Shown here: positions 1 to 64,000 of the stretch, one piece after another | Layout: every line of letters starts with the position of its first letter | Numbering within the stretch: the stretch's first letter is position 1 | Assembly (NCBI RefSeq): GCF_002216795.1 | Contig: NZ_CP022316.1 | Location: forward strand, 3,377,205-3,441,204 | Source: Brachybacterium avium | Lineage (GTDB): Bacteria > Actinomycetota > Actinomycetes > Actinomycetales > Dermabacteraceae | Reading direction: 5' to 3' | DNA: 64,000 nt | Made by a program: the position numbers and the translations under genes | The notes under the pieces: model-generated | The model's database searches: none | What the model was told of the DNA's origin: nothing | The model's input: only the letters and a program-made list of their open reading frames with translations

Positions 1-1
1 C

Positions 2-577
2 GCCAAGGGCTACAAGTTCTCCACCTACGCCACCTGGTGGATCCGCCAGGCCATCACCCGTGCGATGGCGGACCAGGCCCGCACCATCCGCATCCCCGTG
101 CACATGGTCGAGGTCATCAACAAGCTCGCCCGCGTGCAGCGGCAGATGCTCCAGGACCTCGGTCGCGAGCCGACCCCGGAGGAGCTCGCCAAGGAGCTGG
201 ACATGACGCCCGAGAAGGTCGTCGAGGTCCAGAAGTACGGCCGCGAGCCGATCTCCCTGCACACCCCGCTCGGCGAGGACGGCGACAGCGAGTTCGGTGA
301 CCTCATCGAGGACTCCGAGGCCGTGGTCCCGGCCGACGCGGTGAGCTTCACGCTCCTGCAGGAGCAGCTGCACTCGGTGCTGGACACCCTCTCCGAGCGC
401 GAGGCCGGCGTGGTCTCGATGCGCTTCGGGCTCGAGGACGGCCAGCCCAAGACCCTCGACGAGATCGGCAAGGTCTACGGCGTGACCCGCGAGCGGATCC
501 GTCAGATCGAGTCCAAGACGATGTCGAAGCTGCGCCATCCCTCGCGCTCACAGGTGCTGCGGGACTACCTGGACTGA
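2..577 (+). CDS. sigA: RNA polymerase primary sigma factor, 3' part (5' end outside window)
   Basis: This is the C-terminal 191 codons of the principal housekeeping sigma factor, which directs RNA polymerase to -10/-35 promoters. The reading frame is open from the first bases and lacks its start. It begins inside region 2.3-2.4 ([18 protein letters not shown], the -10 melting and recognition helix), continues through region 3 ([12 protein letters not shown]...[11 protein letters not shown]), and ends with region 4.2, a helix-turn-helix for the -35 element ([20 protein letters not shown] followed by [16 protein letters not shown]). That C-terminus is typical of group 1 sigma factors (SigA/HrdB) rather than alternative ones. 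A strong hairpin follows the stop codon. Group 1 versus a very close group 2 paralogue cannot be separated from this fragment alone, but the parE neighbourhood favours the primary factor. Confidence 0.95.
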
Positions 578-596
578 GCGGATACCCCGGCACGGC

Positions 597-644
597 GACG
601 GTCCACGGGCCCGGATCCACGAGGATCCGGGCCCGCGGACCGTC
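597..644 (+). terminator. Intrinsic terminator after sigA
   Basis: A 22-base inverted repeat (597-618 with 623-644) has one mismatch and a 4-base loop, starting 20 bases after the sigA stop. There is no long T-tract, as is usual in GC-rich actinobacteria. Confidence 0.8.
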
Positions 645-695
645 CGTGCCCGTACACGCGGGGCCGGAGATGGCCCTGCCGGACCCGGGAGAGGG

Positions 696-1271
696 ATGAG
701 GAGCACGAGAACGGACGCCTTCGTGCGGTCGGAGGCGACCACGGGCGCCGAGGCGGAGCTGCGGATCCATCGTGTGGGCGCCGAGGACTGGGCCTCCCAC
801 CGAGATCTGCGGCTGGACATGCTGGCTGCGGATCCGGACGCGTTCTGGGCCGATCCGGAGGAGGCACGGGCCCGCACCCCACAGCAATGGCGCGAGGAGA
901 TCGCCGGCGACCGGCTGCACCTGCAGGCGCGACGCGGTCATGAGGTGCTGGGCGGCATCGCCCTGCTGCCGGCCGGATACACCCCCGAGCACACCATCCC
1001 GTCGAACCGTGCGCACCTCGTCTCGCTCTGGGTGCGGCCCGAGGCGCGCGGCCGCGGCGTCTCCCGTCCACTGTTCTCGGCGCTCGCCCGTCTGTCCCTG
1101 GACCTGGGGCGTCCGGACCTGCGGCTGGACGTGGACGAGTCCAACCTCGCCGCGCAGCGCCTGTACGAGCGCCTGGGCTTCGTGCTGACCGGAGCGCGGG
1201 ACCCGCGCCCGGGACGCGGCACGGCATGGATCGAGTACGCGATCCGGGCCGGGCGGCTGCTTCAGGGCTGA
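696..1271 (+). CDS. GNAT family N-acetyltransferase
   Basis: A 191-residue protein of the GCN5-related N-acetyltransferase fold, which moves an acetyl group from acetyl-CoA to an amine. The acetyl-CoA loop is visible as VRPEARGRGVSRPLF at about residues 110-124, and the family's C-terminal pattern follows (DVDESNLAAQRLYERLGFVL, the N..A..LYE.LGF motif). The substrate cannot be deduced. The start is uncertain: the purine-rich stretch GGGAGAGGG lies directly against the ATG at 696, so translation may begin slightly downstream. It stands alone between the sigA terminator and a terminator shared with the convergent DUF7455 gene. Confidence 0.85.
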   Translation: MRSTRTDAFVRSEATTGAEAELRIHRVGAEDWASHRDLRLDMLAADPDAFWADPEEARARTPQQWREEIAGDRLHLQARRGHEVLGGIALLPAGYTPEHTIPSNRAHLVSLWVRPEARGRGVSRPLFSALARLSLDLGRPDLRLDVDESNLAAQRLYERLGFVLTGARDPRPGRGTAWIEYAIRAGRLLQG

Positions 1272-1322
1272 GGCGGGGGCCCTGCCGCGGCTGCTCAGGG
1301 GCAGGGACTCGGCTGGGGACGA

Positions 1323-1356
1323 CGAAGGGCGCCCACCCTCGGGTGAGCGCCCTTCG
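1323..1356. terminator. Bidirectional terminator between GNAT gene and DUF7455 gene
   Basis: Inverted repeat 1323-1338 with 1341-1356 (CGAAGGGCGC arms, one mismatch near the loop) lies between two convergent genes and would serve both. Confidence 0.75.
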
Positions 1357-1462
1357 TGCCGGTCAGCGGTAGGGCCGCGGCGGCCTCATGCTCTGCTGGT
1401 GCTCTGCTGGATCGACCGGCAGTGCCCGCCGGCGAGCAGGCCGCTCGTCGGACGGCCGCAGG

Positions 1463-1681
1463 TCAGTCCTCGACCGGCTCGGGCTTGAGATGCAGGCGCT
1501 CGGTCTCGTCGATGACCTCGGAGGCGACGGAGGTGAACGCGTCCTGGTGGGCCCGCGCGTGGTGGGCGCAGAACATCAGTTCGCCACCGGCCTCGAGGAG
1601 GACCTTGACGTAGGCCTGGGCGCCGCAGCGGTCGCAACGGTCATGTGCCGTGAGCCGGGGAGCTTCAAGAGTCAGGTTCAT
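1463..1681 (-). CDS. Small zinc-ribbon-like protein, DUF7455 family
   Basis: A 72-residue protein of the small actinobacterial family found between the primary sigma factor and topoisomerase IV subunit B. It carries DRCDRCGAQAYV near residue 14 and LMFCAHHARAHQD near residue 35, so two CxxC/CxxH-like half-sites could bind one metal ion. It then has the family's conserved tail EVIDETERL. The function is unknown. The frame stays open upstream to 1786, but I chose the ATG at 1681 because family homology begins there and a TACAAA hexamer sits 7 bases before it, which suggests a leaderless message. It is divergent from parE. Confidence 0.8.
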   Translation of the reverse strand: MNLTLEAPRLTAHDRCDRCGAQAYVKVLLEAGGELMFCAHHARAHQDAFTSVASEVIDETERLHLKPEPVED

Positions 1682-1688
1682 AGCCCCA

Positions 1689-1694
1689 TTTGTA
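1689..1694 (-). promoter_or_regulatory. -10 element for a leaderless DUF7455 transcript
   Basis: On the minus strand TACAAA ends 7 bases before the ATG at 1681, the spacing expected if transcription starts at the A of the start codon. I see no good -35 hexamer and no Shine-Dalgarno sequence. Confidence 0.5.
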
Positions 1695-1841
1695 GCATCG
1701 CGGAGCGTCGCCGGGGAGTGTCCACAGCCCTGGTTCGCTGGGGGCGCAACGGCGTGTGAGCGGAACCGCGCATGGGGCGCCGTCACCGACCTGTGAGCGG
1801 TACGGCACGCCTCAATGCCGGGTTCGACGTGCTCGGACCCG

Positions 1842-1847
1842 TAGCAT
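1842..1847 (+). promoter_or_regulatory. -10 element for a leaderless parE transcript
   Basis: TAGCAT is followed by 7 bases and then the GTG start of parE at 1855. This gives a leaderless arrangement and supports the GTG start over the upstream ATG at 1756, which would lie before the promoter. Confidence 0.55.
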
Positions 1848-1854
1848 CTGGGGG

Positions 1855-3972
1855 GTGTCCACCACCAGTGCTGCGAAGAAGTCCGCCTACGATGCCCGCA
1901 ACCTCCAGGTCCTCGAGGGCCTCGAGGCCGTCCGCAAGCGCCCCGGCATGTACATCGGCTCCACCGACTCGCGGGGGCTCATGCACTGCCTCTGGGAGAT
2001 CCTGGACAACGCGGTGGACGAGGCGCTCGGAGGCTACGGGGACTCGATCGAGGTCATCCTCCACTCCGATCACTCGGTCGAGGTGCGGGACACCGGCCGC
2101 GGCGTCCCGGTGGACGTCGAACCCCGCACCGGCCTGACCGGCGTCGAGGTCGTCTACACCAAGCTCCATGCCGGCGGGAAGTTCGGAGGCGGCTCCTACG
2201 CCGCCTCGGGCGGCCTGCACGGGGTCGGCGCGAGCGTCGTCAACGCCCTGTCCGGCCGGCTCGACGTCGAGGTGGACCGCGGTGGCAAGGTCTACGCCAT
2301 GAGCTTCCGGCGCGGCCAGCCCGGCGAGTTCGCCGACACCGACGGCCCGGACCCCGAGTCCCCGTTCACTCCGTCCTCCGGGGCCGAGGCACTGCGTGTG
2401 GTGGGCAAGGCCAAGCGCGGTGTGACCGGGACCCGGGTGCGCTACTGGGCGGACCCGCAGATCTTCGTCAAGGGATCCCATTTCTCGCTCGATGACCTGA
2501 ACCGCCGCTCCCGCCAGACGGCCTTCCTGGTTCCCGGGCTCAAGCTCGCGGTCACCGATCTCCGCCCCGAGGCCTCCCCGGACCAGCCCGCCACCCGCGT
2601 GTACAAGTACGACGGCGGCATCAGCGAGTTCGTCGAGTACCTCGCCCAGGACCAGAAGATCACCGACGTGATCCGGCTGCACGGCACGGGCGAGTACACC
2701 GAGACGATCCCGGTGCTGGATGCGAAGGGCCACATGGTCTCCACCGATGTGGAGCGCTCCTGCGAGGTCGATATCGCCCTGCGCTGGGGAGCGGACTTCG
2801 ACTCGACCGTGCGCTCCTTCGTGAACATCGTCGCCACCCCCAAGGGCGGCACCCATGTCACCGGCTTCGAGCAGGCGATGGTCAAGACCGTTCGCAAGCA
2901 GGTCGAGAACCACGCGCGCCGGGTGAAGTTCAACGCGAAGAACGAGAAGATCGAGAAGGACGACACGCTCGCGGGCCTCACCGCCGTGGTCAGCGTGCGC
3001 ATCGACGAGCCGCAGTTCGAGGGACAGACCAAGGAGGTCCTCGGCACGCCTGCGATCCGGGCGATCGTCGCCAAGGTCGTCGAGGAGCGACTGACGGATT
3101 TCCTCACCTCGACGAGCAAGGGCGAGAAGGAGCAGGCGAACCTGGTCATCGACAAGGTGGTCTCGGAGATGCGGGCACGCATCGCCGCCCGCATGCACAA
3201 GGAGGTCTCCCGCCGCAAGAACGCGCTGGAGTCCTCCACCATGCCCACCAAGCTCGCCGACTGCCGCACCCACGACGTGGAGCGCTCGGAGCTGTTCATC
3301 GTCGAGGGCGACAGCGCGCTGGGCACCGCCAAGAATGCTCGCTCCTCCGAGCACCAGGCGCTGCTGCCGATCCGCGGGAAGATCCTCAACACCCAGAAGG
3401 CGTCCGTCACGGACATGCTGAAGAACACCGAGTGCGCGGCGATCATCCAGGTGATCGGGGCCGGCTCCGGCCGCACCTTCGATCTGGACGCCGCCCGCTA
3501 CGGCAAGATCATCATGATGACTGACGCCGACGTCGACGGCGCCCACATCCGCACCCTGCTGCTGACCCTGTTCCACCGTTATATGCGACCGCTGGTCGAG
3601 GCCGGGCGGGTCTACGCCGCAGTGCCCCCGCTGCACCGGGTGGAGATCATCCACGGCGGCCGGAAGAAGAACGAGCTGGTGTACACCTACTCCGAGGCGG
3701 AGCTGAACAAGCTGCTGAAGAACCTCGAGCGCCGCGGCAAGAAGTACAAGGAGCCGATCCAGCGCTACAAGGGCCTGGGCGAGATGGACGCCGATCAGCT
3801 GGCGGACACCACCATGGATCCGGGTCATCGCACGCTGCGGCGGGTGCGGATCGAGGACGCAGAGGCCGCCAGCGCCGTCTTCGAGCTGCTGATGGGCTCC
3901 GAGGTCGCTCCGCGCAAGCAGTTCATCATCGAGGGAGCCGAAGAGCTCGATATGGAGAGGATCGACGCATGA
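1855..3972 (+). CDS. parE: DNA topoisomerase IV subunit B (type IIA, ATPase subunit)
   Basis: The ATPase subunit of the second type II topoisomerase, which works with ParC (encoded about 7 kb away on the opposite strand) to decatenate chromosomes. The 705-residue protein has the GHKL ATPase motifs [19 protein letters not shown] and [14 protein letters not shown], the QTK-loop region [11 protein letters not shown], and the TOPRIM motifs [10 protein letters not shown] and [11 protein letters not shown] that bind Mg2+ at the cleavage centre. [10 protein letters not shown], rather than the GyrB-type EGDSAGG, points to the actinobacterial ParE clade. The GTG at 1855 is preferred because conserved sequence starts just after it and a -10 lies immediately before it. 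The stop overlaps the hisF start as ATGA. A gyrB label is possible but less likely. Confidence 0.93.
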
Positions 3973-4754
3973 GTGTCGCCGTCCGAGTGATCCCGTGCCT
4001 GGACGTCGACGCGGGCCGCGTCGTCAAGGGTGTGAACTTCAAGGATCTGCGCGATGCCGGGGACCCGGTGGAGCTGGCCGCCCGCTACGGCGCAGAGGGC
4101 GCAGACGAGCTGACGTTCCTCGACGTCACCGCCTCCTCCGGCGGACGGGACACCATGATCGAGGTGGTGCGACGCACCGCCGAGCAGATCTTCATCCCGC
4201 TGACCGTAGGCGGGGGCGTGCGCTCGGTGGACGATGTCGACCAGCTGCTGCGGGCCGGCGCCGACAAGTGCGGGGTGAACACCGCGGCGATCGCCCGGCC
4301 CGAGGTGATCTCCGAGATCTCCCGCCGCTTCGGCAATCAGGTGCTGGTGCTGTCCATCGATGCCCGGCGCGTCACCGAGGACACCCCCGAGGGCACGGCC
4401 CGCACCGGCTCCGGCTTCGAGGTCACCACGCATGGCGGCCGGCGCGGCACCGGCATCGATGCGATCGCTTGGATCCGTGAGGTCACCGAACGGGGCGCCG
4501 GCGAGATCCTGCTGAACTCGATGGACGCCGACGGCACGAAGCAGGGCTTCGACCTCGAGCTGATCCGCCTGGCGCGGGAGGTGACGACCCTGCCGCTGAT
4601 CGCCTCCGGCGGCGCGGGCACGCCCGAGGACTTCGCCCCCGCGGTCCACGCCGGCGCCGATGCGGTGCTGGCCGCGAGCGTCTTCCACTTCCAGCAGATG
4701 ACGATCGCGCAGGCGAAGGCGGCGATGGCCGCCGAGGGGATCTCTGTGCGGTGA
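3969..4754 (+). CDS. hisF: Imidazole glycerol phosphate synthase subunit HisF
   Basis: The cyclase subunit of IGP synthase. With HisH it converts PRFAR and ammonia to imidazole glycerol phosphate and AICAR in histidine biosynthesis. The 261-residue TIM barrel has the catalytic aspartates in [19 protein letters not shown] (near residue 12) and VLSIDARRV (near residue 130), and the C-terminal phosphate-binding motif [13 protein letters not shown]. Its ATG overlaps the parE stop (ATGA), so it is translationally coupled to a topoisomerase gene rather than lying in a his operon. hisI is more than 50 kb away in this window. Confidence 0.96.
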
Positions 4755-4830
4755 CCGCACCGCTCTCGGCCACTCACCCATAGGTCGGGCTGCTGCTGGC
4801 GGCCTTGCGAGGGCGGTGGTGTCCGACGAG

Positions 4831-4863
4831 CTATACGCAGAACGTATACGCACTGTGTATAGT
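4831..4863 (+). promoter_or_regulatory. padR promoter overlapped by a palindromic operator
   Basis: Arms CTATACGCAG (4831-4840) and CTGTGTATAG (4853-4862) form an inverted repeat with one mismatch, with a second short palindrome (CGTATACG) between them. The -10 TATAGT (4858-4863) lies inside the right arm and 6 bases before the padR ATG, so a bound dimer would block RNA polymerase. Autorepression by PadR is the simplest reading. Confidence 0.6.
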
Positions 4864-4869
4864 GCCGGA

Positions 4870-5433
4870 ATGAGCACCGCGCACGCCCTGCTGGGACTGC
4901 TGGATCGGTCACCGGCCTACGGCTATTCCCTCAAACAGGACTTTGACCAGCTCCTCGCCCCGGAGAGGCCGCTGGCCTTCGGGCAGGTCTATTCCTCCCT
5001 GGCGAGGTTCGAACGGCAGGGATGGGCCGAGATCCTCACCGTCGAGAGCGGCTCCGGTCCGGAACGGAAGCTCTACGGCATCACCCCGGACGGCGTCGCC
5101 GAGCTCGAGAACTGGATCTCCACTCCCCAGGCCACCGGGGCCTTCTCCGCCTCGACCCTGTTCGTCAGGATCTCCATCGCGCTGCTCTCCGGGCGGGACG
5201 CCCAGGAGGTCCTCACCGCGCAGAGGGAGAGCCACATGGTGCGGATGAGGGAGCTGACCATTCGCCGCCGGGGCGCCGAGCCCGCACTGCTGCTGCAGCT
5301 GGACTACGAGCTCACCCACCTCGATGCCGATCTGCGCTGGATCCAGGAGGCGGGCCAGCGTCTCGACGCCCTGCGGACGCAGTGGCAGGATGCGGCCGGT
5401 GCACGGTCCGAGGAGACCGGGGACCGGCGATGA
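4870..5433 (+). CDS. PadR family transcriptional regulator
   Basis: A 187-residue repressor-type regulator. The N-terminal PadR winged helix (residues about 3-85) includes [20 protein letters not shown] and [15 protein letters not shown], and is followed by the family's C-terminal dimerisation helices rich in Arg and Glu. I chose the ATG at 4870, not the upstream GTG at 4816, because the -10 hexamer and palindrome lie just before it. Its stop overlaps the start of the ABC transporter ATPase gene (ATGA). That matches the common PadR plus drug- or peptide-exporter pairing, so it probably represses itself and the transporter. Confidence 0.9.
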
Positions 5434-6140
5434 CCGCCGCCTCCACGCGCCGGGAGCAGGCGAATACCACCTCCGGCTCGACGCCCGTCATCGACCTGCA
5501 CGGAGTCCGGGTCTCCTACGGGCATGACCCCGCGCTGCGAGGCATCGACCTGCAGATCACCGCCGGGGAGCAGGTCGCCGTGATGGGACCGTCCGGATGC
5601 GGGAAGTCCACGCTGCTGCACGTGCTCGCCGGCGTGCTGGATGCCGATGAGGGCACGCTGCGGGTGCTCGGCGAGGACCTCGTCGCACTCCGCGAGAAGG
5701 ACCGCGCACAGCTCCGCCTGGCCCGGATGGGCATGATCTTCCAGTTCGGCGACCTGATCGGCGAGCTCACCCTGGCCGAGAACCTCTCCCTCCCGCTGCA
5801 GCTGTTGGGCGGCAGGCCGGCGCGGATCCGCGCCGAGGTCGCGACGATGCTCGAACGCCTCGGACTCGGTGAGGTCGCGGACCGCCGTGCCGCTCAGGTC
5901 TCCGGAGGGCAGGCGCAGCGCGCCGCCGTCGGCCGTGCGCTGATCCACCAGCCCGCCCTGCTGCTGGCCGACGAGCCCACCGGCGCTCTGGACACGGTCG
6001 CCGCCGACACGGTGATGGACGCGCTGATGGAGACCGTCACGGAGCAGGGCACGACCCTGGTGGTCGTCACTCACGACAATCGCGTCGCCGCGCACCTGGA
6101 CCGCCTGGTGAGCATGCGCGACGGGGAGCTGGTGGGCTGA
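5430..6140 (+). CDS. ABC transporter ATP-binding protein (MacB/LolD type)
   Basis: A 236-residue ATPase that would power the adjacent FtsX-type permease. It has Walker A GPSGCGKST, a Q-loop in IFQFGDLIGELTLAENLSL, the ABC signature VSGGQAQRAAVGRAL, Walker B LLLADEPTGALD and the H-loop VVVTHD. This sequence class belongs to the LolD/MacB/FtsE exporters with separate membrane subunits. The start ATG at 5430 overlaps the padR stop, and the permease follows after one base. The substrate is unknown; antimicrobial peptide or lipid export are usual roles for PadR-controlled pairs. Confidence 0.93.
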   Translation: MTAASTRREQANTTSGSTPVIDLHGVRVSYGHDPALRGIDLQITAGEQVAVMGPSGCGKSTLLHVLAGVLDADEGTLRVLGEDLVALREKDRAQLRLARMGMIFQFGDLIGELTLAENLSLPLQLLGGRPARIRAEVATMLERLGLGEVADRRAAQVSGGQAQRAAVGRALIHQPALLLADEPTGALDTVAADTVMDALMETVTEQGTTLVVVTHDNRVAAHLDRLVSMRDGELVG

Positions 6141-6141
6141 G

Positions 6142-8069
6142 ATGCTGCCGTCCCTGCGCCTCGGCCTCACCCTCGCGCTGCGCGCCACCGACCATGGCCG
6201 CTTCCGCGCGCTGAGCGCCCTGCTGGTGTCCCTGATCGGCTGTGCGCTGCTGGTGGTGGTGCTGTCCCTGCTGGATGCGGCCCGGCCCCGCAGCCTCGCC
6301 CCGGGGTCGGCGCCACGGAGGTGTTCGGGATGATCCTGCCGGGGATCGTGGCCCTGGCGATCGGTCTTCCCGTGCTCGCCGCCGCCGCAGCGACCGGCCG
6401 CATGTCCGAGCAGGACCGCTCTCGGCGCACGGCCCGTCTGCACCTGCTCGGGATGCGCCGAGGGCAGCAGGTGCTGGTGGGCATCGGAGAGAGCCTGCCG
6501 CCTGCGCTCCTCGGCGCGGCCGGAGGCCTCGCGGCCGGGACGCTGCTGGTGCCCTGGGCCGGACGGGTGCTGCTGGGGATGAGCCCGGCGCCGAACGTCG
6601 CCGTGGTCTCCCTCATCGTGGCCCTCGCGGTGCCGCTGTGCCTGATCGCCGGGACCGCGATGCCGACTCGGCGCTCTGGTATGGGGACGCTCGAGCGGGC
6701 ACGCGGTGAGGTCGCTCGCAGTCCCGGTCTCTGGCGGGCGGTGATCCTGGTGGTCGGCCTGTCGATGCTGATCCTCAGCTGGAGCCTGCCGGGGCTCTCG
6801 AACCCCGTGCTCGTCGTGCTGTTCCTCGGCGGGGCGGGGCTCGCCGCGCTGGGCAGCATCCTGCTGCCCGCTCTGCTGGTGCGGCGCAGCGCCGACCTGC
6901 TCGTCCGGGCCGGCACCCCGGTGACCGTCGTGGCGGGACGGCGACTGCAGTCACAGCCCGCCGTGCTCGGCCGGGTGCTCGGAGCCCTGGTGATCGGCGT
7001 CGTGGTGACGACCGCAGGGCAGGGACTGATCAGCGTCCTCGCCGCCACCCCGGTCTACCAGGCCGGGCGTCACTACCGGGATGTCGAGGCCGTCGCGTCG
7101 GCGTTCCTCCCGGACCGGGCGGCCGTCGCAGACCTGGAACGGGCACTGGAGCAGGTCGGCGGAGCCCGGGAGGTGGCGGTCAGCACCGACGGCTTCGTCG
7201 TCGCCCCGGGCAGCACCCCACAGGAGCACGCGCTGCGGGCGACGGTGACCACCTGTGAGGAGCTTCGCGTCCTCCGACCGGAGGTGGAGGGCTGCCGGAA
7301 TGATCGTGCGGCCTGGATTCCGGCTGCGGCGGGGTTCGTTGTGGAGACACCGCTCCAGGGCACCGTGGACCTGTTCGGCACCGAGTACGACGAGAGCACC
7401 GGCGGGTTCGGGGACCCCGTGCTGCGGATCGAGGTCTCTGCGGACGAGCTCACCCGGGTTCCGGTCCCGGCATGGCAGGACACGGATTCAGAACCCACCC
7501 TGTTCGTCCCTCGGGCACTGCTCACCGAGGAGCAGTTCTCGCAGTTCGGCGGGGTGGACGCGATGATCACCGCATCACCGCGCCCCGACCTGCCCGCGGA
7601 GCTCAGAGCTCTGGGTATCGATGCTCATAACGGCTGGACAGCGGAGGACTTCGCCCCGTACCAGGCCACCATCGACACCATCCGCCTGCTGAACCTCGTT
7701 GTCCTGGCCGTCGGCCTGGGTGCCTTCCTGCTCGGCACGGCCGATCTGGCGATGGGTCGCCGGGCGGAGCACGCCCGCCTCCGGCTGCTCGGCACCCCTG
7801 TGGGCGTGCTGCGCCGTGCGTACTGGCTCGAGGTGGCGCTGCCGCTGGTGGTCGGTGGGGGAGCGGCGCTCGCGATCGGGCAGCTGGTCGCTGTCGCCTT
7901 CGTCGAGACCGGGAACCGAGGCATGGATCCGGGCATGGTGACGCATCTCGGCGCGGAGAGCCTCACAGGACCAGTGCTGGCCGTCGCGGGCGGCGCATTG
8001 GCGATCGCAGCGCTCACCTCGCTCGGCATCGGTGCACCACTGCGACCGGACCACATTCGTCGGGCCTGA
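6142..8069 (+). pseudogene. FtsX-like ABC transporter permease, frameshifted
   Basis: The membrane partner of the preceding ATPase. The first frame (6142-6333) gives an N-terminal membrane helix, LSALLVSLIGCALLVVVL. The second (6321-8069, 582 residues from GTG) gives further helices with the family motif MSEQDRSRRTARLHLLGM, a large extracytoplasmic part, and C-terminal helices with another MGRRAEHARLRLLG repeat. Adding one G to the G4 run at 6303-6306 joins them as SLAPGVGATEVFGMILPG in a single 642-residue protein, so the break is one missing base. Sequence error is likely, and a real knockout of the exporter is possible. A strong hairpin follows. Confidence 0.85.
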
Positions 8070-8109
8070 CCGCACCCGCTGACCGCCTGGCGCTGCACAG
8101 GCCGACGCA

Positions 8110-8147
8110 GCACGGGCCCGCCCGGATTGGGTCCGGGCGGGCCGTGC
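8110..8147. terminator. Bidirectional terminator after the ABC permease
   Basis: GC-rich arms 8110-8126 and 8132-8147 pair with one bulged base around a 5-base loop, between the plus-strand permease and the minus-strand small gene at 8155. Confidence 0.8.
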
Positions 8148-8154
8148 TCGGGAC

Positions 8155-8427
8155 TCACCGCAGGTGGGAGAGGCCGGTGCCGAGCAGAGCTCGCTGGGTG
8201 AGCAGCTCGTGCTCATGGCGCGCCTGCCGAGCGGCCAGCTCTCGGCGGGCCTGCCGCACCGCTCGACGGCGGGCGAGGAATCTCCGCAGCAGGGCGTCGA
8301 CGGCATGGTCGTCGCCGGCGTGCTCCAGCCGTCGGAGGCTGCGGTCGGCGATGGTCGGTTCGAAGGCGGTGGCGGTGGTGCGGGTGACGGTCGGGCTGCG
8401 AGTCTCGAGCGCGGTGCGAGGGGACAT
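8155..8427 (-). CDS. Small Arg-rich hypothetical protein
   Basis: A 90-residue protein of unknown function. After a Thr-rich N-terminus it is mostly a charged helix (DRSLRRLEHAGDDHAVDALL, then a run of Arg, Ala and Glu heptad-like sequence), with no membrane segment or metal site. The ATG at 8427 has a good ribosome binding site (CAGGAG, 7 bases upstream), which decides the start against the longer frame. It is isolated by the bidirectional terminator. I do not recognise a named family. Confidence 0.65.
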   Translation of the reverse strand: MSPRTALETRSPTVTRTTATAFEPTIADRSLRRLEHAGDDHAVDALLRRFLARRRAVRQARRELAARQARHEHELLTQRALLGTGLSHLR

Positions 8428-8518
8428 GGTGGGCTCCTGGGGGAGTGAGGTAAGAACGAGGATCCGGCACGGTACGGACAGCGGCAGTCCGTGAAGCGTG
8501 CAGGAGGGTGCGCTCGCC

Positions 8519-8815
8519 TCAGACGGCAACCTCGGGGAAGAGGGCGTCGTGCGGCGAGAGCTGGTCCAAGGGGTGCCGGCGGTGTGGCCGCACGGCGGGG
8601 CGCGGAGCGGTCTGCTCCGTCAGCCGGCCATCGGCGCGGCGGGCCCGGCGGTGCCGCGGCCCCCAGCGGCCGCGCGCAGAGCCACGGGACGTCCGTGAGG
8701 CCGGATGGGGGATGCGGCGAGGCCGAGCGACGACGCGGCCGGGCCGGCCGAGGTCGCGAGCGGGGTCGAGTGCATCTCCATACGGACAGTCGACCATTCC
8801 GCCCCGGGCCGGCAC
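8519..8815 (-). CDS. Possible small protein, uncertain
   Basis: A 98-codon minus-strand frame, rich in Arg and Pro, ending in a less biased tail (HPLDQLSPHDALFPEVAV). A GTG at 8815 sits two bases after a perfect 12-base palindrome (8818-8829). A second minus-strand frame in the same stretch begins MHSTPLATSAGPAASSLGLA (from about 8785), so the true product might combine the two through another frameshift like those elsewhere in this window. The whole span 8428-8948 holds no other gene I can support. Low confidence. Confidence 0.3.
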   Translation of the reverse strand: MPARGGMVDCPYGDALDPARDLGRPGRVVARPRRIPHPASRTSRGSARGRWGPRHRRARRADGRLTEQTAPRPAVRPHRRHPLDQLSPHDALFPEVAV

Positions 8816-8817
8816 AA

Positions 8818-8829
8818 CCGATTAATCGG
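8818..8829. repeat. Perfect 12-base palindrome CCGATTAATCGG
   Basis: This AT-centred palindrome lies in an otherwise very GC-rich gap, just upstream of the possible small minus-strand gene. It could be a repressor site; nothing else identifies it. Confidence 0.4.
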
Positions 8830-8883
8830 AGGCCCGTCGGCGGGGGTCCAGGGCCGGCGGGGCAGAGCCGGGCACGATGACAA

Positions 8884-8916
8884 GGACCCAGCCACCCGTC
8901 AGGGGCGGCTGGGTCC
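8884..8916 (-). terminator. Terminator after the mutarotase gene
   Basis: Arms GGACCCAGCC (8884-8893) and GGCTGGGTCC (8907-8916) pair perfectly. On the minus strand the stem is followed by TTGTC, downstream of the stop at 8949. Confidence 0.75.
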
Positions 8917-8948
8917 GGGTCGCGGTCCCCGCCGGGCGGGGGCGGAGG

Positions 8949-9830
8949 TCAGCGCTCGATGCGGTAGGTGACGCCGATGCTGTGCGATTCCCCGGACGCG
9001 AGCGCCACGAAGCCGTCCTTGGCGATGGCCGGCTCGATGCACACGAACTCGGGCCAGGCCGCATCGGGGATGTCGGCCATCTCCGTCACCAGAGCGTCCC
9101 AGGGGTTCCAGACCACGGTCTTGGATGTGCCGCGCGGGGTCGAGACGATGCGGCGGGAGTTCTTCGCATCGTGCACCGTCACCTCGGCGGTGGAGTCCAC
9201 CACCCGGTCGGTGGAGGCGGTCGGGCTCAGCGGCTCCCCCTCCGGCATGACGTCGGGGAGCAGGCCACGGGTGTTGTCGAGGAAGGCGGCGCCCTCCAGG
9301 CCGTGGATCTCGATCCGGCGCACATCGCCGACGGCGAGATAGGTGTGCAGCGCCGCTTCCAGCTCGAGGGGGCGAGGACCGGCGGTGATCGTGAGATCCA
9401 CCGACAGCTCGGCGCCGAGGCGGAACTGTGCGGTCGCGGTCAGCGCCTTGACGTCCGCAGGGGTGGCCAGGGTGATCACCACCTCGTCGCCCGTGCGCTC
9501 GGCGGCGGCCAGGTCCCAGCGGATGTTCCGCAGCCAGCCGTGCTTGACCTCCATCGCCAGATCGCGGCCGGGGCCGAACCACGGGCCGATCAGCGGGATC
9601 CCGCCGCGCACCGCCTCGCGCTCGCCGAAGGCGGAGTCCGGGCTGAGCCACAGCAGGTCCTGCTGCCCGGCGGGGATCCAGCTGATCAGCTGCGCACCGT
9701 CCAGCAGCAGCTCGGCCGTGGCGGCCGGGGTCTCGACCAGCAGGGCCGGGACCCCGTGGGTCTCGCCGAGGCGGACCCCTGCGGGCAGCGGGACGGACGG
9801 GGTGGGGGCATCGGTGCCGGTGGAGTTCAT
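8949..9830 (-). CDS. D-hexose-6-phosphate mutarotase (aldose 1-epimerase family)
   Basis: A 293-residue enzyme of the YeaD-like galactose-mutarotase fold, expected to interconvert the alpha and beta anomers of hexose 6-phosphates in the cytoplasm. Family landmarks are SWIPAGQQDLLWLSPDSAF, the GGIPLIGPWFGP loop, HGWLRNIRW (catalytic-region His), LEAALHTYLAVGD, and the C-terminal VVWNPWDALV and CIEPAIAKD, whose Glu matches the general base. The frame is open far upstream, but I start at the ATG at 9830, where family similarity begins. It follows the membrane-protein gene by 41 bases on the same strand. Confidence 0.9.
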   Translation of the reverse strand: MNSTGTDAPTPSVPLPAGVRLGETHGVPALLVETPAATAELLLDGAQLISWIPAGQQDLLWLSPDSAFGEREAVRGGIPLIGPWFGPGRDLAMEVKHGWLRNIRWDLAAAERTGDEVVITLATPADVKALTATAQFRLGAELSVDLTITAGPRPLELEAALHTYLAVGDVRRIEIHGLEGAAFLDNTRGLLPDVMPEGEPLSPTASTDRVVDSTAEVTVHDAKNSRRIVSTPRGTSKTVVWNPWDALVTEMADIPDAAWPEFVCIEPAIAKDGFVALASGESHSIGVTYRIER

Positions 9831-9871
9831 GCCCTCATCGTCGCACGTCACCGCGCGCAGGACCCGGGCCG

Positions 9872-11023
9872 TCAGTCTGTTGCCGCGCGGCCGTGATCGG
9901 GCTCCGGACCCGCCGATGCCTCTGGAGCACGGCGGATCTGCTCCGCCGTGCCCTCCGCGGCTGCCGAGACCGTGCGGATCAGCAGCAGCAGCCAGCCGTA
10001 CACGATCCCTGCGGCCCCCATCTCGAAGGCGGTCATGTTCAGATAGCCCACCCCCGCGTACAGCACGATGGCCGTCACCAGCAGGGCGAAGGCGACGGTG
10101 GTGACGGCGATCAGTGCGCCGGGCAGGCGCCGCAGCAGCACCGGCACGGCGAGCAGAGTGAGGCCGAAGACGACCACGAGCGACTGGGCGACCACGTCGT
10201 GCCAGACGATGCTCACGGAGCGGGAGATCACCGCCACCAGGGCGACCAGCACCCCGACCGCGGTCAGCAGGGAGCGCACGGCGGTGATCCGCCACACCGG
10301 TTCGCCGGCGCTGCGCGCCCAGCGGCCCAGATCGTGGGCGAGGAACTCCGCCACGGTCACCAGCGCCACCCCGGTCAGCAGCAGGGTGAGGTTGAAGGTG
10401 ACGCTCGCGAGGTCCTCGCCCTCGCCGAGCTCGGAGAAGTACCGCTCCCACCAGTACGGGTCCTCAGCACTCATGGCGCTCGCGAGCACCCCGACGGTGA
10501 GGAACGCGGCGAGCAGGGTGGCCAGTGAGCGGGTGGTCAGCGACGCGGCTGCCGCCGAGGTGACATAGGCGGCGATCCCGCCCGCGACGGCGACCCAGAA
10601 GGTGCCGGCCAGGCGATCGAGCGCGACTCCCTGGAACGCCTGCTGGAACACGCCGAAGAGGGCGCCGGCGAGGAACAGGCCGAGGATCCCGTGGACCAGG
10701 GAGAGGCCGATCACGTCGATCGCGCGGTGCCACCAGCGACGTCCCCCGAGCCACGGCAGGGTCTGCCGGGTGAGGGTCGAGAGGGTGAGAGCGGAGGTCG
10801 CCGCCGCGCAGCCGAACACCGTCAGCGCGGCGACCTGGCCGATCGAACCCGTCCCCGCGAGCGGGGAGGTCCCGCGCAGGGCGAGCAGCCCGACGAGGAG
10901 ACCCACCAGTGCACCGGCCACCCCGAGGAGGACATGCCGGGACTCTGCCCGAGAGGCGCGGGAGGACCGATGGCCGCCGGCCCCGATCGGTGCAGGCGTC
11001 CCCGGGCTCGTGGCGGCGTGCAC
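9872..11023 (-). CDS. Multi-pass membrane protein, DUF998-like
   Basis: A 383-residue integral membrane protein with about ten hydrophobic segments and a cytoplasmic N-terminus. The EDPYWWERYFSELGEGE segment after the fifth or sixth helix resembles the conserved loop of actinobacterial DUF998-type proteins, whose function is not known. The family assignment is from memory and moderate. The GTG start at 11023 lies 3 bases after the parC stop, so it is probably cotranscribed with and coupled to parC. Confidence 0.75.
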   Translation of the reverse strand: MHAATSPGTPAPIGAGGHRSSRASRAESRHVLLGVAGALVGLLVGLLALRGTSPLAGTGSIGQVAALTVFGCAAATSALTLSTLTRQTLPWLGGRRWWHRAIDVIGLSLVHGILGLFLAGALFGVFQQAFQGVALDRLAGTFWVAVAGGIAAYVTSAAAASLTTRSLATLLAAFLTVGVLASAMSAEDPYWWERYFSELGEGEDLASVTFNLTLLLTGVALVTVAEFLAHDLGRWARSAGEPVWRITAVRSLLTAVGVLVALVAVISRSVSIVWHDVVAQSLVVVFGLTLLAVPVLLRRLPGALIAVTTVAFALLVTAIVLYAGVGYLNMTAFEMGAAGIVYGWLLLLIRTVSAAAEGTAEQIRRAPEASAGPEPDHGRAATD

Positions 11024-11026
11024 GGC

Positions 11027-13483
11027 TCAGCCGACGGCGGCGATGGGGACGGCCACCGGGGTGCCCGAACCGTCCCGGCGTCCCGTCGGCTCCGGCAGAT
11101 CGATCGGCTGCCCGGCCTCGGACGAGGCTCGTGCCGGGTGCGGCACCACCCAGGCACCGATCAGCGCGTCCTCACCGCGCAGGAAGCGATGGCAGCGCAT
11201 TCCGGCCGTGGCACGGCCCTTGGCGGGGAACTCGGTGAGCGCGGAGACCTTCAGCGAGCCGGTCTGCAGCAGCGGCAGGGTGCCTGAGCTGCCGGCGACG
11301 GTGACCACGTCGGCCGGAGCCGTCACGTCGATCGCTCCGAAGGACACCACCCGGTCGCCGCTCGCGAGCTTGACCCCGGCCACCCCGCCGGCGGTGCGGC
11401 CCTGCGGCCGGATGCCGGAGGCGGGGAAGTGGAGCAGCTGCGCCTCGGCGGTGACGAACACCAGGTCGAGGTCCTCGTCCTGCTCGAGATCCACGACCCC
11501 GACCACCGCGTCCCCGTCTTTGAGCGAGATGATCTCGAAGCCGTCCCCGCGGGGGAAGTCGAGCTGGACCCGTTTGACCACACCCTGGCGGGTGCCCACG
11601 GCGATCGCCCCGCCCCGCGCGATATCGGGCTCGGCCACCCGGATCAGGCCCAGGGCCCGCTCCTCGCGCTCCAGATCGATCAGGTCGGAGAGCCGCGTGC
11701 CTCCGGCCAGCGACGGCGCACCGGCCGTCGGGGCGAGCGAGGGCAGGTCCACGACGGACAGCCGCAGCACCCGCCCACGATCGGTGACCACGCCGACGCT
11801 CGAGCGGGTGGTGGTGCGGGCATCGGAGACGATCACGTCGTGCGCACCGCGCGGTCCCTCGCGCAGCAGCGGGTCCCCCCCGGTGATCCGGGCGATCAGC
11901 CCGGTCCCGGTCAGCAGCACCCGGCACGGCTCATCGGCCACCTCGAGGGACGCCCCGGAGACCACGGCGGGCTTCTCCGCGGCCTCCAGCAGCACGGTGC
12001 GGCGAGAATCGCCGTGCTCGGCGGCCACGGCGGCGAGCTCCTCGGAGACCAGCGCGCGCAGCACGACCTCGGACCCCAGGATCTCCTCGAGACGCTCGAT
12101 CTCCCGGCGCAGATCATCCCGCTCGGCCTCCAGATCGATCTGCGAGAACTTCGTCAGCCGCCGCAGCCTCAGCTCGAGGATGTACTCGGCCTGGAGCTCG
12201 GAGAGGTCGAAGACGGTCATCAGGCGCGTGCGCGCGGTCTCGGCATCGTCGCTCTGACGCACGATCTGGATCACCTCGTCGATGTCCAGGATCGCCAGCA
12301 GCAGCCCCTCCACCAGGTGGAGGCGCGCCCTGCGCCTGCTCAGCCGGTGCTCGGTGCGGCGGCGGACCACCGTCACCCGATGCTCGACGAACACCTCCAG
12401 CATCTGCTTGAGCCCCAGGGTGCGCGGCTGCCCCTCGACCAGGGCCACGTTGTTGATGCCGAACGATTCCTCCAGCGGCGTGTACTTGTACAGCTGCGCC
12501 AGCACCGCGTCGGGGTCGAAGCCCGACTTGACCGTGAGCACCAGGCGCAGGCCGTGGTGGCGGTCGGTGAAGTCCTGGTAGTCGGTGATGCCCTGGACCC
12601 GCTTGGCCTGCACGGCGTCGCGCAGCTTCTCGGCCAGTCGCTCCGGGCCCACCTGGTACGGCAGCTCGGTGACCACGATGCCCTTGCGACGCGAGGTGAC
12701 GTTCTCGATCCGGGTGGTGGCCCGCATCTTGAACGAGCCGCGCCCGGTGCGGTACGCGTCCCGGATGCCGTCCAGACCCACGATCCGTCCGCCGGTGGGC
12801 AGGTCCGGTCCCGGGACGAAGCGCATCAGCTCCTCGAGCTCCGCGTCGGGATGGTCGATCAGGTGCCGCGCCGCGGCGATGGTCTCCACGAGGTTGTGCG
12901 GCGCCATGTTCGTGGCCATGCCGACCGCGATTCCGGAGGCCCCGTTGACCAGCAGATTCGGATACTGAGCGGGAAGCACCTCGGGCTGCAGCAGCTGGTT
13001 GTCGTAGTTGGGGATCATGTCCACGACGTCCTCGTCCAGCGAGTCCGTCATCAGCAGCGCGGCCTTCGCCAGCCGCGCCTCGGTGTAGCGCGGCGCGGCG
13101 GGGCCGTTGTCCAGCGAGCCGAAGTTGCCGTGGCCGTCCACCAGTGGCATGCGCATGTTGAAGCTCTGCGCCATGCGCACCAGCGCGTCGTAGATCGCCG
13201 TATCGCCGTGGGGATGGAGCTTGCCCATCACCTCGCCGACCACGCGCTGGCTCTTCACATGGCCCTTCTCGGGACGCAGCCCCATCTCGGCCATCATGAA
13301 GAGGATGCGCCGCTGGACGGGCTTGAGCCCGTCGCGGGCATCCGGGAGCGCCCGGGAGTAGATCACGGAATACGCGTACTCCAGGAACGACGTCTCCATC
13401 TCACTGGTGACGTCGATGTCGACGATGGTCTCCTCGACGGCTTCCTCTCCGGAGGGCGGGGTGGTGCTGCGTGATCGGGCCAT
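11027..13483 (-). CDS. parC: DNA topoisomerase IV subunit A
   Basis: The DNA-cleaving subunit that pairs with ParE. The 818-residue protein has the winged-helix region VYSRAL-like YSRALPDARDGLKPVQRRIL, the quinolone-resistance-determining helix HPHGDTAIYDALVRMAQ, and the catalytic tyrosine in AAPRYTE at about residue 133. These are followed by the tower and coiled-coil domains, then six beta-propeller blades from about residue 500. The position equal to E. coli GyrA Ser83 is Thr here and the Asp87 equivalent is Asp. I start at MARSRS (13483); the four upstream residues from 13495 carry no conserved sequence. A gyrA reading is possible, but ParE-clade features nearby favour parC. Confidence 0.92.
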   Translation of the reverse strand: MARSRSTTPPSGEEAVEETIVDIDVTSEMETSFLEYAYSVIYSRALPDARDGLKPVQRRILFMMAEMGLRPEKGHVKSQRVVGEVMGKLHPHGDTAIYDALVRMAQSFNMRMPLVDGHGNFGSLDNGPAAPRYTEARLAKAALLMTDSLDEDVVDMIPNYDNQLLQPEVLPAQYPNLLVNGASGIAVGMATNMAPHNLVETIAAARHLIDHPDAELEELMRFVPGPDLPTGGRIVGLDGIRDAYRTGRGSFKMRATTRIENVTSRRKGIVVTELPYQVGPERLAEKLRDAVQAKRVQGITDYQDFTDRHHGLRLVLTVKSGFDPDAVLAQLYKYTPLEESFGINNVALVEGQPRTLGLKQMLEVFVEHRVTVVRRRTEHRLSRRRARLHLVEGLLLAILDIDEVIQIVRQSDDAETARTRLMTVFDLSELQAEYILELRLRRLTKFSQIDLEAERDDLRREIERLEEILGSEVVLRALVSEELAAVAAEHGDSRRTVLLEAAEKPAVVSGASLEVADEPCRVLLTGTGLIARITGGDPLLREGPRGAHDVIVSDARTTTRSSVGVVTDRGRVLRLSVVDLPSLAPTAGAPSLAGGTRLSDLIDLEREERALGLIRVAEPDIARGGAIAVGTRQGVVKRVQLDFPRGDGFEIISLKDGDAVVGVVDLEQDEDLDLVFVTAEAQLLHFPASGIRPQGRTAGGVAGVKLASGDRVVSFGAIDVTAPADVVTVAGSSGTLPLLQTGSLKVSALTEFPAKGRATAGMRCHRFLRGEDALIGAWVVPHPARASSEAGQPIDLPEPTGRRDGSGTPVAVPIAAVG

Positions 13484-13573
13484 GCACGCCATCATGGCGC
13501 ATGACCGGCCATGATCCCGGGAACCCGGGGCCGGGGAAGGACGTGAATCCCGTCAACTCCACGGCCCCGACGC

Positions 13574-13579
13574 TAGGAT
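13574..13579 (+). promoter_or_regulatory. -10 element for a leaderless acyl-CoA ligase transcript
   Basis: TAGGAT is followed by 6 bases and the ATG at 13586, with no Shine-Dalgarno in between. Confidence 0.55.
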
Positions 13580-13585
13580 CGGACC

Positions 13586-16300
13586 ATGGCGGACAGACGA
13601 GACGGCCTGCGCTCACTGCGCCGTCGCACCCGGGGCGAGGAGGAGACCGAGCCCGCCTACCCGGCGCACTGGGAAGCGGACATCGCGCTGCGCGACGGCT
13701 CCGCCGCCCACCTGCGCCCGATCCGCCCCTCGGATGCCGACGCCCTCCAGGACTTCCATCAGCGACAGTCCGAGCACTCGCGGTACCTGCGGTTCTTCGC
13801 CCCGATGCCCCGGCTCTCGCCCCGGGACCTCGCCCGATTCACCCACGTCGACCATTTGGACCGGGTCGCGTTCATCGTGCTGGTGGGACAGGACATCATC
13901 GCTGTGGGCCGTTACGACCGGGTCTCCCCGCACTCCGCCGAGGTGGCGTTCAACGTCTCCGACTCCCGCCAGGGCACGGGCCTGGCCTCGGTGCTCCTGG
14001 AGCATCTCGCGGCCGCCGCCCGGGAGCGCGACATCAACGAGTTCACCGCAGAGGTGCTGCCGCAGAACGCGAAGATGATCAAGGTCTTCACCGAGACCGG
14101 CTTCGACGTCGACCGCACCCTGGACGACGGCGTCGTGATGGTCTCCTTCCGCATCGACCCCACCGCGCGCTCGATCGCCGTGATGGCCGAGCGCGAGCAC
14201 CGTGCCGAGTCCCGGGCGATGGAGAGGCTCCTGGACCCCCGCTCCGTGCTGCTGGTCGGGGTCTCCTCGCGCATGGACTCCACCGGGGGTCGCTTCCTCA
14301 CCGCCCTGGAGGACTCCGGATACAGCGGCACCGTGCATCTCGTGGCCCGCGACGCCCTCGAGCTGCGCGGGCACCGGGCCTGGGCACGGGTGGCGGATGT
14401 CCCCGGCACGGTCGACCTCGCCGTCATCGCACTGCGCCCCGAGGCCTGCCTGGATGCCATCGAGGAATGCGCCGCCATCGGAGTGCGCAGCGTGGTGATC
14501 CCCACCGAGGGGTTCTCGGACAGTGACGAGGGCCGCCGCCTGCAGCGCGAGCTGGTGGCCCGGGCCCGTGGCCACGGCATGCGCCTGCTGGGACCCGGCT
14601 CCCTCGGCTTCCTGCGCACCGGGGAGGATCCGATCAGCCTCTCCCTCGCCCCGCGGATGCCGCGCCCCGGCCCGGCCGCGCTCGCCGGGCAGTCCAGCGC
14701 GCTCTCGGCGATGCTGCTGGCCGGCACCGACGCCCGCGGCATCGGCCTGCACGAATTCGTGGGGGTCGGCAACCGGGCCGACGTCTCCCTCAACGACACC
14801 CTCCAGCACTGGGCGGACGATCCCCAGATCGGTGTCATCGGCCTCGCGCTGGAATCCATGGGCAACCCGCGCAAGTTCACCCGGATCGCCCGCCGGCTCA
14901 CCCGCACCACGCCCCTGATCGTGCTGCGCCCGCCGGGCAGCGAGTCCCATCGGCCGCCCGGGCATGACGTGCGCGCCTCGACCCTGCCGCGTCGCGCCCT
15001 GGACCAGGTGCTGGATTCCGCCGGCGTGGTGCAGACCCGGGGAGTGGACCATCTCCTGGACGTGGTCGACGCCCTCGGCCGGCAGGGCACGCCGCTCGGC
15101 CGACGGGTGGGACTGCTGTCGAACACCGCTGCGCTCGGCGCCTCGCTGCGCGGGGCCGCGCACCAGGCGGGACTGGAGGTGGTCGCCGACAACCACAGCG
15201 TCCCGCTGTCACCCGATGTGCGGCTGATCCAGCGGGCCTTCACCTCGATGGCCGCGCCCGGCCACGTCGACCTGGTGATCGCCGGGATCCTGGACCCGCT
15301 GACCTCAGATGCCGCCGAGGTGCTCCGGCAGATGGCCACCGTGGCCCGTCACTCCGAGGTGGTGCTGCTGGTGTGCCTGGTCTCCTCGACGGAGCGCTTC
15401 GGCGCGGTCCAGGAGGCGGTGCGCGCGGATGGTTCGCTGCCACCGGTGTACGCGACCCCCTACACGGTCGCGCGGGCGGCGGCCGGCATGCTGGCGGCCG
15501 CCCTGCGCCCACAGGCCGACGACGACGCCCCCGCACAGCGGGAGGGCATCGATCGTGCCGCGGCCCGGGCACTGGTGGAGCGCTGGAGAGCCGGCGTGGG
15601 GACCGTGGACGGGGACCTGAGCACCGAGGACACCCGCGAGCTGCTCGCCGCCTACGGGATCGACCTGCTCCCGACCCGTCCGATCACCGATGTCGAGGAC
15701 GCCCTGACCCAGGCCGCCGCGATCGGCTACCCGGTCGTGCTCAAGAGCACGGATCCCGTGCTGCGCCATCGCACAGACCTGGGAGGCGTGCGCCTGGGGA
15801 TCCCGGACGCCGTCCAGCTGCGCCACGCGGTGAAGAGCATGCGAGAGGACCTGTCCTACTCCAGCGCCCCGCTGGAGGTGCAGGCCATGGCTCCGGCCGG
15901 CGTGCCGATGGTGGTGCGCAGCGTCGAGGACCCCTCGCTCGGGCCGGTGGTCTCCCTCTCGGTCGCCGGGGACGCCACCGACCTGCTCGACGACATCGCC
16001 TATGCGATCCCGCCGTTCAGCGAGAGCGGGGCGGCGCGGCTGGTGGACGCCCCGGCCTCGGCGATCAAGCTGCGCGGCACCCGCGGGCTGCCGCCCGCCG
16101 ACCGGGAGTCGCTGACCGACCTGGTGGTCCGCATCGGGCTGCTCGCGGAGGATCTCCCCGAGCTCGCCTCCCTCGAGCTGTACCCGGTGCTGGTCGCGCA
16201 GCACGGGCTCACGGTGGTCGCAGCTCGGGTCCGCCTGGCCCCCGCGCCCAACCGCACCGACGGCGCGAGACGCACCCTGTCCGGTCCGCCCGGTGCGTGA
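13586..16300 (+). CDS. GNAT acetyltransferase fused to an ADP-forming acyl-CoA ligase-like protein
   Basis: A 904-residue fusion related to protein acetyltransferases such as Pat. The order is an N-terminal GNAT domain (about residues 30-200: HLRPIRPSDADALQDFHQRQ, VAFNVSDSRQGTGLASVLLEHL), a CoA-binding Rossmann domain (from LLDPRSVLLVGVSSRMDSTG, about 215), a succinyl-CoA-synthetase-like domain, and a C-terminal ATP-grasp domain (LAAYGIDLLPTRPITDVEDA, then YPVVLKSTDPVLRHRTDLGG). The usual SQSG loop of the ligase part reads GQSSALS, so the acyl-CoA ligase half may only sense or bind ligand; that is inference. It probably acetylates lysines in metabolic enzymes. Confidence 0.85.
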   Translation: MADRRDGLRSLRRRTRGEEETEPAYPAHWEADIALRDGSAAHLRPIRPSDADALQDFHQRQSEHSRYLRFFAPMPRLSPRDLARFTHVDHLDRVAFIVLVGQDIIAVGRYDRVSPHSAEVAFNVSDSRQGTGLASVLLEHLAAAARERDINEFTAEVLPQNAKMIKVFTETGFDVDRTLDDGVVMVSFRIDPTARSIAVMAEREHRAESRAMERLLDPRSVLLVGVSSRMDSTGGRFLTALEDSGYSGTVHLVARDALELRGHRAWARVADVPGTVDLAVIALRPEACLDAIEECAAIGVRSVVIPTEGFSDSDEGRRLQRELVARARGHGMRLLGPGSLGFLRTGEDPISLSLAPRMPRPGPAALAGQSSALSAMLLAGTDARGIGLHEFVGVGNRADVSLNDTLQHWADDPQIGVIGLALESMGNPRKFTRIARRLTRTTPLIVLRPPGSESHRPPGHDVRASTLPRRALDQVLDSAGVVQTRGVDHLLDVVDALGRQGTPLGRRVGLLSNTAALGASLRGAAHQAGLEVVADNHSVPLSPDVRLIQRAFTSMAAPGHVDLVIAGILDPLTSDAAEVLRQMATVARHSEVVLLVCLVSSTERFGAVQEAVRADGSLPPVYATPYTVARAAAGMLAAALRPQADDDAPAQREGIDRAAARALVERWRAGVGTVDGDLSTEDTRELLAAYGIDLLPTRPITDVEDALTQAAAIGYPVVLKSTDPVLRHRTDLGGVRLGIPDAVQLRHAVKSMREDLSYSSAPLEVQAMAPAGVPMVVRSVEDPSLGPVVSLSVAGDATDLLDDIAYAIPPFSESGAARLVDAPASAIKLRGTRGLPPADRESLTDLVVRIGLLAEDLPELASLELYPVLVAQHGLTVVAARVRLAPAPNRTDGARRTLSGPPGA

Positions 16301-16360
16301 GCGGCGCCACCGGGCGGCGGCAGGATCTCCCGGCAGCGCCCGTCATGGGACACTGCAGGG

Positions 16361-16945
16361 ATGACCACCGCTCTTCCCGCTGACCTCCTGACGGACCTCG
16401 AGACCGCCGGCTACTTCCCGCAGACGGCGGCCGAGAGCCTGGCGCGTCTGCTGCGCAGTGCGCGTCCCGTCGCTCATCTGGTGCGGCCCGAGACCACCTT
16501 CGACGGCCCCGAGGTGCGCCGCCATCTCACCGTCGTGGTGCTGACCGCTACGCACCTGCTGGTCACCCACCTCGATGATGACCCGGCTGATGCGCTCAAC
16601 CCCAGCCAGGTGGTCTCCACCACCGAGCGGATCCGGCTGCGGAGCATCACCTCCACCGGTCTCTCGCAGGTCTTCGACACCGACGGCAAGGGGAGCCCCG
16701 GCACCGAGGCGGAGATCACGCTTGGGGTCAGCTGGGACGGGAGCCGACGGGTGGATCTCGAGCGCGCGGTCTGCGAGGACCCCAACTGCCAGATCGACCA
16801 CGGCTATACCGGGACCATCGCTCCCTCCGACCTCGCGCTTCGGGTCTCGGCTCTGGCCGACGGGGCCGAGGCGGTGGATGCGGCGCTGGCCTTCCACGAC
16901 CGACTGGTCGATGCGGTCGACGCGATCGACGCGGCAGGCGCCTGA
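16361..16945 (+). CDS. DUF5998 family protein
   Basis: A 194-residue soluble protein of a family conserved in actinobacteria next to the phosphodiesterase that follows. It has the N-terminal LLTDLETAGYFPQTAAESL and the diagnostic VCEDPNCQIDHGYTG near residue 145, whose Cys and His residues could bind a metal. The function is unknown. It is followed after 26 bases by the phosphodiesterase gene, with which it is probably cotranscribed. Confidence 0.85.
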   Translation: MTTALPADLLTDLETAGYFPQTAAESLARLLRSARPVAHLVRPETTFDGPEVRRHLTVVVLTATHLLVTHLDDDPADALNPSQVVSTTERIRLRSITSTGLSQVFDTDGKGSPGTEAEITLGVSWDGSRRVDLERAVCEDPNCQIDHGYTGTIAPSDLALRVSALADGAEAVDAALAFHDRLVDAVDAIDAAGA

Positions 16946-16971
16946 CCGGTGCGCCCCCACCGCCCGGCCCG

Positions 16972-18117
16972 ATGCCGCCGATGACCTCGCCCGGCCTGCC
17001 CGTCGACTGGCCCGCGGAGCTGCTGCCCCCGCCCTTCGCCGGCGATGACCACCCCGGGCTGCTGGACGTGATCCCGCCGTTGCTCGAGCACCCCGAGCCC
17101 GGACGTGACCTCGTGGTGCTGCTGGACGGCGTGGGCGCGGACCTGCTCGCGGAGCATCGTTCCCTGACCCCCACGCTGCGACGGGCGGAGTCCCAGATCA
17201 CGCGGGTGCGCACCGTCACCCCGGCGACCACCTCGAGCGCGATGGTCTCCCTGCACACCGGGCAGCCCCCGCTGCTGCACGGCGTGCTGGGCTATCTCAC
17301 CCGGGACCCCCGCACCGGGCGCAGCCTGAACCAGCTCACCGGCGCCCCCGGCACCGACCCCCGGCAGTGGATGCCGCTGCCCACCCCGGTGGAGACCAGG
17401 GGTCGGCGGGCCGTGCAGGTGGCGCCCGCCAAGCACTCCGGCTCCCACCTCAGCGGGGTCGCGTTCCGGGGCTGGGAGTTCCTCGGCCACGGTCGCGGCG
17501 ACCGGGTCGAGGCGGTGCGCACCGCGCTCCATCGAGCGGGACCGGACGGGCTGGTGCATCTCCACGTCGACGACGTCGACCACGCCGGGCACCGCCACGG
17601 GGTCGACTCCGAGCAGTGGAGGACGGCGCTGGCCGAGGTCGACTCGCTGGTGGGCACGCTGCTGCGCCGGCTGCCGCGCGGCACCCGGATCCATCTGACG
17701 GCCGATCACGGGATGATCGACACCTCTGCGGAGCACACTGTCGACCTGGCCGCTCATCCCCGGCTGCTGCGTCTGGTCGACGAGGTCGCCGGGGAGGCGC
17801 GGGCGCTCGCCCTGCACACCGTGCCGGGCGAGGGCGTCGACCAGGAGCTCGCGGAGGGACTGACCGCGCTGCTCGGTGAACGGGCGCTGGTGCTCCGCCG
17901 CGAGCAGATCCTCGCTGCAGGGCTGCTGGGGCCGGCCGGGACCGCCGTCCCCGAACGGGTCGCACGACGGATCCCCGAGGTGCTGGTGCTCGCCCGGGGT
18001 CGTTGGAGCGTGGATGACTTCTCCCGCCGGCCCGAGACCGCACGGCAGATGATCGGGGTCCACGGCTCTCTGACCTCGGCCGAGGCTTGGGTGCCGCTGC
18101 TGCACACCGAGAGCTGA
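16972..18117 (+). CDS. Alkaline phosphatase superfamily protein (nucleotide pyrophosphatase/phosphodiesterase-like)
   Basis: A 381-residue hydrolase of the alkaline-phosphatase superfamily with two bound metal ions. Visible landmarks are LVVLLDGVGADLL (first metal Asp), VTPATTSSAMVSLHTG (nucleophilic Thr), HLHVDDVDHAGHRHGVDS and HLTADHGMIDTS (metal-binding Asp and His). There is no signal peptide, so it is likely cytoplasmic. The substrate is unknown. The start could be 16972 or the ATG at 16981, as neither has a clear ribosome binding site. It ends at a terminator shared with sepH. Confidence 0.85.
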   Translation: MPPMTSPGLPVDWPAELLPPPFAGDDHPGLLDVIPPLLEHPEPGRDLVVLLDGVGADLLAEHRSLTPTLRRAESQITRVRTVTPATTSSAMVSLHTGQPPLLHGVLGYLTRDPRTGRSLNQLTGAPGTDPRQWMPLPTPVETRGRRAVQVAPAKHSGSHLSGVAFRGWEFLGHGRGDRVEAVRTALHRAGPDGLVHLHVDDVDHAGHRHGVDSEQWRTALAEVDSLVGTLLRRLPRGTRIHLTADHGMIDTSAEHTVDLAAHPRLLRLVDEVAGEARALALHTVPGEGVDQELAEGLTALLGERALVLRREQILAAGLLGPAGTAVPERVARRIPEVLVLARGRWSVDDFSRRPETARQMIGVHGSLTSAEAWVPLLHTES

Positions 18118-18151
18118 ACGGGACCGGCCGCGTGGTGCGGTCGGTCCCGTT
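18117..18151. terminator. Bidirectional terminator between phosphodiesterase and sepH
   Basis: Arms AACGGGACCGGCC (18117-18129) and GGTCGGTCCCGTT (18139-18151) pair with one mismatch between convergent genes. Confidence 0.8.
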
Positions 18152-18158
18152 CCGCGGC

Positions 18159-19496
18159 TCAGTCGTGCTTGGAGCCGAAGACGATCTCGTCCCAGCTGGG
18201 CATCGAGGCCCGCTTGCTGCGGGGCCGGGACTTCTTCGCCGGCTTCTGCTCCGCGGGCTCCTCGTGCTCATCGGTCTCCGGCGCGGAGCCTGCGGGGGAG
18301 GGGGTGTCGAAGCCGGGCAGCGGAGTGAGATCCACCGTGTCCTGATAACTGATCCCCGTGGCGGAGTCGGAGACGTCGTCCTCCTCCTCGCCGGTCCCGT
18401 CCGTCGCGAGCTCGGAGCTCTCGGACCGGTCGGTCGCGGAGCCTGCCCCTTCGGCCTCGAGCGCAGCGGAGTCGAGGTCCTCGAACGCATCGTGCTCGCC
18501 CTGGCCGGTGCCGATCGAGTGCTCGAGCGCGGCCTCGTGGTCCGGATCGGGCGCCTCCGGGTCCTCGGCCGGGGAGGGCTGTGCGGAAAGGCCCTCCGGG
18601 TGTCGCTGGTCGTCCTCCGCACCGGTCGAGGAGATGTGCTCGCCCTCTGTCGCCGACTGCTCGCCGGTGGTGGTGGGCTCGACGTCCTCGAGGCCGGACC
18701 AGACAGTGGCGGAGTCCTCGGGGCGCGGCACCGAGCGCAGGCCCCGCCGGGCGTTGAGCGCATCGAGGTCCTCGTCGTCGATCACCGAGGGATGCTCCTC
18801 GGCGACCGGCCGCCGGGGCGGCCAGCCGCGGCCGCGCGGAGCCGCCCCGGGGGAGCCCTCCAGTGAGCCGTCGGCCTCGAGATCGTAGACGGAGCTCTTG
18901 ACGGCCTGGAGCCGGCCCCGACTGCGGGCAGGCTCCGGCGGGGCGTCCTCGTCGCTGATCCACCGGGCCTCGTCATCGACCGGGGAGACCGAGCGGTTGT
19001 CGAGATCCGCGACCCAGTGGGCCTGACGGGTGCGACCCCCCGCGGAGAAGGTCAGCTCGAGGGTCCAGGTGCCGTCCTGTCGACGCCAGGCGTCCCAGGC
19101 GGTCTCCCCGGTCGCCTCCCGAGCGGCGAGCCGCTCGGAGACGACGTCGAGCAGGCTCGGGCCACCGCGGCCGACGGGGAAGAGGCGAGCCCGCTGCGCG
19201 GCCCACTCGCGCTCGGCGAGGACCGGGCCCTCGTAACGGCGCACGTGCTCCAGCGGGATCTCGGAGGCCTCCGCGATGTCCTCCGCGCTGCGGCCGGAGC
19301 GGAGCATCGTCTGGATCTCCCGCGGGCGCAGGGGGGCGGCATCAGCGGCCTGGATCATGTTCAGGGCCGGGCGGTCAGAGCGCACCGCGGCGCGCAGAGC
19401 CCTGTCGATGCGCAGCGTGTACCGTTCTCCCTCGGAGTCGACCAGGAGCACATGTTCCCCGTCGTCATGGATCCCGTCGAGTTCGAGCTCGCGCAT
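18159..19496 (-). CDS. sepH: Septation protein SepH (DUF3071 family)
   Basis: A 445-residue actinobacterial cell-division protein; in Streptomyces SepH stimulates FtsZ polymerisation. The N-terminal DUF3071 domain (residues about 1-170, MRELELDGIHDDGEHVLLVD to DGTWTLELTFSAGG) contains the helix-turn-helix-like SAEDIAEASEIPLEHVRRYE. A long acidic, disordered middle follows, and a short conserved C-terminal tail, SMPSWDEIVFGSK. I start at the ATG at 19496 because it has GGAGAGG upstream and begins the conserved domain, although the frame is open to 19808. It is divergent from the DUF4193 gene. Confidence 0.9.
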   Translation of the reverse strand: MRELELDGIHDDGEHVLLVDSEGERYTLRIDRALRAAVRSDRPALNMIQAADAAPLRPREIQTMLRSGRSAEDIAEASEIPLEHVRRYEGPVLAEREWAAQRARLFPVGRGGPSLLDVVSERLAAREATGETAWDAWRRQDGTWTLELTFSAGGRTRQAHWVADLDNRSVSPVDDEARWISDEDAPPEPARSRGRLQAVKSSVYDLEADGSLEGSPGAAPRGRGWPPRRPVAEEHPSVIDDEDLDALNARRGLRSVPRPEDSATVWSGLEDVEPTTTGEQSATEGEHISSTGAEDDQRHPEGLSAQPSPAEDPEAPDPDHEAALEHSIGTGQGEHDAFEDLDSAALEAEGAGSATDRSESSELATDGTGEEEDDVSDSATGISYQDTVDLTPLPGFDTPSPAGSAPETDEHEEPAEQKPAKKSRPRSKRASMPSWDEIVFGSKHD

Positions 19497-19648
19497 CGTC
19501 GTCCTCTCCGTCGGAGCCTGGTCGCTGGCGTGCAGACGTGTTGCTTGTGTGCAGAAGTCTAGGCCGCGACCATATCGTGCGCGGCACCCCTTCGCCCGTT
19601 CCTGGAGCGGACGCCGACCGCGTGTTGCCGCCCCTCGTGGACCCGGTG

Positions 19649-19677
19649 TTGTAGGTCGCAGTCCTCTCTGCAATAAT
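19649..19677 (+). promoter_or_regulatory. Promoter for the DUF4193 gene
   Basis: TTGTAG (19649-19654) and AATAAT (19672-19677) are separated by exactly 17 bases, the best sigma-A-type pair in the window. It leaves an untranslated leader of about 115 bases. The rest of the 304-base gap 19497-19800 holds no gene. Confidence 0.65.
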
Positions 19678-19800
19678 GCCGCCGCATTCAGCGTTGACAG
19701 CTGGGCCGCCGCGATGCGGCCCGCGAGGACACCCCCGGCGCGGATTTGCCCCAGGACCCCCCGGTCGGATCTTCCGACGACTACCAGGAACGGACCGTAG

Positions 19801-20103
19801 ATGGCCACTGATTACGACGCCCCGCGCAAGAACGACGACGACTCGAGCGACGACTCCATCGAGGAGCTGAAGGGACGGCGGAGCGAGGCCGCCGCCCCCA
19901 CCGTCGACGAGGACGAGGCCGAGGCCGCCGACTCCTATGAGCTCCCGGGCGCAGACCTCTCCGGTGAGGAGCTGTCGGTGCGGGTGCTGCCCCGCCAGGC
20001 GGACGAGTTCACCTGCGCCAGCTGCTTCCTCGTCAAGCACCGCAGCCAGATCGACCACGTCGAGGGCACGCTCATCATCTGCAAGGAGTGCGCGGCGGCC
20101 TGA
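19801..20103 (+). CDS. DUF4193 family protein with a zinc ribbon
   Basis: A 100-residue, very acidic small protein conserved in actinobacteria next to sepH and DUF3093. After an acidic N-terminal half it has a C-terminal zinc-ribbon pattern, CASCFLVKHRSQI (Cys-x2-Cys) followed by IICKECAA (Cys-x2-Cys). The function is unknown; high expression is plausible given its strong promoter and own terminator. Confidence 0.92.
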   Translation: MATDYDAPRKNDDDSSDDSIEELKGRRSEAAAPTVDEDEAEAADSYELPGADLSGEELSVRVLPRQADEFTCASCFLVKHRSQIDHVEGTLIICKECAAA

Positions 20104-20121
20104 GACCTGTCTCCGCGATGC

Positions 20122-20165
20122 TGCGCAGCGGCACCGCACCCGGCCGGGTGCGGTGCCGCTGCGCA
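20122..20165. terminator. Strong bidirectional terminator between DUF4193 and DUF3093
   Basis: A perfect 44-base palindrome (22-base arms 20122-20143 and 20144-20165) lies between the stops of two convergent genes. Confidence 0.9.
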
Positions 20166-20198
20166 TCTCAGCAGGTGTGGGCGATGTGCGCCATCGGT

Positions 20199-20729
20199 TC
20201 AGCCCTCGCCCTGCTCGTGCAGCGCCTGCGCGGTGCGCAGGGCCAGCGCGAGATCATCCGGACGACGGGTCGAGAGCACCCACGCCGTGGCGGGGTCCTG
20301 CGCATCGAGCACCTCGACCCGCAGGCCCGTGCGCGTCCAGCCCCGCACGCAGTGGTGCGCCAGCGGCTCGAAATCCTGCCCGATGGTCCGTGCCCACTCC
20401 TCGCCGCGCAGCACCTCCGGGGCGCCGAGCAGCTCCACCTCGATCTGCGCTCGGCTGAGGCGGAACCGGCCGTCTGCGACCTCGATCACGGGGGAGTACT
20501 GCACGACGAGGACGAGCAGCCCGGAGATCGCGACCACGGCGACCGCGATCGCCGCCGTGAGGCTCAGCGGCACCAGGATCAGCCCCAGCGCTGCGCCCAC
20601 CGTGACCGCGACGATCCACAGCCCTGGGCCGGGGGCCACGCGCTCGTGGAACAGAGGATCGTTCCCAGCGGCGGGGCTGGACGAGCTCGAGGGTGTGGGC
20701 TCTGCGGTGTGATCTGCTGCTGCGGGCAT
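20199..20729 (-). CDS. DUF3093 family membrane protein
   Basis: A 176-residue protein with two adjacent membrane helices (about residues 37-85: LWIVAVTVGAALGLILVPL and AIAVAVVAISGLLVLVV) and a cytoplasmic C-terminal domain, the layout of DUF3093. This family regularly sits opposite dut in actinobacteria. The function is unknown. The conserved tail TAWVLSTRRPDDLALAL supports the assignment. Confidence 0.88.
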   Translation of the reverse strand: MPAAADHTAEPTPSSSSSPAAGNDPLFHERVAPGPGLWIVAVTVGAALGLILVPLSLTAAIAVAVVAISGLLVLVVQYSPVIEVADGRFRLSRAQIEVELLGAPEVLRGEEWARTIGQDFEPLAHHCVRGWTRTGLRVEVLDAQDPATAWVLSTRRPDDLALALRTAQALHEQGEG

Positions 20730-20824
20730 GCCGCCATCGTCTCACGCACCGCATGGGAACCGGCTCGACGGATCCGCTGCCCGGCAACCTCCGAGGCGGC
20801 TGGATGCGAGTGCCGGGGACGACA

Positions 20825-20830
20825 TAGTCT
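20825..20830 (+). promoter_or_regulatory. -10 element for a leaderless dut transcript
   Basis: TAGTCT lies 6 bases before the dut ATG at 20837 with no ribosome binding site between, as at parE, padR and the acyl-CoA ligase gene. Confidence 0.5.
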
Positions 20831-20836
20831 GGGGCC

Positions 20837-21376
20837 ATGCCTGTCGATCACGTTGACACCCTCTCCGGGGGTGCGGACCCCGGATCCGCCCCTGATGCAC
20901 CCGCTCTGCGGATCCGCCGCAGCGAGGCGGTGCCCATGCCCCATCGCGCACACCCCGAGGACGCCGGCCTGGACCTGGCCAGCGCCGAGGAGGTCGTGAT
21001 CCCCGCCGGCGGGCGCGCCCTGGTGGACACGGGCCTCGCCCTCGCGCTGCCCCCCGGGACCGTCGGGATGGTGTGCCCCCGCTCGGGCCTCGCCGCCCGG
21101 CACGGCATCACCGTGCTCAACGGCCCCGGTATCGTGGACGCGGGTTATCGGGGACCGATCAAGGTCGCCCTGCACAACACCGATCTGTCGGAGCCCTTCG
21201 ATGTGCACGTCGGGGACCGCATCGCACAGCTGGTGGTGGTGCCCTTCCTCGCTCCGCGCCTGGACGAGGTCGAGGACCTGGAGGCGACCGCCCGGGCCGG
21301 TGCCGGCTTCGGCTCCAGCGGCGGCTTCGGCGGGGGCGGCGCCACGGCCGGAGACCACGAGACCACGGAGGGATGA
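20837..21376 (+). CDS. dut: Deoxyuridine 5'-triphosphate nucleotidohydrolase (dUTPase)
   Basis: A trimeric dUTPase that hydrolyses dUTP to dUMP and pyrophosphate, keeping uracil out of DNA and feeding thymidylate synthesis. All five family motifs are present in the 179 residues: EDAGLDLASAE, CPRSGLAARHG, LNGPGIVDAGYRGPIKVAL, VGDRIAQLVV and the C-terminal AGFGSSGGFG arm that closes the active site. It has a Gly-rich tail after motif 5. Its TGA overlaps the region of the DUF3710 start, so the two are probably coupled. Confidence 0.96.
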   Translation: MPVDHVDTLSGGADPGSAPDAPALRIRRSEAVPMPHRAHPEDAGLDLASAEEVVIPAGGRALVDTGLALALPPGTVGMVCPRSGLAARHGITVLNGPGIVDAGYRGPIKVALHNTDLSEPFDVHVGDRIAQLVVVPFLAPRLDEVEDLEATARAGAGFGSSGGFGGGGATAGDHETTEG

Positions 21377-21378
21377 CC

Positions 21379-22173
21379 ATGGGACTGTTCTCCCGCAAGA
21401 AGCGGAATCGGGCGGAGACGGGCGACGAGCTCGACCCCCGTGACGAGCGCACGCCCGAGCAGGGCGAGGAGGAGCTGCCCGGCCAGGGCGAGGACCTCGC
21501 GCCGCAGGAGCCCGAGGAGGACCGTGACGAGGAGCGGGCCGGGGGTGAGCCGAGTCCCCGCGGTGAGCATCTCGAGGACGGCCCCTTCGATGAGGCCGAG
21601 GCCCCGGACGAGGAGCGCATCGACCTCGGCGGGCTGCAGGTCCCGACCATCGACGGGATGGAGCTGCGGATGGAGGTGGACCAGCGCAGCAGTGCGGTCA
21701 CCGGAGCGAACCTGGTCCTCGGAGGGTCCTCGCTGCAGGTCCAGGCGTTCGCGGCCCCCAAGTCCCGGGGACTGTGGGAGGACGTGCGCCGCTCGCTGCG
21801 GGACTCCGTCGTCACCCAGGGCGGTACCGCCGAGACCCGTTCCGGAGCCTTCGGCACCGAGCTGATCACCCGACTGCCGGTCAAACGGGCCGACGGACGC
21901 ACCGGCTACCGGCCGGCGCGGTTCATCGGCATCGACGGGAGGCGCTGGTTCCTCCGCGCGATCCTCACCGGCAAGGCACTCGGCGACTCCGAGCAGTCCC
22001 GTCGCTTCGAGACCCTCCTGTCCCGACTGGTCGTCGTGCGCGGCACGGGTGCGATGGCGCCGCAGGAGCTGATCCCGCTGCACCTGCCCGGCGAGCACCC
22101 CGGATTGGACCAGATCCGGTCCGGACCGCTGGACCCGCTGGCTCGCGGCCCCGAGATCACCGAGGTCGGATGA
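21379..22173 (+). CDS. DUF3710 family protein
   Basis: A 264-residue protein of a family that follows dut in actinobacteria. It has a basic N-terminus (MGLFSRKKRNR), a long acidic disordered stretch to about residue 70, and then the conserved domain (RIDLGGLQVP, VTGANLVLGGSSLQVQAFAAPKSRGLWED, RFIGIDGRRWFLRAILTGKA). The function is unknown. Of the two nearby ATGs (21373 and 21379) I prefer 21379, because GGAGG lies 7 bases before it and directly abuts the other. Its stop overlaps the DUF3159 start. Confidence 0.88.
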   Translation: MGLFSRKKRNRAETGDELDPRDERTPEQGEEELPGQGEDLAPQEPEEDRDEERAGGEPSPRGEHLEDGPFDEAEAPDEERIDLGGLQVPTIDGMELRMEVDQRSSAVTGANLVLGGSSLQVQAFAAPKSRGLWEDVRRSLRDSVVTQGGTAETRSGAFGTELITRLPVKRADGRTGYRPARFIGIDGRRWFLRAILTGKALGDSEQSRRFETLLSRLVVVRGTGAMAPQELIPLHLPGEHPGLDQIRSGPLDPLARGPEITEVG

Positions 22174-22972
22174 GCCCCGCCGCGCAGGATCCGGTCCGTC
22201 CCCGCCAGGCGCCGTCGCAGAAGGAGCCGCACGCCTCACAGGAGCCGCACGCCTCGCAGGAACCGCGCTCCCCACAGGAACCGCGCCCCGCACAGGAGCC
22301 GCCCTCCTCCCGAGCCCGGCACCGGCCGGCGCCGGTGAGCGGCGCAGCGGACTGGGCGCCGTCCTCCAGGAGGAGGAGTTCTCGGTCGCCGACGCCATCG
22401 GAGGCCCACGCGGCATCATCGAATCGGCGCTGCCGACGCTGCTGTTCGTCGTGCTCTTCGTCGCCACCCGCTCGGTGATGATCGCCGCCGTGGCTGCGAC
22501 CGCCGTGGTGGTGGTGCTGCTGATCGCCCGCATCGTGCAGCGCCAGAGCCTCAGCACCGTTCTCGGCGGACTGGTCGGCGCCGCTCTCGGTGCCGTGCTG
22601 GCGATCCGCTCCGGCGAGGGCTCGGACTTCTACTGGCCCGGGATCGTCACCAATGCCGTCGCGCTGCTGGTGCTCCTGGCCTCCATGGCTCTCCGCCGCC
22701 CCCTGGTGGGACTGCTGGTGGGACTGCTCGACCCGCGCGTGAAGGACTGGGCGCAGGACCCCGACGCCCGTCGCGTCTACACCCGCGCGACCCTCCTGTT
22801 CGTCCTCCTGTATACCGCGAAGCTCGGCGTCCAGCTGCCCCTGCTGCTGACCGGGCAGGTGGCCGCCCTCGGTGCGGCGAAGATCGCGATGGGGCTGCCG
22901 GCCTTCGCCGTGATCGCCTACCTGGTCTGGCTCATGCACCGCGGGCTCCTGGCCCGCCGGGATCACGACTGA
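22170..22972 (+). pseudogene. DUF3159 family membrane protein, frameshifted
   Basis: DUF3159 proteins are multi-pass membrane proteins next to DUF3710. The ATG at 22170 overlaps the previous stop and opens a Gln/Pro-rich N-terminus. The conserved part (SGLGAVLQEEEFSVADAIGG, then helices to 22972) lies in a frame one base earlier and has no start codon of its own before the GTG at 22451. The switch falls between 22310 and about 22336; adding one G at GG 22334-22335 would give APGERRSGLGAVL and a 267-residue protein. One missing base is the simplest cause. A shorter product from 22451 would lose the conserved N-terminal motif. Confidence 0.75.
22218..22310 (+). repeat. 18-base tandem repeats encoding Q-E-P units
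   Basis: Five imperfect in-frame units, each beginning CAG-GAR-CCG (one with an extra AAG), encode a Gln-Glu-Pro-rich spacer at the N-terminus of the DUF3159 protein. The codon-phase repetition shows that this stretch is translated in the ATG frame. Confidence 0.8.
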
Positions 22973-23137
22973 TCCGCCGAGCGGTCGCCTCGCCGCGCTG
23001 CGTGCTCGAGGACGGTCCACGGAATGAGACAATGGGGGCCACGGTCCCGTGAGCATCCACCTGCAGCCGGGTCCCACCATCTGTACGAGCAGCCACGGTC
23101 CTTGTCATCCCCGACTCGGACGGGAGGAGAGTGTCCG

Positions 23138-24460
23138 ATGAGCCCGGATGCCGAACGGATCCAGAGCGAGCCCGCCCTTGGCGATCGCCTCCTCACCCTG
23201 ACCGTCGGCCCTCCTGCTGCCGGCGGCACCTTCGTGGCCCGCCACGAGGGCCGGGTCGTGTTCGTGCGAGGCACCGCGCCGGGGGAGACCGTCACCGCGC
23301 GCCTGCTCGAGGACCCGCGCGACAAGCCCGATGCGCGCTTCTGGCGCGCCGAGGCGCTGGACGTGCTCGAGGCCGGGGTGGACCGCGTCCCCTCCGTCTG
23401 GGGGCATGCCGGGGTCGACGGCGTCGGCGGTGCGGAATGGGCCCACATCGCACTGCCCGCGCAGCGCCGGATCGCCAGCGAGGTGATGCAGGAGCTGCTG
23501 CGCCGCGCCGGGGTGAGCTCCTTCCCGATCGAGCAGGTGCAGGTCGAGCCCGCGCCGCATGACGCCGACGGCCTGGCCTGGCGCACGCGCGTCCGCTACG
23601 CCGTGGACACCGACGGGCGCGTCGGCATGCGCGGCTGGCGCTCCCACGCTGTGCGCCCGGTGGGGATGGACCCGCTGTCCGCCCAGGCCATCCGCGACCT
23701 GCGTCTGGGGGAATGGACTGCGCCCCTGGGCACCGAGGCGATCGATGCCGTGGCGCCGTCGGCCGGACCGGCCTCAGTGGTCCTGATCGGGCGTGAGCTG
23801 GACCCCGCTGCGGTGCAGATCCCGGAATCCTGGGGCGAGGCGGACGTCGCGGTGCGCACCGCCCGGGAGATGGTCCCGCTGCGCGGCGACGGCACCGTCC
23901 ACGAGCGGGTCGGGGAGCGGATGTTCACTGTCGGCGCGACCGGGTTCTGGCAGTCGCATCGGCGTGCCGCCGAACTGCTGGCCGACGTGGTCGAGGTGTC
24001 GCTGCAGGCGCCGCACGGAGGCAGCGCCTGGGATCTCTACGGGGGAGTCGGACTCTTCGGCGCGGTCGCCGCGGACCAGGTGGGCCCCGAGGGCTCGGTG
24101 GTCTCCGTGGAGGGGAACCGTCGCGCCTCCCAGCTCGCGGCGGAGAACCTCGAGGACCTGCCGCAGGCCACCACGGCCACCGCCGACGTCACCGATTGGG
24201 TCCGGGCCCGGCGCGGGGGTGTCGACGCCGTGGTGCTGGATCCGCCGCGCAGCGGTGCCGGGGTCGAGCTGATGGGCCTGCTCGCCCGGACGGTGCGGCA
24301 GCGGATCGTGTACGTCTCCTGCGAGCCCTCGACCCTCGCCCGCGATCTGGCCGCGATCGAGAAGCAGGGATGGCGGATCGCGGACCTGCGCGCCTTCGAC
24401 CTCTTCCCCCACACCCACCACATCGAATCGGTCGCAGTGCTCGAGCGCGCAGCAGGCTGA
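23138..24460 (+). CDS. Class I SAM-dependent RNA uracil methyltransferase with TRAM domain
   Basis: A 440-residue RNA 5-methyluridine methyltransferase of the TrmA/RlmC/RlmD family. An N-terminal TRAM-type OB fold (GDRLLTLTVGPPAAGGTFVA, FVRGTAPGETV) precedes the SAM domain, with WDLYGGVGLFG (SAM loop), DAVVLDPPRSG, and the catalytic Cys in VYVSCEPSTLARD near residue 395. No four-Cys Fe-S cluster is visible, so RlmC/RlmD-like 23S rRNA activity is only inferred. The start at 23138 has GGAGAG upstream; the longer frame from 23024 is not conserved. TrkA potassium genes often seen between DUF3159 and this gene elsewhere are absent. Confidence 0.88.
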   Translation: MSPDAERIQSEPALGDRLLTLTVGPPAAGGTFVARHEGRVVFVRGTAPGETVTARLLEDPRDKPDARFWRAEALDVLEAGVDRVPSVWGHAGVDGVGGAEWAHIALPAQRRIASEVMQELLRRAGVSSFPIEQVQVEPAPHDADGLAWRTRVRYAVDTDGRVGMRGWRSHAVRPVGMDPLSAQAIRDLRLGEWTAPLGTEAIDAVAPSAGPASVVLIGRELDPAAVQIPESWGEADVAVRTAREMVPLRGDGTVHERVGERMFTVGATGFWQSHRRAAELLADVVEVSLQAPHGGSAWDLYGGVGLFGAVAADQVGPEGSVVSVEGNRRASQLAAENLEDLPQATTATADVTDWVRARRGGVDAVVLDPPRSGAGVELMGLLARTVRQRIVYVSCEPSTLARDLAAIEKQGWRIADLRAFDLFPHTHHIESVAVLERAAG

Positions 24461-24502
24461 CCCCCGCCGCCGGCAGGGATGCGCACGCCGCGTCGGCGGC
24501 AG

Positions 24503-24517
24503 CTGACAGCCTGTCAG
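24503..24517. promoter_or_regulatory. Palindrome CTGACAGcCTGTCAG upstream of acnA
   Basis: Seven-base arms around one central base, 21 bases before the TATTAT hexamer of the likely acnA promoter. The position fits an operator or activator site, but the regulator is not identified. Confidence 0.5.
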
Positions 24518-24537
24518 GACACAGGGGCACGTCATGG

Positions 24538-24563
24538 TATTATTTATCTTGACTTCAAGATAA
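24538..24563 (+). promoter_or_regulatory. acnA promoter -10 (TATTAT) abutting a 20-base palindromic operator
   Basis: TATTAT (24538-24543) is directly followed by TTATCTTGACTTCAAGATAA (24544-24563), a palindrome with 9-base arms and a 2-base centre in a local AT-rich island. A dimer bound there would cover the transcription start. A second possible -10, TACGAT (24658-24663), lies nearer the gene. Confidence 0.65.
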
Positions 24564-24698
24564 CTATCGGGTTCGCCCGATGGACCCTCCGATGACCTGC
24601 GCGGGCATCGGTCTGCAGCGAGGTGGGCGTTTGCCCGCCTCCGGCGGCCGACGCGCCTACGATGGAGGGGTCACCTCAACACCAAAGGAGTTCGCCTG

Positions 24699-27503
<2,805 letters not shown>

Positions 27504-27547
27504 TCACCTGACACCAGCGGCGCGAGGGGTCCCTGACCCGTCGCCTC

Positions 27548-27578
27548 CGGCGCCCCGGCCCTCTGGGTCGGGGCGCCG
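27548..27578 (+). terminator. Terminator after acnA
   Basis: CGGCGCCCCG (27548-27557) pairs perfectly with CGGGGCGCCG (27569-27578); inner bases extend the stem to about 14 pairs. Confidence 0.8.
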
Positions 27579-27737
27579 TGGCGTCCCGGGCCGGGGCAAG
27601 GGCCTCACGCCCCTAGTCCCGCACCGATGCGCGGACGCTCTGCACGCTGATGCACACCGCCGCCGACTCCCGTGAATCCCCGGTGAAGGTATGCACAGAT
27701 GTGACCATGCCTCGCGTCGACACAGGTCATGAGGACG

Positions 27738-27743
27738 TAGCCT
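27738..27743 (+). promoter_or_regulatory. Possible dxs -10 element
   Basis: TAGCCT lies 39 bases before the dxs start, with GTCGAC 16 bases upstream as a weak -35. The rest of 27504-27781 holds only the acnA terminator. Confidence 0.35.
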
Positions 27744-27781
27744 GAGCGTGTTCCGGCCCCGTCCCGGAGGGAGGCCCACGC

Positions 27782-29653
27782 GTGTCCACCACCGAACAGC
27801 GCCCTGTCGCGCCGACCCGCAGGGTCGGCGCGGTGATGCCGTCGGCCCCGACGGCGACAGCGGCGGAGGTCCCGATCAGCACGGATCCGGATGCACTGCG
27901 GGCACTGCCGGCCGAGCAGCTGAGCGGGCTCGCCCGCACGCTGCGGCGGCGCCTGGTGGAGATCTGCTCGCGCAGCGGCGGTCATCTGGGCCCCAATCTG
28001 GGAGTCGTCGAGCTGACGATCGCGCTGCACCGTGAGTTCCGCTCCCCGGCCGAGCCGATCGTCTTCGACACCGGCCACCAGGCCTACGTGCACAAGATGC
28101 TCACCGGCCGCGCCGAGCTGGACGGGCTGCGGACCGCGGGCGGTGTCTCCGGCTACCCGGATCGTGGTGAGTCCGTCCACGACCTGGTGGAGAACTCCCA
28201 TGCGTCGGGGTCGATCGCCTGGGCCCACGGCCTGGACCGCGCCCACCGGTTCGCCGGATCCGAGGGGGCCGCCATCGCCGTCATCGGGGACGGCGCGCTC
28301 ACCGGGGGAGTGGGGTTGGAGGCCCTGAACCTGCTGGCGGCGGATCGCGGCTCCCGCACCGTCGTGGTGCTCAACGACAACACCCGCTCCTACGCCCCGA
28401 CCGTCGGCGGCATCGCCGAGCACCTCGCGGCGCTGCGCGGTGGGCGGATCCGGGCCGGGCAGGACATGTTCACCGCTCTCGGGCTCACCTACCTCGGACC
28501 GGTCGACGGACACGACCTCGATGCCCTCGCCGAGGCCATGGCGGCAGCGCGCCGGGCGGCCGAGGATCCTCAGCGCGCAGGGGTGCTCCTCCACGTCATC
28601 ACCCGCAAGGGTGCCGGTTTCGCCCGCGCGGAGGCCGACGCCGTGGACCAATGGCACGCCACCGGCCCCTTCTCCCTCGAGGTGGAGCAGGCCTCGCAGC
28701 CCGCCGCACCGACCTGGACCTCGCGGCTGGGGGCCGCCGTGCTCGCCGCCGCCCGCGCCGACGAGCGTGTGGTCGCGCTCAGCGCCGCGATGGTCGACCC
28801 CGTCGGCCTCACTCCGATGCAGCAGGAGATGCCGGAGCGGGTGCTCGACGTGGGCATCGCCGAGCAGCTCGCCCTCGATACCGCCGCCGGGCTCTCCGCC
28901 GGCGGGCGCCGGCCCGTCGTCTCCCTCTATGCCACCTTCCTGAACCGGGCGCTGGATCAGCTCCTGCTCGACGTCGCCCTGCACCGGGAGGACGTCACGA
29001 TCACCCTGGACCGAGCCGGGGTCACCGGCGACGACGGCCCCAGCCATCACGGAATCTGGGATCTCGCCCTCGCCACGACGGTGCCCGGGCTCTCCCTATG
29101 GGCGCCGCGGGACGCCGCTCAGCTCGAGGCCGCGGTTCCCGCCGCCCTGGCGACCTCCGGGCCCTCGCTCGTGCGCTTCCCCAAGGGTGCCTGCCCCCCG
29201 GAGCTTCCCGCCCTCGCGCAGCTGCCCGCCGGCGACGTGCTGGCAGGGGACGCAGACGCGCCCATCGACATCCTGTTGATCTCGATCGGGGCCCTCGCCG
29301 CGCACGCCGTCGACGCGGCCGGCGAGCTCTCCCGCAGCCATGGTGATCTGAACGTCCTGGTTCTCGACCCGGTCCGCGCCCTACCGCTGGGGGAGGACGT
29401 CCTGGATCTGGCCGCGTCGTCCCGGGCGGTCGTCACCCTCGAGGACGGTCTCGCCGAAAACGGGATCGGAGCAGTGATCGGCACCCGGCTCGCCCGCCGG
29501 GCCACGCTCGCGGCCCCGGGCCCGGTGCTGCGGACGCTCGGCATCGAGGCGGAGTTCATCCCGCAGGGCAAGCGCGCCGGGATCCTCGCGGCCCAGGGTC
29601 TGGACGCGCCCGGCATCGTCGCGAGCCTGCGCGGCCTGCTCCCGGGCTCCTGA
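27782..29653 (+). CDS. dxs: 1-deoxy-D-xylulose-5-phosphate synthase
   Basis: A thiamine-diphosphate enzyme condensing pyruvate with glyceraldehyde 3-phosphate, the first step of the MEP route to isoprenoids. In 623 residues it shows HLGPNLGVVELTIALH, FDTGHQAYVHKMLTGR, the ThDP/Mg2+ motif GDGALTGGVGLEALN ending LNDN, and the transketolase-type pyrimidine domain (VGIAEQLALDTAAGLSAGGR, DRAGVTGDDGPSHHG). The GTG start has GGAGGGAGG upstream and fits the family, though about 30 N-terminal residues are variable. Some motifs differ slightly from the textbook form (GGVGLEALN for GGMAWEALN), as often happens when actinobacteria carry two DXS copies. Confidence 0.93.
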   Translation: MSTTEQRPVAPTRRVGAVMPSAPTATAAEVPISTDPDALRALPAEQLSGLARTLRRRLVEICSRSGGHLGPNLGVVELTIALHREFRSPAEPIVFDTGHQAYVHKMLTGRAELDGLRTAGGVSGYPDRGESVHDLVENSHASGSIAWAHGLDRAHRFAGSEGAAIAVIGDGALTGGVGLEALNLLAADRGSRTVVVLNDNTRSYAPTVGGIAEHLAALRGGRIRAGQDMFTALGLTYLGPVDGHDLDALAEAMAAARRAAEDPQRAGVLLHVITRKGAGFARAEADAVDQWHATGPFSLEVEQASQPAAPTWTSRLGAAVLAAARADERVVALSAAMVDPVGLTPMQQEMPERVLDVGIAEQLALDTAAGLSAGGRRPVVSLYATFLNRALDQLLLDVALHREDVTITLDRAGVTGDDGPSHHGIWDLALATTVPGLSLWAPRDAAQLEAAVPAALATSGPSLVRFPKGACPPELPALAQLPAGDVLAGDADAPIDILLISIGALAAHAVDAAGELSRSHGDLNVLVLDPVRALPLGEDVLDLAASSRAVVTLEDGLAENGIGAVIGTRLARRATLAAPGPVLRTLGIEAEFIPQGKRAGILAAQGLDAPGIVASLRGLLPGS

Positions 29654-29704
29654 GCGGCGGGCCACGGGGCGGGAGCGCCCGGGGACCCGGCTGACCCCTG
29701 CCGC

Positions 29705-30526
29705 TCAGCTCAGGGAGCTGCGCGGGGAGGGGTCGTCCGGCCGGGCGGTGAGGATGATCGGTGCACCATCGGTGATCTGCATCGTGTGCTCCGCATGGGC
29801 GCCGCGGGAGCCGTCGACCGAGAGCTGGGTCCAGCCGTCGCGCTCATCGACCCGCAGCTCGGAGGTGGTCGGCACCAGGAAGGGCTCGACCGTGATCAGC
29901 TGGCCGGCGAACAGCTCGATGCCGCCCCCGGGGGTGCCGTGATTGGGCACGAAGGGAGCCTCGTGCATGGTGCGTCCGACGCCGTGGCCGCCGAAGCGGT
30001 CGTTGATCGAATAGCCGAGTGCATGCGCCTCGTTCATGACCGCGTGCCCGATGTCCCCGACGGTGTTCCCGGCCCGCACCTGATCGATGCCGGCCCACAT
30101 CACCTGCTCGGTGTCGCGGATCAGCTGCTGATCCTCCTCGCGGGGCGTTCCCACGGTGATCGACAGGCAGGAGTCCGCGACCCACCCCTCGACCTCGACC
30201 GCGAAGTCCAGGGAGAGCAGGTCGCCGTCGGCCAGCACCCGGTCATAGGGGCGACCGTGGAGCACGCCGTCGTTGAGGGAGGTGCAGATGACGTGGCCGA
30301 AGGGCGAGGCCCCGAAGACGGGGTGGTAGTCGAGGTAGCAGCTGGTCGCCCCGGCGTCGCGGATCAACCGGTGCGCCTCCGCGTCGACCTCGAGCAGATT
30401 CCAACCCACCTCCACCTCCTCGCGCAGATGGGAGAGCACGGACGCGACGAACTCGCCCGCCGGGCGTGCCTGCTCGAGGGTGGGCAGCTCCTGCGTCGAG
30501 CTGCGGCGGCGTCGGCCGAGGATCAT
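29705..30526 (-). CDS. map: Methionine aminopeptidase, type I
   Basis: Removes the initiator methionine from new proteins using two metal ions. The 273-residue pita-bread fold shows the substrate His in ICTSLNDGVLHG, metal ligands in LSLDFAVEVEGWVADS (two Asp), GHGVGRTMHEAPFVPNHG (His), ITVEPFL (Glu) and AEHTMQI (Glu). All expected catalytic residues are present. The ATG at 30526 overlaps the ctaA stop (ATGA), so it is coupled to ctaA rather than to the ribosomal-protein operon where another map copy is common. It converges with dxs across about 50 bases. Confidence 0.93.
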   Translation of the reverse strand: MILGRRRRSSTQELPTLEQARPAGEFVASVLSHLREEVEVGWNLLEVDAEAHRLIRDAGATSCYLDYHPVFGASPFGHVICTSLNDGVLHGRPYDRVLADGDLLSLDFAVEVEGWVADSCLSITVGTPREEDQQLIRDTEQVMWAGIDQVRAGNTVGDIGHAVMNEAHALGYSINDRFGGHGVGRTMHEAPFVPNHGTPGGGIELFAGQLITVEPFLVPTTSELRVDERDGWTQLSVDGSRGAHAEHTMQITDGAPIILTARPDDPSPRSSLS

Positions 30527-31553
30527 CGTGCCTCCGTGGAGTCGTGGGTCAGGTGCGTGGCCGTGGCGGGGGAGCCGGCGTCCTGCCAGGTGACCAGCCG
30601 GGCACCCACCCAGGCGATGGTCGCGGCGAACAGGGCTGCACCGATCATGTGGAAGAACACCACCAGCTCGGGCAGGCCGAGGAAGTACTGGATGTAGCCG
30701 ACGATGCCCTGCGCGAGCGTGAGCGCCACCAGCCACCAGGCGGCGACGATCGCCTCCCGGCGGGCATGGGAACGGTGCAGGACCACCAGCAGCGCGGCGA
30801 GCAGCGCGCAGAAGACGTAGACCGCGACCGCGTGCATCCGGGCGGCGATCATCGGGTTCAGGGCGATCCGGGTGACGTCCCCGGCATCCCCGGAATGGGG
30901 CCCCGTCCCGGTGACGATCGTGCCCAGCACCAGGACCACGAAGCCCACCGCCGCCAGCGGGACGAACACCCTCATCGCCCGGGCGGGCACTGCGAGGTGC
31001 ATGCGTCCATCACCGTCGTACAGCCGCACCAGCAGCACCATCGAGACGGCACCCAGCAGCGGAGAGATCAGGAAATGCGGGCTGACCAGCCCGGGATGCA
31101 GATCGAGCCAGACCACGAAGGCGCCGATCATCGCCTGCAGCGCGGTGCCGATCAGCGGTATCCAGGCCAGGCGGCGGAAACCGGCGCCCTTGTGCCCCAA
31201 CCAGCGCCAGGTCACCAGCAGCACCGCGATCGCGAAGATGCTCAGCACCCCGGTCAGGGTCCGGTTCCCGAACTCCACGAACGGGTGGATGCCGGAGGCC
31301 ATGGTCAGCTCCGGGGTGAACTGGCCGGGCTTGCAGTTGGGCCAGGTGGAGCAGCCCAGACCGCTGCTCGTCAGCCGCACCGCGGCGCCGGAGAGGATGA
31401 TGCCCACCTGGCTGAGGAGGTTCCCCAGAACACGATGGCGGCCAGCCGAGCCCGGCGCTGCGGGCCCCAGGACGACAGACGGCGGTCGGGCAGCGTGGTG
31501 ATGCGGCCCTGTCGCTCGGGCAGGCGTGTCGCGGAATCGAGGGGGCGGGACAT
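30523..31553 (-). pseudogene. ctaA: Heme A synthase, frameshifted
   Basis: CtaA (COX15) oxidises heme O to heme A for cytochrome c oxidase. The main frame (from 31407) starts at GIILSGAAVRLTSSGLGCSTW and carries the heme-ligand histidines in the membrane helices. The N-terminus with ATG at 31553 (MSRPLDSATRLPERQG to IVFWG) is in a different frame. Adding one G to the coding-strand G4 run (C4 at 31423-31426) gives VFWGNLLSQVGIILSG, the normal first helix, and a 343-residue protein. Sequence error is likely. It overlaps map and is followed upstream by an ABC exporter, as in other actinobacteria. Confidence 0.85.
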
Positions 31554-31666
31554 GGGTCGAGTCTAGATTCTCCGACCGGGAGTTCGCTGGGCTCCGGGGC
31601 CGGATGCGACGGACGCCGCACCCGCTCCTGGCCGAGGGTGAGCGACCCGCCCGGGCGGGGCGTGTC

Positions 31667-32473
31667 TCAGCTGTCCGTCCACCGGAACCAGCGCACGACG
31701 GCGAGCACCCCGGCCACGGCCCAGACGACCAGCACCAGGGCGGAGCCGAGGGAGAAGGGCCCGGAGGCCAGGCAGGCCCGCAGCAGCTCGCCCAGGGCGC
31801 CCGAGGGCAGCAGGTCCACCAGGCCCCCCAGGATCCGGGGATAGGCCGAGGTCGGGAAGGCGATGCCGCCCACGGCGATCAGCAGCACGAACACCAGGTT
31901 GGAGACCGCGAGCACCGCCTCGGTGCGCAGGGTGCCCGCCACCAGCAGGCCGAGCGCGCCGAAGGCGATGGTGCCCGCCAGCCAGACCGGGAGCGCGCCG
32001 AGCAGGCCCAGCAGATCCGGCCGCCAGCCGATGATCAGGGCGATGATGCCCAGGATCACCACCTGCAGCACATGGGTGGCGAGGGTGGCCAGGATCTTCC
32101 CGGCGAGGTAGCCGCCCCGGCCCAGCGGCGTCGTCGCCACCCAGCGCAGCACCCCGTTGCGACGATCGAATCCGGTGATGATCGCCTGGGAGGTGAAGGA
32201 GGTGGAGATCAGCGCCGTGGCGAAGGTCGCCGCGACCGCGGTGTCGACCGCGGGGACGCCGTCCAGACGCCCCAGCGGGAGCAGCCACAGACCGATCAGC
32301 ACCAGCGCCGGCAGCGCGATCGCCACGGTGAGCTGCTCCCCGTTGGACAGCAGGATCCGGGTCTCCAGCGATGCATGGGCGAGGATCCGGCGCAGCGGCG
32401 TCGCAGGACGCGGGGTGCGATCGGTGCGGCCGGGAGTGGAATCCGGGATGGACGGGTCCCGCAGGGCAGTCAT
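31667..32473 (-). CDS. ABC transporter permease (ABC-2 type)
   Basis: A 268-residue membrane subunit with about six helices, including SLETRILLSNGEQLTVAIAL near the N-terminus and the ABC-2 style GIAFPTSAYPRILGGLVDLLPSGALGELLR near the C-terminus. It pairs with the ATPase whose stop overlaps its ATG (ATGA). This pair lies between ctaA and the suf genes in many actinobacteria; the substrate is not known. The frame is open far upstream, but the start at 32473 is fixed by the overlap and by homology. Confidence 0.88.
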   Translation of the reverse strand: MTALRDPSIPDSTPGRTDRTPRPATPLRRILAHASLETRILLSNGEQLTVAIALPALVLIGLWLLPLGRLDGVPAVDTAVAATFATALISTSFTSQAIITGFDRRNGVLRWVATTPLGRGGYLAGKILATLATHVLQVVILGIIALIIGWRPDLLGLLGALPVWLAGTIAFGALGLLVAGTLRTEAVLAVSNLVFVLLIAVGGIAFPTSAYPRILGGLVDLLPSGALGELLRACLASGPFSLGSALVLVVWAVAGVLAVVRWFRWTDS

Positions 32474-33399
32474 CGACGATCCTCCTCGAGCGCAGCTTTG
32501 TCCCCGGGACCCGGGATCCCGGATCCGCCCGGGACCGGGGCCGGGCGGTCCGCATCCATCAGGTCCAGTAGCACGCTCTCGAGGTCGGCCGCGCCGCCGG
32601 AGGTGATCTCCAGCCGGGCACCGTGCCGCGCGGCGGCGGCGCGCAGATCGGCCTCGAGCGCGGGGACCGTCTCCGGGTCGATGCCCGTGGCGGTGGCCTG
32701 GACCACCACAGCGCCGTCGGCGGAGCGGTGCTCGCTGATCACGTCCTGGACGGTGCCCGAGGCGAGCACGCGGCCGTGGGAGATCACGCGGACGGCATCG
32801 GCCAGTCCCACCACGTCGTCCATCAGATGGGTGGTGAGGATCACCGCGGTCCCGGTCCGGGCGAGGCCGCGGATCAGCTCGCGCACCCGCCGACGGATCG
32901 AGGGGTCCATCCCGGCGGTGGGCTCGTCCAGGAACACCAGATCCGGGCGTCCGATGATCGCCAGGGCGAGGGCCAGGCGCTGGCGCTGACCTCCCGAGAG
33001 GCGCCGCACCAGGGTGCGGGCGAAGCCGTCGATCCCCAGGTGCTCGGCGACCTCGTCGACATCCAGCGGCGCCGCATGCAGGCTCGCGCCGTAGCGCAGC
33101 AGCTGGATCGCGGAGGCACCGGAAGTCAGCCCGCCGTCCTGGATCATCACTCCGACCCGTGCCCGGTGCTGCGGGCTCGAGCGCCACGGATCGGCGCCGA
33201 GCACCCGCACTGCCCCGGCATCGGGACGCAGCAGCCCGGTGGCGCAGGAGATGGCGGTCGTCTTGCCGGCGCCGTTGGGGCCCAGCAGGGCGGTGACCGC
33301 GCCGCGCTCGGCGGACAGACTCAGCCCGTCCAGCGCACGGACGGAGCCGAAGCTGAGGGTGAGGTCGTCGGCGAAGAGGGCGGGGGAGGTGTCTTCCAT
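32470..33399 (-). CDS. ABC transporter ATP-binding protein
   Basis: A 309-residue ATPase with Walker A GPNGAGKTT, Q-loop VMIQDGGL, signature RLSGGQRQRLALALAI, Walker B LVFLDEPTAGMD and the H-loop LTTHLMDD. It is of the ABC-2 exporter class. A C-terminal extension of about 80 residues follows the nucleotide-binding domain. The ATG at 33399 is chosen over the upstream codon at 33459 because the conserved sequence starts there. It is cotranscribed with the permease. Confidence 0.92.
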   Translation of the reverse strand: MEDTSPALFADDLTLSFGSVRALDGLSLSAERGAVTALLGPNGAGKTTAISCATGLLRPDAGAVRVLGADPWRSSPQHRARVGVMIQDGGLTSGASAIQLLRYGASLHAAPLDVDEVAEHLGIDGFARTLVRRLSGGQRQRLALALAIIGRPDLVFLDEPTAGMDPSIRRRVRELIRGLARTGTAVILTTHLMDDVVGLADAVRVISHGRVLASGTVQDVISEHRSADGAVVVQATATGIDPETVPALEADLRAAAARHGARLEITSGGAADLESVLLDLMDADRPAPVPGGSGIPGPGDKAALEEDRR

Positions 33400-33504
33400 G
33401 GCGGCCCCATCGTAGGCCGCAACGGCTGCAGGGCACACCGCAGGTGAGCGGCTGGTCACCTGCCCAGGGGAGCTCGGCGGTGCCCTGCCGGCGCCCCCGA
33501 CGGC

Positions 33505-34554
33505 TCAGCGGCCGCTCACGTGCAGCGGTGTGTGCGCGGGATCCACCACCTCGGCGGCGAGCGGCGGCTGCGGTGCGGTGCCCTCAGGGCCCCAGGTCGC
33601 GGTCTCGAAGCGGTCACGGTCATGGCCCTCGAGCAGCGGGCTCAGGTCCGGGCCCAGCGGCACCACCTGGGTGGGGTTGATGTCCTCGTGCACGACGTAG
33701 TAGTGGCGCTTGATCTGCTCGAAGTCGACGGTGTCGCCGAACCCCGGGGTGGTGAACAGGTCCTTGGTGTAGTTCCACAGGTTCGGCATGCTCGCCAACG
33801 GCTGCCGGTTCGCCTTGAAGTGCCCGTGGTAGACGGGATCGAAGCGGATCAGCGTGGGGAACAGCCGCACATCGGCCTCGGTGATCGCGGGCCCCAGCAG
33901 GTAACGGCTGCGCCCCAGGCGCTCCTCGAGCTCGTCGAGGGCGGCCCATAGGGCGCGGAACTCGTCCTCGTAGACCTGCTGCGAGCCGGCGAAGCCGACC
34001 TTGTACACGCCGTTGTTCACACGATGGAGCATCCACCTGCTCAGCGCGTCGATCTCCGCGCGCTGCGCGACGGGGTAGAGGTCCGGGGCGCCGTCGCGGT
34101 GATGCTCGGTCCACTCGGCGGTGAAGTCGAGGGTGATCTGCTGGAAGTCATTGGTCACCACGGCCCTGCTGGGCACGTCCACGACGGCGGGCACCGTGAT
34201 GCCGCGCGGGTAGTCGGGGAACCGGGCGAAGTACGCCTGCTGGAGCCGTTCGTAGCCGAGCACCGGGTCGACCCCGCCCTCGTCGAGGTCGAAGGTCCAG
34301 GAGCGCTTGTCATGGGTGGGCCCGGGCATGCCCACGGAGAGCGCGTCCTCCAGCCCCAGCAGCCGGCGCGAGATCAGGGTGCGATTGGCCCACGGGCAGG
34401 CACGCGCGGCGATCAGGCGGTAGCGACCGGCCTCGACGGGCCAGCCGTCGCGGCCATCGCGCGTGATCCGATCATCGATGTAGGACATGTCGCGGTCGAA
34501 GGATTCCCCCTTCGTGACATAGGAGCCGTGGGTGGAGTTCTCCTGGGTGGTCAT
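33505..34554 (-). CDS. Glutathione S-transferase-like protein (glutathionyl-hydroquinone reductase family)
   Basis: A 349-residue xi-class (ECM4-type) thiol reductase-like protein. The N-terminal thioredoxin fold carries the catalytic Cys in ARACPWANRTL near residue 53, and the conserved C-terminal helical domain has ITEADVRLFPTLIRFDPVYHGHFKAN. The family reduces glutathionyl-hydroquinones. Since actinobacteria mostly use mycothiol, the real thiol partner is uncertain. It is divergent from sufR, and the AT-rich gap between may hold shared control. Confidence 0.9.
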   Translation of the reverse strand: MTTQENSTHGSYVTKGESFDRDMSYIDDRITRDGRDGWPVEAGRYRLIAARACPWANRTLISRRLLGLEDALSVGMPGPTHDKRSWTFDLDEGGVDPVLGYERLQQAYFARFPDYPRGITVPAVVDVPSRAVVTNDFQQITLDFTAEWTEHHRDGAPDLYPVAQRAEIDALSRWMLHRVNNGVYKVGFAGSQQVYEDEFRALWAALDELEERLGRSRYLLGPAITEADVRLFPTLIRFDPVYHGHFKANRQPLASMPNLWNYTKDLFTTPGFGDTVDFEQIKRHYYVVHEDINPTQVVPLGPDLSPLLEGHDRDRFETATWGPEGTAPQPPLAAEVVDPAHTPLHVSGR

Positions 34555-34603
34555 CAGCGGTCCTCCGGGTCGGTGGCGCTCCGGGAGCGATACGGAACGG
34601 ACG

Positions 34604-34632
34604 CCATATTAGTTGAATGTGAATATATATGG
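34604..34632. promoter_or_regulatory. AT-rich inverted repeat between the GST-like gene and sufR
   Basis: CCATAT (34604-34609) and ATATGG (34627-34632) flank a 17-base AT-rich centre about 50 bases upstream of the minus-strand GST-like gene, in a sharp AT-rich dip. It may overlap that gene's promoter (TAATAT on the minus strand). Candidate operator only. Confidence 0.4.
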
Positions 34633-34740
34633 AAGTGCAGGAGGTCCGCTCCTGCGCTGCAGAGCATGAATTGGCTGGTAAGGGCACCCTTGGTGCTGTG
34701 CCACACAGCGGACGGCAGGGATTTGGCAAGCCTTCTGTTG

Positions 34741-34746
34741 TAAAAT
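34741..34746 (+). promoter_or_regulatory. -10 element for the suf operon
   Basis: TAAAAT lies 32 bases before the sufR GTG, leaving room for the ribosome binding site GGGAGGAGG. I see no clear -35, as expected for a regulated promoter. Confidence 0.5.
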
Positions 34747-34777
34747 GAATTCTGTGCATCGACGGGAGGAGGCAACA

Positions 34778-35515
34778 GTGACCGCATCTGAGTCCGCACC
34801 GGGCATCGCGCAGACCACGCGCGAGCGTCTCGTCCAGGACATCTCCGCCCACGGCCCGATCACGGCGCGGCAGCTGGCCGAGCGCTTCGACCTCACCAGC
34901 GCCGCGGTGCGACGTCATCTCGCGGCACTCGAGGCCGATGGGATCATCGCCGAGCACGTGATGCCGGCCAGCCCTCGCGGCCGCGGCCGCCCCAGCAAGT
35001 CCTTCGTGCTCTCTCAGTCCGCGCATGAGGACCTGCCCGGGGGGTACGACGAGATGGCCGTGATGGCGGTGGACGAGCTCGCTCGGATCGGTGGAGAGGA
35101 TGCGGTGACCGCCCTGGCGGAGCGCCGCATCGCCGACTGGGAGAGCACCGTCGCCGAGAGGGTCGCGCAGCGCGAGGCGGCGGGGGAGACCGTCACCTCC
35201 GTGCGCAAGCTCGAGCTGCTCGCCGAGCTGCTCACCGATCGGGGGTACGCCACCACGGCGCGCCCCCTGCATGTGCCGCTGCCGGCCAGGGGTGCGCACT
35301 CCGGCGCCGCTGCGCGTACGCTCGTGACGGCCCAGCTGTGCCACGGGCACTGCCCCGTTCTCGATGTCGCCGCAGATCATCCAGAGCTGTGCGAGGCCGA
35401 GACCCGGGCCATCTCCCGCATCATCGGAGCGCCCGTCCAACGCCTCGCCACCCTGGCGCAGGGCGCCCACGCCTGCACGACACACATTCCACTCACAGAG
35501 GGAAGGACACCATGA
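34778..35515 (+). CDS. sufR: Fe-S cluster-sensing suf operon repressor SufR
   Basis: A 245-residue DeoR/ArsR-like regulator that binds a [4Fe-4S] cluster and represses the suf operon when clusters are sufficient. The N-terminal winged helix is [20 protein letters not shown], followed by a dimerisation part and the C-terminal Cys/His-rich cluster site [18 protein letters not shown] and HACTTHI. I prefer the GTG at 34778, which has GGGAGGAGG 6 bases upstream, over the ATG at 34745 lying only a few bases past the -10. Its stop overlaps the sufB start (ATGA), so it heads the operon. Confidence 0.93.
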
Positions 35516-36939
35516 CGAGCGCACCAGAAAAGCTCTCGCAGGACGAGATCATCGACTCCATGGGCCAGTACGCCTTTGGCTGGCACGACGAGGACTCCGC
35601 CGGGGCCAATGCGCGCCGCGGGCTGTCCGAGGACGTCGTGCGCGACATCTCGGCCCGCAAGGATGAGCCCGAATGGATGCTCGAGCGCCGCCTGAAGGCG
35701 CTCAAGCTCTTCGACAAGAAGCCGATGCCCACCTGGGGACCGGACCTGTCGGGCATCGCCTTCGACCACATCAAGTACTTCGTCCGCTCCACCGAGAAGC
35801 AGGTCACCTCCTGGGAGGACCTGCCGGCGGACATCAAGGAGACCTACGACCGCCTGGGCATCCCCGAGGCGGAGAAGCAGCGCCTCGTCGCCGGCGTCGC
35901 CGCTCAGTACGAGTCCGAGGTCGTCTACCACCAGATCCGTGAGGACCTGGAGGAGCAGGGCGTCATCTTCCTGGACACGGACACCGCGCTCAAGGAGCAC
36001 CCGGAGCTGTTCAAGGAGTACTTCGGCACCGTCATCCCCTCGGGTGACAACAAGTTCTCCGCGCTGAACACGGCCGTCTGGTCCGGCGGCTCCTTCGTGT
36101 ACGTCCCCAAGGGCGTCCACGTCGAGATCCCGCTGCAGGCCTACTTCCGGATCAACACCGAGAACATGGGCCAGTTCGAGCGGACGCTGATCATCGCCGA
36201 CGAGGGCTCCTACGTGCACTACGTGGAGGGCTGCACCGCCCCGATCTACAACTCCGACTCGCTGCACAGCGCGGTCGTCGAGATCATCGTGAAGAAGGAC
36301 GCGCGCGTCCGGTACACGACGATCCAGAACTGGTCGAACAACGTCTACAACCTGGTCACCAAGCGCACCACGGTCGAGCAGGGCGGTGTCATGGAGTGGG
36401 TCGATGGCAACATCGGCTCCAAGGTCACCATGAAGTACCCGGCCGTCTGGCTGATGGGCGAGCACGCCCGCGGAGAGACGCTCTCGGTCGCCTTCGCCGG
36501 CGAGGGCCAGAACCAGGACACCGGTTCGAAGATGGTGCACCTGGCACCGCATACCTCGAGCTCGATCGTCTCGAAGTCGGTCTCGCGCAGCGGCGGGCGC
36601 AGCACCTACCGCGGGCTGGTCCAGGTGATGCCGGGCGCCGAGCACTCGGCCTCGACCGTGCTGTGCGATGCGCTGCTGGTGGACACCATCTCGCGCACCG
36701 ACACCTACCCCTACGTTGACGTCCGCGTCGACGACGTCCAGATGGGCCATGAGGCCACGGTCTCCAAGGTCTCCGAGGAGCAGCTCTTCTACCTGATGAG
36801 CCGCGGCATGGAGGAGACCGAGGCGATGGCCATGATCGTGCGCGGGTTCATCGAGCCCATCGCGCGCGAGCTCCCGATGGAGTACGCCCTCGAACTGAAC
36901 CGCTTGATCGAGCTGCAGATGGAAGGAGCAGTCGGTTGA
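35512..36939 (+). CDS. sufB: Fe-S cluster assembly protein SufB
   Basis: A scaffold subunit of the SufBCD complex that assembles Fe-S clusters. The 475-residue protein has the beta-helix core typical of SufB, with [54 protein letters not shown] (the EGC Cys region) and the C-terminal [22 protein letters not shown] shared with SufD. No intein interrupts it, unlike some mycobacterial homologues. The ATG at 35512 overlaps the sufR stop; its TGA overlaps the sufD ATG. Confidence 0.97.
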
Positions 36940-38258
36940 TGACGACCACCGATGTGAAGGGCGCGGAGAGCGCCGGGGACCCTACGGCGAACGAGGCTGT
37001 CGGCCACGCGGCCGGCGCGGCCCCGGTCGCCGCCAGCTCCGCGATCGACGGCTCCGACGTCGCCTCGCCCGAGCTGGAGGAGGAGAACCTGACCCTGCCG
37101 GGGCAGGAAGTCTCCGCTGCCCACGCCGCACTGAACCGTGGCGCCCGCAAGCGCTCCTTCGAGGTCTCCGACCACGAGGTCCCCAAGAGCGATATCGAGG
37201 AGTGGCGCTTCACCCCGCTGCGTCGCTTCGCGGCCCTGTTCCAGGATGTCGCCACCGATGATCGCGAGGGCGATCCCGCGGTCGACTACCAGATCAGCAC
37301 CCCTGAGGGAGCTCCCGAGGCCTCGACGCTCGCGATCGGCGAGGCTCCCCGCGGCACCGTCCTGGTGCCCGAGGACCTCCCCACCGCCGTCGCCTCGGCA
37401 CGCACCGAGCAGGCGCTGCACCTGGTCGCCGAGAAGAACACCGCTTACGATGCGCCGTTCCGGGTGGACATGATCGGCCGCGGCGCCGACCGTCGTGCCA
37501 ATGCGCACCTCGTGCTGGAGGCGCAGGAATCCTCCTCGGCGACGTTCATCCTCAACCACAGCGGCGCTGCGCAGTACGCGCAGAACGTCGAGATGATCGT
37601 CGGCGACAACGCGCAGATGACCGTCATCACCCTGCTCGACTGGGACGACGACGCCGTGCACATCTCCACCCATCACTCCCGGGTGGGACGGGACTCCCGC
37701 CTCAAGCACATCGCGGTCACCCTCGGAGGCAGCGCCGTGCGCCTGAACTCCATCGGTGAGTACGCGGCGCCCGGCGGCGAGATCGAGAAGCTGGGTCTGT
37801 ACTTCTCCGACGAGAACCAGTTCTTCGAGAACCGTCTCTTCGTGGACCACAGCGCACCGAACTGCGTCTCCAACGTCGCTTACAAGGGTGCGCTGCAGGG
37901 CAAGAACGCCCGCTCGGTGTGGGTCGGCGACGTGCTGATCCGCAAGGAGGCCGAGGGCACCAACACCTACGAGCTCAACCGCAACCTGGTGCTCACCGAG
38001 GGCGCGCGCGCCGACTCGGTGCCGAACCTCGAGATCGAGACCGGTGAGATCGAGGGTGCGGGCCATGCCGCTGCGACGGGTCGTTTCGACGACGAGCAGC
38101 TGTTCTACCTGCGTGCCCGCGGCATCCCCGAGATCGAGGCCCGTCGTCTGGTGGTGCGCGGCTTCTTCGCCGAGATCATCCAGCAGATCGACGTGCCCGA
38201 GATCCGCGAGCGCCTCTCGGCCTCCATCGAGGACGAGCTCGCACGGAGCATGAACTGA
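36939..38258 (+). CDS. sufD: Fe-S cluster assembly protein SufD
   Basis: The second beta-helix subunit of SufBCD, which with SufB forms the platform for cluster assembly. The 439 residues include an Ala/Glu-rich variable N-terminus of about 75 residues, KSDIEEWRFTPLRRF, the conserved HSRVGRDSRLKHIAVTLGG, VDHSAPNCVSNVAYKGALQG with the conserved His and Cys, and the C-terminal FYLRARGIPEIEARRLVVRGFF. The ATG at 36939 shares a base with the sufB stop (TGATG). Confidence 0.96.
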   Translation: MTTTDVKGAESAGDPTANEAVGHAAGAAPVAASSAIDGSDVASPELEEENLTLPGQEVSAAHAALNRGARKRSFEVSDHEVPKSDIEEWRFTPLRRFAALFQDVATDDREGDPAVDYQISTPEGAPEASTLAIGEAPRGTVLVPEDLPTAVASARTEQALHLVAEKNTAYDAPFRVDMIGRGADRRANAHLVLEAQESSSATFILNHSGAAQYAQNVEMIVGDNAQMTVITLLDWDDDAVHISTHHSRVGRDSRLKHIAVTLGGSAVRLNSIGEYAAPGGEIEKLGLYFSDENQFFENRLFVDHSAPNCVSNVAYKGALQGKNARSVWVGDVLIRKEAEGTNTYELNRNLVLTEGARADSVPNLEIETGEIEGAGHAAATGRFDDEQLFYLRARGIPEIEARRLVVRGFFAEIIQQIDVPEIRERLSASIEDELARSMN

Positions 38259-38596
38259 TGTCGGACGCCTTCGTCCCCGTCGCCGCCCTGGCGGACCTCG
38301 CCCCCGGCGAGGCCATCGACGTCGCCATCGGCGACCTCGAGATCGCCCTGGTGCGCGACGAGGACGGCGGCGTCCACGCCCTCGAGGACGTCTGCTCGCA
38401 CGACGAGATCGCGCTGAGCGACGGCGACGTCGAGGGATGCACCATCGAATGCTGGAAGCACGGCAGCCAGTTCGATCTGGTCACAGGTCGACCCCTGCAG
38501 CTGCCGGCCGTCCTTCCCGTGCGGGTGTTCCCCGTGCGCATCGACGAGAGCAGCGGCACGATCCTGGTGGATCCGACCGCGGCTCCCGCCACCTGA
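38258..38596 (+). CDS. Rieske [2Fe-2S] ferredoxin in the suf operon
   Basis: A 112-residue Rieske ferredoxin of the non-haem oxygenase type. The cluster ligands are CSHDEIALSDG (Cys-x-His, near residue 47) and CWKHGSQF (Cys-x2-His, near residue 66). It sits between sufD and sufC, with its ATG overlapping the sufD stop (TGATG), as is common in actinobacteria. It may pass electrons during cluster assembly or repair; that role is inference. Databases often misname it a phenylpropionate dioxygenase ferredoxin, which the context does not support. Confidence 0.92.
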   Translation: MSDAFVPVAALADLAPGEAIDVAIGDLEIALVRDEDGGVHALEDVCSHDEIALSDGDVEGCTIECWKHGSQFDLVTGRPLQLPAVLPVRVFPVRIDESSGTILVDPTAAPAT

Positions 38597-38671
38597 ACAC
38601 TTCGGGCACCGCCTGCGGCGCCCATCCGTCGTCACGAATCCACCAGCACCACTGGTCAAGGAGAACCACTT

Positions 38672-39427
38672 ATGTCGATTCTGGAGATCAAGAACCTCCA
38701 CGCCACCGTCGAGACCCCCGAGGGCACCAAGGAGATCCTCAAGGGTGTGGACCTCACCATCAAGTCCGGTGAGACCCACGCGATCATGGGCCCCAACGGC
38801 TCCGGCAAGTCCACCCTCGCCTACGCGGTCGCCGGTCACCCCAAGTACCAGATCACCGATGGCGAGGTCACCCTCGACGGTGAGGACGTGCTCGAGATGA
38901 GCGTGGATGAGCGAGCTCGCGCCGGCCTCTTCCTCGCCATGCAGTACCCCGTCGAGGTCCCCGGCGTCACCGTCTCGAACTTCCTGCGCACCGCCAAGAC
39001 CGCAGTCGACGGCGAAGCCCCCTCGCTGCGCACCTGGGTCAAGGACGTCAAGGGCGCGATGACGGACCTGAAGATGGATACCGTCTTCGCCGAGCGCAAC
39101 GTCAACGAGGGTTTCTCCGGCGGTGAGAAGAAGCGCCACGAGATCCTGCAGATGCAGCTGCTGAAGCCCGGCATCGCGATCCTCGACGAGACCGACTCCG
39201 GCCTCGACGTGGACGCGCTGCGCGTGGTCTCCGAGGGCATCAACCGCGCCAAGGAGAACACCGAGGTGGGCATCATGCTGATCACCCACTACACGCGGAT
39301 CCTGCAGTACGTGACGCCGGACCACGTCCACGTCTTCGTCAACGGAAGGGTCGCCGAGCAGGGCGGCCCGGAGCTGGCCGAGCGCCTCGAGGCCGAGGGC
39401 TACGACCGGTACCTCGTCGGCGCCTGA
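38672..39427 (+). CDS. sufC: Fe-S cluster assembly ATPase SufC
   Basis: The ABC-type ATPase of SufBCD. The 251-residue protein has Walker A GPNGSGKSTLAYAVAGH, the SufC-typical GLFLAMQYPVEVPGV, signature GFSGGEKKRHEILQM, Walker B IAILDETDSGLDVDAL and H-loop LITHYTRIL. A separate ribosome binding site (AAGGAGAA) lies upstream after a 75-base gap. It is normally followed by sufS and sufU, but here a terminator and the DUF59 gene come next. Confidence 0.97.
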   Translation: MSILEIKNLHATVETPEGTKEILKGVDLTIKSGETHAIMGPNGSGKSTLAYAVAGHPKYQITDGEVTLDGEDVLEMSVDERARAGLFLAMQYPVEVPGVTVSNFLRTAKTAVDGEAPSLRTWVKDVKGAMTDLKMDTVFAERNVNEGFSGGEKKRHEILQMQLLKPGIAILDETDSGLDVDALRVVSEGINRAKENTEVGIMLITHYTRILQYVTPDHVHVFVNGRVAEQGGPELAERLEAEGYDRYLVGA

Positions 39428-39439
39428 GCCCACCGGACC

Positions 39440-39471
39440 GGCCCGGTCCGGGAGAGATCCCGGGCCGGGCC
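39440..39471 (+). terminator. Terminator after sufC
   Basis: Arms 39440-39453 and 39458-39471 form a 14-pair stem with one G-U pair and a GAGA loop, directly after the sufC stop and before the DUF59 gene. Confidence 0.75.
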
Positions 39472-39528
39472 GGCACCCACTCCAGCGGGGTGTCGCCGTG
39501 CGACCCCCCTTCCCATCGGGAGGACCCC

Positions 39529-39861
39529 ATGACCGACCAGAAGACTCCGGACGAGACGGTGAGCTCGGAGGACGTCATCGAGGCGATGAAGGACGTGATC
39601 GATCCCGAGCTCGGGATCAACGTCGTCGACCTCGGGCTCGTGTACGGCGTCACGATCGAGAACGGTGACGCCGTCGTCGACATGACGCTGACCTCCGCCG
39701 CGTGCCCGCTCACGGACGTGCTCGAGGAGCAGACGTTCGCCGTGCTCGACCCCATCACCGAATCGCATCGCATCAACTGGGTGTGGATGCCGCCGTGGGG
39801 CATGGACAAGATCACCGAGGACGGACGCGAGCAGCTGCGCGCGATCGGCTTCAACCTCTGA
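39529..39861 (+). CDS. DUF59/MIP18 family metal-sulfur cluster assembly protein
   Basis: A 110-residue SufT-like protein helping Fe-S cluster assembly or carriage. It carries the DUF59 core VIDPELGINVVDLGLVYGV, the conserved Cys in MTLTSAACPLTDVLEEQ, and VWMPPWGMDKITEDGREQL at the end. I start at the ATG at 39529, which has GGGAGGA upstream, not at 39490. It lies after the sufC terminator, so it may rely on read-through or a weak promoter of its own. Confidence 0.92.
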   Translation: MTDQKTPDETVSSEDVIEAMKDVIDPELGINVVDLGLVYGVTIENGDAVVDMTLTSAACPLTDVLEEQTFAVLDPITESHRINWVWMPPWGMDKITEDGREQLRAIGFNL

Positions 39862-39882
39862 ATCCCTGAGCTGACGGTGAGC

Positions 39883-39907
39883 CCCGGCCGCCGTCCGTGC
39901 GGCCGGG
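39883..39907 (+). terminator. Terminator after DUF59 gene
   Basis: CCCGGCCGC (39883-39891) pairs perfectly with GCGGCCGGG (39899-39907) around a 7-base loop, 21 bases after the stop. Confidence 0.65.
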
Positions 39908-39909
39908 CC

Positions 39910-39965
39910 GAGATGCCCCTGCAGGATGCATGCGATGACTCGCGTGGGTCCGGCAGGGGCATCTC
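39910..39965. repeat. Long-loop inverted repeat (13-base perfect arms, 30-base loop)
   Basis: GAGATGCCCCTGC (39910-39922) and GCAGGGGCATCTC (39953-39965) match perfectly. It sits just after the DUF59 terminator and about 90 bases before the -10 candidate (TAGACT) of the ABC-F gene. It could be a second terminator or part of an intergenic repeat. The remaining sequence to 40148 has no gene. Confidence 0.55.
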
Positions 39966-40148
39966 TTCGCTCCCGCACCCCGCCGGGCGCCGGGCGGACC
40001 AGCTGTGGTGCGCGGCACCGTCAGCCGGTATTCGCAGGCTCTGCGGGCCGCACGGCCCTAGACTCGATCCGGCCCCGCGCGGGGCTGGCCCGCAGGGCCG
40101 GGCTCCCGCGCACGGTCCCGCCATCTTCGTCCGAACAGGAGCCAGCCC

Positions 40149-41753
40149 GTGATCACCGTGCACGACCTCGCCATCCGAGTCGGCGCCCGGCTCCTGATGG
40201 ACGACGTCTCCTTCCAGATCACCGCCGGCGACCGGGTCGGACTGGTGGGGCGCAACGGCGCCGGGAAGACCACGCTGACCAAGGTGCTCTCAGGCACCCT
40301 GGAGCCGTCCGCGGGCAGCGTCGAGGTCGCCGGGGAGCTCGGCTACCTGCCGCAGGACACCCATAGCGGGGAGGACACCGAACCCGTCCTGTCCCGCATC
40401 CTCTCCGCCCGCGGCCTCGACGGGATCTTCAAGAAGCTGCGCCGCGCCGAGCAGGAGATGGGGGACATGAGCCTCACCGAGGCGCGCCGCGAGAAGGCCA
40501 TGAACCGCTACCCGCGGATCGAGGCCGAGCTCGATGCGGCCGGCGGCTACGCGGCCGAGGCCGAGGCCAAGCGGATGTCCGCGAACCTCGGCCTGCCCAA
40601 CCGCCTGCTCGAGCAGGAGCTGGGCACCCTCTCCGGCGGCCAGCGGCGCCGCGTCGAGCTCGCGCGGATCCTGTTCTCCCAGGCCGCCACCATGATCCTG
40701 GACGAGCCGACGAACCACCTCGATCACGACTCGATCGTCTGGCTGCGCGAATACCTGATGGGATATCGCGGCGGCCTGATCATCATCAGCCACGATGTGG
40801 AACTGGTCGAGCATGTCGTGAACAAGGTCTTCTACCTCGATGCGAACCGCGCGGCGATCGACATGTACAACATGGGCTGGAAGCTGTACCTGCGCCAGCG
40901 CGAGGACGACGAGAAGCGCCGCAAGCGCGAGCGCAGCAACGCCGAGAAGAAGGCCACCCAGCTCACCGCCCAAGCGGAGAAGATGCGCGCCAAGGCCACC
41001 AAGGCCGTCGCCGCTCAGAACATGCTCAAGCGCGCCGAGCGGATGCTCGACGGCGTCGAGGGAGAGCGGCAGAAGGATCGGGTCGCCTCCCTGCGGTTCC
41101 CGAAACCCGCCGCCTGCGGCAAGACTCCGCTGATGGCCGAGGACCTCTCGAAGTCCTACGGCAGCCTGGAGATCTTCACCGGGGTGGACCTGGCCATCGA
41201 CCGCGGGTCCCGGGTCGTCATCATCGGGCTGAACGGCGCCGGCAAGACGACGCTGCTGCGCATCCTCGCCGGCGTCGACGCCCCGGACACCGGCGGCCTG
41301 CTGCCCGGCCACGGCCTGCGCGTGGGCTACTACGCCCAGGAGCACGAGACGTTGGACCTGGAGCGCACCGTGCTGGAGAACATGATGACCGCCGCCTATG
41401 AGCTGCCAGAGGTCGAGGCCCGCAAGATCCTGGGCTCCTTCCTGTTCACCGGCGATGACGTCCACAAGCCCACCCGCGTCCTCTCCGGCGGGGAGAAGAC
41501 CCGCCTGGCGCTGGCATCGCTGGTGGTCTCCAGCGCTAACGTGCTGCTGCTGGACGAGCCGACGAACAACCTCGATCCCGCCAGCCGCGAGGAGATCCTC
41601 GGCGCCCTCGCGGCGTTCGAAGGCGCGGTGGTGCTGGTCTCCCACGACCCCGGTGCCGTCGCCGCGCTGAACCCCGAGCGGGTGCTGATGATGCCGGACG
41701 CGGTCGAGGACCTCTGGAACGCGGAGTACCAGGAGCTCATCGAGCTCGCCTGA
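40149..41753 (+). CDS. ABC-F family ATP-binding protein (translation factor or ribosome protection)
   Basis: A 534-residue soluble protein with two ABC domains and no membrane part. The first has GRNGAGKTT, TLSGGQRRRVELARIL and MILDEPTNHLD; the second has GLNGAGKTT, VLSGGEKTRLALASL and LLLDEPTNNLD. The linker of about 80 residues between them is highly basic and helical (RQREDDEKRRKRERSNAEKK) as in ribosome-binding EttA-like factors. It probably acts at the ribosomal E site; antibiotic protection cannot be read from sequence. GTG start at 40149. Confidence 0.9.
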   Translation: MITVHDLAIRVGARLLMDDVSFQITAGDRVGLVGRNGAGKTTLTKVLSGTLEPSAGSVEVAGELGYLPQDTHSGEDTEPVLSRILSARGLDGIFKKLRRAEQEMGDMSLTEARREKAMNRYPRIEAELDAAGGYAAEAEAKRMSANLGLPNRLLEQELGTLSGGQRRRVELARILFSQAATMILDEPTNHLDHDSIVWLREYLMGYRGGLIIISHDVELVEHVVNKVFYLDANRAAIDMYNMGWKLYLRQREDDEKRRKRERSNAEKKATQLTAQAEKMRAKATKAVAAQNMLKRAERMLDGVEGERQKDRVASLRFPKPAACGKTPLMAEDLSKSYGSLEIFTGVDLAIDRGSRVVIIGLNGAGKTTLLRILAGVDAPDTGGLLPGHGLRVGYYAQEHETLDLERTVLENMMTAAYELPEVEARKILGSFLFTGDDVHKPTRVLSGGEKTRLALASLVVSSANVLLLDEPTNNLDPASREEILGALAAFEGAVVLVSHDPGAVAALNPERVLMMPDAVEDLWNAEYQELIELA

Positions 41754-41815
41754 ACGGGTCCGCCGGCGGGGAGCACCATCGTCGATATCAGGGTTTATAC
41801 GCTGTACCGTGGCTA

Positions 41816-41833
41816 ACAACTGATTCTCGTTGT
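41816..41833. promoter_or_regulatory. Candidate operator ACAAC-N8-GTTGT before the SatD-like gene
   Basis: Five-base arms (41816-41820 and 41829-41833) lie 12 bases before the start of a gene with a C-terminal helix-turn-helix, suggesting autoregulation. TTATAC at 41795-41800 may be the -10. Confidence 0.4.
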
Positions 41834-41845
41834 CAAAGGTGTTCC

Positions 41846-42463
41846 ATGTTCGTCCTGTCGCTCTCCGGCCGCCCCGGCCACGGCCGCTCCGCCGCTGATC
41901 CCGTCCCCGCGCTGCTCGAGGCGCTGTCGGATCTCGAGCTGCCCCGGGCCGCCGAGCGCACCGCCGGGCCCGAGGCGCTGGTGCTGACGGGCCGCGCCGA
42001 GGAGGCGCTGGAGGTCCTGCTCCGCGCCGCAGAGATCGGCTCCCTGGCCGTCGGCCTCGGTGTCGGAGCTGTGCAGAGACCCTTGCCCGCCTCGGTCCGG
42101 GAGATCGCCGGGCCGGCGGTCGGGGCCGCCGAGGAGGCCCTCCGGGTCGCTCGCACCACCTCCCAGGTGCCGCTGGCGGTGCGCGCTGTCGACGCCCGGC
42201 ACCAGGACACCGCCGCCGATGTGGAGGCGGTGCTGCGACTGGTGGGCTGGATGATCCGTGCCCGCAGCCGCGGTCAATGGGAGGCCGTCCGGGCACTTCG
42301 GCAGGACCCGGGGGCGACCCAGGCCCAGCTCGCGGAGCGCCTCGGCGTCACCCAGCAGACGGTCTCCCGGGCGGTGAAGAGCAGTGGCTGGCGGGAGGAG
42401 AGCGCCGCCCACCCGCTCGCGGTGCGCCTGCTGAGCATGATCGACCTCACGTCCGCCCGCTGA
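41846..42463 (+). CDS. SatD-like/MarR-type regulatory protein
   Basis: A 205-residue protein with an N-terminal SatD-like domain (FVLSLSGRPGHGRSAADPVP, then AEEALEVLLRAAEIGSLAVGLGVGAV) and a C-terminal helix-turn-helix (GATQAQLAERLGVTQQTVSRAVK). The family's target is not known. It is usually found beside a small membrane protein or, as here, near efp in Micrococcales. A short inverted repeat precedes it, so self-regulation is plausible. Confidence 0.75.
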   Translation: MFVLSLSGRPGHGRSAADPVPALLEALSDLELPRAAERTAGPEALVLTGRAEEALEVLLRAAEIGSLAVGLGVGAVQRPLPASVREIAGPAVGAAEEALRVARTTSQVPLAVRAVDARHQDTAADVEAVLRLVGWMIRARSRGQWEAVRALRQDPGATQAQLAERLGVTQQTVSRAVKSSGWREESAAHPLAVRLLSMIDLTSAR

Positions 42464-42501
42464 GCTCCCTGCAGACCCGGGGGTGCGGAGCTCCTGCGCG
42501 C

Positions 42502-42507
42502 TATCCT
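42502..42507 (+). promoter_or_regulatory. -10 element for efp-nusB
   Basis: TATCCT lies about 32 bases before the efp ATG, which is preceded by the ribosome binding site GAGGAG. No clear -35 is visible. Confidence 0.45.
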
Positions 42508-42538
42508 TGGTCCGCCACGACGACTACTGAGGAGACCC

Positions 42539-43099
42539 ATGGCGACGACGAACGATCTGAAGAACGGGATGGTCCTGGTGCTGGACCAGCAGCTCTGGAG
42601 CGTGGTCGAGTTCCAGCACGTCAAGCCCGGCAAGGGACCGGCCTTCGTGCGCACCAAGCTGAAGAACGTCATGTCCGGCAAGGGCGTGGACAAGACCTTC
42701 AACGCCGGCGTCAAGGTCGAGACCGCCACGGTCGACCGCCGCGACATGCAGTTCTCGTACCTGGACACGGATATGTACGTGTTCATGGACACCTCGAACT
42801 GGGAGCAGACCAGCCTCACGGCGGAGATCGTCGGCGGCGCCAAGGACTTCATGGTCGAGGGCCAGGACGTGGTGGTCGCCTTCCACGAGGGGCAGGCGCT
42901 CTTCGTCGAGCTGCCGACCTCGGTGGTGCTGACCATCGAGTTCACCGAGCCGGGCCTGCAGGGGGATCGCTCCAGCGGCGGCACCAAGCCCGCCCGGGTC
43001 GAGACCGGGCTCGAGATCCAGGTCCCGCTGTTCCTCAACGAGGGCGATCAGGTCAAGGTCGATACCCGCAGCGGCGACTACCTCGAGCGCGTCAAGTGA
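42539..43099 (+). CDS. efp: Elongation factor P
   Basis: EF-P rescues ribosomes stalled at proline-rich stretches. The 186-residue protein has three beta-barrel domains: an N-terminal KOW-like domain with the exposed loop [17 protein letters not shown] whose Lys reaches the peptidyl-transferase centre, then two OB domains with [21 protein letters not shown] and the C-terminal signature [20 protein letters not shown]. No modification enzyme genes lie near it, in line with the actinobacterial use of unmodified Lys. Its stop overlaps nusB (GTGA). Confidence 0.97.
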
Positions 43100-43650
43100 G
43101 CCGAGGCTCCTCCAGCGAGGGTGCCGACGGCGCCGGGGGCCATCCGGCTCCCCGGGCCACCGGCCTGCCCCACCCCACCCGTGAGGGTGCGGAGGTCGAG
43201 TTCGAGCGCACCGTCCCGGCCCCCGCAGACCGTCTCCACGGTCGGTCCCGGGACCGGATCCGGGCGATCGACGTGCTCTTCGAGGCCGACGCCAAGCAGG
43301 CCGCGGTCCTCGACGTGCTCCAGGAGCGGCTGCGGCGCACGGCGGCCCAGACCCCGCTGCCGCAGCGGGCGCGCGAGCTGGTGGAGCTCTACGCCCCGCA
43401 CGCCGCCGACATCGACGAGGACCTCGCCACGCACTCCCGTGACTGGCCGCTGCACCGCATGCCGGCGGTCGACCGCGCGATCCTGCGCCTGGGCAGCGCC
43501 GAGGTGCTGTACGGCGAGCTCGAATCCGGTCGCGGCGCGATCATCGGCGAGTACACCAAGATCGCCGAGGTGCTCTCCACCGACGATTCCCCGCGCTTCG
43601 TCAACGGACTGCTGCAGCGGCTCGTCGACGTCCGCGGACTGCTCTCCTGA
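43096..43650 (+). CDS. nusB: Transcription antitermination protein NusB
   Basis: NusB joins the antitermination complex with NusE (S10) on rRNA transcripts. It is 184 residues from the GTG that overlaps the efp stop. After a hydrophilic N-terminus of about 45 residues, the all-helical NusB domain shows [60 protein letters not shown] and [10 protein letters not shown]. The upstream frame is open but belongs to the efp shadow. The pair efp-nusB is standard in actinobacteria. Confidence 0.93.
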
Positions 43651-45353
<1,703 letters not shown>

Positions 45354-45364
<11 letters not shown>

Positions 45365-46697
45365 GACCACCGACAGCACCGTGCCCACCGCTGACGCCGC
45401 CGCGACGCCGCTGCTGATCCGGGGTGGGCGTCCCTATGGCGAGGACGTCCAGGATCTCCTCCTGGTCGGCGGCCGCATCCAGGCCGTCGGCACGGACCTG
45501 GAACTCCCTGCGGGGACCGAGACCATCGACGCCGAGGGCTGCATCGTGCTGCCCGGGCTGGTGGACCTCCACACCCACCTGCGCGAGCCCGGCGGGGAGG
45601 AGGCCGAGACGGTCGAGACCGGCACCCGCGCCGCCGCTCGCGGCGGCTTCACCGCAGTGCACGCGATGGCCAACACCACCCCGGTCGCCGACACCGCCGG
45701 CGTCGTCGAGCAGATCGCCCGCCGCGGCGACAGCGCCGGCTGGTGCGCGGTGCGTCCCGTCGGCGCGGTCACCGTGGGCCTGGCGGGGGAGCGGCTCGCG
45801 GAGCTCGACGCGATGGCGAACTCCGGCGCCCAGGTCCGCGTGTTCAGCGATGACGGCAAGTGCGTCCACGACCCGGTGCTGATGCGCCGGGCCCTGGAGT
45901 ACGTGAAGTCCTTCGACGGGGTCATCGCCCAGCATGCTCAGGACCCCCGGCTGACGGCGGGCGCGCAGATGCACGAGGGCGTGGTCTCCGCGGAGCTGGG
46001 GCTCACCGGCTGGCCGGCCGTGGCCGAGGAATCGATCATCGCCCGCGATGTGCTGCTCGCCCAGCACGTCGGCTCCCGCCTGCACGTCTGCCACCTGTCC
46101 ACCGCAGGCAGCGTCGACATCATCCGCTGGGCCAAGCAACGCGGGATCGCGGTGACCGCGGAGGTCACCCCGCACCACCTGCTGCTGACCGACGAGAACG
46201 TGCGCCAGTTCGACGCCGTCTTCAAGGTCAACCCGCCGCTGCGCACCGCCGCCGATGTCGAGGCGGTCCGGGAGGGGCTCGCCGACGGCACCATCGACAT
46301 CGTCGCCACCGACCACGCCCCCCACCCGCGCGACGCCAAGGACCGGGAGTGGGACCAGGCCGCGATGGGCATGACCGGGCTGGAGACCGCGCTGTCGCTG
46401 GTGCAGCTGACCATGGTCGACCCGGGCCGGCTGAGCTGGCGGGATGTCGCCCGCGTGCTCTCCGAGACGCCGGCCGAGATCGGACGCGACCGGGAGCAGG
46501 GGCGCCCGCTCGAACCCGGATCGCCGGCCCATGTGCTGGTGTGGGATCCGCGTCCGATGCGCATCGCCGATCCCGCGGAGCATGCCTCCCTCAGCCGGAA
46601 CTCGCCCTTCGCGGGGCTCGAGCTGCCCGGCGCCAACCGGCTGACCGTGCTCGGGGGACGACCCACCGTGCGCGACGGCCGGGTGGTCCCGCGATGA
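45354..46697 (+). CDS. pyrC: Dihydroorotase
   Basis: A type I, amidohydrolase-fold dihydroorotase that cyclises carbamoyl aspartate. The 447 residues show the metal site [20 protein letters not shown], the second-shell [11 protein letters not shown], metal His in [12 protein letters not shown] and [10 protein letters not shown], and the catalytic Asp in [14 protein letters not shown]. The GTG start at 45354 lies inside the last codons of pyrB; its stop overlaps the next gene (ATGA). Confidence 0.96.
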
Positions 46698-47188
46698 GCG
46701 GGCGGCTGATCCCCGTCCTGCTGCTCGTGGTGCTGTTCCTCGCAGCCCTCGCCGCCATGGCATGGGGCTGGAAGCGGCGCGGCCGCTCCCAGCAGCACCT
46801 GCCGGTCCCCGCCGACCAGACCCTCTCCGAGCTGGGGGAGGGGATCGCCCACGGCCCCGTGGACGCGGTCTACGTCGACACCGTGCTCGCCGAGCAGCCC
46901 CTCGAACGGATCGTCGCCCACGGGCTCGGTCAGCGCGCGAGAGCCCGGGTGAGCCTCGGCGACGGCGGTTCCTGGCGGCTGGAGCGCGCCGGAGCACCGG
47001 ACCTCACCATCCCTGCCGCGGATCTCGCCGAGATCACCTCCGGGCCGGGCATGGCCGGGAAGTTCATCGGCGGCGACGGGCTGCTCATCCTCCGCTGGCG
47101 CCTCGGCGACCAGCTCCTCGACACCGGTCTGCGCCTCGCCCGGCGCACCGACCACGACCTCCTGCTCTCCCGGAAGGAGCACGCATGA
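46694..47188 (+). CDS. PH-like domain membrane-anchored protein of the pyr operon
   Basis: A 164-residue protein with one N-terminal membrane helix ([20 protein letters not shown]) and a cytoplasmic domain ([39 protein letters not shown]). It belongs to the conserved actinobacterial family between pyrC and carA (as at Rv1382 in M. tuberculosis). The function is unknown. The ATG at 46694 overlaps the pyrC stop and its stop overlaps carA (ATGA), so it is made in step with the pathway enzymes. Confidence 0.85.
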
Positions 47189-48392
47189 CATCCCCCGCTT
47201 CCACCGATCCCTCGAGGTCGCCGAGCCGCCGTGCGCGCCCCGAGAGGGCGCTGCTGATCCTCGAGGACGGCACCGTCCTGCGCGGCTCCGCCTACGGCGC
47301 CCGCGGCTCCCGCCTCGGCGAGGTCGTCTTCACCACCGGCATGACCGGCTACCAGGAGACCCTCTCGGACCCCTCCTACGCCGGCCAGATCGTCGTCCAG
47401 ACCGCCCCGCACATCGGCAACACCGGCGCCAACGCCGCGGACATGGAGTCCCGGAAGATGTGGGTGCGCGGCTACGCCGTGCGCGACGCCAGCCGCATCG
47501 CCTCCTCCTACCGTTCCGAGCAGACCCTGGACGAACTGCTCATCGGCGGTGATGTCGTCGGCATCAGCGACATCGACACCCGCATGCTCACCCGACGGCT
47601 GCGGGAGACCGGCTCCCTGCGCGGCGGGATCTTCTCCGGCGACGCGCTCGCGACGCCGGAGGACGAGCTGCTCGCCCAGGTGCGGGAGCAGCCCGCGATG
47701 TCGGGCGCGAGCTTCGTCGAGGAGGTCACCATCGCCCAGCCGGTCGTGCTGGAGCCCGAGGGCGAGGTGCGCGCCACCATCGCGGCCGTCGACCTCGGCA
47801 TCAAGAGCGCCGCGCCGCGCAGCATGCTCGCCCGCGGGCTGCGCGTCCACCTGCTGCCGGCCACCACCTCCCTCGAGGACCTGCTCGCGCTCTCGCCCGA
47901 TGCCGTGTTCTTCTCCAACGGCCCCGGCGACCCCGCCGCCGCCACCGCCCAGGTCGCGCTGCTGCGCGGCGTCCTGGACGCCGGCCTGCCCTTCTTCGGC
48001 ATCTGCTTCGGCAACCAGCTGCTGGGCCGTGCCCTGGGCTTCGAGACCTTCAAGCTGAAGTACGGCCACCGCGGCATCAACCAGCCCGTCCAGGACCGCG
48101 AGACCGGGCAGGTGGCGATCACCGCCCACAACCACGGCTTCGCCGTCGACGTCCCGCTCGAGGGCGAGCACATCGCCCCGTACGACGGCGGCCGCTACGG
48201 CCGCGTGAAGGTCTCGCACGTCGGTCTGAACGACGATGTGGTCGAGGGGCTGCGCTGCCTCGACCGCCCCGCGTTCTCGGTCCAGTACCACCCCGAGGCG
48301 GCCGGCGGCCCGCACGACGCCTCGCCCCTCTTCGATCGTCTGGCAGAGCTCGCGATCGCCCACCGCGCCGCCTCTGCATCCAAGGAGTCCTG

Positions 48393-48393
<1 letters not shown>
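47185..48393 (+). CDS. carA: Carbamoyl phosphate synthase small subunit
   Basis: The glutaminase subunit feeding ammonia to CarB. The 402 residues comprise the N-terminal CPSase domain ([38 protein letters not shown]) and a class I glutamine amidotransferase domain with the nucleophile in [16 protein letters not shown] near residue 272, HNHGFAVDV, and the catalytic HPE in [14 protein letters not shown]. It overlaps the preceding gene by ATGA and carB by TGATG. Confidence 0.97.
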
Positions 48394-51741
<3,348 letters not shown>

Positions 51742-51745
<4 letters not shown>

Positions 51746-52605
51746 GCGCGGCGCGGCAGATCCCGGCCGGGAGCGGGAGCTTCGGGGAGCGCCTGCGCCA
51801 GGCCGTGGAGGCCCGTGGCCGGGTGGTCGCCGGGATCGATCCGCACTCCTCCCTGCTGGAGGCGTGGTCGCTGCCGGACACCCCTGACGGGCTGCGGGAG
51901 TTCTCCCGGATCGCGCTGGCCGCGGTGGCGGGGAAGGTGGCGGCGGTCAAGCCGCAGTCGGCCTTCTTCGAGCGTCATGGCTCCGCCGGTGTCGCGGTGC
52001 TCGAGGAGCTGCTGGCCGCCGCCCGTGAGGCGGGCGTGCTGACGATCCTCGACGTCAAGCGGGGGGACATCGGCTCCACCATGGGGGCCTACGCCCAGGC
52101 GCACCTGCTCCCCGGCGCCCCGCTGGAGGCCGATGCGATCACCGTCAGCCCGTACCTCGGCGCCGGCTCGCTGGCTCCGGCGGCACAGCTCGCCGCCGAG
52201 CACGGCAAGGGCCTGTTCCTGCTGGCGCTGACCTCCAACCCGGACGGACCGCAGGTCCAGCATGCGCGGACGACGGCCGACACGCCGGTGGCGCTCGAGA
52301 TCGCCCGACACGCCGAACAGATCGGGAACGCAGGTCACGGCGAGTGGTCGAGCGTGGGCCTGGTGGTCGGTGCGACCGTCGGGGAGGCGTACCGCCGGCT
52401 CGGTCTGGATCGTGCCGCGCCGTCGGTCCCGCTGCTGGCCCCGGGCTTCGGGGCGCAGGGGGCGGGCCCCGCGCAGCTCCCCGAAGTATTCGGCGAAAAC
52501 GCAGGTCATGTGCTTGTTTCGCTGTCCCGTGGGCTGCTGTCCGCAGGCCCGGACGAGGCGGCGCTGGGGGCTCGGGCAGCACAGCTGCAGGCGGACTACG
52601 CCTGA
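51742..52605 (+). CDS. pyrF: Orotidine 5'-phosphate decarboxylase (type 2)
   Basis: The last step of UMP synthesis. The 287-residue TIM barrel is of the longer, mycobacterial-type class. It has AGIDPHSSLL near residue 30, VKPQSAFFERHGSAG, the catalytic Lys/Asp cluster TILDVKRGDIGSTMGAYA, VSPYLGAGSL and the phosphate-binding LAPGFGAQG. It is coupled to carB by ATGA overlap and ends the pyr operon. No pyrD lies in this operon. Confidence 0.96.
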
Positions 52606-52607
52606 CT

Positions 52608-52669
52608 GTTCAGGGTCTGCGTCGCCGGCCTCGGCAGCGGTGCAGACACCCCTCCGCAGGACCCTGAAC
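52608..52669 (+). terminator. Probable terminator region after pyrF
   Basis: GTTCAGGGTC (52608-52617) and GACCCTGAAC (52660-52669) pair perfectly and enclose a GC-rich 42-base segment with further pairing. It ends the pyr operon. Confidence 0.55.
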
Positions 52670-52805
52670 GAGCCCCGATCCGCACCGGACCAGCGGCGAA
52701 GCGTGTCAAAAGTGCGCTCCGCCACGAATATGGGGTTACGCTCTTCCCACATCGAGGTCCTCCCGGATCTCCACGTCACCAGCAAGAGAACAAGAGGTAA
52801 GAACA

Positions 52806-53132
52806 GTGGCTCTCCCTCCCCTCACCCCTGAGCAGCGGGCCGATGCCCTGAAGAAGGCGGCCGAAGCTCGTCGCGAGCGCGCCGCCATCAAGGCTCGCCT
52901 GAAGGACAGCGCCGGTCACCGCGGCGAGGAGATCAAGAAGGTCCTCAAGGAGGCCGAGGACAACGAGATCGTCGGTCGCCTCCGCGTCTCCGCGCTGCTG
53001 GAAGCCCTCCCGGGCGTCGGCAAGGTCAAGGCGCAGCAGATCATGGAGGAGATCGGCATCTCCCCCTCGCGCAAGATCCGCGGCCTCGGTTCTCACCAGG
53101 CAGAGAAGCTCGTCGCGCATTTCGCAGAGTGA
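52806..53132 (+). CDS. mihF: Actinobacterial integration host factor (mIHF/sIHF)
   Basis: A 108-residue DNA-binding nucleoid protein unique to actinobacteria, unrelated in fold to E. coli IHF. A basic N-terminal helix ([40 protein letters not shown]) precedes the helix-two-turn-helix ([20 protein letters not shown]) and [12 protein letters not shown]. It has its usual place between pyrF and gmk. Its GTG start has an A-rich leader (AAGAGGTAAGAAC), and the 136 bases after the pyrF hairpin probably hold its promoter, though I cannot pick one -10 with confidence. Confidence 0.93.
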
Positions 53133-53728
53133 GTGATCCCTCCGCCGGGGTCGATGCCGAGACGGCATCGACCCCGGTCACTGTCCTGGCCGGACCCACC
53201 GCGGTCGGCAAGGGCACCGTCTCCGCAGCGATCCGTGCCCGGTACCCCGAGATCTGGCTGTCCGTCTCCGCGACCACCCGGGCTCCGCGCCCCGGTGAGG
53301 TGGATGGCGTCCACTACCGCTTCGTGAGCGAGGAGGAGTTCTCCTCCCTGATCGAGAACGGCCAGATGCTGGAGTGGGCGGTGGTGCACGGTCGCAACAA
53401 GTACGGAACCCCGCGAGGTCCCGTCGAGCAGAAGGTCGCCGAAGGGCGCCCGGTGCTGCTGGAGATCGACCTGGCCGGCGCCCGGCAGGTCCGCGACTCC
53501 CTGCCCGAGGCGCAGTTCGTGTTCCTCGCCCCGCCGGACTGGGACACGCTCGTGGACCGGCTGGTGGGCCGTGGCACCGAAGATGCGGAGGAGCGCGAGC
53601 GCCGCCTGGCGACCGCGCGGGTCGAGCTCGCCGCGGAGGACGAGTTCGACGTCACGATCGTCAACGACACCGTGGATCGGGCCGCCGCTGAGCTGGCGCG
53701 CCTGCTCGGCGTGCGCGACCTCACCTGA
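53129..53728 (+). CDS. gmk: Guanylate kinase
   Basis: Phosphorylates GMP to GDP with ATP. The 199 residues include the P-loop [16 protein letters not shown] near residue 17, the GMP-binding signature [41 protein letters not shown] and the lid [17 protein letters not shown]-loop Ser is Thr (GKGT), which is common in actinobacteria. The GTG start overlaps the mihF stop (GTGA), so the two are coupled. Confidence 0.96.
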
Positions 53729-53769
53729 CCTCCGCCGCCCGTGCCCTCGTCCTCGGCAGGGGAAGGGCG

Positions 53770-53775
53770 TATCCT
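53770..53775 (+). promoter_or_regulatory. Possible rpoZ -10 element
   Basis: TATCCT lies about 36 bases before the rpoZ GTG, and an AAGGGA ribosome binding site follows. It would let rpoZ be expressed apart from gmk. Confidence 0.4.
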
Positions 53776-53811
53776 GAAGCGTCGCACGTCATATCTCACG
53801 AAGGGACATCC

Positions 53812-54174
53812 GTGGCCGGAACAGTCGCACATCCCGAAGGCATCACGAACCCCCCGATCGACCGTCTCCTGGAGACCGTCGACTCGAAGTACGCCCTGGT
53901 GCTGTACGCCTCGCAGCGCGCCCGCCAGATCAACTCGTACTACTCGCAGCTCTCCGAGGGCCTGCTGGAGTTCGTCGGCCCGCTGGTGGACGTCGAGAAC
54001 CAGGAGAAGCCGCTCTCGATCGCCCTGCGGGAGATCGACGAGAACCTGCTCACGATCCGCGAGATCGACGAGGAGGAGTACGCCGCGCAGAACGAGCCGG
54101 ACCCCAACGCTCCGGCCCCGCTGATGCTCGGCGACGACGCCCCCGAGATCCCGCCGACCGACTTCCCGCTCTGA
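53812..54174 (+). CDS. rpoZ: RNA polymerase omega subunit
   Basis: Omega helps assemble and stabilise RNA polymerase. The 120-residue protein has the conserved [31 protein letters not shown] and [15 protein letters not shown]. It has the extra acidic and Pro-rich C-terminal tail seen in actinobacteria. The GTG start has AAGGGA upstream. It lies in the conserved order gmk-rpoZ-coaBC-metK. Confidence 0.96.
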
Positions 54175-54198
54175 TCCCGGCTCCCGCCGAGTGATCCG

Positions 54199-55479
54199 AT
54201 GAGCAGCGAGCTGCGCACCTTCGACGGTGCCCGCGTCCTGGTCGGTGTCGGGGGAGGCATCGCCGCCTACAAGACCGCGCACCTGGTGCGCGGTCTTGTC
54301 GGTGACGGGGCCGATGTCCGGGTCATCCCCACCACCGCATCCCTCGAGTTCATCGGGGCCGCGACCTGGGAGGCGCTCAGCCACCATCCGGTGCTGACCT
54401 CGGTCTTCGAGGACGTCGACGAGGTCGCTCACGTCCGCCTCGGCCAGGAGGCCGAGCTGATGGTGATCGCGCCCGCCACGGCCGATCTGCTGGCCCGCCT
54501 GCGGATCGGCCGCGCCGATGACCTGCTGACCGCTTCCGCCCTGGTCGCCCGCACCCCGATCGTGGTGGCACCGGCGATGCACACCGAGATGTGGGAGCAC
54601 CCCTCCACGGTCGAGAACGTCGCCGTGCTGCGCGAGCGCGGTCTGATCGTGCTGGAACCGGCCGTCGGCCGGCTCACCGGTCCCGACTCCGGCGCGGGCC
54701 GGCTCCCCGAACCCGAGGCGATCCTCGAGGCCGCCCGCGCAGCGATCGCCGCGCCCCGGGATGCGCGCGGCGCCGTCCGCCGCGACCTAATGGGTCGGGA
54801 GCTGCTGATCACCGCCGGCGGCACCCGGGAGGACCTCGACCCGGTCCGCTACCTCGCCAACCACTCCTCGGGCAGGCAGGGCTGGGCACTCGCCCATGCC
54901 GCGCTCGCCCGTGGCGCCCGCGTGCGCCTGATCGCTGCGAACGTGGAGCTGGAGACCCCGCCCGGTGCCCTGCGCCTGGATGTGGGCAGCGCTGCCGAGC
55001 TCGCCGCACTGGTCGCCGAGCATCGCGGCCAGGTCGACGCTCTGGTGATGGCGGCCGCGGTCGCGGACTTCACCGCCGCCGAGCGGTCCGACTCCAAGAT
55101 CAAGAAGGACGAATCCGCCGGGGACGACAGCGAGGCGGTGCCCGTGCTCGCCCTGCGCCGCACCCAGGACATCCTGCGACTCAGTGTGCTCGAGCGCACA
55201 GAGGCCGGATCGGGGCGCCCGGTGATCGTCGGATTCGCCGCCGAGACCGGGGGAGGGGGCAGCAGCGCCTTGGACCTGGCGCGGCAGAAGGCTCGCCGCA
55301 AGGGCGCGGATCTGCTGGTCTTCAACGACATCACCGCCGGGGTGTTCGGCGCCACCGACAACTCCGTGCGCATCCTGGACCGCGGCGGCGAGGAGCTCGC
55401 CCGCGCCGAGGGCTCCAAGACCCTCGTCGCCCACGCCGTCCTCGATGAGCTCCTGCCCGCCCTGCCGGAAGTACCCTGA
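54199..55479 (+). CDS. coaBC: Bifunctional phosphopantothenoylcysteine decarboxylase / phosphopantothenate-cysteine ligase
   Basis: Two successive steps of coenzyme A synthesis in one 426-residue protein. The N-terminal FMN-dependent CoaC half has [18 protein letters not shown], the active-site His in [24 protein letters not shown] and [12 protein letters not shown]. The C-terminal CoaB half (from about residue 190) has [35 protein letters not shown], the catalytic KIKKD and LVFNDI. It starts 24 bases after rpoZ. Confidence 0.96.
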
Positions 55480-55484
55480 ACCCC

Positions 55485-56693
55485 ATGACCACCAGCGAGC
55501 TGCGCACCTTCACGTCCGAATCGGTCACCGAAGGCCATCCCGACAAGATCTGCGATCAGATCTCCGACGCGATCCTCGATGATCTGCTGGCCCAGGACCG
55601 CGATGCCCGCGTGGCCGTGGAGACCATGGTGACCACCGGGCTCGTGCACGTCGCCGGTGAGGTCCGCACCAGCGGGTACAGCGATGTCGCGACGATCGTG
55701 CGCGACGTGATCCGCGAGATCGGCTACGACTCCTCCGAGAAGGGCTTCGACGCCGATTCCTGCGGCATCGAAGTCTCCATCGGCGCCCAGTCCCCGGACA
55801 TCGCCCAGGGGGTCGACACCTCCTTCGAAGCTCGCGGGGACGTGGCGGCGGAGACCTTCGCGAGGCTCGGCGCCGGTGACCAGGGGCTGATGTTCGGCTA
55901 CGCCTGCCGCGACACCCCCGAGCTGATGCCGCTGCCCATCCATGCCGCTCATCGCCTCACCCGCAACCTCTCCGCGGCTCGCCGCGATGACGTGCTCCCG
56001 TACCTGCGCCCGGACGGCAAGACCCAGGTCTCGATCGGCTACGACGAGGACGGCGTGGCCCGCAGCGTCGACGCGATCGTGGTCTCCACCCAGCACAGCG
56101 CCGAGGTGGACCTCGACAGCCAGCTGGCCCCGGCGATCTCGAAGGTCGTCATCGCCCCGGTGCTCGAGGACCTCGAGGACCTCGGCCTGGACACCTCCGG
56201 GGTGGTCACCCACATCAACCCCTCCGGCCGCTTCGTGCTGGGCGGCCCCAAGGGTGATGCGGGGCTGACCGGGCGCAAGATCATCGTGGACACCTACGGC
56301 GGCATGGCCCGTCACGGCGGCGGCGCGTTCTCCGGCAAGGACCCCTCGAAGGTGGACCGCTCCGGCGCCTACGCGATGCGCTGGGTGGCCAAGAACATCG
56401 TCGCCGCGGGGCTCGCCGACCGCTGCGAGGTGCAGGTCGCCTACGCCATCGGCGTCGCCGAGCCGGTGGGCCTGTACGTCGAGACCTTCGGCACCGGGCA
56501 CGTCCCCTCGCACCAGATCGCCGCCGCCGTCCGGAAGGTCTTCGACCTGCGTCCCGCCGCGCTCATCGACGCGCTGGACCTGCTGCGCCCGATCTACTCC
56601 CTGACCTCGGTGCACGGGCATTTCGGTCGCGAGCTGCCCGAGTTCACCTGGGAGCGCACGGACCGTGCCGAGGAGCTGGAGCGCGCCCTGTGA
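55485..56693 (+). CDS. metK: S-adenosylmethionine synthase
   Basis: Makes SAM from methionine and ATP. The 402-residue protein has [20 protein letters not shown] near the start, [46 protein letters not shown] and the glycine-rich P-loop-like [19 protein letters not shown]. It follows coaBC by 5 bases. TACCCT, 7 bases before the ATG, could be an extra leaderless promoter inside the coaBC end. The priA gene that often follows metK in actinobacteria is absent; hisI comes next with a GTGA overlap. Confidence 0.97.
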
Positions 56694-57073
56694 CCACGCC
56701 CGATCCCCGCCTCGACCCCGCTCTCGCCTCGCGCCTCAAGCACGACGACGCCGGACTGCTCACCGCCGTGGTGCAGGACGCCACCGATCACCGTGTGCTG
56801 ATGGTCGGCTGGATGGATGACGAGGCGCTGCGCCGCACCCTGAGCACCGGACGCGTCACCTACTGGTCCCGCTCCCGCAGCGAATACTGGCGCAAGGGTG
56901 ACACCAGCGGGCACGTCCAGTGGGTGCGCTCGGTCGCCCTGGACTGCGATGGCGACACCCTGCTGGTGAGCGTCGACCAGGTCGGGGCGGCCTGCCACCG
57001 CGGCACCGACACCTGCTTCGACGGCGGCGACCTGGGCGCCCTCGTCCTGGATCCCACGGAGCGCACCTCATGA
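56690..57073 (+). CDS. hisI: Phosphoribosyl-AMP cyclohydrolase
   Basis: The third step of histidine synthesis, opening the adenine ring of PR-AMP. The 127-residue metal enzyme has [39 protein letters not shown] and the zinc/Mg site [16 protein letters not shown] followed by [10 protein letters not shown]. It has no fused HisE domain. It overlaps metK (GTGA) and trpE (ATGA), linking SAM, histidine and tryptophan genes in one transcription unit. Confidence 0.95.
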
Positions 57074-58649
57074 ACGATCGCACTGCCCGCGCAGAGGCCT
57101 ATCCCGAGCAGGTCGGGGGCCGCGAGGGCGACGCCCTCGGCGTCATCGTCCCGATCGCGAGACCTTCCGGGCGCTGGCCGCACGCCAGCGGGTGGTCCCG
57201 CTCAGCGTGCGGCTGCTGGCCGACGAGGACACCCCGGTCTCCCTCTACCGCCGACTGACGGACGACGGCGGCACTCGCGGCACCTTCCTGCTCGAATCCG
57301 CCGGGGAGGGCGAAGCCTCCCGCTTCTCGATCATCGGCACCCGGGCCCGCGCCGTCCTCACCGAGCGCGACGGGCAGGCGCACTGGCGCGGCGACGTCCC
57401 TGCCGGAGTCCCCACCTCCGGCAGCCCGGTGGAGGCCCTGCGCGCAGTGACCGGCGAGTTCCGCGCCGCCCGGCAACCCCACCTGCCGCCGTTCTCCGGC
57501 GGCATGGTCGGCTTCGTCGCCTATGACGCCGTCAGGCACTGGGAGAAGCTCGCCGCGTCCCCGCCGGACGAGATCGGGCTGCCCGACCTGTCGATGCTGC
57601 TGGCGCAGGATGTCGTGGTCCACGACGCGCACGACTCCACCGTGGTGCTGGTCGCCAACGCCCTGAACCTCAACGCCACCGATGACGGCGTGGACGCCGC
57701 CTATGACGACGCCCTCGCCCGGCTGGAGGTCATGCGGGAACGGCTGCGCACCCCTATCGCCGGCGGTGCGGTGGTCTACGACACCGTGCGCGAGCTCGAA
57801 CCCAAGGCCCGCACTTCGCAGCTCGAGTACGAGCAGGCCGTGCACGAGGCTGTCCGCGACATCATCGACGGCGAGATCTTCCAGGTGGTCCCCTCGCAGC
57901 GGTTCTCGCTGCCGATCGCCGCAGATCCGCTGGACGTCTATCGCGTGCTGCGGCGCATGAACCCCAGCCCGTACATGTATCTGCTGCGCACCGTCGACGC
58001 GGAGGGGGAGCCCATCGACGTGGTCGGGGCAAGCCCGGAGTCCCTGGTGACCGTGAGGGGGACCACCGCCACCACGCATCCGATCGCGGGCTCACGACCG
58101 CGCGGCACCACCCCGGAGGAGGACGAGCGGCTCGGGGCCGAGCTGCTCGCCGATCCCAAGGAGCGCTCCGAGCACCTGATGCTCGTCGACCTCGCCCGCA
58201 ACGACCTGCAGAAGTTCTGTGCGCCCGGGACCGTGGTGGTGCGCGACTTCATGCACCTGCAGCGCTTCTCCCACATCCAGCACATCGTCTCCACGGTCAC
58301 CGGGACGCTGCGCGAGGACGTCGAGGCCTACGACGCGCTGCGGGCCACGTTCCCGGCAGGAACGCTCTCCGGCGCCCCGAAGCCTTCCGCGATGCGGATC
58401 ATCGACCGGCTCGAGCCGGTGCGGCGCGGTGTCTACGGAGGCACCGTGGGCTACTTCGACTTCGCCGGCGACATGGATATGGCGATCGCGATCCGCACCG
58501 CCGTGATCAAGGACGGCACCGCCCACGTGCAGGCCGGCGGGGGAGTGGTCGCCGATTCGGACGCCACCATGGAGCATCGCGAGACGCAGTCGAAGGCCGC
58601 CGCCGCACTGCGAGCCGCCGCTGCCGCCGACACGCTGCGTCCGGCATGA
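57070..58649 (+). pseudogene. trpE: Anthranilate synthase component I, frameshifted near the N-terminus
   Basis: TrpE makes anthranilate from chorismate. The ATG at 57070 overlaps the hisI stop and opens [20 protein letters not shown] through DALGVIVP, but the conserved REETFRALA-like segment (RETFRALAARQRVVPLSV) and the rest are one base out of phase; the phase change is near 57151-57158. Without repair the first usable start is the GTG at 57192, which removes the beginning of the family domain but keeps the Trp-sensing LLES motif. One inserted base, e.g. C after 57156, gives 526 residues. Downstream signatures include IAGSRPRGTTPEED, MLVDLARNDL and FPAGTLSGAPK. Sequence error is likely. Confidence 0.85.
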
Positions 58650-59329
58650 GCGCGCAGGAGCCCGCCGCCCGACGCGGCCTGCCCGGCCGGCGCACCACCG
58701 TCCTCGCCGGCACCGCGGCCTCCGCACTGCTGGCCGGGACCACCCGCACCACCTGGATCGATGCGACGGCACCGGACCTGACCGGCACCCTGCAACAGGT
58801 CGACGTGCTCGGAGCGGATGCCGCCCCGGCGGTGCTGGCCCTGTCGCTGGTGGCGATCGCCGCCTCGCTGGCCACCTCTCTGTCCTCCAGCTGGCTGCGC
58901 TTCCTGACCGGTCCCGTGCTGCTGCTGACCGGGGCCGGGGCGATGCTCGCGGCGTTCGCCGTCGTGCGTGAGCCCGCCGCCGCGGCGGGCTCCGCCGTCA
59001 CCTCCGCCACCGGCGTGGTCGGCTCCGCGCTCGGAGCCGAGACCACCGCCTGGCCCCTGCTGGCCCTGGCACCCTCGCTCGCGGTGCTGGCTGTCGGAGT
59101 GCTGGTGCTGCTCGCGGGAGGCACCTGGCCACGCCGGGACCGCTACCGCAGCGCCGCCGTCACGACCGCTGCAGACCCGGCGGACGACCCTGCGGCGGCA
59201 TGGGACGCCCTCACCCGCGGGGAGGACCCCAGCGCCCAGGAGACCCCCAGCGCCCAGGAGCCCTGGGAGCAGACGCCTCCGCGCCCGCGGGACGTCCCCG
59301 GTCCGGAGGAGACGCCGACGTCCCGGTGA
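58646..59329 (+). CDS. Trp operon-associated integral membrane protein
   Basis: A 227-residue protein of the actinobacterial family found just after trpE. It has about four membrane helices (TVLAGTAASALLAGTTRTTW, AVLALSLVAIAASLATSL, LTGPVLLLTGAGAMLAAFAV, LALAPSLAVLAVGVLVLLAG), the family's TTW motif after helix one, and a hydrophilic C-terminal tail with a PSAQE duplication (an 18-base tandem repeat, about 59225-59260). The function is not known; a role in tryptophan metabolism is inferred only from context. ATGA overlap with trpE. Confidence 0.85.
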   Translation: MSAQEPAARRGLPGRRTTVLAGTAASALLAGTTRTTWIDATAPDLTGTLQQVDVLGADAAPAVLALSLVAIAASLATSLSSSWLRFLTGPVLLLTGAGAMLAAFAVVREPAAAAGSAVTSATGVVGSALGAETTAWPLLALAPSLAVLAVGVLVLLAGGTWPRRDRYRSAAVTTAADPADDPAAAWDALTRGEDPSAQETPSAQEPWEQTPPRPRDVPGPEETPTSR

Positions 59330-59440
59330 TGCCGCTCACCGGGTGCGCGACACCTCGCACGCGCCGATGGACGATGGACCATCCATCCCCCGGTGGCGTG
59401 GCACAATGGGCTCGACCGGGACCCAGACTGGAGAAGGAAC

Positions 59441-59755
59441 ATGCCGAAGAGCTACGCTGTGCCGCCGCCGCCCCACCACAACGAGGGCAAGACCGTCGCG
59501 GCTTGGACCATGAACCTCGGCATCGTGCTGGGCGCCCTCGCGATCGGCGTCGGAATGGTCTTCGCGGGCCTGAACATCCTGATCTGGGTGGGCGCCGCCG
59601 TCGTCCTGGTGGCCGTCATCATCGGCCTGGTGCTGTCCCGGACCGGCCTCGGCCAGCCCCGGCATTACGGCGAGGCACAGGCCGCCGCCACGGCCTCCGG
59701 CAGCTCCGACCGCAACGCGCGCGCAGCACATCCTGCCGAGGCCGACGCGAGGTGA
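59441..59755 (+). CDS. HGxxPAAW family membrane protein
   Basis: A 104-residue protein with two membrane helices (IVLGALAIGVGMVFAGL and ILIWVGAAVVLVAVIIGLVL), preceded by the family N-terminal motif, here HHNEGKTVAAW where HGxxPAAW is usual. The function is unknown. I start at the ATG at 59441 with GGAGAAGGA upstream; the frame to 59393 is not conserved. CACAAT at 59401-59406 may be a -10. It overlaps the DUF2752 gene (GTGA) and is a fixed member of the actinobacterial trp neighbourhood. Confidence 0.85.
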   Translation: MPKSYAVPPPPHHNEGKTVAAWTMNLGIVLGALAIGVGMVFAGLNILIWVGAAVVLVAVIIGLVLSRTGLGQPRHYGEAQAAATASGSSDRNARAAHPAEADAR

Positions 59756-60219
59756 CCTCGCCGGCGCGGCAGGAGCACGGCACGACAGCGCTCACCGCCC
59801 CTGCCAGGGGCCCGCGTCAGCTGCTGCTCCCGCTCGCGATCATCGCTTCCGGAGCCACCCTCGCCATCGCGGTGCAGCTGGTCTTCGATCCGTTCCGCAC
59901 CCATATCCCGCTGTGCGTGCTGAACCACCTCACCGGCCTGGAGTGCCCCGGCTGCGGAGCGATCCGCTCCGTGCATGCTCTGCTCGCCGGTGACCCGCTG
60001 CTCGCCCTGCGGAACAACGCGCTGGTGACCACGGCGATCCCGCTGGCCGGGATCGGTCTGGTGGCCTGGGCCGTACGGCGCTCGCGCGGGCTGCGCACGA
60101 ATCTGCTGCCCTCCAACACGGTGCTGCTGGTGCTGGTCGGGATCGCCGTCCTGTACGCGGTGCTGCGGAACCTGCCGATGTTCTGGTTCCTGGCCCCGAT
60201 CTCGTACGTGGGCGGCTGA
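59752..60219 (+). CDS. DUF2752 family membrane protein
   Basis: A 155-residue protein with three membrane helices. The DUF2752 signature is clear: [20 protein letters not shown], with its CPGCG, followed by [19 protein letters not shown]. The function is unknown. The GTG at 59752 overlaps the preceding stop, and the frame's upstream extension is a shadow. It sits between the HGxxPAAW gene and trpC. Confidence 0.9.
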
Positions 60220-60286
60220 CCCCGCCCCCGACATCTGCGGCGGCGCCCCGGCGCCATGCCACCCCGACCTGCTGCAGGAGGCCTGC

Positions 60287-61120
60287 GTGACCACCACCGG
60301 AACCGTCCTCGACGAGATCATCGTCGGCGTGCGGGAGGATCTCTCGGTCCGGCGTGCCGCCGTGCCGGACGCCGAGATCGTGCGCCTGGCCCAGGCCGCG
60401 CCGCCGGCCCTGGACACCGCTGCGCGGCTGCGCGGCGACGGCACCACCATGGGCCTGATCGCCGAGGTCAAACGGTCCAGCCCGTCCAAGGGGGCCCTGG
60501 CGGAGATCCCGGAACCCGCCGAGCTCGCCGCGGCATACGCCGGAGCGGGTGCCGGCGCGATCAGCGTGCTCACCGAGCAGCGCCGGTTCCGCGGCACGCT
60601 CGCCGACCTCGATGCGGTGCGGGCCCGGGTCGGCATCCCGGTGCTGCGCAAGGACTTCATGGTCGAGCCGTATCAGATGTACGAGGCACGAGCCCACGGC
60701 GCCGACCTGGTGCTGCTGATCGTCGCCGCACTCGAGGACACCCAGCTGCGGGACCTGTACGACCTCGCTGCCGAGCTCGGGATGCAGGCGCTGGTGGAGA
60801 CCCACACCGCGCCCGAGCTCGAGCGGGCGCTCGCCCTGGACGCGGAGATCATCGGCGTCAACGCCCGCAACCTCAAGGACCTCACCGTCGACCTCGGCCG
60901 GGCGGCGGAGCTGCTGCGCGGGATCCCCGCCGGGCCGCTCGCGATCGGCGAATCAGCGGTGGCCTCGGTCACCGACGTCGAGGCGTACGCCGCGGCCGGC
61001 GCTGACGGCGTCCTGGTCGGCGAGGCGCTGGTCACCTCCGGCGACCCCGCCGCTGCCGTCGGCTCGTACTGTCGGGTGGCCCGTCGCGGCCGCCCCCTCC
61101 CGGAAGGAGCTCAGGCATGA
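60287..61120 (+). CDS. trpC: Indole-3-glycerol phosphate synthase
   Basis: Converts CdRP to indole-3-glycerol phosphate. The 277-residue TIM barrel has the catalytic residues in [15 protein letters not shown] (Glu and Lys), [51 protein letters not shown] and [13 protein letters not shown]. It is not fused to TrpF. GTG start with GCAGGAGG upstream at 60274-60281. It overlaps trpB by ATGA. Confidence 0.96.
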
Positions 61121-62472
61121 GCATCTCCGATCCCGAACGTATCGCCCCGGAGGACGTCCGCCTGGACCTCACCCGGCCCACATCCGAGCTGCGCTCCGAG
61201 ACCGGCCCGTACTTCGGGGACTTCGGAGGACGCTTCCTGCCGGAGGCGCTGGTCCCGGCGCTCGACGAGCTCATCGAGGTGTACGAGAAGGCGATCGTCG
61301 ACCCGGAGTTCACTGCCGAGCTGCGCCAGCTGGCCGCCGAGTACACGGGGCGGCCCTCCCTGCTCTCGGAGGCTCCGCGCTTCTCCCGGTTCGCCGGCGG
61401 TGCCCGGATCCTGCTGAAGCGGGAGGACCTGAACCACACCGGCAGCCACAAGATCAACAACGTGCTGGGCCAGGCGCTGCTGACCAAGCGGATGGGCAAG
61501 GCCCGGGTGATCGCCGAGACCGGAGCCGGCCAGCACGGCGTCGCCACCGCCACCGCCGCGGCGCTGTTCGGGCTGGACTGCACCATCTACATGGGTGGCG
61601 AGGACACCGAACGCCAAGCCCTGAACGTGGCCCGCATGCGCCTGCTGGGTGCGGACGTGGTCCCCGTCCAGCAGGGCTCGCGCACCCTCAAGGACGCGAT
61701 CAACGAGGCGTTCCGCGACTGGGTCGCCAACGTCGATACCACCCATTACCTGCTGGGCACCGTTGCCGGCCCGCATCCCTTCCCGGCGATGGTCCGCGAC
61801 TTCCACCGCATCATCGGCGAGGAGGCCCGGGCCCAGACCCTGCAGCGGGTGGGCCGGCTGCCCGATGCGGTTGTCGCCTGCGTCGGCGGCGGCTCCAACG
61901 CCATGGGGATCTTCCACGCCTTCCTCGACGACACCGACCCGCTGGTGCGGCTGATCGGCTGTGAGGCCGGCGGGGACGGCATCTCCTCCGGTCACCACTC
62001 GGCGACCATCACCGGCGGCACTGCCGGGGTGCTGCACGGTTCCCGCAGCTTCGTGATGCAGGACCAGGACGGCCAGACCATCGAGTCCCACTCCGTCTCC
62101 GCCGGGCTGGACTACCCCAGCGTCGGCCCCGAGCACGCCTGGCTGGCCGACATCGGCCGCGCCGAGTACCGGGCCGTCGACGACGGACCGGCGATGGATG
62201 CCTTCGCGCTGCTGTCGATGACCGAGGGCATCATGCCCGCGATCGAATCCGCGCACGCCCTGGCCGGCGCTCTCCAGCTGGGCCGCGAGCTCGGCGAGGA
62301 CGCCGTGATCCTGGTGAGCCTCTCCGGCCGCGGGGACAAGGACGTCGACACCGCCTCGACCTGGTTCGGCCTGGTGGGGGACGAGCCGGCCCGCGCCGAC
62401 CTGTCCGCGCTGCGGGCCGCCGCGCGCGAGACCAGCCCCGAGAGGGCAGCACAGAAGCACGAGGAGTCATGA
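61117..62472 (+). CDS. trpB: Tryptophan synthase beta chain
   Basis: The PLP enzyme joining indole with serine. The 451 residues show [16 protein letters not shown], the Schiff-base Lys in [20 protein letters not shown], the catalytic Glu and the [18 protein letters not shown] loop, [18 protein letters not shown] (phosphate pocket) and [18 protein letters not shown]-like [15 protein letters not shown]. It is the TrpB1 type that pairs with TrpA. ATGA overlaps on both sides. Confidence 0.97.
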
Positions 62473-63320
62473 TGACCGCCGCCGACATGACCACCGCCGA
62501 CACCGCCCGGCTGCGGGCCGAGGAGGTCCTGGACCGCGCCCGCGGCGAGAACCGTGCCGCCCTCATCGCCTACCTGCCCGTCGGCTACCCCGACCTCGAG
62601 CGTTCGATCGAGGCAGCCAGGATCCTCATCGACCACGGCGCCGACATGATCGAGCTGGGCCTGCCGTACTCCGACCCCGTCATGGACGGTGCCGTGATCC
62701 AGCAGGCCGCCTCCGCCGCCCTGGCCGGCGGCACCCGCACCCGCCACGTGCTCGAAGCCGTCGAGGCCCTCTCCGGCCGCGGCGCCGCGATCCTGGTGAT
62801 GAGCTACTGGAACCCGATCCTCGCCTACGGCCCCGACGCCTTCGCGCGTGACCTCGCGGCCGCCGGCGGAGCCGGCGTGATCACCCCCGACCTCATCCCC
62901 GACGAAGGCGCCGACTGGATCACCGCCAGCGAGCAGCACGGGGTGGACCGCGTTTTCCTGGTCGCCCCGAGCTCCCCGCGCGACCGCCTCGCGTACGTGG
63001 CCTCGCACACACGCGGCTTCGTGTACGCCGCGAGCACCATGGGCGTCACCGGCACCCGCGCGAGCGTCTCCGCCGCCACGGAGGGCCTGGTCGAGCGGTC
63101 CCGTGCGGCCGGGGCGAAGAACGTCTGCGTGGGCCTGGGCGTCTCGAACGGTGAGCAGGCCGCGCAGGTGGGCGCGTACGCTGATGGAGTGATCGTCGGG
63201 TCCGCCTTCGTGCGTGCGCTGATCGACAACGAGGGCGACGACACGGCGGCCCGCACCGCCCTGGCGGCGGTGGCCGACGATCTGCGCGCCGGCGTCGAGC
63301 GCGCCCGCACCGAGACCTGA
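62469..63320 (+). CDS. trpA: Tryptophan synthase alpha chain
   Basis: Cleaves indole-3-glycerol phosphate and channels indole to TrpB. The 283-residue TIM barrel has both catalytic acids in [20 protein letters not shown] (Glu, Asp), [48 protein letters not shown] and [11 protein letters not shown] second ATG at 62472 follows the first at once. It overlaps the trpB stop. Confidence 0.96.
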
Positions 63321-63333
63321 GCGGAGGACGGAC

Positions 63334-64000
63334 ATGATCCCCAGCCCGTCGATCTCCGCGCTCTCCCTCGGACCGCTGACGATCCACTTCTATGCCCTGT
63401 GCATCCTCTCCGGGATCGCGGTGGCGATGTGGTGGGCGACGAAGCGGTGGGAGGCGCGCGGCGGGGATGGCGACACCCTGTTCGACATCATCTTCGTCGC
63501 GGTCATCGCCGGCATCGTCGGCTCCCGCATCTGGCACGTCCTCACCTCCCCGGAACCGTTCTTCGGCCCGGACGGGAACCCGCTCGCGGTGCTCTACATC
63601 TGGCAGGGCGGCCTCGCGATCTACGGCGGCGTGGCCGGTGGGGCGCTCGCGGTGTGGTTCATGGCGCGGCACAAGGGCGTCTCCTTCACCGCACTCGCAG
63701 ACACCGTCGCTCCCACCCTGCTGATCGCCCAGGTGCTGGGCCGCTTCGGCAACTGGTTCAACCAGGAGCTCTACGGCCCGCCGCTGGACACCTGGTGGGC
63801 GTGGAACGTCACCTGCGTGACGAACGGGGCGACCATCGGGGGCTGCGTCCCCGGCACCTACCATCCGACCTTCCTGTACGAGCAGCTGTGGAACCTCGCC
63901 GGGATCGCCGTGCTGCTGCTGCTCAGCCGCCGCTACCGGTGGGCCGGCGGCAGGGTCTTCTGGGCCTACGTCGCGATCTACTCCATCGGCCGTGCCTGGA
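63334..64000 (+). CDS. lgt: Prolipoprotein diacylglyceryl transferase (3' end outside window)
   Basis: Transfers diacylglycerol from phosphatidylglycerol to the lipobox Cys of prolipoproteins in the membrane. The first 222 codons are present. The start ATG at 63334 has GCGGAGG upstream and follows trpA by 13 bases. Several membrane helices are visible with the family signature VLGRFGNWFNQELYGPP (catalytic Arg and Asn region) and YHPTFLYEQLWN. The place after trpA is normal for actinobacteria. Confidence 0.95.
   Translation, partial: MIPSPSISALSLGPLTIHFYALCILSGIAVAMWWATKRWEARGGDGDTLFDIIFVAVIAGIVGSRIWHVLTSPEPFFGPDGNPLAVLYIWQGGLAIYGGVAGGALAVWFMARHKGVSFTALADTVAPTLLIAQVLGRFGNWFNQELYGPPLDTWWAWNVTCVTNGATIGGCVPGTYHPTFLYEQLWNLAGIAVLLLLSRRYRWAGGRVFWAYVAIYSIGRAW

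Follow-up and report, generated by a model that had tools for sequence, protein, structure and literature searches.

Six genes in a 64-kb stretch of the Brachybacterium avium chromosome are each divided between two reading frames, and we consider it extremely likely, from comparison with congeneric sequences, that these breaks are errors in the assembly consensus caused by undercalled G/C homopolymers and that the genes would be intact in the organism. The stretch (here called the window; 64,000 nucleotides, G000:C1:3377205-3441204, where G000 is the B. avium assembly under study) contains split genes for an FtsX-type permease, a DUF3159 protein, CtaA, PyrB, CarB, and TrpE, and the frame change is a net −1 in all six. 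The G000 assembly totals 3,568,502 bases; its three contigs measure 3,459,731, 61,637, and 47,134 bases, and its completeness is rated at 100%. Against carB in the 12 genomes of the same genus that were searched, its carB fragment shows 79 to 96% identity, the best named species among the matches listed being Brachybacterium squillarum, at 84%. A separate observation concerns contig 2, where 2.46 kb (L170:274-2734) are 99.8% identical to a Micrococcus luteus plasmid (NZ_CP082332.1); the matching stretch of the plasmid is annotated with a Cmx/CmrA chloramphenicol efflux gene and an IS481 transposase, and the high identity suggests a recent transfer between genera.

Each split gene in the window was checked against seven congeners by DNA alignment and by a protein-level screen, and the pieces were searched for Pfam domains. 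In pyrB (44403..45364, plus strand), the frame changes at the run at 44648-44651, with 341 bases aligned to 342 in all seven congeners. Domain PF02729 is divided over both pieces of the gene, and a whole-genome search gives the same split. Similarly, carB (48393..51745, plus strand) changes frame at the run at 51075-51078 and has 351 bases where 7/7 congeners have 352; its CPSase domains come first and the MGS domain then follows in the other frame, and the match to each of the seven congener proteins passes from frame 3 into frame 2. In trpE (57070..58649, plus strand), the break lies near 57150-57155, in a C run called as three bases, with 301 bases versus 302 in 7/7 congeners, and the downstream piece carries PF04715 and PF00425. 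On the minus strand, ctaA, a member of the COX15/CtaA family (30523..31621), changes frame at the run at 31423-31426. It has 351 bases, compared with 352 in five of the seven congeners and 353 in the other two, and is −1 against congener G004; PF02628 is found in its downstream piece, and the upstream piece (67 amino acids) has no Pfam match.

The FtsX-like permease gene (6142..8069, plus strand) has its frame change at about 6298-6306, at adjacent C4 and G4 runs. G004 is the sole congener with an alignable copy, and here 359 bases correspond to 360; the downstream piece matches PF02687 at 26.1 bits (cutoff, 25.5). In the DUF3159 gene (22170..22972, plus strand), the frame changes between about 22265 and 22340, a position that cannot be placed exactly because the N terminus is too variable. 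With the G004 protein, the one of seven congener proteins that reveals the change, the match runs in frame 3 as far as 22265 and resumes in frame 2 at 22310, a net change of −1 modulo 3. The downstream piece carries PF11361, and the earliest frame-2 start codon in the list of open reading frames, at 22451, lies within the domain.

All six net −1 splits of the original prediction are therefore present, five by DNA alignment and DUF3159 by the frames of the G004 protein, and the gene identities hold as well, since one or both pieces of every gene match the named family in Pfam. The prediction had located at least four of the breaks at homopolymers, which is correct and extends to trpE. Its four runs of four G lie where it had placed them, but the further claim that one added G restores the family sequence exactly goes too far. 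Relatives do not show which base is missing, because several of them have a different base beside the run: the neighboring base is not G in 6/7 congeners at pyrB and is mixed at ctaA and carB, and at the permease break the neighboring C run fits the missing base as well as the G run does in the alignment with G004.

The protein-level screen detects the frame change with 7/7 congeners for carB, 2/7 for trpE, and 1/7 each for ctaA and DUF3159. Run against the same seven congeners, it missed the breaks in pyrB and the permease gene, which therefore rest on the DNA comparison; the screen is less sensitive than DNA alignment. The screen also indicated a seventh break at about 20.8 kb with two congeners. 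This was rejected as a spurious overlapping upstream frame, the downstream open reading frame at 20837-21376, presumably a dUTPase, being intact with its own ATG. Other switches in the protein screen (at 38.6, 42.5, 45.3, 54.2, 55.5, and 60.2 kb, with one or two congeners each) were set aside on coordinates only. Six breaks per 64 kb compare with 4.6 expected at 8 per 100 kb (probability of six or more, 0.32). The window is thus not special, and six breaks are ordinary for this assembly.

That rate comes from a wider comparison covering 640 kb of G000: 400 kb around the window and two further regions of 120 kb each, the second at 1.0 Mb and the third at 2.0 Mb. The references were the syntenic DNA of two congeners, G004 (about 90% identical to G000) and G002, with G002 only for the third region; G004 compared with G002, treated alike and with both directions added, served as the control. 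Genes were called without annotation, by a simple codon-position G+C rule devised for the analysis, and gene comparisons with less than 60% coverage or less than 76% identity were dropped. A break was counted only where the frame was conserved on both sides, with at least 10 codons at 60% amino acid identity per side. An early break count was discarded as noisier because it included over-extended starts and gene fragments.

In compared coding DNA, G000 shows 34 net −1 breaks per 397 kb with G004 as the reference (8.6 per 100 kb) and 28 per 386 kb with G002 (7.3 per 100 kb), together with 8 and 4 net +1 breaks, respectively. The control pair shows 5 net −1 breaks (0.75 per 100 kb) and 8 net +1 breaks in 665 kb; net −1 breaks are thus roughly tenfold less frequent in this syntenic control than in G000. 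The excess in G000 is confined to −1 breaks. The union of both comparisons holds 42 net −1 sites in G000, of which 32 are a single missing base and the other 10 align with multiple or larger gaps. It also holds 12 net +1 sites, 4 of them with a single extra base. Deletions are expected to be much commoner than insertions if homopolymers are undercalled, and 32 single-base losses against 4 gains agree with this.

The same imbalance speaks against the idea that the breaks are real, resulting from very recent −1 slippage at G/C runs, as could have happened in a passaged mutator strain needing uracil, arginine, and tryptophan. It is true that at most of these sites a single base separates G000 from its intact relatives, and real slippage also depends on run length. 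Nevertheless, by extrapolation hundreds of such breaks would be expected per genome, and with the further evidence from noncoding runs and dnaE given below, we judge recent slippage to be very improbable. Further, amino acid identity stays high past the breaks (e.g., 40/40 codons at carB and pyrB). True pseudogenes would be expected to lose conservation of the old frame after the break and to spare essential genes; neither was found, dnaE also being broken, although very recent mutations would show the same conservation.

Dependence on run length was assessed with a list of clean sites, limited to single missing bases with at least 6 codons at 60% amino acid identity on each side. The 33 clean sites are the 32 single-base sites plus ctaA, added by hand; trpE, DUF3159, and dnaE lie outside the list. 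A G/C run of at least 4 is touched by 30 of the 33, compared with 7.6% of 20,000 positions drawn at random from the compared regions, where the run assigned is in both cases the longest touching one, a rule that favors long runs. The observed run has four bases at 23 sites, five at 7, three at 2, and two at 1, so that only the last three sites lie away from long runs; the breaks in trpE and dnaE are likewise at runs of three. Sorted by inferred true run length, one base has been lost in 1 of 14,495 runs of three (0.007%), 2 of 3,902 runs of four (0.05%), 23 of 914 runs of five (2.5%), and 7 of 88 runs of six (8%) in the compared genes, on the assumption, not proven for each site, that the base was lost from the run itself. 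Undercalled homopolymers should be concentrated in runs and should become more frequent as runs lengthen, and both patterns were observed. The effect is not universal, as had been predicted, since about 2.5% of five-base runs and 8% of six-base runs are short. A/T runs of at least 4 number only 29 in the compared genes. In a separate count over loci L109-L128, G000 has 752 five-base G/C runs per 400 kb, versus 893 and 934 in the congeners; this deficit exceeds what the detected errors explain and is left out of our argument.

An observed run of exactly four at 23/33 sites would also suit recoding, in which the ribosome or RNA polymerase slips at G4 or C4 and the split genes are thereby expressed. 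However, only 23 of the 3,900 G4/C4 runs in compared genes sit at a break, and the congeners aligned at these sites have none. The sites also fall on both strands and in all three codon phases: the run base on the plus strand is G at 20 clean sites and C at 13, coding-strand runs of 4 to 5 are G in 11 cases and C in 18, and the phases are represented by 9, 9, and 14 of 32. We regard recoding as having a vanishingly small probability.

Undercalling, as opposed to mutation, should be indifferent to selection, occurring at equal rates inside and outside genes and affecting essential genes, and this is what we see. Among five-base runs with conserved flanks, counted with one reference at a time and in the 400-kb region only, G000 lacks one base relative to G004 in 11/235 coding and 3/62 noncoding runs (odds ratio, 0.97) and has one extra in 0/235 coding runs. 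In the control pair, a base has been lost in 3/316 coding versus 5/94 noncoding five-base runs (p = 0.018), indicating that genes are protected there. With G002 as the reference, the counts for G000 are small (5/130 coding and 1/51 noncoding). For lengths 3 and 4, the conserved-flank count fails to separate G000 from the control; coding runs of length 4 give 7/657 in G000 and 4/669 in G004 with G002 as the reference. This count replaced a stricter one, in which both references had to agree and flanks were two bases, because the stricter one retained too few five-base runs (61 coding and 23 noncoding, 2 and 1 of them short). Equal loss in coding and noncoding DNA is a second point against recent slippage.

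A third is the state of dnaE. The gene for this replicative DNA polymerase is indispensable, and it spans two frames in G000 (G000:C1:3004169-3007347, locus L228). It is in one frame in 6/6 congeners, scoring 1,268 to 1,292 bits, and relative to all six, G000 lacks one base in the C run at the break. A second full-length polymerase scores 592 bits in G000 and has a counterpart in 6/6 congeners (range, 581 to 593 bits); its presence in all of these genomes indicates that it is no recent replacement for dnaE, and we take this second, lower-scoring enzyme to be unable to stand in for the main DnaE. Because no living cell could carry a broken replicative dnaE, the break counts against slippage as its source. 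The four genes looked up as long and usually essential were rpoB, rpoC, ileS, and dnaE, and one of the four (dnaE) is broken. No break in rpoB, rpoC, or ileS appeared in the search output, which fits the error rate and fits a sparing of essential genes equally well. Taken together, the equal loss in coding and noncoding runs, the conserved sequence past the breaks, and the hit on an essential gene favor error over mutation.

Breaks also affect ftsH, a relA/spoT family gene, qcrA (Rieske subunit), gltD, and a prpD-like gene, among others; these names come from the unbroken copies in the congeners, and the look-ups covered 28 of the 32 clean-site genes. Two clean sites, kept in the counts, lie in genes weakly similar to drug-phosphotransferase or efflux families. 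In addition, a gene for a chorismate-binding enzyme at G000:C1:1768966-1769735 matches as two pieces in different open frames, which is likely a break of the same kind.

Run length might not be the only influence on the errors. Undercalled five-base runs, read as G, follow two pyrimidines in 18/23 cases, versus 317/894 for intact runs (p = 3e-5), in a test over loci L109-L128 and L175-L186 that was post hoc, one of four, and based on 23 sites. This would be in line with a sequencing error driven by local context or by a modified base near the run, beyond run length alone. We find that unlikely, as run length is the dominant factor, the listed contexts share no fixed motif, and the pyrimidine test has the post hoc character just described. 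In its more specific form, the undercalled five-base runs would be those after two pyrimidines and not a random 2.5%, possibly reflecting a strain-specific base modification or the pore-signal context. We hold this to be quite improbable; if it were true, the modification or context could be read from raw signal.

The systematic undercalling of homopolymers proposed in the original prediction is thus borne out by losses exceeding gains, concentration in G/C runs, length dependence, equal coding and noncoding loss, a control rate about tenfold lower, and a broken dnaE. The basecaller or consensus step would have dropped one base from about 2.5% of five-base and 8% of six-base G/C runs, and runs shorter than five would rarely be undercalled. 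In a genome of about 70% G+C, such undercalling would produce a frameshift roughly every 12 to 14 kb of compared coding DNA, which by extrapolation amounts to about 200 to 300 frameshifts or affected genes chromosome-wide. The NCBI label "many frameshifted proteins" is meant for assemblies with such a rate of frameshifted genes. The assembly of the chromosome into a single 3.46-Mb contig and the sharp rise in errors at five bases lead us to infer that a long-read platform is probably the cause, most likely nanopore sequencing that was not polished with short reads.

There is a known parallel in long-read bacterial assemblies, for which the Kastor paper ties indel deletions to homopolymers, mostly of four to five bases, and describes how such deletions make intact genes resemble frameshifted pseudogenes (PMC12007338). 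Homopolymer deletions, runs of four to five bases, and fragmented genes are common to that description and to the present case. An example given in the same paper has A/T runs more error-prone than G/C runs (PMC12007338), whereas here 30/33 sites touch G/C runs of at least 4.

The six breaks in the window almost certainly represent no biological feature. Reading them as undercalled homopolymers averts the false claim that B. avium requires uracil and tryptophan and has a broken oxidase pathway. Findings of gene loss, pseudogenes, or split genes drawn from this assembly need a prior check against congeners.
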